Source: Myxococcota bacterium (GTDB taxonomy: Bacteria > Myxococcota_A > UBA796 > UBA9615 > JAKLKC01). Taken from it: 39,546 nucleotides of DNA. Made by a program: the position numbers and the translations under genes. Below, in pieces: positions 1 to 39,546 of the stretch. The stretch is taken from NCBI GenBank assembly GCA_023150875.1, contig JAKLKC010000058.1, forward strand, positions 1 to 39,546. The letters are read 5' to 3'. Numbering within the stretch: the first letter of the stretch is position 1; each line of letters starts with the position of its first letter. The notes under the pieces were generated by a model. The model saw only the letters and a program-made list of their open reading frames with translations, searched no databases and was not told the origin of the DNA.

Positions 1-2104
1 TGTCTGGGCCGACCGAGAAGGGGGAGTAGCCCCGCAGCGAGTTGATGCCCCCCGCCCGGTACCGCAGGCTGTAGGGGATGAGGGAGCCGTCCAGGGAGCG
101 GATCCACCCCCCCGACAGGTTCCAGCGCAGGACCACCAGGTCCTTGTAGATGGGCACGTAGGCCCGGACGTTCCCCTGGAGCTTGAGGTAGCGGAAGTCC
201 CCGCCCAGGACGTCCAGCACCTGCTCGTCGTCGATCCGGAACCCCCCCGCGAACTCGGAGGCAGCGCTGAGGTAGAAGCCCGCGGTGGGGGCGATGCGGT
301 TGTTGCGCTTGTCGAGGATGAAGCTGACCGTCAGCGACGAGGTCCGCCCGCTCCGGTAGAACTCCCCGCCCTGGAACCGCTGCTGGTACTCCCGGAGGTT
401 GGACAGGCCGAGGTCCTCGAAGGTGTAGTCCACGCCGATCCGGGCGTCGTCCTCCTTGCCCAGGTAGTGCCCGAGGGCCAGGGTGAACCCCCGGTTGTAC
501 TCCGCGAGCCCGAAGTCCTGGACCACGTTGAACACGCTGAATCGGGCCGTCCATCGGGTGTCCAGGAAGTAGGGGTCGAAGATGTCGAACCGGTACTGCT
601 GGCTCCGGTTGTCGCCGTTGAAGAAACCCTTCTCCTTGAGGTTCTGGCCGAGGCTGACGTTGGCGGCGAGGCTGGCGACGTATCCGAGCCCGAGGAAGTT
701 GTTCTTCGAGACGTTGGCGGTGAAGATGAAGCTCTGGGCGTTGGAGAACCCCGCGCCGATGCTGAAGGTCCCCGTCGGCTTCTCCACCACCCGCACGTCC
801 ATGTCGAGGGTGTTCGGCTCTCCGCCGCGGGGGGTGGTGATCTCGACCTTCTCGAAGTAACCGAGCCTCTCCAGTCGCCTGCGGGCGTTCTCGACCTCTC
901 CCCCCCGGAAGAGATCGCCCTCGTCCAGGTGGATCTCCCGACGGATCACCTTGTCCCACGTCGTGTCGTTGCCGCCGATGCGGATCTCGTCCAGGTAGAC
1001 CTTGTCGCCCCGCTCCACGTCGAAGCTCAGGTCCACGACCCGGGTGTCGGGGTGGGGATCCGGCACCGGCACCACCTGGGCGAAGGCGTATCCCTCGTTG
1101 GCGAAGACCTGGGTGAGGGCGTCGACGGTCTCGTGCATCTGGCTCAGCTTGAACCAGGTCCCCTGCTTGAGCTTCACCTTCTTGCGGAGCTCATCCGTGG
1201 TGTGCTCCCCCAGATCGCCCTTGATCGCGACGTCCCCGATCCGGAAGCGGGGCCCCTCCTCGACGTTGATGGTGACGTAGACCCAACGCCGGTCGGGGGT
1301 GAGGGCCACCTGGGGCTCCCCCACCTTCACGTTGAGGTAGCCCTGCTCGTAGTAGTAGCTCTGGACCACGTTGACGTCGGCCCGGAGCGCCTCCTCGCGG
1401 TAGGTCCCCCCCTGGCTGAGGCCGGGGATCAGTCCCGCCTCCCGGGTCTGCATGAACCGCTTGATGTTCGATGCCGGGACGTGTCCGTTCCCGACGAAGC
1501 GGATCTGCTTGATCTGGACCTTGGGCCCCTCGTCGATCCGGAAGGTGACGTTGACCTCGTTGTTGCCCGCGTCTACGACCTCGTGCTCCACCTGGGCGAG
1601 GTAGAAGCCCTTTTCGAGGTAGAGGTCCTCGATCTTCTTGCGGGCCGCCTTCACGCGCCCCTCGTCGAGGATGGCGAAGGGCCTGACGTCGAGGACCTCG
1701 GTGATGTCGGCGGTCTTGACCTTGTCGTTGCCCCGGAGCATCACCTCGCGGATGGAGGGCTTCTCGGCGACCAGGAACGCGACGGCGACCCTGCCGTCGT
1801 CGGACCGCTTGACGTCCACCTGGACGTCGCGGAAGTAGCCGAGGCGGAAGACGTTGCGGATCGCCTGGCGCAGGGCCGGTCCCCGCAGGACGTCGCCCGG
1901 GGACAGCCCCACCACGCCGAGGACGGCGGCCTCCTCCACCTTGTCGTTGCCCACCACGTCGATGGCGGCGATGACCGCCCCCTCGTAGTCGGCCACGGAG
2001 GCGTGGGCGGAGGCGGGAGCCGTGACCACCGCGGCCGCCGCGAGCCATGCGAGCAGCAGGAGGGCGCGGCGGAGGCGGCCCGGAGTCCTATGGAGGAGGG
2101 CCAC
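1..2104 (-). CDS. bamA: BamA, outer membrane protein assembly factor (3' end outside window)
   Basis: Central subunit of the BAM complex, which folds beta-barrel proteins into the outer membrane. About 701 residues are visible. A GTG start at 2104 gives an N-terminus with an Arg-rich n-region, a Leu/Ala core and a likely signal-peptidase site after an A-S-A-H-A stretch. Five POTRA domains follow at roughly residues 35-430; repeated signs are V-x-G-N-x-x-x motifs and G-Y/G-F strand ends. The barrel starts near a T-G-T-F-S-I-G-A-G-F segment. The conserved L-R-G-Y of the barrel lumen lies in the last visible codons, so only the final strands are missing. The start is chosen because the stop of lolD is 2 nt upstream and a GAGGAG Shine-Dalgarno lies 11 nt before the GTG. 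It is the last visible gene of the lolC/E-lolD-bamA operon. Family identity is very secure. Confidence 0.95.
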   Translation of the reverse strand, partial: MALLHRTPGRLRRALLLLAWLAAAAVVTAPASAHASVADYEGAVIAAIDVVGNDKVEEAAVLGVVGLSPGDVLRGPALRQAIRNVFRLGYFRDVQVDVKRSDDGRVAVAFLVAEKPSIREVMLRGNDKVKTADITEVLDVRPFAILDEGRVKAARKKIEDLYLEKGFYLAQVEHEVVDAGNNEVNVTFRIDEGPKVQIKQIRFVGNGHVPASNIKRFMQTREAGLIPGLSQGGTYREEALRADVNVVQSYYYEQGYLNVKVGEPQVALTPDRRWVYVTINVEEGPRFRIGDVAIKGDLGEHTTDELRKKVKLKQGTWFKLSQMHETVDALTQVFANEGYAFAQVVPVPDPHPDTRVVDLSFDVERGDKVYLDEIRIGGNDTTWDKVIRREIHLDEGDLFRGGEVENARRRLERLGYFEKVEITTPRGGEPNTLDMDVRVVEKPTGTFSIGAGFSNAQSFIFTANVSKNNFLGLGYVASLAANVSLGQNLKEKGFFNGDNRSQQYRFDIFDPYFLDTRWTARFSVFNVVQDFGLAEYNRGFTLALGHYLGKEDDARIGVDYTFEDLGLSNLREYQQRFQGGEFYRSGRTSSLTVSFILDKRNNRIAPTAGFYLSAASEFAGGFRIDDEQVLDVLGGDFRYLKLQGNVRAYVPIYKDLVVLRWNLSGGWIRSLDGSLIPYSLRYRAGGINSLRGYSPFSVGPD

Positions 2105-2106
2105 GT

Positions 2107-2836
<730 letters not shown>

Positions 2837-2844
<8 letters not shown>

Positions 2845-4942
2845 AGCGGAGTCCCTCGACCGGATCGAGGTTGCTGGCCTGCCAGGAGGGGTAGATGGTG
2901 GCGCTGAAGCTCACCCCGAGCGCGACGAGGGCCACGAGGGCGAACAGCGGCGGGCTGATCTCGACGGGCAGAGTGTCCAGGTAGTACACGTCGGTGTCAA
3001 GCTTGATGAACTTGTAGCGGTCCAGCAGCCAGCAGCTCCCCCACCCGAGGATGGTTCCGGTCGTCGTGCCGATGAAGCCGATGATCAGCCCCTCGATCAT
3101 GAAGACCTTCATGACCCTCACCCCCGAGGCGCCCATGGCCTTGAGGATGGCGATCTCCTTGCCCTTCTCGATCACCACCATGATCAGGGTCGAGATGATG
3201 TTGAGGGCCGCCACCATCACGATGAAGGTCAGGATGATGCCCATCACGACCTTCTCGAGCTTCAGGGCCGAGAACAGGTTGCGGTTCAGCGACATCCAGT
3301 CCCGGGTCCAGAACGGGTAGCCCAGGTGCTGCTCGATGGCGGTGGCGATGTCGCCGGCCCCGTCGATGTCGTCCACCCGCACCTCGAAGGCGGTCACCAC
3401 GTCCGGGGTCCGCAGGAACCGCTGGGCGGTTGCCAGGGTCACGTAGGCCCACTTGGTGTCGTACTCCCACATGCCGGAGTAGAAGATCGCCTTCACTCGG
3501 AAGCGGGCGACGGGGGTGGTGGGGGCGCCGAAGGGGCCGGGCTCGCCCCCCACGGGGCTGATGGCGGTGAGCACGTCCCCCGGGTAGACGTGGAGGGTTC
3601 GGGCCAACTCCTCCCCCAGCACGATCCCGGGGACCGCGGCGTCGGGATCGGGGATCACCCGGTCGGGCTGGGGGGGCATGGGCTCGTCGAGCCGGTCCAG
3701 CAGGTCCCTGCGGGCGGCGTCGTCCGCCAGCAGGCCGCCCATGCCTTGCTTGAGGTCGGCCACGAGGGAGGTGACGCCCCCCACGGTCACGACGTCCACC
3801 CCCTTCAGGATGGCGCCGGTCACTTTGTCGTGGTTCTTGAGCATCAGCTCGGTGTACTTGAAGGGAGTCGCGTCGACGACGCCGGGGACCTCCAGCAGCT
3901 TCCGCCGGACCTCGCCGTGGTCGGCGATCTCCCCGGTGTAGCTCATCACCACCGCGTGAGCGTTGGCGCCCAGGATCTTGTCCCGCAGGTCCCTCTCGAA
4001 GCCCCCCATCACCGAGAGCACGACGTCGAGGGCCCACACGCCGACGGTCACGCCGAGGATGGAGATCAGCGTGATCGCCGAGAGGTAGCCCTGGTTCTTC
4101 TTGCCCCGGAGATAGCGCAGGCCGACGAATGCCTCGAAGCGGCGGGCCTGGCCGGCGACGGCGGGGACCAGCGGGTGGGGGGAGGCGCCGGACAGGGAGC
4201 GCTCCACGTCCCGCACCAGGACGCCGTGGAGCAGCTCCCTCAGGAGCCACAGCACCAGGAAGTAGGGCATCCAGAGCGGGGCGAGGGCGATCCCCGGGAT
4301 CCCCGCCAGGGCCGCCGCGGACTTGCCGAGGTGGCCCGACGGGCGCGTGCCCTCGTAGAAGGGGATCGACAGGCGGCGGCCCACCACGGCCACCGCCACC
4401 GCGGCGGCGAGCCCGGCCAGGGCCCCGACACCCCCGCCCCGCAGCGCGCCGGCCAGGGGGTCCGCGGCCCCGTGCCCGAGGGCCCACGCCCCCCAGCCCG
4501 CCCCGGCGGCGGCGGCGACCAGGGCGTGGAGGACGCCGGAGACGGGTCGGACCATCCACCCGAGCCCCAGGACCCCCAGGGTGACACCCAGCGCGCCCAG
4601 GGTCCCGGGCACCACCAGCGCCGTGCCCCAGGTCGCCCGCGCCACCAGCCCCCCCACCGCGGCGGCGAGCCCGGCGTCCACCGCGAGGAACGCCGGAAGG
4701 GCTCCCACGAGTCCCAGGAAAAGGGCGGTGGTCTCGGCGGTGATGGCCAGGGGGAACAGGACCAGCGCGGGCAGGGCGAGGGCGCTCCGGAAGGCCCGGC
4801 CGGAAGGCAGGGGACGCCCGGTGTACTCCTCGACCACGAAGGCCAGGCCGTCGGCGCACAGGCCCGCGAGCCCGAGCAGCAGGTACGGACCGAGCCAGAG
4901 GGGCGCGCTCGCGAGCAGGAGCGCCCTGCGGAGCCGGGGCAT
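2837..4942 (-). CDS. LolC/LolE-family lipoprotein-releasing permease with a large N-terminal membrane extension
   Basis: Inner-membrane subunit of the lipoprotein release ABC transporter. The last ~430 residues are typical LolC/E: an entry segment R-R-F-E-A-F-V-G-L-R-Y-L, a first TM helix with S-I-L-G-V-T-V-G-V, a large periplasmic domain, then three C-terminal helices with I-A-I-L-K-A-M-G-A and a closing L-D-P-V-E-G-L-R-Y. Ahead of this lie about 270 extra residues with several hydrophobic stretches, not found in ordinary LolC/E (about 400-420 aa). The frame is open from 5053, but those first 37 codons are Pro-rich; the ATG at 4942 opens directly into a positively charged hydrophobic N-terminus, and a candidate promoter at 5042-5070 would start transcription downstream of 5053. 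Only one permease gene is visible, so a homodimer (LolF-like) is possible. C-terminal identity is firm; the extension's function is unknown. Confidence 0.9.
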
Positions 4943-5041
4943 CAGGAGCGGGTTTCCGTGGGTTCGGTCCGGAGGGTCGGAGGGCCGGCCCGGCGGGGGG
5001 GATGGCCCGGGAGGACGCCGCCCTGGGGGCGGAGCCGGGGC

Positions 5042-5070
5042 TTCGTATCCCAAACGGGCCCGGGGGTCAA
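5042..5070 (-). promoter_or_regulatory. Candidate sigma70-type promoter of lolC/E-lolD-bamA
   Basis: On the minus strand TTGACC (5065-5070) is followed after 17 nt by TACGAA (5042-5047). The -35 box matches 5 of 6 consensus bases; the -10 box is weak. It lies about 100 nt upstream of the chosen lolC/E start and downstream of prfB. Predicted from sequence only. Confidence 0.4.
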
Positions 5071-5119
5071 CGTATTCCAGGCGGGCGGGCGCCGGGGAAG
5101 GAGTGGGACTCGGGGCGGA

Positions 5120-6263
5120 TCACCCGGGCAGCTCGGCGGCCGATCCGCCGCCCAGGGTCCCGTCCGCCTGGGCGACCAGGTACGCCTCCATGAACCGGTC
5201 CAGGTCCCCGTCCAGCACGGCGTCGACGTTGCCGTCCTCGTGGCGGGTGCGGTGGTCCTTCACCAGCCGGTAGGGCTGGAGCACGTAGGAGCGGATCTGG
5301 GAGCCCCACTCGATCTTCTTCTTGGTCGCCTGCTTCTCCGCCAGGGCCTCCTCGCGCTTGCGGAGTTCCAGGTCGTAGAGGCGGGCCTTCAGGACCTTCA
5401 TGGCCGTGGACTTGTTCTTGTGCTGGCTCTTCTCGTTCTGGCAGACCACCACGAGGCCGCTGGGGATGTGGGTGATCCGGACCGCGGAGTCGGTGGTGTT
5501 CACGCTCTGGCCCCCGGGGCCGCCGGAGCGGAAGACATCGATGCGCAAGTCCTTGTCCAGGACCTCGATCTCGATGTCGTCCTCGATGTCGGGGTAGGCG
5601 TGGACGGCGGCGAAAGAGGTCTGGCGCCGGGCCGCGGCGTCGAAGGGGGAGATCCGCACCAGGCGGTGCACGCCGACTTCGGCCTTGAGGTATCCGTAGG
5701 CGTAGGGGCCCGTGATGGAGAGGGTGGCGCTCTTGATGCCGGCGTCCTCGGCGGCGAGGAAGTCCAGGGTCTGGATCCGGAACCCGCGTCGCTGGGCCCA
5801 TCGCTCGTACATCCGCAGCAGCATCGCCGCCCAGTCCTGGGCGTCCACGCCGCCGGCCCCGGCGTTGATCTCGAGGATCGCCGCGGCCTCGTCCCCTTCC
5901 TCGCCCAGGAGGCGCTGGATCTCCATCTCGGCCAGGCGCTTCTCCATCGCCGCGGCGATACCGCCGGCCTCGGAGACGGAGTCGGGGTCGCCGCCGGCCT
6001 CTTCGGCGAGGTCGAGCAGGACCAGCGCCTCCTCCACCTGGCTCCGGGCCGACTCCCACCCCTGCACCTGGCGCTCCAGCTCGGTGCGCTGCTTCAGGAT
6101 CCCCTGGGCACGCTTCGGATCGCTCCAGAGGCTGGGGTCCTCGATGTCCCTGCCGAGGGACTCGACGCGGGCGCGCTTCCCCTCGACGTCAAAGATGCCT
6201 CCGGAGCTTCGTCACCCGCTCCTGAAGCTGGTTCAGCTCCTCGCGAAGTTCGTCGATGGTCAT
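5120..6263 (-). CDS. prfB: Peptide chain release factor 2 (programmed +1 frameshift)
   Basis: RF2 recognises UGA and UAA stop codons and triggers peptide release on the ribosome. It is encoded in two overlapping frames. ATG at 6263 opens a 24-codon leader starting M-T-I-D-E-L and ending at an in-frame TGA (6189-6191). Shifting +1 at CTT-T joins it to the 5120-end frame, which contains the RF2 codon-recognition motif S-P-F (in V-R-I-S-P-F-D), the catalytic G-G-Q (in S-G-G-P-G-G-Q-S-V-N) and the typical C-terminal H-E-D-G-N-V-D region. The full product is about 380 residues, normal for RF2. A GAGG Shine-Dalgarno lies upstream of the ATG. ybeY ends 104 nt upstream. In many proteobacteria lysS follows prfB; here lolC/E follows instead. 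Annotation software may call only the long second frame, from a GTG at 6067. Confidence 0.95.
6189..6203 (-). promoter_or_regulatory. RF2 autoregulatory +1 frameshift site
   Basis: On the minus strand the order is CGG AGG CAT CTT TGA C: an internal Shine-Dalgarno-like CGGAGG (6198-6203), a 3-nt spacer codon, the slippery CTT (6192-6194) and the in-frame UGA (6189-6191) followed by C, a poor termination context. This matches the classic prfB recoding site, where low RF2 allows slippage into the +1 frame. The downstream frame is continuous with the RF2 body. Confidence 0.93.
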
Positions 6264-6367
6264 GGGCCCTGCCTCCCCGGGGCGGGGCGCGTCTCGAACG
6301 CCGCGCCGCCGGACGGGGCAAGGTAACGGCTGGGGACGGGTCGCGCAAGGCGCCCCAAGGCAAGCCT

Positions 6368-6913
6368 TCAGCGGATCCGCCCCTCCCCTCCCGACGCTTC
6401 CCAGATCCGCTGCTCCAGAGCCTCCATGACGGCGCGCTCGTCGTCCCGCTGGTGGTCGAAACCCAAGAGGTGAAGGGCGGCGTGCACCAGCAGGAAGTGC
6501 ACCTCCTCGCCGAGGTCGAGGCCATGGAGTGGAGCCTGGGCGGCGGCGGTCTCCACCGAGACCACCGCGTCGCCCAGCACCTCGGGGTGCAGGCCCGGGA
6601 AGGCACCCTCGCCCAGGGGGAACGAGAGCACGTCGGTGGGGCGGTCCCGGCCACGCCAGCGGGCGTTGAGGGGGCGGATCCCCGCGTCGTCGGTCAGCCG
6701 CACCGAGACCTCGAAGCCGCACCCACCGTCCGGCAGGCGACCCGCCGCCTGGGGCAGGTCCGACAACGCGTGCAGCACGCGGGCGAGGCGCTCGCGGATG
6801 AAGGCGCCGGCCTCCTTCGACGCCCACGCGGCCCAGGGCTCGTCCCGCCGGGCCAGCGCCTCGTCCACGTCGACGCCGACCTCGTGGCGGTGGGGATCGG
6901 GGCTCCGGCCCAA
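6368..6913 (-). CDS. ybeY: YbeY, endoribonuclease / rRNA maturation factor
   Basis: Metal-dependent endoribonuclease acting in 16S rRNA 3'-end maturation and ribosome quality control. The signature is complete: H-A-A-L-H-L-L-G-F-D-H, whose three His bind the metal, and the upstream R-P-T-D-V-L-S-F-P strand. About 181 residues, near the family's 150-180. A TTG start at 6913 is chosen because it sits 2 nt after the pgpH stop and has a GAAGG Shine-Dalgarno 7 nt upstream; the much longer open frame upstream is a shadow of pgpH. It is the last gene of the phoH-pgpH-ybeY unit, an order conserved in many bacteria. The exact start is less certain than the identity. Confidence 0.93.
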   Translation of the reverse strand: MGRSPDPHRHEVGVDVDEALARRDEPWAAWASKEAGAFIRERLARVLHALSDLPQAAGRLPDGGCGFEVSVRLTDDAGIRPLNARWRGRDRPTDVLSFPLGEGAFPGLHPEVLGDAVVSVETAAAQAPLHGLDLGEEVHFLLVHAALHLLGFDHQRDDERAVMEALEQRIWEASGGEGRIR

Positions 6914-6915
6914 GG

Positions 6916-9564
6916 TCAGACCTTCTTGCGCCCCGAAGCGATCCCCGCGGTGGTCCGGAGCACCACGAGGTTCGGGTCCCCGGCGGCGATCTCCCCGCCG
7001 GAGATCGCGGGGAAGTCCGCCGACAGCGGGGACTCCCCGTCGGTCCGGGTGTCCCTGCCCCCATCGGGGTCGCCCCCGCCCCCGGTGGTGGTGACGACCG
7101 TGACGGGGGGCGGGGGGCGCCGGGGAGGCGGACGGAACGCCGCCGCGGGGGCGAGGCCCGCGGGATCCCCCTCCAGGGCGACCGCGGAGAGGGGGAGGCC
7201 CTTCTTCTTCTCCGGGGCCTGGAACTCGGGGTACTCGATGCGGTGGTGGTGGATCCCGATGAGCACCGAGTTGAAGGTGTCGCTGATCACCTTCAGTTCC
7301 CGCATGGTGAGGGGGCACTCGTCGAGCTGCCCGTCGGCGATCACCTTCTCGATGATCCGGGCCACCCGGGCCTTGATCGCCCCGGGGGTGGGCTGGCGGA
7401 GGGAGCGGGTGGCCGCCTCGACCCCGTCGGCGAGCATGATGATCCCGGCCTCCCGGGTCTGGGGCTTCGGCCCGGGGTAGCGGAAGTCGGCGTCGTCGAC
7501 CCGGGCGATGGCCGGGTCCTCCATCTGCTTGGCCTTGTTGTAGAAGAAGCTCACGACGGCGGTGCCGTGGTGCTGGGGGATAAGGTCGATGAGGGCCTGG
7601 GGCAGGCCGTGGCGACGACCGAGCTCGATGCCGTCCTTCACGTGGTTCGTGATGATCAGGGCGCTCATGGACGGGCTGAGGCGGTCGTGGAGGTTCTCGC
7701 AGTCGTGCTGGTTCTCCACGAAGTATTGGGGCTTGACCATCTTGCCGATGTCGTGGAAGTAGCACCCCACCCGGGCGAGCAGGGCCCGGGCGCCCACGGT
7801 CTCCGCCGCAGCCTCGCTGAGCTGGCCCACCACCATCGAGTGGTGATAGGTGCCCGGGGCCCGCACGATCATCTCCCGCAGCAGGGGGTGGTTGAGGCTG
7901 GAGAGCTCCAGGAGCTTGATGTCGGTGAGGTAGCCCATCCCCTCGAAGACCGGGACCAGCCCGAGGACGATCACGCCGCTGAAGAGGCCCCCCGCGACGC
8001 CGAAGGCGACGTTCAGCAGCGGCTCCACCGCGGAGACCTGGCCGGGGTTGAAGCCGATCCCGCTGAACTCCACCATGGCGATGGCGATGGCGGTGGCCGC
8101 GTTGACGAGGGCGGTCAGGATCCCCGCCCGGAAGAGCTTCCCCCTCTCGTTGGCATGGGCCAGTCCGCCCGCGGCGGCGAGGGAGCCCACCAGCAGGTAG
8201 ATGGTCATCAGCAGGTCGTGACCCATCAGGTAGCCGCACACGAGGCAGGCGAAGGCGGTGAACACGATGGCGGTCTCGGAGTTCATCAGGATCCGCACCA
8301 GCATCGCCGTGGCCGCCACCGGGACGGCATACCAGTAGGCGGTCTCCGGGATCCCCGGGAACCGATCCGCCAGCGCCTCGGCGACCGCCACGGCCAGGCG
8401 CGTCATTCCCGCGGCCATCAGCATGAGGATCGACAGCGCGGCGATGTCGCGGGTGGTACGGGAGAACTTGCGGATGAAGCGGGTCGAGAACGTGTAGAGG
8501 ACGGCGACCACCAGCCCCAGGAGACAGGTCAACGAGAGCAGGTGCAGCCCCGGTCGGTAGCTGCTCCGGCCGGCGAGCATGGTGGCGATGGCGTCCATCT
8601 GCCACGGCTTCACCACCTCGCCGACCCGCACGATCACCTCACCCCGCTGGTACTCCTTGAAGATCGGCTGGACCCGGAGCCGCGCCTCCTCCCGGCGGGC
8701 GACGGTGGCCGAGGCGTCGTAGCTCAGGTTCGGGACGACGAGGGCCTGGGCGAGGACCCGCGCCGCCTGCTCCCCGGGGGCGGCGGCCCGATCGCCGAGG
8801 CGATCCAGGTGGGCCAGTGCCAGGGCCTCCCGGGCCTCCTCCCGATCCCTGATCTTCGCCAGGTCCTTCAGGACGACCTCGGTCTCCTCGCCGCCCTCGA
8901 CGCGGCGCACGGTGATCCTCCCCTCGCCGGGGAGCACGTCCTTGGACAGGATCACGTAGCCCCGCATGGCGGTCTGGAGCAGGGAGGCGGCGACCTCCTC
9001 CACCTGGGGGGAGAAGCGCTCCGCCAGGAGGGCGCGCTGCGCCTCCTCGGGGAGCTGGACCCCGAGGACGGCGGCGAAGGCGTCCAGGACCGCTCGGTCC
9101 TCCTGGGACATCGCCTGCCCCGCCGGCCTCTTCGCCCCCTTCGCGCCGTGCGCGGCCGGAGTCACGGAGGGTTCGGGCAACCCATCCCGTGCGTTGGTCA
9201 TGGCGGACCGGAGGCGCTGCTCGGTCTCCTGGGCCAGCAGGACGTCGTGGCCGAAGACGGAGAGGACCTGCTCCTCGGCGCGCCGGCGGGCGTCCGCGGT
9301 CAGGTCCCGGTCCTCCACCTGGAACTCCCGGCTGGCACGCACGTCCCGGTCGGCGATCTCCCCCGCCGAGATCTCGACGTCGGGCGTTGGGGCGAAGTCC
9401 GTCAGGATCAGCGCGAGGCCGAGGGCCAGGGCGGCAGCGACGAGGGGCCGAGCCACGCCCCCGGTCTCCCGCACCCACGCCCGGAGGGAACGCCGGGGCG
9501 GCCGGGCGCCGATCTCGGCGATGCCGCGTTTACTGGGCGCGGACGCCACCGTCCCTCCCCCCAC
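6916..9564 (-). CDS. pgpH: PgpH/YqfF-type 7TM-HD domain membrane phosphodiesterase
   Basis: Predicted cyclic-di-AMP phosphodiesterase anchored in the inner membrane. About 882 residues: an N-terminal TM helix (about 40-57), an extracytoplasmic 7TMR-HDED-type domain (about 58-335), seven closely packed hydrophobic helices (about 337-545) and a cytosolic HD domain with T-Y-H-H-S-M (about 572-577) and the diagnostic H-D-I-G-K at 604-608. The last ~100 residues form a Pro/Gly/Thr-rich tail not expected in the family. The GTG at 9564 overlaps the 3' end of phoH by 35 nt; a second GTG at 9549, after a GGGAGGGA tract, is an equally good start. Gene order phoH-pgpH-ybeY supports the assignment. No diadenylate cyclase is visible, so the substrate is inferred from the family. 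Confidence 0.92.
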   Translation of the reverse strand: MGGGTVASAPSKRGIAEIGARPPRRSLRAWVRETGGVARPLVAAALALGLALILTDFAPTPDVEISAGEIADRDVRASREFQVEDRDLTADARRRAEEQVLSVFGHDVLLAQETEQRLRSAMTNARDGLPEPSVTPAAHGAKGAKRPAGQAMSQEDRAVLDAFAAVLGVQLPEEAQRALLAERFSPQVEEVAASLLQTAMRGYVILSKDVLPGEGRITVRRVEGGEETEVVLKDLAKIRDREEAREALALAHLDRLGDRAAAPGEQAARVLAQALVVPNLSYDASATVARREEARLRVQPIFKEYQRGEVIVRVGEVVKPWQMDAIATMLAGRSSYRPGLHLLSLTCLLGLVVAVLYTFSTRFIRKFSRTTRDIAALSILMLMAAGMTRLAVAVAEALADRFPGIPETAYWYAVPVAATAMLVRILMNSETAIVFTAFACLVCGYLMGHDLLMTIYLLVGSLAAAGGLAHANERGKLFRAGILTALVNAATAIAIAMVEFSGIGFNPGQVSAVEPLLNVAFGVAGGLFSGVIVLGLVPVFEGMGYLTDIKLLELSSLNHPLLREMIVRAPGTYHHSMVVGQLSEAAAETVGARALLARVGCYFHDIGKMVKPQYFVENQHDCENLHDRLSPSMSALIITNHVKDGIELGRRHGLPQALIDLIPQHHGTAVVSFFYNKAKQMEDPAIARVDDADFRYPGPKPQTREAGIIMLADGVEAATRSLRQPTPGAIKARVARIIEKVIADGQLDECPLTMRELKVISDTFNSVLIGIHHHRIEYPEFQAPEKKKGLPLSAVALEGDPAGLAPAAAFRPPPRRPPPPVTVVTTTGGGGDPDGGRDTRTDGESPLSADFPAISGGEIAAGDPNLVVLRTTAGIASGRKKV

Positions 9565-10552
9565 CCGAGCGGGCCGGGCCGCGGGCGCGCTCCTCGGCGC
9601 GCTCGTACGCCTTGATGATGGCCTGGACCAGGGGGTGGCGCACCACGTCGGCGTCGCTGAAGGTGACGAAGCCGATGTCCTCGATGTCCTTGAGGATCTG
9701 GGTCGCCTCCACCAGGCCGCTCCTCTTCTCGATGGGGAGGTCGATCTGGGTCACGTCCCCGGTGACCACGGCCTTGGAGTTCACGCCGAGGCGGGTCAGG
9801 AACATCTTCATCTGTTCCGGGGTGGTGTTCTGGGCCTCGTCGAGGATCACGAAGGCGTCGTTGAGGGTGCGCCCCCGCATGAAGGCCAGGGGCGCGACCT
9901 CGATGATGCCCCTCTCCAGGTGCCGCTGGGCCCTCTCGACGTCCATCATGTCGTGGAGGGCGTCGTAGAGCGGACGGAGGTAGGGGTTGACCTTCTCCTG
10001 GAGGTCGCCGGGCAGGAAGCCCAGGCGCTCGCCGGCCTCCACCGCCGGGCGGGCGAGGACGATGCGCGCCACCTCCCGCTGGTTCAGGGCGCCCACGGCC
10101 ATGGCCATCGCCAGGTACGTCTTGCCCGTCCCCGCGGGGCCGATGCCGAAGACGATCCCCTTCTCGCGGATGGCCTGCACGTACCGCTTCTGGGCCGGGG
10201 AGCGGGGGGTGACCGGGCGGCCCCGGGCGGAGGTGACCAGGGTGTCCCCGAAGTAGTCGTCGAGGTGGGTCGCCGGGTCGCCGGCGCAGAGCCGCACGGC
10301 CTGGGAGACCTCGACGGGGCCCAGGGGGAACCCCTTGCGGGCGAGCCCCTCCAGCTCGCGCAACGCCCTCTCGGCGACGGCGGCGGCCTCGGGCTCCCCC
10401 TGGATGGTGACCACGGTCCCCCGAGCGCCGACGCGCACCCCCAAGCTGCGCTCCAGGATCCGGAGGTGCTGCTGGTGCTGGCCGGCGACGTGCTGGAAGG
10501 CGTCGTGGTCTTCGAACTCGACGCGAAGGGAAGCGGGCGTGGTTTCCGGCAA
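9530..10552 (-). CDS. phoH: PhoH family P-loop ATPase (PhoH/YbeZ type)
   Basis: PhoH/YbeZ proteins are cytoplasmic ATPases linked to RNA metabolism and partnered with YbeY. The N-terminal ~55 residues form the KH-like region (L-G-V-R-V-G-A-R-G-T-V-V-T-I). The P-loop G-P-A-G-T-G-K-T lies at about 138-145, and Walker B with sensor residues V-I-L-D-E-A-Q-N-T-T-P-E-Q-M-K-M-F-L near 235 is diagnostic. The frame is open to 10642, but its first 30 codons are Arg/Pro-rich. A TTG start at 10552 has an AGGA Shine-Dalgarno, starts where family homology starts, and lies about 60 nt below a candidate promoter at 10622-10650, giving about 340 residues. It is first in the phoH-pgpH-ybeY operon. Confidence 0.93.
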   Translation of the reverse strand: MPETTPASLRVEFEDHDAFQHVAGQHQQHLRILERSLGVRVGARGTVVTIQGEPEAAAVAERALRELEGLARKGFPLGPVEVSQAVRLCAGDPATHLDDYFGDTLVTSARGRPVTPRSPAQKRYVQAIREKGIVFGIGPAGTGKTYLAMAMAVGALNQREVARIVLARPAVEAGERLGFLPGDLQEKVNPYLRPLYDALHDMMDVERAQRHLERGIIEVAPLAFMRGRTLNDAFVILDEAQNTTPEQMKMFLTRLGVNSKAVVTGDVTQIDLPIEKRSGLVEATQILKDIEDIGFVTFSDADVVRHPLVQAIIKAYERAEERARGPARSGGGRDGGVRAQ

Positions 10553-10621
10553 GTCCGTCCTGGCCCTCCCCCGGGGGATCGCCCTGGCCCCCCAGCGGCG
10601 CGACGTCCCGGGCTCCCGGGG

Positions 10622-10650
10622 AGGATAGCGACGCGAGCGCACGCGGGCAA
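10622..10650 (-). promoter_or_regulatory. Candidate promoter of phoH-pgpH-ybeY
   Basis: Minus strand TTGCCC (10645-10650), 17-nt spacer, TATCCT (10622-10627). The same pair of hexamers with the same spacer occurs upstream of the moxR gene at 19444-19472. Transcription would start near 10614, downstream of the longest open start of phoH, which supports the TTG at 10552. Confidence 0.5.
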
Positions 10651-10700
10651 GCGGCAGTCCTGACGTCGCGGGGGCGGGGTGCGGGTCGGAGGGGGCGGGG

Positions 10701-10821
10701 GCGCGATCACGGGAGCGCGATCACGGGGGCACGCTCACGGGGCACGATCACGAGGGCACGATCAGGGGGCGCGATCAGGAGGGCACGATCACGAGGGCAC
10801 GATCACGAGGGCAGAATCACG
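10701..10821. repeat. Tandem array of ~9 units, 13-14 bp, consensus GCACGATCACGAGG
   Basis: Units begin at 10701, 10715, 10729, 10742, 10756, 10769, 10783, 10797 and 10811, so spacing is 14 bp with two 13-bp units. Eight of the nine units start GCRC; GATC is kept in seven. Each unit is two hexamers (GCACGA, TCACGA) plus a GG pair. A related 20-bp array with one more hexamer lies at 36914-37064. The array is intergenic, downstream of the minus-strand lipoprotein gene and upstream of phoH. It is not CRISPR-like: there are no variable spacers. Confidence 0.9.
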
Positions 10822-10829
10822 TCTTCGCG

Positions 10830-10850
10830 CCCGCGCCCGTGCCCGCGCCC
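10830..10850 (-). other. G-quadruplex-type motif next to array 1
   Basis: The minus strand reads four G-triplets separated by three 3-nt loops (GGG cgc GGG cac GGG cgc GGG), an exact G3N3 quadruplex pattern. It lies between the stop codon of the upstream minus-strand lipoprotein gene and the GATC array, on the strand that would be present in read-through mRNA. Structure formation is inferred, not shown. Confidence 0.6.
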
Positions 10851-10888
10851 GCGCCGATACCTCAAGACCACCACCCCCCCCGCCCCCC

Positions 10889-12289
10889 TCACGGCACCGA
10901 CGCATCCCCGTCGTCCGGATCTCCCCCCGCCTCGGTGTACCCGTCACCGTCGTCGTCGTACCAGTCGGTGCCGTCGTCCACGGTGCCGTCGCAGTCGTTG
11001 TCCCTGCCGTCCGCCGCCTCGACGACGCCGGGGCTCATGTCGGACAGCGCGTCGTTGCAGTCCCCGGGGGTGGAGCCATCGGAGCAGGCGGGCCCCTCGC
11101 AGTAGCCGTCGCCGTCGTCGTCGGAGGCTGCCGTGCCCTCGTCCACGAGGCCGTCGCAATCGTCGTCCACCCCATCGGCCTCCTCGGGGGCGTGGGGGTA
11201 GGCGGACGGATCGGCGTCGTCGCAGTCCCCCCCCGCCTCGGAGTAGCCGTCGCCGTCGTCGTCGGTGGCCCCGGTGCCGTCGTCGACCACGCCGTCGCAG
11301 TCGTCGTCCAGGCCGTTCTCCACTTCCTCGGCGCCGGGGTTCACGGCGGGATCCCCGTCCCGGCAATCGCCGTCTCCCTCGTCGTACCCGTCCCAGTCGT
11401 CGTCGCTGCACTCCGTCCCCTCGTCGACGGTGCCGTCGCAGTCGCCGTCCACGCCGTCACACGCCTCCGCGGCACCGGGGCGGACCCCGGCGTCGGTGTC
11501 GTCGCAGTCCCCGGCGCAGGCGGAGATCCCGTCCCCGTCCAGGTCCACGGCGGCCGCGGTGCCGTCGCAGTCGTTGGCCCGGACCCGCACCTCCACGGGC
11601 ACGAGGGACGCGCCCGCGGCCACGAAGGTCAGGGGCAGGTCCACCGCCCCGGCGTCCACGGCGGCGTACGTGACCCCCAACTCCGCGACCCCGCCGGGGG
11701 CCAGGGAGAGGGGCCACCCCCCGGGGGGAACCCCCAGCCCCAGGACCCCCGAGGTCGTCTCCGGCACCTCGCCCGGCGACAGGGACACCGCGACCACCCC
11801 CTCGTTGACCAGGCCGATCCTCCCCTGGGCGGTGGCGCCGGGGCTCACCGCCCCCAGGTCCACCACCCCGGGCCATCCCGACACCCGGGCGTCCCGGGCG
11901 TAGCCTTGGAGCGACACCAGGAACTCCCCCCTCCCCTCGGCGGCCAGGACCTTGAGGGATCCCGAGTGGTCCCCCGCGGCGTCGGGATGGTAGGTCACCC
12001 GCACCGGCGTCGCCTCCCCCAGGGCGTAGAGGACCGCCCCGTCCGTCCACTCCACCGTGTAGGTCCCCGCCTCGGCCTCCACCTCCACGTCCTCCAGCAC
12101 CAGCGTACCGCTGCCGGCGTTGTGGACCCAGATCTCCAGCTCCGCGTAAGACCCGGTGGCCAGGAGACCGAAGTCCAGGCGGTCCTGGGACCCGTTGAGG
12201 TCCCCCCGGGCGCTCCCGAGGGCGGTGTCGGTGCAGCCCTGAAGGAAGGACGCGGCGACCGCGGCGGCCAGCGCCGGCTCGAGCCCCAT
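10889..12289 (-). CDS. Candidate separately translated Mopi-repeat lipoprotein (same frame as the giant gene)
   Basis: Within the giant frame an ATG at 12289 is preceded directly by a very strong GGGGAGGGGAGGGAGG tract and starts a typical lipoprotein signal, with lipobox F-L-Q-G-C about 19 residues in. The 466-residue product would have an immunoglobulin-like HYDIN/choice-of-anchor D domain (L-D-F-G-L-L, then V-T-Y-H-P-D-A-A-G-D-H-S-G), a second similar strand-rich segment, and Mopi repeats. Four repeats are complete; the last is cut after D-P-D-D-G-D-A-S-V, having lost the usual D-C-D and the H-P-G-A half. Internal initiation is inferred from the ribosome-binding site and signal peptide; there is no in-frame stop separating it from the upstream protein. 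Confidence 0.5.
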   Translation of the reverse strand: MGLEPALAAAVAASFLQGCTDTALGSARGDLNGSQDRLDFGLLATGSYAELEIWVHNAGSGTLVLEDVEVEAEAGTYTVEWTDGAVLYALGEATPVRVTYHPDAAGDHSGSLKVLAAEGRGEFLVSLQGYARDARVSGWPGVVDLGAVSPGATAQGRIGLVNEGVVAVSLSPGEVPETTSGVLGLGVPPGGWPLSLAPGGVAELGVTYAAVDAGAVDLPLTFVAAGASLVPVEVRVRANDCDGTAAAVDLDGDGISACAGDCDDTDAGVRPGAAEACDGVDGDCDGTVDEGTECSDDDWDGYDEGDGDCRDGDPAVNPGAEEVENGLDDDCDGVVDDGTGATDDDGDGYSEAGGDCDDADPSAYPHAPEEADGVDDDCDGLVDEGTAASDDDGDGYCEGPACSDGSTPGDCNDALSDMSPGVVEAADGRDNDCDGTVDDGTDWYDDDGDGYTEAGGDPDDGDASVP

Positions 12290-15200
12290 CCTCCCTCCCC
12301 TCCCCGGGCGCCGGGTACGGCGCCCCAGGGCGATGCCGACCAGGGCCGCGGCGGCGAACCCCGCCCCAGTGGAGGGAGCGGAGCCTCCACCCCCCTCGCA
12401 GGCGCAGCCCGTCCCGCCCTGCCCCCGGGGGACGAGCCCCTCGTCGATCTCCCCGTCGCAGTCGTTGTCCACCCCGTCCGCCACCTCCTCGCCCCCCGGG
12501 TGCGCCGCGGGATCGGCGTCGTCGCAGTCGCCGTCCGCCTCGGTCGACCCGTCCTCGTCGTCGTCCCACAGGGTGGTGCCCTCGTCGGCCTTGCCGTCGC
12601 AGTCGTCGTCCCTGCCGTTCGGCTCCTCGGTCGCCCCGGGGTGGACGCCGGGATCGGCGTCGTCACAGTCGCCCCCCAGCTCGGTGTACCCATCGCCATC
12701 GTCGTCGGAGCGGTCGGTGTCCTCGTCCACGCCGCCGTCGCAGTCGTCGTCCCGGCCGTTGGGCTCCTCGGCCCCCCCCGGGTGGACCCCGGGATCGGCG
12801 TCGTCGCAGTCGCCGTCCACCTCGGCGGAGCCGTCCCCGTCGTCGTCGTAGAGCTCCGTCCCCTCGTCGACGACGCCGTCGCAGTCGTCGTCCACGCCGT
12901 CGGGCTGCTCGGGCGCCCCGGGCCAGGCGGTGGGGTCCTGGTCGTCGCAGTCGCCGGCCTGGGCGGTGGTGCCGTCCCCGTCCACGTCGACGAGGCCCCC
13001 GTCCACCACGCCGTCGCAGTCGCCGTCCACCCCGTCCAGCACCTCCTCGGCACCGGGGTGCACGGCGGGATCGCCGTCGTTGCAGTCGCCGCCCAGCTCG
13101 TCGTGGCCGTCCCCGTCGTCGTCGTGGCACTCCGTCCCCTCGTCGGCGACGCCGTCGCAGTCCTGGTCGACCCCGTCGCACACCTCGACCCCGCCGGGGT
13201 GCACCGCGGGATCGGCGTCGTCGCAGTCGCCACCGACCTCGGTCAGCCCGTCGCCGTCGTCGTCGTAGCACTCCGTCCCCTCGTCCACCGTCCCGTCGCA
13301 GTCGTTGTCGCGGCCGTCGCAGGTCTCCGGCGCTCCGGGGTGGACGGCGCCGTCTTCCGGCCGGCAGTCCCCATCGCAGGCGGCGATCCCGTCGCCGTCC
13401 CCGTCCAGCTCGTCGGGATCGGCGACCCCGTCGCAGTCGTTGTCCGCGATGCCGTCGCAGACCTCGGGGGCGCCGGGATGCACCGAGGCGTCGGCGTCGT
13501 CGCAGTCCCCGGCACAGGGCGAGAAGCCGTCCCCGTCGGCGTCGAGGTCGTCGTCCACCGCGCCGTCGCAGTCGTCGTCGACGCCATTGCACACCTCGGG
13601 GGCGCCCGGGTGGACCGCGGGATCCGCGTCGTCGCAGTCGCCGTCGCACACCCTCCAGCCGTCGCCGTCGGCGTCGGTGGGGTCCTCGTCCAGGACGCTC
13701 CCGTCGCAGTCGTTGTCCAGGCCGTCGCACAGCTCCGGGGCCCCGGGGTGGACGGTGGGGTCCGCGTCGTTGCAGTCCCCGTCGCACGCCAGCCAGCCGT
13801 CCGCGTCGCCGTCGGGCGCGTAGTGGACGGTGACCACGTCGTAGGCGACCTCGTCGCCGGCCACGAGCCCCGTGGCGACGACGTCGTAGGTGCCCGGCCC
13901 CGGGAGCGTCACCGCCACCGACCACGCTCCCGACGCGGCGTCCCCGCAGCCGGCGACCGCCCCCCCCACCGACACGCACACCTCCTGGATGGCGCTGGCG
14001 ACACCACGGACCTCCAGGTCGGGCTCGCCGACGCAGAGGCCGGGGGTGGGCCACTCGATCTCCAGGGAGGCCGGCGAGGCGTCGATGGCCCGGGCCGAGC
14101 CGTCCTCGCTGCCCACCACCACCTCCAGGGACCCGTCTCCGTCGACGTCCCCGCCCCGCACGGACCGGACGGCCGAGCCGACGTAATACGACCACACCAG
14201 GGCCGGGGCGACGCCCACCTCGGCCTGGGCGACGTCCACGGCGTAGACCCACCCGTCCTCGCCGCCCACCAGCGCCTCGTCTAAGCCGTCCCCGTCGACG
14301 TCGGCCACGGCCAGCGCCCGTACCGCCCGGGCCCCGGGGGACGCCTCGGCGAGGAGGCCGCCGTCCTGGAGGTACACGGGGAACCCGGGCAGGGGGACGC
14401 CGTCGGCGCCGTTCCAGGCCCCGAGCCCGCCGTAGCCCCCCGCGAAGAGCACGTCCGCGCCCGGGCTGCCGTCGATGGCCGCGAGCGCGGTCGACAGGAA
14501 CGAGGAGCTCCGCGGCCCGGGGTCCACGTCCTCCCACAGGTCGTCGATGCCGGGCCCCGCCAGGTCGTGGGCGCGCAGGGCGTTGAGGGCGGAGTCGATG
14601 TTCCGGACCATGAGCTGGTCCACGTCGCCGTCCCCCTCCAGGTCCGAGAACAGCACCTCCGTGCCCCACACGGTGCCGGTGGGCTGGTAGACCAGAAGGG
14701 GGGCCTCCACCCCGGCGGTGTAGACGTTCACGAAGTAGTTGGTGGTGTAGACCACGTCCTCGACGCCGTCGAGCACGCCGTAGCCCGCCGCGCTGCCCAC
14801 GTCCACCGCCCCCAGGGTCAGCCCGGCGTTGATCGAGCTGCCCGAGGAGCCCCAGGCGCGCCAGGACTCGGCGCCGGAGGCGCCATCGAGCACCAGGAGG
14901 GCCACGTCTCCCGTCGACGCGCCCTTGATGGCGACGAAGGCCAGGTCCCGCCCCGGGGCCTCGTCCAGCTCGCCGTCGATCACCAGGTTGACCAGCAACT
15001 GGGTGTAGGAGTCCAAGGTGGGGTCCAGGGCGCTGTCGAAGGTCCACGCCCGGGCGAAGGGGGTGCCGTCTCCGTCGGCGTCGCCGGGGTCGTGCTCGTC
15101 GACGTGCACCCGGAACCACTGCCCGTCCCGGTCCGTCTCGACCCACACCACCTCGATGGCGCCGTCGGCGTCCAGGTCGGTCAGGAGGGCCGGGGAGCCG

Positions 15201-17149
15201 TCGTCGAAGACGTGGTCGGGGATGCCGTTCTCGGGGTGCGTGTAGAATCCCTTGCCCGACAGCAGTGCGGCGGGCTGGCCCGGGGCGGGGCTGGCCAGCA
15301 GCACGGCGGGGGTGGTCTGGGGGGGCAGGTCGAACCCGGGGGCGACCTCCGCCAGGGCGCCGTCCAGCACCGCGATGCAGTCCGCGGCCGTCATCACCAC
15401 GCGGCTCGCGCCCCCGGCGAAGTGGACGTCGGCGAGGTCCGGGCAGGCCTCCCGGTCCCACCAGGCCGAGACCGCGCCGGTGGCGGGGTCCAGGACGCCG
15501 AGGCGGTCCGCGTCCGCCACCAGCAGGTCGTCCGAGCCGTCCCCGCTGAGGTCCCCGGCGGCCAGGGCGCGGGTGTAGCCGCGGTCCAGGCGGGAGGGGG
15601 CCTTGCGGGGGGTCAGGTAGCTCAGGGGATAGGCGGAGGCGAAGCTCCACGCCTCGACCAGGGCACAACCGCCGCCCCCGCAGTCCAGCCGGAAGGCCCG
15701 GGTCTCGTCGAGGCCCGACTCGCCGTCGTAGGGGCGGGCGAGGACCTCGGGCAGGCCGTCCCCGTCGAAGTCGTGGGTGCCCACGGCGTAGTGGCCGGAG
15801 GCGCCCGAGGCCGGGAGCGTGGCGACGACGGCGCCGCTGGCGGCGTCCAGGACGAGGATCGACCAGGCGTCGTCGGCGTCGATGCCGTCCACGCCCACGT
15901 GGCCCTCCCGGTCCGTGGAGCACCCCGGATCGTCGTACATCGACAGCACCGCCTCCAGGGCGCCGTCGCCGTCCAGGTCCACGAGCCCCTGGGCGGGGGC
16001 GTAGACCTTCGGCCTCGTCGCGCACGAGGAGTAGCGGATCTGCCAGCGCACCACCTGGGAGGCGTCGGTGGTCCCCTCGGGGTCCGCCCCCCCGATGTGC
16101 AGGAGGCTCACGGAGGTCTCGTAGACCGTGTTGGCGGCGACGACGTAGTGCTCCTCGTCCCCGTCCCCGTCGACGTCCCGGACCTCCTGGTAGCCGAAGG
16201 AGTAGTCGTCCCAGATCTCCCGGGAGGGATCGAAGGAGCCGGTGACGGAGGCGCCGTAGTACACGGGGCCGCAAAGGCAGAGGTCGCTGTACCCCGTGCA
16301 GGAGGCGCCGGGGTCCGTGGCGCCGCAGGTCCACATGTAGCCGAGGGACTCCCTCAGCATGAAGGCGAACCCGATCCCCTCGCCGGGTCGCATCCGGCCG
16401 GCGATGACCTCGTGCAGGGTGTCGTAGCCCGTGAAGGACTGGGAGAGGCGGGAGGGGGAGGCCAGGCCGGTGCCTGCGTCCACGAGGTACAGGTCGAGGT
16501 TCCCGGTGAAGGCGAGGTCGAAGAACGCCTCGTCCCCCGGCACGCCGTCGAAGTCGCCCACCACGGTCTCGTAGGCATACACGCCCGCGGCCTGGGGGAA
16601 GTCGGCGCCCAGGGTGAACAGGCCCCCGGTGGTCAGGGAGACGGCCCAGATCCCTCCTCCGGGGTCGCTGGACGTGGCGATGGCCTCGGCGGCGACGCCG
16701 TCCCCGTCCACGTCGTAGGGGCCGAGCACGGCCCCCAGCAGGCGGCCCGGCGTCTGCCAGATCGTGGTGTCCGTCTCGGGGTCCACCGCCATGAGGGCGC
16801 CCCGATGGACCACCACCAGCTCCGGCGCGGGATCCGAGGGGTCGACGTCGAAGAGGAGGGTGCCCCGGGGGAGCACCGAAGTCGTGGCGCCGGGGACCTC
16901 CCACAGCAGGGACGGTTGGTGGAAGGAGTCGCCGGCGATCTCCCCCGCGCCCCCCACCCGCAGGGTGCCCTCCCGGGGGCCCCGGGGGTAGCGCCAGTCG
17001 GGCGCCTCGCCGCCGAGGGCGGCGGACCGCGGAGAGGCCGAGGGAGGCCCGGCGGCGCCGGGAGCACCCGGGGTGGCCTGGCAGCCCCCGAGCAGGATCG
17101 CGGCGAGGGCCCCGAGCGGGGTCGCTCGTGTGGGGAAGGCTGGATGCAT
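10889..17149 (-). CDS. Giant FG-GAP/Mopi-repeat surface lipoprotein frame (apparent fusion of two proteins)
   Basis: A 2086-codon frame. Start ATG at 17149 with GGGAG about 12 nt upstream. The N-terminus is a lipoprotein signal with lipobox L-L-G-G-C (Cys 23). Residues ~50-1000 carry many FG-GAP/VCBS-type calcium loops (D-x-D-G-D-G-x-x-E-x-V), predicting beta-propellers; an Ig-like segment follows near 1030-1110. From ~1112 to 1580 there are ten Mopi-type putative metal-binding repeats (D-C-D-D-A-D-P-x-V-H-P-G-A-x-E with D-G-x-D-N-D-C-D-G). A Cys-rich, TM and Arg tag then resembles MYXO-CTERM (about 1583-1616). The frame runs on without a stop into a new lipoprotein signal (Met 1621), a HYDIN/choice-of-anchor-like domain and four more Mopi repeats plus a broken fifth. 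Probably surface exposed and calcium binding; the function is unknown. Whether one or two proteins are made is unresolved. Confidence 0.85.
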   Translation of the reverse strand: MHPAFPTRATPLGALAAILLGGCQATPGAPGAAGPPSASPRSAALGGEAPDWRYPRGPREGTLRVGGAGEIAGDSFHQPSLLWEVPGATTSVLPRGTLLFDVDPSDPAPELVVVHRGALMAVDPETDTTIWQTPGRLLGAVLGPYDVDGDGVAAEAIATSSDPGGGIWAVSLTTGGLFTLGADFPQAAGVYAYETVVGDFDGVPGDEAFFDLAFTGNLDLYLVDAGTGLASPSRLSQSFTGYDTLHEVIAGRMRPGEGIGFAFMLRESLGYMWTCGATDPGASCTGYSDLCLCGPVYYGASVTGSFDPSREIWDDYSFGYQEVRDVDGDGDEEHYVVAANTVYETSVSLLHIGGADPEGTTDASQVVRWQIRYSSCATRPKVYAPAQGLVDLDGDGALEAVLSMYDDPGCSTDREGHVGVDGIDADDAWSILVLDAASGAVVATLPASGASGHYAVGTHDFDGDGLPEVLARPYDGESGLDETRAFRLDCGGGGCALVEAWSFASAYPLSYLTPRKAPSRLDRGYTRALAAGDLSGDGSDDLLVADADRLGVLDPATGAVSAWWDREACPDLADVHFAGGASRVVMTAADCIAVLDGALAEVAPGFDLPPQTTPAVLLASPAPGQPAALLSGKGFYTHPENGIPDHVFDDGSPALLTDLDADGAIEVVWVETDRDGQWFRVHVDEHDPGDADGDGTPFARAWTFDSALDPTLDSYTQLLVNLVIDGELDEAPGRDLAFVAIKGASTGDVALLVLDGASGAESWRAWGSSGSSINAGLTLGAVDVGSAAGYGVLDGVEDVVYTTNYFVNVYTAGVEAPLLVYQPTGTVWGTEVLFSDLEGDGDVDQLMVRNIDSALNALRAHDLAGPGIDDLWEDVDPGPRSSSFLSTALAAIDGSPGADVLFAGGYGGLGAWNGADGVPLPGFPVYLQDGGLLAEASPGARAVRALAVADVDGDGLDEALVGGEDGWVYAVDVAQAEVGVAPALVWSYYVGSAVRSVRGGDVDGDGSLEVVVGSEDGSARAIDASPASLEIEWPTPGLCVGEPDLEVRGVASAIQEVCVSVGGAVAGCGDAASGAWSVAVTLPGPGTYDVVATGLVAGDEVAYDVVTVHYAPDGDADGWLACDGDCNDADPTVHPGAPELCDGLDNDCDGSVLDEDPTDADGDGWRVCDGDCDDADPAVHPGAPEVCNGVDDDCDGAVDDDLDADGDGFSPCAGDCDDADASVHPGAPEVCDGIADNDCDGVADPDELDGDGDGIAACDGDCRPEDGAVHPGAPETCDGRDNDCDGTVDEGTECYDDDGDGLTEVGGDCDDADPAVHPGGVEVCDGVDQDCDGVADEGTECHDDDGDGHDELGGDCNDGDPAVHPGAEEVLDGVDGDCDGVVDGGLVDVDGDGTTAQAGDCDDQDPTAWPGAPEQPDGVDDDCDGVVDEGTELYDDDGDGSAEVDGDCDDADPGVHPGGAEEPNGRDDDCDGGVDEDTDRSDDDGDGYTELGGDCDDADPGVHPGATEEPNGRDDDCDGKADEGTTLWDDDEDGSTEADGDCDDADPAAHPGGEEVADGVDNDCDGEIDEGLVPRGQGGTGCACEGGGGSAPSTGAGFAAAALVGIALGRRTRRPGRGGRMGLEPALAAAVAASFLQGCTDTALGSARGDLNGSQDRLDFGLLATGSYAELEIWVHNAGSGTLVLEDVEVEAEAGTYTVEWTDGAVLYALGEATPVRVTYHPDAAGDHSGSLKVLAAEGRGEFLVSLQGYARDARVSGWPGVVDLGAVSPGATAQGRIGLVNEGVVAVSLSPGEVPETTSGVLGLGVPPGGWPLSLAPGGVAELGVTYAAVDAGAVDLPLTFVAAGASLVPVEVRVRANDCDGTAAAVDLDGDGISACAGDCDDTDAGVRPGAAEACDGVDGDCDGTVDEGTECSDDDWDGYDEGDGDCRDGDPAVNPGAEEVENGLDDDCDGVVDDGTGATDDDGDGYSEAGGDCDDADPSAYPHAPEEADGVDDDCDGLVDEGTAASDDDGDGYCEGPACSDGSTPGDCNDALSDMSPGVVEAADGRDNDCDGTVDDGTDWYDDDGDGYTEAGGDPDDGDASVP
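10900..11560 (-). repeat. Mopi-repeat block 2 (four complete repeats plus one truncated)
   Basis: Coding tandem repeats of about 43-50 codons, each with an acidic D-D-D-G-D-G-Y loop, a D-C-D-D-x-D-P loop, a P-G-A-x-E turn and a D-C-D-G-x-V-D-x-G-T loop. The final copy breaks off at the stop codon at 10889, about 40 nt before the G-rich tract and array. Confidence 0.8.
12287..12410 (-). other. Internal sorting-tag / lipoprotein-signal junction without a stop codon
   Basis: Reading on the minus strand, a G-C-A-C-E segment, a Gly/Ser linker, the hydrophobic G-F-A-A-A-A-L-V-G-I-A-L-G and R-R-T-R-R make a C-terminal MYXO-CTERM-like tag. Only about six more codons follow (P-G-R-G-G-R) before the ATG of a second signal peptide at 12289. 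The expected stop codon between them is absent in this frame. Confidence 0.75.
12430..13815 (-). repeat. Mopi-repeat block 1 (ten coding tandem repeats)
   Basis: Ten copies of the putative metal-binding Mopi motif, about 40-48 codons each, in the giant lipoprotein frame. The first five keep Cys pairs around the P-E-x-C-D/N-G turn; the later five replace the second Cys with V-L-D, Q-P-D, E-P-N or V-A-D, so the array has two sub-families. Nucleotide similarity between copies makes this stretch prone to recombination and to assembly collapse. Confidence 0.85.
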
Positions 17150-17295
17150 CGGGCTCGCTCCCGGGGACGTGCGTCAGGGATCATTGAACCCGGCCGGGCC
17201 GCGGGGGGGAAGCGAAGTCGCCCCGGCGCCTCCCGCGGAGCGGTACTCCGGCGATGCCCGAGTCGGGTCCCCACCGTCCTTCGGCCGACCCGCGA

Positions 17296-17323
17296 CGGAT
17301 GAAACGTGCCCGAATTCGGGCAA
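17296..17323 (-). promoter_or_regulatory. Candidate promoter overlapping a palindromic operator
   Basis: Minus strand TTGCCC (17318-17323), 16-nt spacer, CATCCG (17296-17301). The hexamers resemble the TTGCCC/TATCCT pairs upstream of phoH and moxR. The -35 box and the start of the spacer fall inside the palindrome at 17307-17322. Transcription would give a leader of roughly 145 nt before the ATG at 17149. The -10 box is weak. Confidence 0.3.
17307..17322. promoter_or_regulatory. Perfect 16-nt palindrome, possible operator
   Basis: TGCCCGAATTCGGGCA is identical to its reverse complement. It is flanked by direct copies of CCTTCGGCCGA 18 nt to the left and 11 nt to the right. The continuous symmetry fits a homodimeric repressor site better than a terminator, since there is no loop and no T-run. 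No regulator gene is adjacent. Confidence 0.45.
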
Positions 17324-17352
17324 GATCCGGGCGCCTTCGGCCGAGCTTCTTG

Positions 17353-18510
17353 TTAGACTGGCCGGACGAGGTGCCGGAGCGCCTGGGTCAGGCCGTCGAG
17401 GGTCAGGGGGAACATGGGGTGGACGGCGCGGATCGCCGCCACCGTGGTGTGGTTCCAGAAGCGGGGGTCGTCGGGGTTCAGCCAGACGGTGCGGCGGAAG
17501 TGGGTGCGGAAGCGGCGGAGCCAGTCGATCCCCGTGACGTGGACGCGACCGTCACCCTCGTAGCCGCCTCCCGCCGCCAGCTCCCAAGGGGCCATGCAGG
17601 CGTCGCCCACGAACACCACCTTCCACTCCGGGGACAGCTCCCGCAGGACGTCCTCGGTGGGCACGCCCCGGTACGTCTCGATATCGGTGTAGACCTTGCG
17701 GTACACGCAGTTGTGGAAGAAGTAGTACCGGAACTCCTTCCAGTGGTCGGACTGGTGGGCGGCGGTGAACAGGCGGCTGACCAGCTCGGCGTGGGGCGCC
17801 ATGGAGCCCCCGGCGTCCATCAGCAGGAGCAGCCGCACCCGGTTGCGCCGGGAGGGACGGAAGTCGAGGTCGATGTCCCCGGCGTTGTCGGCGGTGCGCC
17901 GCACGGTACCGTCCAGGTCCAGCTCCAGGTCCCCCTCCCGGGCCAGGCGCCGCAGGCGGCGGAGGGCGACGCGGAACTGGCGAACGTCGATGGCGACGTC
18001 GGTGCGGTAGTTGCGGAACTGCCGGCCCTCCGCCAGCGCCATGGCGGTGCGGCCTCCCCCGCCCGCGACCTGGATCCCCATGGGGTTCCGCCCCCCGGTG
18101 CCGAAGGGGCTGGTGCCCCCGGTGCCGATGAACCGGCTGCCCCCATCGTGCCTCTCGGTCTGGCGCTCCAGCATCTCCTGGAAACGCTTCTTGACCTCCT
18201 CCAGGCTCATCCCGGTCATCTGGGCCACCTGGTCCTCGGAGATCCCCCCCGGCACCGGCTCCTCGAGCCACTTCCGGATCGCCTCCTTGATCTCCGGGGG
18301 CGGCGCGGCGTCGTGGAAGACCTCGGCGAAGGCCAGGTCCCAGGCGTCGTAGTGCCCCTCGGTCTTCACCAGGACGGCCCTGCCGACGGTGTAGAGGGAG
18401 TCGAGGTCCTGGATGACGCCCTGGCGGAGCGCCTCGCAGAGGGCGTCCCACTCGATGGGTCCCACCGGGACGCGCTGCCTCCTCAGGGCGTAGAGCAGGT
18501 CGAGGAACAC
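17353..18510 (-). CDS. CoxE-like VWA domain protein
   Basis: About 385 residues, cytoplasmic, no signal peptide or TM helix. The N-terminal half is helical (F-L-D-L-L-Y-A-L-R-R start), with a Gly-rich linker around 120-160. The C-terminal half is a von Willebrand A domain with a MIDAS variant D-A-G-G-S (232-236) in place of D-x-S-x-S; the second metal site is less clear. Proteins of this kind pair with MoxR ATPases to insert metals or remodel partner complexes. The start is GTG at 18510 with GGAGG five nt upstream; the moxR gene ends 18 nt before, so the two are co-transcribed. The target is not evident from this window. The client may lie outside. Confidence 0.85.
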   Translation of the reverse strand: MFLDLLYALRRQRVPVGPIEWDALCEALRQGVIQDLDSLYTVGRAVLVKTEGHYDAWDLAFAEVFHDAAPPPEIKEAIRKWLEEPVPGGISEDQVAQMTGMSLEEVKKRFQEMLERQTERHDGGSRFIGTGGTSPFGTGGRNPMGIQVAGGGGRTAMALAEGRQFRNYRTDVAIDVRQFRVALRRLRRLAREGDLELDLDGTVRRTADNAGDIDLDFRPSRRNRVRLLLLMDAGGSMAPHAELVSRLFTAAHQSDHWKEFRYYFFHNCVYRKVYTDIETYRGVPTEDVLRELSPEWKVVFVGDACMAPWELAAGGGYEGDGRVHVTGIDWLRRFRTHFRRTVWLNPDDPRFWNHTTVAAIRAVHPMFPLTLDGLTQALRHLVRPV

Positions 18511-18528
18511 GCCGCCCTCCCCGGTCTG

Positions 18529-19368
18529 TCAGAGGCCCCGCGCCCGACGGCGCTGGACCGTGGCGACGTCCTGCTCCTGCTTGAGCAGCGCCCCCAGGAA
18601 GGGGAGGTTGCGGGCCAGCTCCTGGGCGGGGACGCCGCCCCGGACCAGCACGAAGAGCCAGTCCACCAGCTCGGAGGTGGAGGGCTTCTTCCGCAGGCCG
18701 TCGACCCCCCGGACCTCGTAGAACCGCGTGATCGCCGACTCCAGGAGGGCCTGGGGGAGATCGGGGAAGTGCACCTTCACGATCTCCTCCATCAGGGCGC
18801 GGTCGGGGAAGGAGATGTAGTGGAAGACGCAACGCCGCAGGAAGGCGTCCGGGAGCTCCTTCTCGGCGTTCGAGGTGATGATCACCACCGGCCGGTGCTT
18901 CGCCGTAACCGTCTCGTCCAGCTCGTGGACGTGGAAGGACATCTCGTCGAGCTCCCGCAGCAGGTCGTTGGGGAACTCCAGGTCCGCCTTGTCGATCTCG
19001 TCGATGAGGAGCACCACCGGCTCCTCGGAGGCGAAGGCCCGGCCCATCACCCCGAGGCGGATGTAGGCGCGGATGTCCGAGACGTCCCGGTCCCCGAAGC
19101 GGCTGTCGTTCAGGCGCTGCACCACGTCGTAGTGGTACATGCCGTCCACCGCCTTGGTCGTGGACTTCACGTGCCAGGTCAGCAGCGGCAGGCCCAGGTC
19201 CTCGGCGACGGCCCGGGCCAGCAGCGTCTTCCCGGTGCCGGGCTCGCCCTTCACCAGCAGCGGCCGGCGCAGGGCGATGGCGGCGTTCACGTCCTGGCGC
19301 AGCGCGGGACTGGTGATGTACCGAGCGGTCCCGCGGAACCGCTCGAAGCTCGGGTTCGCCTCGTTCAT
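18529..19368 (-). CDS. MoxR-type AAA+ ATPase paired with the CoxE-like VWA protein
   Basis: AAA+ chaperone-like ATPase of about 279 residues. Walker A is G-E-P-G-T-G-K-T, Walker B is V-V-L-L-I-D-E-I-D-K, sensor 1 is I-I-T-S-N-A-E-K-E-L-P, followed by D-A-F-L-R-R-C. The frame is open to 19434 (22 more codons), but ATG 19368 starts where the conserved region starts, and a candidate -10 box at 19444-19449 would leave almost no leader for the ATG at 19434. The stop is 18 nt from the downstream VWA gene. It differs from the MoxR at 27669-28742 (here GEPGTGKT, there GVPGLAKT), so these are two separate subfamilies, each with its own VWA partner. Confidence 0.9.
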   Translation of the reverse strand: MNEANPSFERFRGTARYITSPALRQDVNAAIALRRPLLVKGEPGTGKTLLARAVAEDLGLPLLTWHVKSTTKAVDGMYHYDVVQRLNDSRFGDRDVSDIRAYIRLGVMGRAFASEEPVVLLIDEIDKADLEFPNDLLRELDEMSFHVHELDETVTAKHRPVVIITSNAEKELPDAFLRRCVFHYISFPDRALMEEIVKVHFPDLPQALLESAITRFYEVRGVDGLRKKPSTSELVDWLFVLVRGGVPAQELARNLPFLGALLKQEQDVATVQRRRARGL

Positions 19369-19443
19369 GGGGTGCACCGGAGGGAGGGCCGCCGGGGAGG
19401 GACCCCCGGAGACGGCGGGTGAATGGCTGTTCATTCAGGCCCC

Positions 19444-19472
19444 AGGATAGTGCTGGCCCGGCTCCCGGGCAA
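19444..19472 (-). promoter_or_regulatory. Candidate promoter of the moxR-VWA pair
   Basis: Minus strand TTGCCC (19467-19472), 17-nt spacer, TATCCT (19444-19449): the same hexamers and spacing as the candidate phoH promoter. It points away from the plus-strand promoter of the DnaK-like gene, so this is a divergent promoter region. Confidence 0.5.
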
Positions 19473-19508
19473 CCTCGTTCGCCGCGGGGAGGAGCGCCTC
19501 GGAACGCG

Positions 19509-19538
19509 TTGACACGTCCCGGGGGCCGCCCATATCAT
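19509..19538 (+). promoter_or_regulatory. Strong sigma70-type promoter of the DnaK-like gene
   Basis: TTGACA (19509-19514, perfect consensus), 18-nt spacer, TATCAT (19533-19538, 5 of 6). It lies about 105 nt upstream of the ATG at 19644 in otherwise GC-rich DNA. There is no obvious CIRCE-type inverted repeat or sigma32-like box, so constitutive rather than heat-shock expression is inferred. Confidence 0.65.
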
Positions 19539-19643
19539 CCGCGGGCGAAGGGCGGGGTATCCGGCAGTATTCCGGCGGGTTGGGGTCCGGAGATCGCCGG
19601 GTCGGGTGCCGCGACACGCGGGCCCGGGCCGCGCTGGGACATC

Positions 19644-21473
19644 ATGGGTCGCATCATCGGCATCGATCTCGGGACGACGAACTCGGTCGCGGCCTGCATG
19701 GAGGGTCGGGAGCCCCGCATCATCATCAACGAGGAGGGGGGCCGGCTGACGCCCTCCGTGGTCGGCTTCTCGCGCAAGCGGGAGCGCTTCGTCGGCGACG
19801 TCGCCAAGCGGCAGATGCTGATCTACCCGGAGAGCACGATCTACGGGGTCAAGCGCCTGATCGGCCGCCGGTACGGCGAGGCCCAGGCCGAGCTCTCGCG
19901 CCTGGCCTTCCGGGTCGCCCCCACCGGGGGGGACGAGATCGGCATCGAGGTGGACGGCCACGTCTACAGCCCGCAGCAGATCGCGTCCTTCATCCTCTCG
20001 AAGATCCGCAAGAGCGCGGAGGACTTCCTGGGGGAGCCGGTCACCGAGGCCATCGTCACCGTCCCCGCGTACTTCAACGACCGCCAGCGGCAGGCCACCA
20101 AGGACGCGGGGCGGATCGCCGGCCTGGACGTGCTGCGGATCATCAACGAGCCCACCGCCGCGGCGCTGGCGTACCTGACCCAGCGGAAGAAGAGCGCGAC
20201 CATCGCGGTCTACGACTTCGGTGGGGGCACCTTCGACATCTCGATCCTCGACGTGGACGAGGACGTGGCGGAGGTGCGGGCGACCTGCGGCAACACCCAC
20301 CTCGGGGGCAGCGACATCGACAACCGCGTCGTGGACTGGCTCCTCGGGGAGTTCAAGAAGGCCAACGGAGTGGACGTCAGCGGGGACAAGATGGTGCGCC
20401 AGCGCCTCCTCGACGCCGCCGAGCGCGCCAAGATGGAGCTCTCCACCGCCCTGGAGACCGAGATCCACCTCCCCTTCCTCACCGCCGACGAGGCTGGCCC
20501 CCGCCACCTCCAGACCGTGCTGACCCGCTCCACCTTCGAGTACCTCGTGGACGACCTGCTGACGGCGACCATCGACGAGTGCGAGAAGGCCCTGAACCAG
20601 GCGAAGTGCGCGCCCGAGGACGTGGACGAGGTCATCCTGGTGGGGGGATCCTCCCGGATCCCGAAGATCCAGGCGATGGTCAAGGCCCTCTTCCAGCGCC
20701 CCCTCAACAAGCAGTTCAACCCCGACGAGGTCGTCGCCATCGGCGCGGCGATCCAGGCGGGGGTCCTGGGGGGCGAGGTCAGCAGCGTCACGCTGCTGGA
20801 CGTGACGAACTTCACCCTCGGGATCGAGGTCGAGGGCCGCCGCTTCGCCCCGCTGATCCCCAAGAACTCCACGGTCCCCGTCGTCCGCAGCCAGCTCGTG
20901 TCCACGGTGGTGGACAGCCAGCGGGTGGTGAAGATCCACGTCCTCCAGGGGGAGGGAAAGTGGGTCAAGGACAACGTCAGCCTCGGCGAGTTCGAGCTGA
21001 CCAACGTCGAGCCCGCGCCCCGGGGGGTGCCCCGGATCGAGGTGACCTTCACCATCGACACCGACGGCATCGTCAACGTGAACGCCCAGGACATCCGCAC
21101 CGGCGCCCAGAACAGCATCGTCATCCACTCCCCGACGTCCATGACCCAGGACCAGGTGGACGAGTCCCGGCGGCAGATCGCCGCCATGGACGCCGGCTCC
21201 GACGAAGACGCCGAGGGACGCCGCCTCCGGGAAGAGGTGGAGCAGCAGCTCTACGGGCTGGAGTCCTTCCTCAGGGCCCACAAGCTGCGCCTGAAGAAGA
21301 AGGACATCTTCGACGGCGAGCAGGCCCTCAAGCGGGGGCGCATGGCCCTGGTGAAGAAGGCGAAGGCCGAGAGCCTGCGGGAACTCCAGGCCTACCTCAC
21401 CCGCTTCCACGGCCACATCTCGGAGAAGATCTCCGCCGGCACCGGGGTGGCGGTGGGGGTGGTCGAGGACTGA
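19644..21473 (+). CDS. DnaK-family Hsp70 chaperone (stand-alone paralog)
   Basis: Hsp70 of 609 residues. The ATPase domain is complete: [10 protein letters not shown] (5-14), the I-V-T-V-P-A-Y-F region (137-144), [10 protein letters not shown] (168-177), [10 protein letters not shown] (189-198) and V-G-G-S-S-R-I-P (333-340). The linker reads T-L-L-D-V-T, then a substrate-binding domain that departs from DnaK (N-F-T-L-G-I-E for P-L-S-L-G-I-E; S-T-V-P-V for T-T-I-P-T). The helical lid is shortened and the tail ends G-V-V-E-D, not EEVK-like. ATG 19644 is chosen because the 75 upstream codons are non-conserved and overlap the promoter. No grpE, dnaJ or hrcA is nearby. It is the only plus-strand gene, between two MoxR/VWA modules. 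I read it as a specialised paralog rather than the main dnaK. Confidence 0.92.
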
Positions 21474-21492
21474 TCCCGGGGGCCCCGGGATC
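21472..21492. terminator. Perfect hairpin between convergent genes
   Basis: A 21-nt inverted repeat with 10-nt arms (GATCCCGGGG and its exact complement around one G). It overlaps the TGA of the DnaK-like gene (21471-21473) and lies 18 nt beyond the stop of the minus-strand VWA gene. There is no T-run, so it would act as a structural block or transcript end for both directions. The arms need a small loop in practice, leaving roughly 8 paired bases. Confidence 0.6.
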
Positions 21493-21509
21493 GAGCTCCA
21501 GCGGCCGCG

Positions 21510-23780
21510 TCACAGCATCCCCCTCCTGCGCCTCAGGATCCAGTCGAAGGCGAGGCTCGCCGCCGCCACGACCATCAGGGGCCAGCGGTTCCACAGGGGC
21601 TCGGCCACCCGCTCCGTGGCGGTCAGGTTGGCGGGACCGGACAGGGGCACCTCGTCCAGCGAGTCCCCCAGGTCGAAGGCCCTCCCCGAGGTGGCCGCGG
21701 CGAGGGCGGCGAGGAGCGCCGGGCGGGCCTCGGGGTCCCGGAGCTCGCCCGCCCTCTCCCGCACCGAGAAGCGGGCCTCCCCCTTCCCGGCCTCCCGCCC
21801 CAGGCGGGGGACGGTCACGGTCACGCTGCGGGTCCCGGCGGCGCCCGCGGACGTCTCGTGCACGAGCACGCCGGTGGCGTCGGTGCGCCCGGCGAAGGGC
21901 TCTCCGTCGGGGGCGCCGAGGGCGGCCACCCGCCCCTGGACCTCCACGTCGGGCAGGGGGGCGTAGTCCGCCCCCACCACCCGGACCTCGATGCGGACCC
22001 TCGCCCCCACGTCGTAGTTCTCCTGGTCCGGCAGGACCTCCACCTGCTTCTGCTCCACGTCCCGCACCAGCCAGCGCACCGCGTTCTGGAACAGGCGCGC
22101 GTAGGAGCGGGAGCCCACCGCCCCGTCGGCCAGGGCCCAACGCCAGGACGTGTCCGTGGCCAGGGCCAGGGCGCGACCCTTCCCCGCCTGCCGCACCGCC
22201 ATCAGGGGAGGCCCATCGGGGCCGCCGACCCGGGCCAGCACCACCCCCCCTGGGCGGGGATCGCCGAGGGCGTTCCACCCCTGGAGCCGGGGGAGCCGTC
22301 CCCACGCCGCCCAGGTGTCCGCCTCGTCCCGTCCCAGGCGGGTGACCGGGTGCCGGAGCCCATCGGCGGTGGGCCAGGCCGCGAAGCGGGTCGTGCCCGG
22401 GGGACCGGCGGAGGGCAGGGACGTGGGCAGGACCTCCTCCAGCGCCGTGCCGGCGTAACCGCCCTCGACGAAGCTCCGGTCGCCCCCGAGCATGAGCAGG
22501 GAACCGCCGTCCTGGACGTACTTCGCCAGGTTCCCGTAGTAGCCGGCCCCCGTACCCAGGAACGCCTCGAAAGCGAAGTTCTGGAACACCACCAGGTCGA
22601 AGCCGGGCAGGTCGGGCCCGAAGAGGTCGTCGTGGGGGAACTCGATGAGCGAGAGCTCGGCGGAGTCGAAGTCCAGCCCGCCCCGGTCGCCGCGGCGCAT
22701 GATGAAGAAGGAGACCAGGTCCACGTTGGGGTCGGTCTTCAGCAGGTTGCGTAGGAACTTCACGTCCCACGAGGGGTGGCTCGACACCTGGAGGATCCGG
22801 GTGCGGTCCCGGATCACCTTCACGGTGAACTCGGCGGCGTTGTTCGAAGGGATCTGGTCGCCGTCCGGGACCGGGGCGGAGACCCGGAGGGTGTCCCATC
22901 CGACCCGCTCCGGAGTGAACGAGAAGCGGGTCGCCCCGGTCCCGGTCTTGGGATCGATGGCGACCCGCTGGGTGCCGATCGCCCTCCCGTCCCGGGTGAG
23001 GGTCACCGGCACCGAACCCACCCCCGTCCCCCGGTCCACCAGCGTGACCGAGACCTCCAGGGGGCGGCGGACGAAGGCGAAGGGGGCGACGGAGCCGGGC
23101 TGGAGGCGCAGGTCGACCACCGCGCCCCCGCTCCCGGCGGCGAAGGTGTGGACGGGGAAGGGCAGGCCCGAGACCAGGGGAGCCACCGCCCCCTCGCCGC
23201 CCCGGTCGAAGGCGCGCCCGATGGAGGCGCGGTCGGCGCCGTCCGTGACCAGGACCGCCGCCGCGGGGCGGGGCTCCCCGGGGCGGGGCCTCACCGCCTC
23301 CAGGGCGGACAGGATGTCGGTGTCCGGCCCCTGGGCGAGGGGGGCTGCGGAGTAGGCGGCCGCGTCGGTGGGCCGGGTCCCGCCGTCGAAGGCCAGGACG
23401 CGGAGGTCGTAGCGGGTCCCCCACTCGGCGAGGGTGGCGGCGTTCCTCCCGATCCACGCGGCGACGGCCTCGGCCCGGGTGGACTCGCCGTCCCGCACCC
23501 CCATGGACGCGGAGGCGTCCAGGAGCAGGACCAGCGGGTCCCGGATGGCGGTCCCCCGGGTGGTCACCCGGGTGGGGCCCGCCAGGACCACGAGCAGCAC
23601 CCCCGCCGCGAGGAAGCGCAGGGCCAGGGAGCCCACCCGGCGTCCCGGAGGCTGACCGGCGGTGGACCACGCGCTGAGGACCAGGAACAGCGCCAGGGCC
23701 ACCGCGGCGGCGGTCAGGCCCCCCGCGGGGAGGAGGGGCTCCCACAGGAAGTCGACCCGGCTGGCCAGCTCGGGGCTCAC
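21510..23780 (-). CDS. Membrane VWA protein with glutamine-amidotransferase-like domain
   Basis: About 756 residues. Two N-terminal TM helices (about 20-40 and 52-70) precede a VWA domain with an intact MIDAS (L-L-L-D-A-S-A-S-M, near 85). Ig-like strands follow, then a class I amidotransferase-like fold with the sign L-G-G-D-R-S-F-V-E-G-G-Y-A-G-T-A-L-E-E near 415-435, and a C-terminal TM helix with R-R-R-R. The nucleophile Cys expected in a working amidotransferase is not evident, so that domain is probably a binding module. It is the last gene of the long minus-strand cluster, 31 nt after the DUF4159 gene. Likely an inner-membrane protein with the large domains in the periplasm; biochemical role unknown. 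Confidence 0.85.
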   Translation of the reverse strand: MSPELASRVDFLWEPLLPAGGLTAAAVALALFLVLSAWSTAGQPPGRRVGSLALRFLAAGVLLVVLAGPTRVTTRGTAIRDPLVLLLDASASMGVRDGESTRAEAVAAWIGRNAATLAEWGTRYDLRVLAFDGGTRPTDAAAYSAAPLAQGPDTDILSALEAVRPRPGEPRPAAAVLVTDGADRASIGRAFDRGGEGAVAPLVSGLPFPVHTFAAGSGGAVVDLRLQPGSVAPFAFVRRPLEVSVTLVDRGTGVGSVPVTLTRDGRAIGTQRVAIDPKTGTGATRFSFTPERVGWDTLRVSAPVPDGDQIPSNNAAEFTVKVIRDRTRILQVSSHPSWDVKFLRNLLKTDPNVDLVSFFIMRRGDRGGLDFDSAELSLIEFPHDDLFGPDLPGFDLVVFQNFAFEAFLGTGAGYYGNLAKYVQDGGSLLMLGGDRSFVEGGYAGTALEEVLPTSLPSAGPPGTTRFAAWPTADGLRHPVTRLGRDEADTWAAWGRLPRLQGWNALGDPRPGGVVLARVGGPDGPPLMAVRQAGKGRALALATDTSWRWALADGAVGSRSYARLFQNAVRWLVRDVEQKQVEVLPDQENYDVGARVRIEVRVVGADYAPLPDVEVQGRVAALGAPDGEPFAGRTDATGVLVHETSAGAAGTRSVTVTVPRLGREAGKGEARFSVRERAGELRDPEARPALLAALAAATSGRAFDLGDSLDEVPLSGPANLTATERVAEPLWNRWPLMVVAAASLAFDWILRRRRGML

Positions 23781-23811
23781 GGGCGAGGTCCCGGCGCGGG
23801 GCGGGGCGGGC

Positions 23812-24606
23812 TCACGGGATCCGGCCCTCCTGGCGCATGCGCTTGAGCAGCGTGCGGACGTGGACCGCGTCGAGCTTGTAGTTCCCGGTGAGGGCGTACG
23901 CGACGAGGTTGATGCCCACCTTCCGGGCGTCCACCCGCTGGCCCCTGCCGCCGGGGACGACCTCGAAGTCCCAGGATCCGCCGAGGCTCCCGCTCCACGC
24001 CCCGGTGAGGTCGTTGCGGGAGTAGACCACGGGGGTCAGGTCCCCGTGGTCCACCCCCTCCAGATAGGGGCGGAGGACGATCCTCCCGGGGACGCCCCGG
24101 AGCAGGAAGAACGAGCGGTACAGGGCGTGCTCCCGGGGGATGGGCGCCAGCGCCCTCCCTGGCAGGACCCGCGCGATCTCCCGCCGGAACGAGGCGTCGA
24201 AGGGGCTGTCCTCCAGGCCCGACACGTCCTCGGCGAACAGGAAGCCCCCCTCCCGCAGGTAGCGCCCCAGCCTCTCCACGCCCCGGGCCGACAGGGGGCC
24301 GAAGCCCCGGTCCCCCACCAGGGCGACCAACGGCTGCTCGAACAGGGCGTCGTCCTCGGGGGAGAGGCTGGGCACCGCGGTGCGGGTCGGCACGCTGGTC
24401 ACCTCCCCCACCTCCGCCAGGAGGGCCCCCAGGGCGCGGGGGCGGGGGTTGGGCAGTCCCGGCAGGGAGAGCCAGGCGGCGCCCACGTCGGTGTCCGCGG
24501 ACAGGCCCTCCCCCCGCCGGGGCAGCAGCGCCGCCGCCAGCGCCGTCCCCGCCGCGGCCAGGAAGTGGCGGCGGGAGGTCCGGCGGCCCCGGGTCCCGGC
24601 GCTCAC
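23812..24606 (-). CDS. DUF4159 family protein with Tat signal
   Basis: About 264 residues. The N-terminus has a twin-arginine signal, T-S-R-R-H-F-L, followed by A-A-A-G-T-A-L-A-A-A-L-L-P, so export in a folded state is predicted. The body matches the DUF4159 pattern: G-R-Y-L-R-E-G-G-F-L-F-A-E-D, F-R-R-E-I near the middle, H-A-L-Y-R-S-F-F, and a C-terminal V-Y-S-R-N-D-L-T-G-A-W and G-I-N-L-V-A-Y-A-L-T-G-N-Y-K. The GTG at 24606 overlaps the stop of the BatA-like gene as GTGA; the longer open frame to 26856 is a shadow of that gene. DUF4159 genes often accompany BatA/DUF58/MoxR genes. Function unknown. Confidence 0.88.
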   Translation of the reverse strand: MSAGTRGRRTSRRHFLAAAGTALAAALLPRRGEGLSADTDVGAAWLSLPGLPNPRPRALGALLAEVGEVTSVPTRTAVPSLSPEDDALFEQPLVALVGDRGFGPLSARGVERLGRYLREGGFLFAEDVSGLEDSPFDASFRREIARVLPGRALAPIPREHALYRSFFLLRGVPGRIVLRPYLEGVDHGDLTPVVYSRNDLTGAWSGSLGGSWDFEVVPGGRGQRVDARKVGINLVAYALTGNYKLDAVHVRTLLKRMRQEGRIP

Positions 24607-26729
24607 CGCGCCCTCCTCGCCACCAGCGCCGCCTCGGCGAGCAGTGCGATCAGCAGCAGGCTCGCCAGCCAGGGGGCGAGACTCGCCCGCTTCACCACCT
24701 GGGCTCCCGCCTCGGCCTTCCTCCGCGCCTCCCCCTGCCCGGACCACTCCAGCCCCGGGACCCGCGCCATCGCCTCCTCCCTCGAGAGGGGCCGGAGGGC
24801 AGACTCCGCGACGGGCGGGTCCACGCAGAAGGCCGAGATCTCCCGGGGCTCCTCCGAGCCGCCCTCGGGGCGCCAGGTCGCGCGATACAGTCCGGGGCGG
24901 TCCGTGTCCCGGTAGGCCACTACTCCGCGGGCATCGGCGGCCTCGGCGTCCAGGGGGTCCTCGCGGCCGTCGGGTCGGACCACGGCGAGGCGGCCGGGCC
25001 CCGGGGGGACGGACACCGGCGCGGCCTGGCCCACCTCCACCGAGGCGCCCTCTCCCCTCGGCAGGTCCCCCGACAGGTGACGGGCGAGCTGGTGGAGGGT
25101 GGGCACGAAGACCGAGCGCAGCGGGAAGTCGGTCCAGTCGTCGTCCAGGGTGGCGGTGAAGAGGATGACCACCCCCTCCCCCACCGCCCGCTCCACCAGC
25201 GCCGGCCTCCCGTCCGAGTAGCGCAGGCCCACCCGGGCGCCTTCGGGCAGCTCGGGCTCGATCCCCATCACCCGCCCGAACCGCACCTTCCCGAAGACCC
25301 CCGCGCCCCCGTCCCTGAAGACCTCGAAGACGGGGGAGTCGAGGTCGGGGGTGGCGAAGGACAGGGGGGACTGCTCGAAGGTCCGCTCCCCCAGCTCCTT
25401 GACCCCCGCCAGGCGCGCGGGCAGGACGTCTCCTAGGGCCTCGTTCCACGCTTCGGGCCGGACCTGGTCGCCCACCGACACCAGCAGGCCCCCCCCATCC
25501 CTCACGAAGGCGCGGATCGCCGCGGCGTAGGGCGTGGGATCGGCGAGGTCCGCCAGCACCAGCACCCTCCCCCGGCCCCCCTTCAGGGTGGCGAGGTCGG
25601 CGGGGGGGATGGGCTCCGGCGTGACCCGGGAGGCGGAGCCGGAGCGGGGCAGGAAGGCGTTCTCGACGTAGTACAGCTCGTCGTCCCGGGGCGAGGGCGC
25701 CGGGTCGCCCGACACCATCCGGACCTTCAGGGACGCCTGCCCGTCCAGGAAGAAACACCGCTCGTCGTCGGCGGCGAGCACGCCATCGGGAGGTTCCAGG
25801 GCGAGGCGGGCGGAGCGCTGGCCCTCGGGGACCTCCACCAGCGTGAACCGGCGCGCCGCGGGGCCGGGGGGGCTCAGGGAGGCGGTGGCCCGGAGGGGAT
25901 CGAGGCCGTCGACCCGCAGCGAGATGGGCGCCTCCCCCGCCATCGCCTCGCCCGTCCACGAGATCCGCGCGTCCACCCTCGCCGCCTCGCCCCGCCTCTC
26001 CCCGGGCGTGACCTCCACGCCGTCGAACCAGCGGTTGGCGGCGGGCCCCTGGGAGAGGTCCACGTAGCGCACGGCGTAGCCCGTGGGCCAGCCCTCCCGC
26101 AGGTCCGGGAGGGGCTCGGTGGCGGTCCCGTCCCCCAGCACCAGGAGCGTGGCGCGGGTGGCGCCGGCCTCCGAGAGCAGGTCCCTGGCCCGCAGCAGGG
26201 CCGTCCCCAGGTCGGTGGTGCCATGGCCGGGCTCGGCCCGCTCCAGGGCGCGGAGGAGGGGGTTCCGGTCGTGGGTGAGCCCGGGGGGAACGAGTTGGGC
26301 GGCGCCATCGAAGAACACCAGGGCCGCGCGGCCGCCGCCGAGGTCCCCCAGGGCCTCCCGCGCCTTCCGCCGCGCGGCGTCGAAGGCGGTCCCTTCCCCC
26401 GCACGCCGGCCCATGCTCATGGAGCGGTCCAGCAGCACGACGGTGTCCGCGTCGGGGTCGATCCCCGCGGCGGTATACCCCCGCCACGAGATCCACGGGC
26501 GGGCGAAGAGGAGGGCCAGAGCCGCGATGGCCAGGGAGCGGAGCAGCAGCAGGAGCAGGTTCTCGACCCGGGTGCGCCGCCGGACCCGGTGGGCCGCGGC
26601 CCGCAGGAAGCGCAGGGAGGGGTAGCGGACCCGCGGTCCCTCCCGCTGGCCGGTCAGGTGTGCGATCAGCGGCCCCGCGACCAGCGCCAGGCCCAGCAGC
26701 ATCCACGGGCTGAGGACCGAGAAGCTCAA
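24603..26729 (-). CDS. BatA-like membrane protein with VWA domain
   Basis: About 708 residues. The N-terminus is the typical BatA double-helix unit: F-S-V-L-S-P-W-M-L-L-G, then H-L, P-S-L-R-F-L, R-R-R-T-R-V-E-N-L-L-L-L-L-L-R and a second helix ending A-R-P-W-I. A VWA domain follows with an intact MIDAS (L-L-D-R-S-M-S-M, about residues 98-105). The C-terminal half has a Rossmann-like segment (A-F-V-R-D-G-G-G-L-L-V-S-V-G) and a final TM helix. The TTG start at 26729 overlaps the DUF58 stop as TTGA and opens exactly at the family's N-terminus. Placement between DUF58 and DUF4159 is typical of Bat/aerotolerance-like loci. It is anchored in the inner membrane; the partner is unknown. Confidence 0.88.
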   Translation of the reverse strand: MSFSVLSPWMLLGLALVAGPLIAHLTGQREGPRVRYPSLRFLRAAAHRVRRRTRVENLLLLLLRSLAIAALALLFARPWISWRGYTAAGIDPDADTVVLLDRSMSMGRRAGEGTAFDAARRKAREALGDLGGGRAALVFFDGAAQLVPPGLTHDRNPLLRALERAEPGHGTTDLGTALLRARDLLSEAGATRATLLVLGDGTATEPLPDLREGWPTGYAVRYVDLSQGPAANRWFDGVEVTPGERRGEAARVDARISWTGEAMAGEAPISLRVDGLDPLRATASLSPPGPAARRFTLVEVPEGQRSARLALEPPDGVLAADDERCFFLDGQASLKVRMVSGDPAPSPRDDELYYVENAFLPRSGSASRVTPEPIPPADLATLKGGRGRVLVLADLADPTPYAAAIRAFVRDGGGLLVSVGDQVRPEAWNEALGDVLPARLAGVKELGERTFEQSPLSFATPDLDSPVFEVFRDGGAGVFGKVRFGRVMGIEPELPEGARVGLRYSDGRPALVERAVGEGVVILFTATLDDDWTDFPLRSVFVPTLHQLARHLSGDLPRGEGASVEVGQAAPVSVPPGPGRLAVVRPDGREDPLDAEAADARGVVAYRDTDRPGLYRATWRPEGGSEEPREISAFCVDPPVAESALRPLSREEAMARVPGLEWSGQGEARRKAEAGAQVVKRASLAPWLASLLLIALLAEAALVARRAR

Positions 26730-27694
26730 CGGTCGTTCCGGGGGGCGCGCGTCCGCTGCCGCAGCGCCAGGAAGTCCCGGATGGAGGCGTCGAGGGGGAC
26801 GCCGGTGTCCAGCACGACGTGGGACAGGCCCGCGGCGAGGGACCGGGCGCGCACATCGTCCAGGAAGGCCCGGAACTCCTCCCGGTACGCCCGCGCCAGC
26901 TCCCGGGGGTTGACCCTCAGCACCTCGCCCGTCTCCAGGTCCTCGAAGCGGGACGGATCGCGATAGGGGAAGTCCCGCTCGTGGGGATCGACGACCTGGA
27001 GGAGGGCGACGTCGGCGCCCCTCACCCGCAGGGCGGCCAGGGCGTCGATCCACGAGAGGTCCTCGTCCAGGGCGTCGGTGGCCACCAGGACCAGCGCCCG
27101 CCCCCGCACCCGGGAGGCCAGCTCCCCCACGGCGTCTCCAAGTCCCGCCGCCCCCGGGAGGAGGCCCCGGGCGATGTCGTGGCAGACCGCGGGGAGCTGG
27201 GCCACCCCTCGCCGGGGCGGCAGGACGGCGCCGGCCCCCTCCCCCGCCCGGGCCGCGCTCACCGAGTCCCCCTGGCGCAGCAGCACCCAGGCCAGGGCGG
27301 CGGCGGCGCCGGCGGCGGCTTCCCACTTGGAGCGGGGCCGGAGGGGAGAGGCGGGCTCCTCCACGGGGTGCCCGAAATCCATGCTGGGGCTGGCATCCAC
27401 CAGCAGGTGGCCGACCATGGAGCGGTCGGCCTGGAAACGCTTGACGACGTAGCGGTCGCTGCGGGCGGCGATCCGCCAGTCCAGGTGCCGCGCCTCGTCG
27501 CCGGGGGAGTATGCCTTGTGCTCGGCGAACTCCGCGCCGCGCCCGAGGCGCGCGCTGCGGTGCACCCCGTGACCGGCCCCGGGCACGGCCCCGCGGGCCA
27601 GCAGCAGCAGCCGGTCCACCCGCTCCTTCAGGTCCGGGTGCAGCGGCGAGGACTGCCCCGGCGCGGGATCAGAGCCTGGCGGTCCCGGTCGCAT
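26726..27694 (-). CDS. DUF58 domain protein
   Basis: About 322 residues, soluble. The diagnostic DUF58 core is present: Y-S-P-G-D-E-A-R-H-L-D-W-R-I-A-A-R-S, then Y-V-V-K-R-F, followed by a VWA-like fold with D-A-S-P-S-M (near 100). DUF58 proteins nearly always follow a MoxR ATPase and are thought to be its partner or adaptor. Here it overlaps the moxR 3' end by 26 nt and the BatA-like start by 4 nt, so all three are translationally coupled. The first ~18 residues are Pro-rich and may not be translated; a later start is possible. Confidence 0.92.
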   Translation of the reverse strand: MRPGPPGSDPAPGQSSPLHPDLKERVDRLLLLARGAVPGAGHGVHRSARLGRGAEFAEHKAYSPGDEARHLDWRIAARSDRYVVKRFQADRSMVGHLLVDASPSMDFGHPVEEPASPLRPRSKWEAAAGAAAALAWVLLRQGDSVSAARAGEGAGAVLPPRRGVAQLPAVCHDIARGLLPGAAGLGDAVGELASRVRGRALVLVATDALDEDLSWIDALAALRVRGADVALLQVVDPHERDFPYRDPSRFEDLETGEVLRVNPRELARAYREEFRAFLDDVRARSLAAGLSHVVLDTGVPLDASIRDFLALRQRTRAPRNDR

Positions 27695-28742
27695 CCGCGT
27701 TCTCCACCAAGCGGGCCACCACCTGCCGCGCCGTCACCCCCTCCGCCTCGGCCCGGAAGCCCACGATGAGGCGGTGGGCCAGCACCGGCTCGGCGACGGC
27801 GCGGATGTCCTCCCGGGACACCGCGAACCGCCCGTGGAGCAACGCCCGGGCCTTCCCCCCGATGGCCAGGTACTGGCTGGCCCGGGGACCGGCCCCCCAA
27901 GCCACCTGCTCCCGGACGAAGGCCGGAGCGTCGGGACCGGGGCGGGAGGCCCGGGCCAGCCGGACGGCGTAGGCCGCCACGTCGTCGGCGATGGGGACCT
28001 TCCGGGCGAGGCGCTGCATGCGGAGCAGCTCCGCCGGGGTCACCACCGGGCGCAGGGGGACCTCGGCGTCCCCCGTGGTGTCCCTCACGATCCGGAGCTC
28101 CTCCTCCTCGCTGGGGTAGTCCACGGGGATCAGGAACATGAAGCGGTCGAGCTGGGCCTCCGGCAGGGGGTAGGTCCCCTCCTGCTCCAGGGGGTTGCTG
28201 GTGGCGAACACCAGGAACGGCCGGGGCAGCGGGAAGGTCTGCCCCGCCGCGGAGACCTGCCCCTCCTGCATCGCCTGGAGCAGCGCCGCCTGGGTGCGGG
28301 GAGGGGTCCGGTTCACCTCGTCCGCCAGCACCAGGTGGGCGAAGATCGGCCCCCGGACGAACCGGAAGACCCGCTTGCCCGTGGTGCGGTCCTCCTCCAG
28401 CACGTCGGTGCCGGTGATGTCCCCGGGCATCAGGTCGGGGGTGAACTGGATCCGGCTGAACGAGCAGTCCGTCACCCGCGCCAGCGAGGAGACCAGCAGC
28501 GTCTTGGCGAGGCCCGGCACCCCCTGGAACAGCCCGTGCCCCCGGGAGAGCAGGGCGACCAGCAGCAGCTCCTTCACCCGCTCCTGGCCGACGATGGCCC
28601 GGGACAGCTCGTCGCGGATCCGGGCGCAGGTCTCGGCCACCCGGTCGGGGGGGAGGTCCGCCTCCGCCGCCTCGTCGGGCAGGCCGTCCTCCCGGGGCGG
28701 GTCGGCGGCGTCCGGCATCCATCCGGCCTCTCTCGTCTCCAT
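27669..28742 (-). CDS. MoxR family AAA+ ATPase (MoxR proper)
   Basis: About 357 residues. The features are classic MoxR: I-V-G-Q-E lead-in, Walker A variant G-V-P-G-L-A-K-T, F-T-P-D-L-M-P-G-D-I-T-G, Walker B L-V-L-A-D-E-V-N-R, M-Q-E-G-Q-V, and sensor region F-A-T-S-N-P-L-E-Q-E-G-T-Y-P-L-P-E-A-Q-L-D-R-F. MoxR ATPases act as chaperones that mature or activate VWA-linked complexes. The first ~30 residues are acidic and variable. It is followed at once by DUF58, and the peptidase/TPR gene ends 48 nt upstream. Confidence 0.95.
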   Translation of the reverse strand: METREAGWMPDAADPPREDGLPDEAAEADLPPDRVAETCARIRDELSRAIVGQERVKELLLVALLSRGHGLFQGVPGLAKTLLVSSLARVTDCSFSRIQFTPDLMPGDITGTDVLEEDRTTGKRVFRFVRGPIFAHLVLADEVNRTPPRTQAALLQAMQEGQVSAAGQTFPLPRPFLVFATSNPLEQEGTYPLPEAQLDRFMFLIPVDYPSEEEELRIVRDTTGDAEVPLRPVVTPAELLRMQRLARKVPIADDVAAYAVRLARASRPGPDAPAFVREQVAWGAGPRASQYLAIGGKARALLHGRFAVSREDIRAVAEPVLAHRLIVGFRAEAEGVTARQVVARLVENADATGTARL

Positions 28743-28790
28743 GGGCTCCTCGGGGATCGGGCGGCTGGGGCGCCCCGGCGGGGTCGTGGA

Positions 28791-30401
28791 TCAGCGTCCG
28801 CCCCGGATGGCTTCCAGGGCGGCCGCCTCGCGGGCGGCCAGCCGCGCCTCGCCGGCCTGCTCGTAGATCTGCGCCAGCCAGCTCCGCACGCGGGGGTCGA
28901 AGGGGTTGAGGTAGAGGCTGGCCTCCAGCTCGCGACGGGCCCCCTCCCAGTCCTTCATGCCCCGGAACGCCTCGCCGAGGGCAACCCGGGTCGCGGTGAA
29001 CTGGGGGTAGAGGTCCAGCGAGCGCCGGAGGGTGTCCCGGGCCGCGTCGTACTGGCCCGCGCCGAGCTGCGCCCGGGCGATCTTGTTGGCGAGGGCCGGA
29101 GAGTGCAAGGGGGACGCCCCCTCCGCCTTGCGGTACTCCAGCAGCGAGGCCCGGAAACGGCCCCGCACCCGCAGCAGGTCCCCGAGCCGGCTGAACTCCG
29201 CCCGGCCCCGGTCCGCCTTCAGGATCTCGTCCTCCTCGCCCCCCGCGGGGTCCTTGGGATCCACGTCCGCAGGGGCGTCCACCACCTCGGCCTTCAAGAG
29301 GCCCACCTCGGCGATCTCCCGGAGGCCGCGGTCCTTCAGCAGGCGCCTCCAGCCCTCCTCGAACGCGGGGAAGGGCATCGCCGCCACCCGGGAGATGGCT
29401 TCCCGGGGATCGGTCCCCCGGGCGACCTCGTCGATGGCCCGCCGGATCCCGTCCATCCCCGCCACCCGGGCGAGGTGCTGCACCACCGTCGCCACCTGGG
29501 CGAAGGCCTGGGTCGACGCCTCGGCGGAGGGCAGGTAGGCCATGGAAGGGTGCATCTGCTCGAAGGTGATGAACTCCCCGGTGCGGGAGGCGCGGGCCAG
29601 CAGGGTCTCCTCGTAGGGGCTCAGCTCGCCGGGCTCGCCTCCGCGCCAGCGGTTCTCCAGGAAGTGGGCCAGCCCCTCCTGGAGCCAGACCGGCACCTGG
29701 TTGCCCGACAGGCGGGAGACCACGAAGTGCACGTACTCGTGGTTCAGGGTGTCCACCCACGGGTAGCCCCGGGCCACCGCCCGGGGGGAGGTGAGGAGGA
29801 TCCGGTCCCACTTGCTCAGGGCGATGGTCCCGGTGGTCTCCACCGCCTCGCGGTCGATCCCCGAGCAGGCGATGAAGGCGCTGCCGGTGGGCAGGACCTC
29901 GACGATCACCGGCCCCTCGGGCCGGTAGCCCAGGGCGTCCCCCACCCGGTCGTGGATGCGCTCCAGCGCCTCCAGGGCGAGGGGCACCAGCGCCTCGTCG
30001 GGGCCTGGCGCGTGCCGGAGGCGGAAGTGCTCGCTCCTGGCCTCGACGAAGTCCGCCGTGGTGTCCCGGGTGGCCCGCGCCAGTCGCCGGTAGCCCTCCC
30101 ATCCCGGCCCGAGGGAGCCCTCGGGGACTGGCTCCAGGGCGGCGACGGCGTCCGCGTAGCGGCCCTCGAAGAACGCCAGCCGGCTCCGGAGCAGGGCCAG
30201 GGAAGGGTCCGCGGGGCCCTCCGCCTCCAGGCGCGCCAGGGCGGCCCGGGCGTCGGCGACCCGGGACGCCTCCAGGGCGTCCATGGCGGCCTCGACGGTG
30301 GGGGCGGCCGCCTCCCGGGCTCCGGGATCCGGACCGAGGGCGAGGGTGGCGGCCAGGGCCAGGGCCGCGGCCAGGGCGCTTCCGGGCCGTCGCGCCGTCA
30401 T
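28791..30401 (-). CDS. Secreted gluzincin (peptidase MA-like) with TPR repeats
   Basis: About 536 residues. The N-terminal hydrophobic segment (about 9-24) after M-T-A-R-R is a signal peptide or anchor. A short TPR-like region (35-100) precedes a peptidase MA-like metalloprotease domain with H-E-Y-V-H (221-225) and the third ligand Glu in W-L-Q-E-G-L-A-H-F (242), a full gluzincin zinc site. The C-terminal third has at least three TPR-like repeats (Y-R-K-A-E-G, A-R-D-T-L-R-R-S-L-D-L-Y-P, L-Y-L-N-P-F-D-P-R). The ATG at 30401 overlaps the DUF4175 stop as ATGA; the longer frame to 30557 is a shadow. The active site is complete; the substrate is unknown, probably periplasmic. Confidence 0.88.
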   Translation of the reverse strand: MTARRPGSALAAALALAATLALGPDPGAREAAAPTVEAAMDALEASRVADARAALARLEAEGPADPSLALLRSRLAFFEGRYADAVAALEPVPEGSLGPGWEGYRRLARATRDTTADFVEARSEHFRLRHAPGPDEALVPLALEALERIHDRVGDALGYRPEGPVIVEVLPTGSAFIACSGIDREAVETTGTIALSKWDRILLTSPRAVARGYPWVDTLNHEYVHFVVSRLSGNQVPVWLQEGLAHFLENRWRGGEPGELSPYEETLLARASRTGEFITFEQMHPSMAYLPSAEASTQAFAQVATVVQHLARVAGMDGIRRAIDEVARGTDPREAISRVAAMPFPAFEEGWRRLLKDRGLREIAEVGLLKAEVVDAPADVDPKDPAGGEEDEILKADRGRAEFSRLGDLLRVRGRFRASLLEYRKAEGASPLHSPALANKIARAQLGAGQYDAARDTLRRSLDLYPQFTATRVALGEAFRGMKDWEGARRELEASLYLNPFDPRVRSWLAQIYEQAGEARLAAREAAALEAIRGGR

Positions 30402-33400
30402 CGGACCAGCTCCTCGTAGTACTCGCCGTTGAGGCGGCGGTACGCGTCGGGGGCGTCTTCGGTGGCGCCCTCCATCACCGCCCGCCGGAACTCCTCGGGG
30501 CCCAGGAACTCCTCGGGCCGGGGGAGCTCGACGTCGTCGCCGTCGGTCCTCCCCCACTGGCCGTCGAAGTAGGAGCCATACCGCGGCGCGCCTCCCCCTC
30601 GGGAGCCCCCTCCCCTCCGCATCGCCCGGGCCACCTCGTCCCGGGCGGTCTCCACGTCCCGGCGGAACTCCCGGATCTGCTCCAGCGCCTGCTCCTGGGA
30701 ACGCCCCGACCGGCGGGGGCTTCCCTCCTCCAGGTCCTCGGCCGCGGACTCCATCAGCCGGCCGGCGTCGTCCAGGCGCTGGCGCCCCCGGGCTCCGTCC
30801 ATCAGGGGCGCCCGGGAGGCGCCCTCCATCTCCTGGCGCAGGCCCGCGACCCGGTCCTTCAGGCCCCTCTGCCCCGAGGCGGCGCCGGCCCCGGCCTCCG
30901 CCGCCTGGGCGCGCCGCTCCCTCTCGCGGCTCCCCTCCCCCTCCAGCATCTCCAGGACCTCCCGGTTGTCGGCTACCGCTTGATCCAGTTGGGATGCGGC
31001 CTTCCTGCCCGAGGGACTGGCCGCTCCCATGCGCCCGTCCTGCCCGAAGGAGTCCAGCAGGGAATCGGCGTCGGCGAGCTCGTCCAGGCTGGCCCGGGCC
31101 TCCCCCCGCGCCCCGGCCCCGTCCCCCTGCGCCGCCGCCTCCCTCGCCCGCCGCACCGAGTCCCGGGCTCGGCGCACCCGGGCCGTGACCGCCCGGCGGA
31201 GGGACTCCTCGATCCCGCCGGCCCCCTCGGACAGCTCCGAGAGCTTCTCCCCCAGCTCGGCCAGGCGGCGCTCCGCTTGTTGGAGGGCGGCCTCGGGGGC
31301 GGCCTCGCCAAAGCGGCGCCGCACCTCGTCGGTGCGGCGCATGACCTCCTCCTGGCCCCTCTCAAGTTCCCGCGCCCTCGCGGCGAGGCGGTCCAGGCGC
31401 TCGACCTGCTCCCTGCCGTCCCGTCCCCCCGTGCCCGCCCCCATCTCCTCGAGGTTCCCCTCGGCCTTGGCCAGCAGCTCCGACATGGCCTTCATGCGCT
31501 CCGCGGCCTCGGCGAAGCGCCCCTGCTCGATCAGCGCGCGGATCCCGTCCAGGTCCAGCCTCCGGGCCTCCTCCAGCTCCGGGTTGACGTATTCGTCCCC
31601 GGGGCCCTCCCGGGCCTGGGTTTGGAGGCGGGCCATCTCGGCGAGCTGGCGCTGGAGCTCCTTCAGGGCCTTCTCCAGTGCCGCCTTGTCCCCCTTGCCC
31701 CCCTTCGCGGCGTCCAGGGCCTTCATCAGGTCGTCCATGGACTCCCTGGCCTGCCGGGTGCGGGTGAGCAGCTCGTCCATCACCTGCTCGCCCATGAGGC
31801 GGTCCAGGGCCAGCACCGCCCGCTCCAGCTCGGCGATCAGGTCGGACTGCTTCGCCAGGAGCCCCGTCGGCGCACCGGGGCGCCGGAGCGCTCCTCCAGG
31901 GCGGATCTCCTGCTCGAAGTACCCGTCCAGGGAGTCCCAGGTCCGGGCCAGGGCGTCGAGGGTGGCGCCGATCTCGGCCACCGACAGGTCCCGCTCCATG
32001 GAGTCCTCCCGCACGGCCCCGATCAGCGTCGCCCCCGTACGGAACGCCGCCGTCGCCTGCTCCCGGTTGCGGGCGTGCCGCTGCGCGGCCCCCTCGAAGT
32101 CGAGGCCCCGCCAGCCGTCGTCGTGCTGCTCCAGGTGGTCCCCCAGGAGGCCGATGAGGGTCTCCTTGAGCTTCTCCTTCAGCGCGAGGACCTGGCGGTG
32201 GTGGTCCGCGGGGGTCAGGACGTGGACCCGGAGCGGGGCGCTCCGGGTCACCTTCGGCCCGGAGACGGTGTCGTTGTCCCAGGACTCCACGACGACGTCG
32301 AACTCCCCCCCCTCCGCCAGGGCGGGATCGGCCCCAGGCGTGAACTCGTCTTCGATCTCGGCGCGCCGGGTGCCGTCGTCCCATCGCCCCAGGGTGCGGC
32401 GCGAGACCTCGGCGCCACCCCGCAGGACGACGCGGTCCACCCGGGAGAGGCCGTAGTCGTCCTCGGACCGGATCCCCGCCCTCACCCCCTCCTCGGGCCT
32501 CATCTCCAGTGGGCCGGCGGGGCCCGAGACCTGGAGGGTCGGCGGGGAGTCCGCCACCACCTCCACCCGCATCGCCCGAGTCCGGCGCTCCGCCCGTCGC
32601 GGGCCGAGGCGGGCGAGGACCCTCCACGTGGTCGAGGCCTGTGGCACCGTCAGGGCCACCGACACCGCGCCGTTCCCTCCTGCCTCGGCCGCGAAGGGGC
32701 CGGCCTCACCGAGGATCCACTGGGGATCGGCCGCGCCCGGGGGGAGCCTCGCCCCCACCCGCACCTGGGTCCCCGGGAGGGCCTCCAGGTCCCCGGTGGA
32801 GCCCTCGAGACGGGTGGCGGGCAGGCCGGTGTAGGCCGGGGGGACGAGGTCCACGGTGACGTCGGAGATGGAAAGGTCTCCCTCGTCGCCCGCCTGTTCC
32901 GGCGCGGCGGCGGCGTCCCCGCCGGAGGGGCCCTCGCCGCCCCCGAGCAGCGCGCGGGCCCCCTCCGCGAGGGACTCGGGCCAGATCAGGGCGACGATCC
33001 CGAGACCCACGCCCCCCGCGAGCCCCGCCCAGGCCGGGCGCCGGATCCCCCGCCAGGGGAGCAGTCGGCCCGCGTCCACCACCGACGCGGCCCGGGCCGC
33101 CTGCTCCCTCGCCAGGCGCGCCAGCTCCGCCCCGTCGGCGTCCCCCGCCGGCCCGGCCTGGCCCCGGTCGAGGGCCACCGCGGTCCCCAGGGCGTCTCCG
33201 GCCTCGGGGACGAGGGCGTCCACCGCCCGCGCGACCCGCAGGTCGTCCCCGGTGCGGACGTAGGGCGCGATGAGCAGCCGCGCCACCAGCGCGACGGCCC
33301 CTGCGAGGGCCGGGGGTCCCAGCAGCCACGGGACCGCCGCCGCCGGGATCCCCGCCGCCCGGGCGGCGCTGGCCGCCAGAACCGCCGCCGACGCCACGGC

Positions 33401-33496
33401 GCACGTCGCCGCGGCGGTCGCCACCCACGCCAGCAGCCGGCGGCGGGCGCGGACCCGCCGCAAGAGCCGGTGCAGGGTCCCTCGGGGGTGGTTCAT
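30398..33496 (-). CDS. DUF4175 family membrane protein with long coiled-coil region
   Basis: About 1032 residues. Three TM helices (about 21-45, 53-73 and 154-171) frame the N-terminus; the Ig-like extracytoplasmic region is at about 200-420 (D-L-V-P-P-A-Y-T-G-L-P). From ~425 to 980 it is almost entirely charged helix, rich in Glu, Arg, Ala and Leu, predicting long coiled coils. This layout matches DUF4175 proteins, which lie next to MoxR/DUF58/VWA genes in several phyla. It is first in the seven-gene unit 33496-21510. The ATG at 33496 overlaps the stop of a tiny upstream reading frame. The gene stops in an ATGA overlap with the peptidase. Function unknown; perhaps a scaffold for the VWA/MoxR complex. 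Confidence 0.85.
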   Translation of the reverse strand: MNHPRGTLHRLLRRVRARRRLLAWVATAAATCAVASAAVLAASAARAAGIPAAAVPWLLGPPALAGAVALVARLLIAPYVRTGDDLRVARAVDALVPEAGDALGTAVALDRGQAGPAGDADGAELARLAREQAARAASVVDAGRLLPWRGIRRPAWAGLAGGVGLGIVALIWPESLAEGARALLGGGEGPSGGDAAAAPEQAGDEGDLSISDVTVDLVPPAYTGLPATRLEGSTGDLEALPGTQVRVGARLPPGAADPQWILGEAGPFAAEAGGNGAVSVALTVPQASTTWRVLARLGPRRAERRTRAMRVEVVADSPPTLQVSGPAGPLEMRPEEGVRAGIRSEDDYGLSRVDRVVLRGGAEVSRRTLGRWDDGTRRAEIEDEFTPGADPALAEGGEFDVVVESWDNDTVSGPKVTRSAPLRVHVLTPADHHRQVLALKEKLKETLIGLLGDHLEQHDDGWRGLDFEGAAQRHARNREQATAAFRTGATLIGAVREDSMERDLSVAEIGATLDALARTWDSLDGYFEQEIRPGGALRRPGAPTGLLAKQSDLIAELERAVLALDRLMGEQVMDELLTRTRQARESMDDLMKALDAAKGGKGDKAALEKALKELQRQLAEMARLQTQAREGPGDEYVNPELEEARRLDLDGIRALIEQGRFAEAAERMKAMSELLAKAEGNLEEMGAGTGGRDGREQVERLDRLAARARELERGQEEVMRRTDEVRRRFGEAAPEAALQQAERRLAELGEKLSELSEGAGGIEESLRRAVTARVRRARDSVRRAREAAAQGDGAGARGEARASLDELADADSLLDSFGQDGRMGAASPSGRKAASQLDQAVADNREVLEMLEGEGSRERERRAQAAEAGAGAASGQRGLKDRVAGLRQEMEGASRAPLMDGARGRQRLDDAGRLMESAAEDLEEGSPRRSGRSQEQALEQIREFRRDVETARDEVARAMRRGGGSRGGGAPRYGSYFDGQWGRTDGDDVELPRPEEFLGPEEFRRAVMEGATEDAPDAYRRLNGEYYEELVR

Positions 33497-33540
33497 CGAT
33501 GCAGCCCAGGCCCGCCGGCTCCGCCCGCGCGGTCGTCCAT
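33493..33540 (-). CDS. Possible 15-residue leader peptide upstream of the DUF4175 gene
   Basis: ATG at 33540 opens a frame M-D-D-R-A-G-G-A-G-G-P-G-L-H-R ending in a TGA that overlaps the DUF4175 ATG as ATGA. DUF4175 itself has only a poor Shine-Dalgarno, so coupled re-initiation is conceivable. No homology can be judged at this length, and such frames are common in GC-rich DNA. Confidence 0.2.
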   Translation of the reverse strand: MDDRAGGAGGPGLHR

Positions 33541-33605
33541 GAAGATAAGGCCGGTACCGACGCCCCGGGAAGCGCCCGACCCGACCCGCCGCCGCCGGGC
33601 CCGGC

Positions 33606-35234
33606 TCAACGCGCCCCCGCCTCGGCCCGGCCGGGGAGCCCCGGTGGCGGGGCCGAGAGCCGGTACACGACCGCCGGGAACTCCTTGGGGGACACCAGCA
33701 TTCCCTCCACCCGCCACTCCATCTGGGCGAAGAGGCGGGTGGCTCGGCTGTGCACGTCCCGGGAGGACCAGCGGTAGTTCTCGCGGTCGTACAGCCACCG
33801 CACGCAGCCGCCGTGCTCCGCCCAGGTCCGCGGCCCGTTCAGCGGGTCGAGGTTGAAGTGGGAGCCCGCCGCGGGGAGGCGCGCCGAGATCGACTCCTGC
33901 TCGCTCAGGACGTAGCACCCTCCGGCCGCGACGTCCTCCAGGGTCAGGGGGGTCTCCAGCGCTTCGGGGGGGATCTCCGCCAGGAAGACGGCGTCGTCGG
34001 CGTAGTAGCGGTGGGCTACCCGCTCCAGGTCCCGGGCCAGGGGGATCCCCAGCCCGAGCACCGCCCCCCCGGCCAGGGCCGTCGCCACGACGCGCGCCCT
34101 CCCGCCCCGCGCCCCCGCCAGGGTCCGGGCGGCGGCCCCCACCGCGGCTCCGGCGATCACGCAAAGCCCCGTCGCCCCGGCGAGGGCGTGGCGGGGGGCG
34201 AAGTCGTTGAACGTGGACAGGGCGAGGTGCGGGATGGCCCACAGCCCCAGCGCCCCCACCAGGGCGCGGCGCCCCGGGGTCCCCGAGGCCGCGAGGGCGA
34301 CGGCCCCCGCCAGGAGGACCCCCGCCGCCGCGGGGTGGTGGAAGGGCGCGAGGAACGAGACGAGGCGCAGGTTGCCGGCGACGAGCCCCAGGAAGTAGGC
34401 GGCCTCGGCCTCCCCCTGCCGGTCCGCCACCGGGCCCACGAGGGCCCCGACCTGCACCGCCAGCGAGGCGACGGCCAGGGCCGCGGCGGGCACCCAGGAC
34501 CGTGGGCTACGCAGCGTGCGGGAGGAGCCCTCGGACCAGGCGAGGGCCCACGCCCCGGCGGGGAGGACGACGGCGGACTCGATCCGGCACGCCGCCGCCA
34601 TGCCCGCCAGCGCCGCCCCCGCCGCCAGGGCCCAACCCCCGCCCGCGGGAGCGCGGCGCGCCCCGGCCAGGGCGAAGACGAGGGCGCCACGGTAGAGCGC
34701 CAGGGGGAGGATCACGTTGTAGGCGGAGCTCGCCCAGAAGACGTGGTGCATGGAGAGGGCGGCGACGGCGGCGGCGGCGACGGCGGCGATCCGGTCCCGG
34801 AGCAGCAGCCACGCCACCAGACCCACCGAGACCGCCGAGGCGGCGGCGCACAGGAGCGACACGCCCACCATCCACTCGGGGGACGCGGCGGGCAGGGAGC
34901 CCAGGGCGCGGTAGAGGCCCCGCATCGCGGGGTAGGTGATCATGGGGTCCCAGGCCGCGTCCAGGGCGCGGCGACCGGTGAAGGCATCCAGGTAGTCCGC
35001 CTCGTGCCCCTCGAAGCCGTGCCGCTGGAAGGCCGGGACCCACCCCGCCGCCGCCACCACCGCCGCCACCCCCGCCAGCGCGAGCCCCGCCGCCCCACCC
35101 CGCCCCATCCCGGCGAGGGAAGAGGCGAGGTCCCGCCGGGCGGCCCACGCCAGCAGCACGGCGAGGGCCGCCTGGCCTCCGGCGGCCGCGTAGGGGTGAA
35201 GGGAGATCGCCTCCATGATCCCCATGGGATGCAC
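33606..35234 (-). CDS. Multi-spanning membrane protein, GT-C glycosyltransferase-like
   Basis: About 540 residues with ten or more hydrophobic helices across residues ~15-400, then a soluble C-terminal region of ~130 residues. A first-loop acidic cluster G-H-E-A-D-Y-L-D-A-F recalls the catalytic loop of GT-C/PMT-type glycosyltransferases, and a P-H-L-A-L-S-T-F-N-D-F-A-P-R-H loop follows late, similar to the group. I cannot name the sugar or lipid donor. Start: GTG at 35234 directly follows the kinase stop; an ATG at 35225 with AGGTG about 7 nt before it is equally plausible. It is transcribed after the histidine kinase gene and ends 109 nt before the DUF4175 gene. Confidence 0.7.
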   Translation of the reverse strand: MHPMGIMEAISLHPYAAAGGQAALAVLLAWAARRDLASSLAGMGRGGAAGLALAGVAAVVAAAGWVPAFQRHGFEGHEADYLDAFTGRRALDAAWDPMITYPAMRGLYRALGSLPAASPEWMVGVSLLCAAASAVSVGLVAWLLLRDRIAAVAAAAVAALSMHHVFWASSAYNVILPLALYRGALVFALAGARRAPAGGGWALAAGAALAGMAAACRIESAVVLPAGAWALAWSEGSSRTLRSPRSWVPAAALAVASLAVQVGALVGPVADRQGEAEAAYFLGLVAGNLRLVSFLAPFHHPAAAGVLLAGAVALAASGTPGRRALVGALGLWAIPHLALSTFNDFAPRHALAGATGLCVIAGAAVGAAARTLAGARGGRARVVATALAGGAVLGLGIPLARDLERVAHRYYADDAVFLAEIPPEALETPLTLEDVAAGGCYVLSEQESISARLPAAGSHFNLDPLNGPRTWAEHGGCVRWLYDRENYRWSSRDVHSRATRLFAQMEWRVEGMLVSPKEFPAVVYRLSAPPPGLPGRAEAGAR

Positions 35235-36848
35235 CTACCCTCGGACCCCCGCGACGGTCGCCACGGCGGAGAGATCCGCCGCCCCTTCCGGGGTGGCCTT
35301 CCCGGGCCCGGGATCCCGCACGGCGGGCAGGAGCAGCTCGAAGCGGGCGCCACCCCCCTCCACCGGGAGGAGGCGCAGCCGGCCACCGAACCCCTCGACG
35401 ATGCCCGCGGACACCGACAGCCCCAGGCCCGTGCCGGCCCCGGGCTCCTTGGTGGTGAAGAAGGGCTCGAAGACCCGGTCCCCCACTTCGGCGGGGATCC
35501 CCGGTCCGTCGTCGGCCACCTGGACCCGGACGTTGCCGTCCTGGCTCTCCCCCGTGACCTCGACGCGTCCCCCGGGCCCCGCGGCGTCGGCGGCGTTCAG
35601 GAAGAGGTTGAGGAGCACCTGGCGCAGGCGCGCCTCGTCGGCGAAGGCGGGGGGGAGGTCCGGGGCGAGCCGGACGTCGAAGGCCAGGGACTCCCCCCGG
35701 GGCTGGGCGAGCACCAGGTCCCGGGCCGAGGCCACCGCGGCGGCGACGTCCACCGGGCGCATGGGGACCGGCTCGGCACGGGCGTGGTCCAGGAGCTGCC
35801 CGACGATGCCGTGGATCCGCTGCAGCTCCTGGTGGATCCGGGACACCAGGTCCCGCCGCATCTCGGGATCGTCCTCGACCTGGGGGAGCAGCTCGGCGAA
35901 GCCCAGGAGGGCCGCCAGCGGGTTCCCGACCTCGTGGGCCACGCCGGCGGCCAGGCGCCCCACCGACGCCATCTTCTCGCTGTGGACCAGCTCCTGCTGC
36001 GTCCGCACGAGGGCGGCGTTGACCTCCCTCAAGTCCCGCACCTGGTCCTCGACCCGGGCCCGGTAGGCGGACAGGGCTTCGGCCATCCGGTTGAAGGCCC
36101 GGGAGACGTCCCCGAGCTCGTCGTCCCGGGTCTCGGGGATCCGGGCGTCGAAGCCGCCCCGGGCGATCCTCGCGGTACCGTCCCGCAGGAGGGCGAGGGG
36201 CCTGAGGATCAGCCCCCGGAACTGGTGGAAGCCGAAGCCCGCGATCACCGCCACGGCGAGGGCGCTGTAGGCGGCGAGCACCAGCAGGGAGCGGGCCGGG
36301 GCCGCGCCGAGCCCCCCGGCCGCCACCCTCACCCTCACCACGCCGGCGGGGCGTCCCTGGCGGAGCAGGGGGAGGGAGAGGGCCAGGGAGCGCCGCTCCA
36401 AGGGAAAGGTCCCCTCCCGGACGAGGGCGATGGCCGCCTTCCGCGAGATCAGGGCCTCCCGCGCGTCCTCCATCGCCAGGAGCCACCCGGTGCGGCTCGC
36501 GGGGTCCCGGGGCACCCCGTCCCCGGAGCCGGCGAGGAAGCGGAGGCCGGGATCGACCACCAGGACCTCCAGCACGCCCAGGTCGGCGGGCCGGATGTCC
36601 GCGAGGCCGCCCTCCGCCTCGGCCTGGGTGATGGTGCCCACGCCGGGGTTGGCGAGGATCCGGGCGGCGACCAGGCGCGCCACCGAGGCGGCGGCCTCCT
36701 CCCGGCGGCCCTCCCGGACGGGGTCCAGGGCGAGCCACACCACCACCGCCGAGAGGGCGATGGCGATGCCCGTCAGGAAGGCGAGGTTTAGGGCGATCTC
36801 GACCCAGAGGCCGCCGCGGCGGCGCCCCGACGAGCGCGGGTCCGGCAT
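35235..36848 (-). CDS. Membrane sensor histidine kinase (HAMP, HisKA, HATPase)
   Basis: About 537 residues. TM helices at ~17-42 and 188-207 frame a periplasmic sensor domain of ~145 residues. A HAMP region (about 208-265) is followed by the HisKA phosphoacceptor in G-V-A-H-E-V-G-N-P-L (His 305). The ATP lid has all boxes: N box N-L-F-L-N-A-A-D (about 414-421), G1 D-D-G-P-G-I-P, F box F-E-P-F-F-T-T-K, G2 G-T-G-L-G-L-S. The H-E-x-x-N-P form is the NtrB-like class. No receiver or response-regulator gene is visible next to it, so it is an orphan within this window; its regulator could lie elsewhere. ATG 36848 opens right at the helix; the extra 27 codons of the open frame are non-conserved. The signal sensed is unknown. 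Confidence 0.93.
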   Translation of the reverse strand: MPDPRSSGRRRGGLWVEIALNLAFLTGIAIALSAVVVWLALDPVREGRREEAAASVARLVAARILANPGVGTITQAEAEGGLADIRPADLGVLEVLVVDPGLRFLAGSGDGVPRDPASRTGWLLAMEDAREALISRKAAIALVREGTFPLERRSLALSLPLLRQGRPAGVVRVRVAAGGLGAAPARSLLVLAAYSALAVAVIAGFGFHQFRGLILRPLALLRDGTARIARGGFDARIPETRDDELGDVSRAFNRMAEALSAYRARVEDQVRDLREVNAALVRTQQELVHSEKMASVGRLAAGVAHEVGNPLAALLGFAELLPQVEDDPEMRRDLVSRIHQELQRIHGIVGQLLDHARAEPVPMRPVDVAAAVASARDLVLAQPRGESLAFDVRLAPDLPPAFADEARLRQVLLNLFLNAADAAGPGGRVEVTGESQDGNVRVQVADDGPGIPAEVGDRVFEPFFTTKEPGAGTGLGLSVSAGIVEGFGGRLRLLPVEGGGARFELLLPAVRDPGPGKATPEGAADLSAVATVAGVRG

Positions 36849-36854
36849 GGGGGG

Positions 36855-36860
36855 AGTATA
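36855..36860 (-). promoter_or_regulatory. TATACT -10 box of a possibly leaderless kinase mRNA
   Basis: Minus strand TATACT (5 of 6 consensus) ends six nt before the A of the kinase ATG at 36848. The intervening bases are all C on that strand and there is no Shine-Dalgarno. This spacing would put the transcription start at or next to the ATG. No good -35 box is visible. Confidence 0.45.
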
Positions 36861-36913
36861 GCGGTTGCCCCGGAGCTGGCGGGTTGGCGGGGGGACGGAG
36901 AGGTGGATCGGAG

Positions 36914-37064
36914 GCACGAACACGATCACGGCGGCACGAACACGATCACGACGGCACGAACACGATCACGACGGCACGAACACGATCACGAGGGCACGGA
37001 CACGATCACGGCGGCACGAACACGATCACGAGGGCACGAACACGATCACGAGGGCACGTTCACG
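36914..37064. repeat. Tandem array of 7.5 units of 20 bp, consensus GCACGAACACGATCACGRSG
   Basis: Units start at 36914, 36934, 36954, 36974, 36994, 37014 and 37034, exactly 20 bp apart, with a partial eighth at 37054-37064. Changes are few: the last two bases vary (CG or GG), and one unit has GGACAC for GAACAC. Each unit is three hexamers (GCACGA, ACACGA, TCACGA) plus a dinucleotide, the two-hexamer unit of the array at 10701-10821 with one hexamer added. GATC occurs in every full unit. Same orientation as the first array. Confidence 0.93.
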
Positions 37065-37080
37065 TCCCCGGCACCTCGTG

Positions 37081-37113
37081 CCCCGCCCCCGTGCCCGTGC
37101 CCCCGCCCCTCCC
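37081..37113 (-). other. G-quadruplex-type motif next to array 2
   Basis: The minus strand has seven G-runs of 3-5 bases (GGG, GGGG, GGGGG, GGG, GGGGG, GGGG and neighbours) separated by 1-3 nt, which fits canonical quadruplex patterns in several registers. It lies between the stop of the FG-GAP gene and the array, the same order as at the first locus. Folding is inferred only. Confidence 0.6.
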
Positions 37114-37139
37114 TCCTCGACGGCCGCCCATCCCCCCTA

Positions 37140-37356
37140 TCCTCCTGGCCGTGCGGGTGCTGATGACCATGGCCCCGTGCCGGCACCTCCAGCTCAACCT
37201 CTCCGACCTCTACCCCGTCCCCCGCCTGGGGATCGCGGGGTACGCCGCTGCGATGGTCCTTCATTGCCTCCCGCTCCCCGGCCTTGTCACCGGTGGCGAG
37301 GGCCGAGCGGATCCGCCGGTTGGCCTGGTCGAGAGAGAGGATCTCCACCTGGATTG
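37140..37356 (-). pseudogene. Possible decapitated coding remnant, S1/OB-fold-like
   Basis: Directly downstream of the FG-GAP stop, a different minus-strand frame reads I-Q-V-E-I-L-S-L-D-Q-A-N-R-R-I-R-S-A-L-A, then G-D-K-A-G-E-R-E-A. The form 'V-x-V-L-x-V-D-x-x-x-R-R-I-x-L-x-L' is typical of the last strands of an S1 RNA-binding domain. Third codon positions are mostly G or C, as in real genes here. No start codon precedes it outside the FG-GAP gene, and the homologous part ends before the G-rich tract. I read it as a 3' fragment of a lost gene. It may be chance. Confidence 0.3.
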
Positions 37357-37358
37357 CG

Positions 37359-39023
37359 TCAGATCCCGCCGCCGTGGAGGAGGTGGACCTCTCCATAGCT
37401 TCCTTCGCCGGGTGCACCGACGAGCAGGTCTTCGAAGCCGTCGGCGTTGACGTCCCCAGCGAAGGCGACCGAGCGGCCGGTCCGGGAATACTCGGCACCC
37501 GCAAGGACGACGTCTGCATCCTCGTATGCAAGCTCGCCGGCAAGCGGGCCGTAGAACACGGCGGCGTCACCGTGCCTTGGGGGATCCCCATCGCTCACGA
37601 CGCGGCCAGGCTCGCCGACGACCACGTCATCGAAGCCGTCACCGTTGAAGTCGCCGCCGCCCGCGAGCACCCACCAAGCGCGGCCGGATTCCGTCCACGT
37701 CGCCCGAATGACGGCATCGGCACCCGCCAGGCTGCGCGTCCTCTCGACCGGGCCGAGGAGAAGGTAGACGTCCCGGGCGTCGAACCCGTCGTCGAAGTCG
37801 CCGAGGGCGCCCACCAGCAGGTCGGCGTGCCCATCCGCGTCCACGTCACCTGCCGCGGCCACCAGGAAGCCAGCGAGGTCATGAGGAGCCTCCCCTACGA
37901 GGCGTGCAGCGGCGTCCTCGATGTACAGGTCCCCGGAGACCGGGCCATGGAACAGCCACGCCTCCCCGGCGTTCTCCCCCACGTCGTTGTCGTGGGAGGA
38001 GGCACCCACCAGCACGTCGCCGTACCCGTCGCCGTTCACGTCCCCTGCACAGGCCACGGACGCACCGGCGGTGCTGCCCGCATACCACCCCGACGGGTCC
38101 TCCACCACGCCCCACACCACCGCTCCCGCCTCGCTCGCGTCCGACTCCCCCTGAAAGGGAGCGTAGACGACCAGCGCCGCCCCTGTGTAACCATTGAGGA
38201 TCTCGCTCCCGTGGCTACCGATCACCAAGTCCGCCCGTCCGTCATCGTCGATGTCGCAGTCACCGGCGACCGCATTGCCGGTACTCCGAACCCTCGATTG
38301 CCCCTGCTCTGTGAACACGATCCCCCCCGCCACCACCGCCTCCGCCTCGAAGGTCCCCCGCCGAGTGTCGATGGGAGTGTAGCCCAACACCAGGGCGGCC
38401 CCGTAGTCGCCCCACCCCGGCGCGCCGACCACCACCTCCCCGCGCCCGTCGCCGTCCATGTCCCCCGCGTAGGCCAGCGAGGTCCCCAGCACCGCCCGCT
38501 CATCGGACCGCAACTCGGCGCTGGCCAGCTCAGCCAGCGCTCCGCTCTCCCGAACCGGCCCCCGCACCAGCCAGACTGCGCCCCCATCCCTGGTCCCGTC
38601 CAGGGCGTCGGCATCCGGGTACCCGACGACGAAGTCCCCGTACCCGTCCAGGTCCACGTCCCCCGCCGCCGACAGGACCTCGCCCGCGACCCCGCCGTAC
38701 TCGCCGGAGAGGTGGATCCCCACCTCGTCCAGCAGGTGCAGCCCGCTCAGGCAGGAGGGGTCCGGACCCCCGTCGCAGTCGTTGTCGATGCCGTCGAAGC
38801 AGACCTCGGGGAGGGAGGGGCTCCGGGCGGGGTCGGAGTCGTCGCCGTCCACGTCCGCCGCCGCCCCGTCGCCGTCCGCGTCCACGGGGGAGGGCGTGGC
38901 CGAGTCCTCGGGCGCGGGCCCGGACGCGGTCCCGTCGTCTCCGCCCGTCACCACCTTGCACCCGGCTGCCCCGAGGACGAGCCCCAAGGCCACCCAGGTG
39001 GACGCAGAGATCCTCCGCGACAT
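37359..39023 (-). CDS. FG-GAP (integrin-alpha-like) beta-propeller lipoprotein
   Basis: About 554 residues. The signal peptide M-S-R-R-I-S-A ends in lipobox L-G-A-A-G-C (Cys about 22), so it is a lipoprotein. A Ser/Pro/Asp-rich linker holds one degenerate Mopi repeat (E-V-C-F-D-G-I-D-N-D-C-D-G). Seven FG-GAP blades follow, each with a calcium loop such as G-D-V-D-L-D-G-Y-G-D-F-V-V-G, G-D-V-N-G-D-G-Y-G-D-V-L-V-G or G-D-F-N-G-D-G-F-D-D-V-V-V-G; seven suits a closed propeller. ATG 39023 has a GGAGGGGGGG tract just upstream; the extra 19 codons to 39080 are rejected because they precede the signal peptide. Probably surface exposed, binding a protein or glycan ligand; no enzymatic motif is seen. 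Related in build to the giant lipoprotein at 10889-17149. Confidence 0.9.
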   Translation of the reverse strand: MSRRISASTWVALGLVLGAAGCKVVTGGDDGTASGPAPEDSATPSPVDADGDGAAADVDGDDSDPARSPSLPEVCFDGIDNDCDGGPDPSCLSGLHLLDEVGIHLSGEYGGVAGEVLSAAGDVDLDGYGDFVVGYPDADALDGTRDGGAVWLVRGPVRESGALAELASAELRSDERAVLGTSLAYAGDMDGDGRGEVVVGAPGWGDYGAALVLGYTPIDTRRGTFEAEAVVAGGIVFTEQGQSRVRSTGNAVAGDCDIDDDGRADLVIGSHGSEILNGYTGAALVVYAPFQGESDASEAGAVVWGVVEDPSGWYAGSTAGASVACAGDVNGDGYGDVLVGASSHDNDVGENAGEAWLFHGPVSGDLYIEDAAARLVGEAPHDLAGFLVAAAGDVDADGHADLLVGALGDFDDGFDARDVYLLLGPVERTRSLAGADAVIRATWTESGRAWWVLAGGGDFNGDGFDDVVVGEPGRVVSDGDPPRHGDAAVFYGPLAGELAYEDADVVLAGAEYSRTGRSVAFAGDVNADGFEDLLVGAPGEGSYGEVHLLHGGGI

Positions 39024-39225
39024 CGTCCCCCCCCTCCGAACCCGACCCGATGGACGCTCCAAGCTGCCCCCGCAAGACACGGCAGCCTGGTGAGGCCAAG
39101 CATAGTCCGCCGGGGCGGGTCCGCGTAGGAACCTGCTCGCGTCGGTGGGGCGATCGGGTCGTGGACGGGCCGGCGACGGCCGGGCGGGCGGGCGCGCCGC
39201 CCCGGGTATCGCCGCGGGAGCGGGG
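39024..39225. other. Intergenic region upstream of the FG-GAP lipoprotein
   Basis: No gene is visible. A TATGCT on the minus strand near 39100 could be a -10 box, but no -35 box fits. A GC-only stretch near 39178-39202 could fold, without a clear stem. Confidence 0.4.
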
Positions 39226-39342
39226 CTACCCCTTGGGCTTGAACCCCTCGATCAGGTCGCCGGGGGTACCGAAGCCGCCTCCCCCCGGCGGGGAGCCGCC
39301 CTTGGCGGGGGCGGAGCGCTGCTGGCCGCGACAGTCCCTCAT
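39226..39342 (-). CDS. Small ORF of 38 residues, hypothetical
   Basis: Too short for routine calling. ATG at 39342 gives M-R-D-C-R-G-Q-Q, a Gly/Pro-rich middle and an end D-L-I-E-G-F-K-P-K-G before TAG. An in-frame TAA lies 18 codons upstream, so it cannot be much longer. A GGGGGGAGG tract sits only 2 nt before the ATG, too close to be ideal. I do not recognise the product; it may be a remnant of a larger gene or spurious. Confidence 0.25.
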   Translation of the reverse strand: MRDCRGQQRSAPAKGGSPPGGGGFGTPGDLIEGFKPKG

Positions 39343-39410
39343 GGCCTCCCCCCAGATCGTCGGCTGGTGGCGCGCATCGATCCCGGCTGGGCTTTAGGGC
39401 CCCTTTCACA

Positions 39411-39480
39411 ACCCCGCACCTGCTGCGGCGAACGATGCGGGGCGGCAGCGGCGTCGCTGCACCCCACACCTCCTGCGACG
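39411..39480. repeat. Direct repeat, two 20-bp copies exactly 50 bp apart
   Basis: ACCCCGCACCTGCTGCGGCG at 39411-39430 and ACCCCACACCTCCTGCGACG at 39461-39480 agree at 17 of 20 positions. Confidence 0.6.
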
Positions 39481-39494
39481 TACTGTCCAGTACG
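39479..39494. repeat. Inverted repeat CGTACTG-TC-CAGTACG
   Basis: Seven-base perfect arms around a 2-nt centre, directly after the second copy of the direct repeat, with an outer CTCC/GGAG pair possibly extending the stem. It could be a protein-binding site or a hairpin; with only 2 nt in the loop, cruciform or dimer binding is more likely than a tight hairpin. Confidence 0.5.
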
Positions 39495-39546
39495 CCTCGG
39501 AGAAGCGGGGCCCCGCTCCTTGCATCCACCTCCGCCTCGCTCGCCT

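Follow-up and report, generated by a model that had tools for sequence, protein, structure and literature searches.

The genome of the Myxococcota bacterium studied here contains a family of intergenic tandem arrays, about 20 in 1.2 Mb, that share a single build: a tetramer, CACG on one strand and CGTG on the other, recurs every 6–8 bp and is separated by variable spacers of 2–4 nt. The core is conserved between neighbouring copies far better than the spacers, and many of the arrays are found upstream of a likely promoter, at a set distance from it, which probably makes them switches for the following gene rather than end-signals of the preceding one. We tentatively read them as oriented regulatory repeats upstream of promoters, which would bind a protein, be multiplied by tandem duplication and have their core kept by selection.

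Two of the arrays lie in the window, our term for the whole 39,546-nt stretch of contig JAKLKC010000058.1 analysed in this study. Array 1 (10,699–10,821, minus strand), identified by TRF, by its sequence and by its membership of the family, has a period of 14 with variants (14, 27 or 41 in TRF, best score 162) and carries CGTG on the strand of phoH. Array 2 (36,913–37,064, minus strand), delimited by TRF and sequence, has a period of 20, that is, three 6-bp units plus 2 (93% matches, score 250); TRF ended it at 37,058 and this edge was moved to 37,064 by eye. Its neighbouring copies mismatch at 0 of 152 core and 16 of 100 spacer comparisons. The initial annotation had described tandem arrays at both loci and one grammar built to different periods, and both descriptions hold, the 14-mer and 20-mer units sharing that grammar. 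It had also proposed a common order at the two loci. On the minus strand throughout, a MopE or FG-GAP gene is indeed followed by the array and then by phoH (array 1) or a histidine kinase gene (array 2), but the order is loose, the distance from the stop codon to the G-rich tract behind the array being 38 bp for array 1 and about 245 bp for array 2.

The downstream genes are the proposed targets: phoH (9,530–10,552, minus strand; Pfam PhoH at 4.6e-98 on the ORF 9,530–10,642), whose start, taken from the gene caller, is uncertain, and the histidine kinase (35,235–36,848, minus strand; HAMP, HisKA and HATPase_c in Pfam), for which the caller gave a start at 36,929, inside array 2, and the ATG at 36,846–36,848 was taken instead. 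By consensus match only, a −10-like box TATCCT (10,622–10,627, minus strand) precedes phoH at 71 bp from the edge of array 1, with a possible −35 element TTGCCC (10,645–10,650, minus strand) 17 bp from it, and a −10-like box TATACT (36,855–36,860, minus strand) precedes the kinase, six bases before the ATG and 52 bp from the edge of array 2. The flank between array 1 and its box (10,639–10,698) has a G4-type pattern on the plus strand and is C-rich on the genes’ strand; the interval between array 2 and its box (36,861–36,912, minus strand) is C-rich without a G4 pattern. Behind the arrays, also on the minus strand, lie G-rich tracts with a G4-type pattern at 10,826–10,855 (period 6, CGCGCC in TRF) and 37,077–37,113, which are not general in that place.

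Further copies of the repeat were found in the 1.2 Mb searched: chains of at least four cores number 22 in 130 kb of intergenic DNA, 5 in 1.07 Mb called as coding and 0 in 20 dinucleotide shuffles. CACG/CGTG ranks first among all tetramers: of 30 intergenic tandem arrays, 23 contain it in their unit and 15 have it as their top or tied-top tetramer. Cores are spaced mostly by 6 bp (140 counts), followed by 8 (24) and 7 (18), and the units stand head to tail between genes above chance, as in bacterial intergenic tandem repeats. The initial annotation had seen a hexamer array with regularly spaced GATC; the constant part is instead the tetramer CACG (CGTG on the genes’ strand), and GATC is missing from 12 of 19 arrays, which rules out a GATC or methylation array as the defining feature. 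Our best guess keeps the proposed ‘protein-binding array’, though not one bound through GATC. The sample represents 17% of the genome and was drawn from contigs already in our match lists, holding 100 of the 226 three-core and 57 of the 127 four-core matches of the genome, so that array densities are inflated; we would guess at 35–45 array regions in the whole genome. Genes were called with a simple purpose-made caller; array edges were taken from TRF output and in part judged by eye, at a stage when the promoter idea had not yet arisen. The set of 19 arrays omits four inside called ORFs (C77:19440, C77:100354, C103:159571 and C44:87136) and weak ones (C158:4928, C77:160-509, C55:80035 and other short rows).

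Neighbouring copies mismatch at 65 of 1,514 core comparisons (4.3%) and at 351 of 1,402 in the spacers (25%), and 19 of 21 arrays have the lower rate in the core. For G the mismatch is 2.9% in the core versus 24.5% in the spacer, an eightfold greater stability of the core base. The commonest spacers are GG (41), AG (34), AA (24) and AT (20); spacers giving alternating purine–pyrimidine sequence are rare, and a putative Z-DNA role was set aside for that reason. The arrays might nevertheless be functionless minisatellites, in which CACG-rich DNA expands by slippage or unequal exchange where this is tolerated, between genes and upstream of promoters, and only units keeping CACG microhomology go on duplicating. 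This reading is doubtful, although several observations suit it: each array has its own period, from 6 to 46, a sign of local duplication; the flanking genes are mostly unrelated; some arrays lie within a 5′ leader or a called gene; and two of the 21 (C95:81281 and C158:4928) have no core/spacer contrast. Neutral expansion leaves unexplained why one tetramer recurs at about 20 loci and why the core G is so much more stable than the spacer G. MIRU-type minisatellites have long units that are alike between loci. The MIRU-VNTR type resembles the arrays in being interspersed, intergenic, tandem and of locus-specific copy number, whereas only a 4-bp core is common to loci among the arrays.

A recurrent neighbour of the arrays is a −10-like box belonging to the gene that starts on the CGTG side, and the link to promoters comes from distance. 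A TANNNT box lies 47–71 bp beyond the CGTG-side edge of 8 of the 19 arrays, those of phoH and the kinase included, and is missing from that interval at the other 11; placing arrays at random within these regions yields P = 0.0003 (P = 0.0010 with orientation kept), for a pattern that was spotted on the same data, in a match-enriched sample. Counting every TANNNT within 130 bp, the two sides are about equal, with 10 of 19 arrays having one on the CGTG side and 9 of 19 on the mirror side, so the promoter claim rests on the clustering of distances; at 45–75 bp the counts are 8 of 19 and 5 of 19. With the gene start as reference for defining boxes, the box lies at 52–71 bp in 8 of 12 CGTG-sense cases, where 1.66 are expected in 45–75 bp (P = 2e-5, scan P = 4e-5), compared with 2 of 7 CACG-sense cases; this test used 12 rows, with C92:78200 added as a 20th array and available lengths worked out by hand. 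The box is at 160–281 bp in four CGTG-sense cases, and three of four weak extra arrays have none within 124–130 bp (C77:160-509 and C158:4928 stand outside this check). TANNNT peaks 25–125 bp before gene starts, and we infer from their sequence that the −10-like boxes are putative promoters. A fixed distance between array and box is supported, albeit post hoc.

Promoters without arrays show a related signal. In 196 of them, again in a post hoc test, CGTG shows the strongest enrichment among 172 tetramers 48–90 bp upstream of the box (49 of 6,771 versus 62 of 16,207; P = 0.0007, or about 0.12 if multiplied by 172), and CACG is not enriched (P = 0.40). Neutral minisatellites do not account for the distance between array and −10-like box, the oriented C-rich flank or this enrichment, though degraded arrays could supply part of the last. 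The arrays show no significant orientation towards gene starts (a start faces the CGTG side in 15 of 19 and the CACG side in 12 of 19), nor a significant shortage of −35 elements, as activator dependence would entail (at least four of six matches in 2 of 9 array promoters versus 64 of 196).

Positions upstream of promoter-like boxes, together with the same core at independent loci, would also suit sequence-specific DNA processing at CACG (nicking, methylation or replication stalling) that makes and spreads arrays, the promoter and C-rich flank then reflecting supercoiling or open DNA. We consider this unlikely: in the eight best cases the array stands 49–71 bp from the box and does not overlap the region that would melt. 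It is similarly improbable that the arrays work as phase-variable promoter repeats, their varying length switching or tuning the gene downstream, since many arrays are degenerate, which slows slippage, even if tandem arrays adjoin promoter-like boxes, some are near-perfect (CGTGCC × 11.3 and an 18-mer × 5.3, both with 96% matches) and a lipobox-like gene flanks 7 of 17 array regions (2.91 expected, P = 0.0115, from a crude pattern and one of four tests). In Haemophilus, hmw1A has 7-bp promoter repeats, with near-identical units at a few surface-protein genes. These share with the arrays their short tandem units, intergenic position upstream of a gene and copy number varying by locus; the arrays differ in their constant core with variable spacers, their many unrelated genes and their set distance to a −10-like box.

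Some arrays also have an apparently oriented flank. At 8 of 19 arrays a G4-type tract lies within 60 bp on the CGTG-pointing side, on the CACG strand, where about 1 would be expected (0.049 per random window), a post hoc count; the other three side and strand classes have such tracts at 1, 2 and 1 of the 19, and promoters without arrays in 11 of 154. Array 1 of the window has this flank, and array 2 is among the 11 of 19 without it. The initial annotation had paired each array with a G-rich tract. Both window tracts do fit the G4 pattern, but in the place and on the strand reported, behind the array on the genes’ strand, only the window pair has one (2 of 19, about 1 expected at 0.057 per random 70-bp window); it is on the opposite side and strand that the tract recurs. 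This oriented C-rich flank is supported but post hoc, and it is not simply part of the promoter, because three of the eight arrays with it point at the 3′ end of a gene (C103:52956, C142:9461 and C158:33135).

Such tracts would be in place for an insulator or 3′-end element, in which polymerase passing the array would meet the G-rich template tract beyond it and stop, shielding the next gene from read-through: at those eight arrays the tract is on the would-be template strand, and it is kept even where no gene start faces it. Preceding genes add to this picture. The 3′ end of an FG-GAP/MopE gene, identified by Pfam and a more sensitive search, adjoins 3 of 17 array regions (0.69 expected, P = 0.028), namely C95:59271 and the window pair, which had prompted the test; counted on any side, such genes adjoin 4 of the 17 (1.79 expected, P = 0.087). 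These 17 regions comprise 15 found by rule and two on C103 added by hand. The interspersed repeat tied to FG-GAP/Mopi genes that had been suggested is indeed interspersed, but its tie to the gene family is weak, the 3′-end link being absent at 14 of 17 regions. Arrays are also present in divergent regions, which contain no 3′ end (7 of 15), and one is in a convergent region. Compared with shuffles, RNA folding is better at the first locus (z = −3.37), as a 3′-end element might require, but no better at the second (z = 0.21), which also lacks the G4-type flank. This disagreement between the two loci makes an RNA hairpin or intrinsic terminator doubtful, and Rfam gave no match in the 601-bp region of either. 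An insulator would explain neither the CGTG core nor the distance to the box, and we consider it improbable.

Among 377 genomes, the double 20-mer grammar occurs in two, the present one (8 matches) and one with a homogeneous run. A survey upstream of phoH in 28 relatives, 27 of them usable (L139 was cut by a contig end), found no array in any of the 27; across both surveys, the same arrays were not found to be shared through the phylum. The phoH result was counted against the promoter model and, with most relatives showing no sign of the 20-mer grammar, speaks for neutral minisatellites. Looser CACG arrays do lie between genes in relatives G008 (CACGAG arrays with a longer super-unit) and G242 (a CGTGCC run, then the opposite orientation). 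The relatives’ matches whose loci were read were often coding-like runs, as judged by open-frame tests only. Such hexamer runs (for example GACACG repeats) fit the same CACGNN pattern as the arrays but have homogeneous spacers, with long open frames in many loci examined and no promoter link seen. Over database genome contigs, from which records of our own genome may have been excluded, the 20-mer grammar matched 27 stretches of varied taxa once each, and over viral sequences 8 stretches, one with two matches. A limited search of open papers found no description of such arrays.

In the regulatory reading that we favour, an array would be a run of CGTG cores every 6–8 bp whose CGTG-pointing side is often C-rich (G4-type on the other strand), with a −10-like box about 50–70 bp from the array edge, which would place that edge at roughly −60 to −80 from the transcription start. 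Arrays would grow and change through local tandem duplication, with selection keeping the core, and a putative DNA-binding protein, reading CGTG in one direction, would coat the array and activate or tune the promoter; in the window it would act on phoH and the histidine kinase gene rather than on the preceding FG-GAP/MopE genes. The anatomy is supported by the counts above, and from it we infer the function, including the candidate protein and its effect on the promoter. With cores mostly 6 bp apart there is little room for a protomer on each, which counts against a protein coating the array. BldC operators are direct repeats of variable number, read head-to-tail, with a repeat AATTXXXX(C) of 9 bp per subunit (PMC5859096). 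They resemble the arrays in that their direct repeats, in promoter regions, have a direction and vary in number, and they offer a model for one protein reading arrays of differing length, but CGTG every 6–8 bp does not conform to the 9-bp head-to-tail sites of BldC (PMC5859096).

A wider proposal, possible although doubtful, is a genome-wide cis-regulatory system of one lineage, in which a directional CGTG array with its C-rich flank would stand at a fixed distance upstream of promoters, and be read by a putative oligomerising DNA-binding protein; its length and spacers, evolving through tandem duplication, would tune many unrelated genes. Under the neutral explanation, the arrays would still provide a clean example of a core-preserving minisatellite family. 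If the promoter link is true, they would represent bacterial regulatory DNA assembled around a four-letter core through tandem duplication, at numerous promoters within a single lineage, and would open a direct route to the reader protein, by pull-down with array DNA, and to the effect of copy number on expression.

Two tandem arrays with CGTG on the minus strand occur in the window, one at 10699-10821, between phoH and its upstream neighbour, a minus-strand MopE-repeat protein gene (10889-17149), and the other at 36913-37064, between a HAMP/HisKA/HATPase kinase gene and the minus-strand FG-GAP/MopE protein gene upstream of it (37359-39023). Both read CGTGNN CGTGNN and so on along the strand of the genes, with CACGNN on the opposite strand; the 14-mer of array 1 consists of two 6-bp units plus two bases and the 20-mer of array 2 of three plus two, which bears out the initial annotation's view of a shared hexamer grammar built to different period lengths. 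The G-rich tracts that it noted at both loci each match the G4 pattern. Consensus-matching -10-like boxes are found for phoH (TATCCT, 10622-10627) and six bases 5' of the kinase ATG (TATACT, 36855-36860).

The genome comprises 6.92 Mb in 180 contigs, and we analysed 1.2017 Mb of it, namely 60 stretches of nine contigs together with the window (73.7% GC, 894 called genes, 89% coding). Because the contigs were picked from match lists, arrays are over-represented in this sample, which contains 57 of the 127 four-core matches of the genome. We counted 22 chains of at least four CACG cores at 6-8 bp spacing in the intergenic DNA (130 kb), 5 in the called coding DNA (1.07 Mb) and 0 in 20 dinucleotide shuffles, figures that support the earlier suggestion of a genome-wide interspersed repeat. 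Ranked by chains, CACG/CGTG came first among tetramers (22), followed by CCCG/CGGG (15), a tetramer that overlaps with units having GG spacers. Tandem Repeats Finder, blind to the core, returned 30 intergenic arrays, with CACG/CGTG in the unit of 23, CACG as top or tied-top tetramer in 15, and periods from 6 to 46. The array family is real and wider than first reported; GATC, by which the initial annotation described the arrays, is present in only 7 of 19 intergenic arrays, and a limited literature search found no name for a CGTG-core family. Two called ORFs (L063:6673-7185 on contig C158, and C77:19402-21204) have N-termini that are translated array (VPVPVP, VLVLVL), so their true start codons probably lie after it; a further called gene, of putative coding status (L090:11893-13338, or C44:86893-88338), contains a CACG array at 87136-87247.

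Successive copies were compared in 21 arrays, of which four lie within called ORFs. Core positions mismatched the next copy in 65 of 1,514 cases (4.3%) and spacer positions in 351 of 1,402 (25%), with the core rate lower in 19 of the 21 arrays (exceptions at contig positions C95:81281 and C158:4928). The contrast persists for G alone (2.9% in the core versus 24.5% in spacers), and the weakest core base is A (9.4%). Within chains of at least four cores the step is mostly 6 bp (140), then 8 (24) and 7 (18); the commonest spacers are GG, AG, AA and AT, and longer ones include the four-base ACGG, AGGG and GCGG. Such a contrast is unlike the even decay of a neutral repeat, which speaks against the main competing explanation, the neutral growth of a core-dependent minisatellite, but a duplication process needing CACG microhomology could mimic it, and we regard neutral growth as somewhat unlikely.

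TANNNT is a workable proxy for the -10 box, being most frequent 25-125 bp ahead of gene starts and occurring upstream of 280 of 566 genes. In 8 of 19 arrays it lies 49, 52, 52, 64, 65, 65, 67 or 71 bp from the CGTG-sense edge, five of the eight boxes reading TANNNTCCCC, and two other arrays have a box at 3 and 110 bp. With random placement in the same regions, eight boxes in any 25-bp window had P=0.0003 when orientation was also random and 0.0010 when it was kept as observed; like the other statistics on promoters and flanks, these values are post hoc and come from one assembly. The best window on the mirror side held four boxes, and 45-75 bp there held five; boxes within 130 bp are about equally frequent on the two sides (10/19 on the CGTG side, 9/19 on the mirror side), so the signal is one of clustering and not of number. 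When boxes were defined from the gene start in 20 arrays, 16 CGTG-sense and 13 CACG-sense edges faced a start, 12 and 7 of these had an intervening box, and 8 and 2 of those boxes fell at 45-75 bp; arrays placed uniformly upstream of the box would give 1.66 of the 12 CGTG-sense cases in that interval (P=2e-5 for the interval; 4e-5 by scan). By eye, GATCCTCCCG lies 48 bp from the array at C142:8986. Against a fixed distance, four CGTG-sense boxes are 160-281 bp away, and a TANNNT box was absent within 124-130 bp in three of the four weak extra arrays. The most over-represented intergenic hexamers in the sample of this 74% GC genome include TTGACA, TATCCT and TACATT, a hint of its housekeeping promoter.

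A partly independent comparison came from 196 promoters lying more than 200 bp from any array of the set. There, among 172 tetramers, sense CGTG showed the strongest enrichment in the interval 48-90 bp ahead of the box (49/6,771 positions versus 62/16,207; P=0.0007 unadjusted, about 0.12 if multiplied by 172), and CACG showed no enrichment in the same interval (P=0.40). At least one of these promoters (C55:80035) has an array that the set does not include, and the CGTG signal may therefore partly represent array remnants. A shortage of -35 boxes (at least 4/6 matches) at array promoters was not significant (2/9 versus 64/196).

The initial annotation placed the arrays in a composite of stop codon, G-rich tract and array, an order that does not generalise: a G4-type pattern behind the array on the genes' strand occurs in 2 of 19 arrays, both in the window. 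The G-rich partner itself recurs in another position. Counting four side and strand classes, with overlap with the array excluded, we found that 8 of 19 arrays carry a G4-type tract on the side to which CGTG points, the G-rich strand being that of CACG (1, 2 and 1 in the other classes), against 0.049 of random 60-bp intergenic windows and, on the equivalent strand, 11 of 154 promoters without arrays. Array 1 of the window has this oriented flank and array 2 lacks it. Three of the eight flanks point at gene 3' ends, so the flank seems to belong to the repeat element itself rather than to promoters alone. An insulator formed by the array and a G-rich template tract is a lesser competing explanation, very improbable in our estimation.

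Among 15 intergenic regions with chains of at least three cores, 8 are co-directional, 7 divergent and none convergent (2.17 expected, P=0.075); one more tandem array, at C103:52962, lies in a convergent region. The 20 flanking proteins examined include a DHH protein, peroxiredoxin, sigma-54 activator, FliF, asparaginase, LptE, DciA, a glycosyl hydrolase and a glycosyltransferase. Of the 17 array regions, 4 have a MopE/FG-GAP gene on a flank (1.79 expected, P=0.087) and 3 adjoin the 3' end of such a gene (0.69 expected, P=0.028), namely the two reported loci and C95:59271, where the stop codon is 607 bp from the array. Two of the three cases prompted the question, and for this reason we regard the proposed tie to this gene family as weak, though not as absent. 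Lipobox-like genes flank 7 of 17 regions (2.91 expected, P=0.0115; a crude pattern and one of four tests). The MopE motif (PF11617) is very abundant in this genome, with 150 matches scored of 978 first-look candidates, the listed ones passing the cut-off.

The relatives searched include no other member of our genome's family; the closest of them come from another family of the same order (phoH 56-58% identical). The double 20-mer grammar matched 2 of 377 genomes of the phylum, eight times in our own and once, in a homogeneous CACGGG run, in the relative G242. Within the 430 bp upstream of phoH, none of 27 usable relatives has a CGTG chain longer than two cores (a 28th is cut by a contig end), compared with six cores in our own. 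Intergenic tandem arrays contained the core in 0 of 2 (G001), 1 of 3 (G008) and 5 of 14 (G242) cases, from small intergenic samples of 17, 26 and 53 kb, respectively. Looser CACG matches are widespread among relatives, a four-core match occurring in 36 of 39 genomes (our own included); a good many of the loci inspected seem to be coding, and some in G008 and G242 are intergenic. At L178-L183 in G008, CACGAG arrays have longer super-units; most are called non-coding, and some lie at contig ends and so may break the assembly. In G242, several intergenic arrays (L264-L283) share a palindrome-like GGCGCGCGCGTGAGCGAGCGCC core joined by varied linkers, with periods of 28-46, a different, dispersed, hairpin-like repeat; in addition, positions 4037-4203 of stretch L191 (contig C179) contain, between two minus-strand genes, a CGTGCC run and, no more than about 100 bp after it, a CACGGG run in the opposite orientation.

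The arrays are better described as a promoter-upstream family whose CGTG core is constrained than as a 3'-end composite. The arrays would grow by tandem duplication while selection held the core, and a putative DNA-binding protein would read them in one direction; an array edge some 60 to 80 bp upstream of the transcription start would suit an upstream activator. BldC is a small protein that coats direct repeats of variable number head-to-tail (PMC5859096); its site is 9 bp and AT-rich, unlike the 6-bp step and CGTG core seen here, and at that step the predicted protein would need to use every second core or adopt an unusual fold. We put forward only tentatively, at a little short of an even chance, that the arrays are putative protein-binding sites upstream of promoters, read in one direction and with their core under selection.
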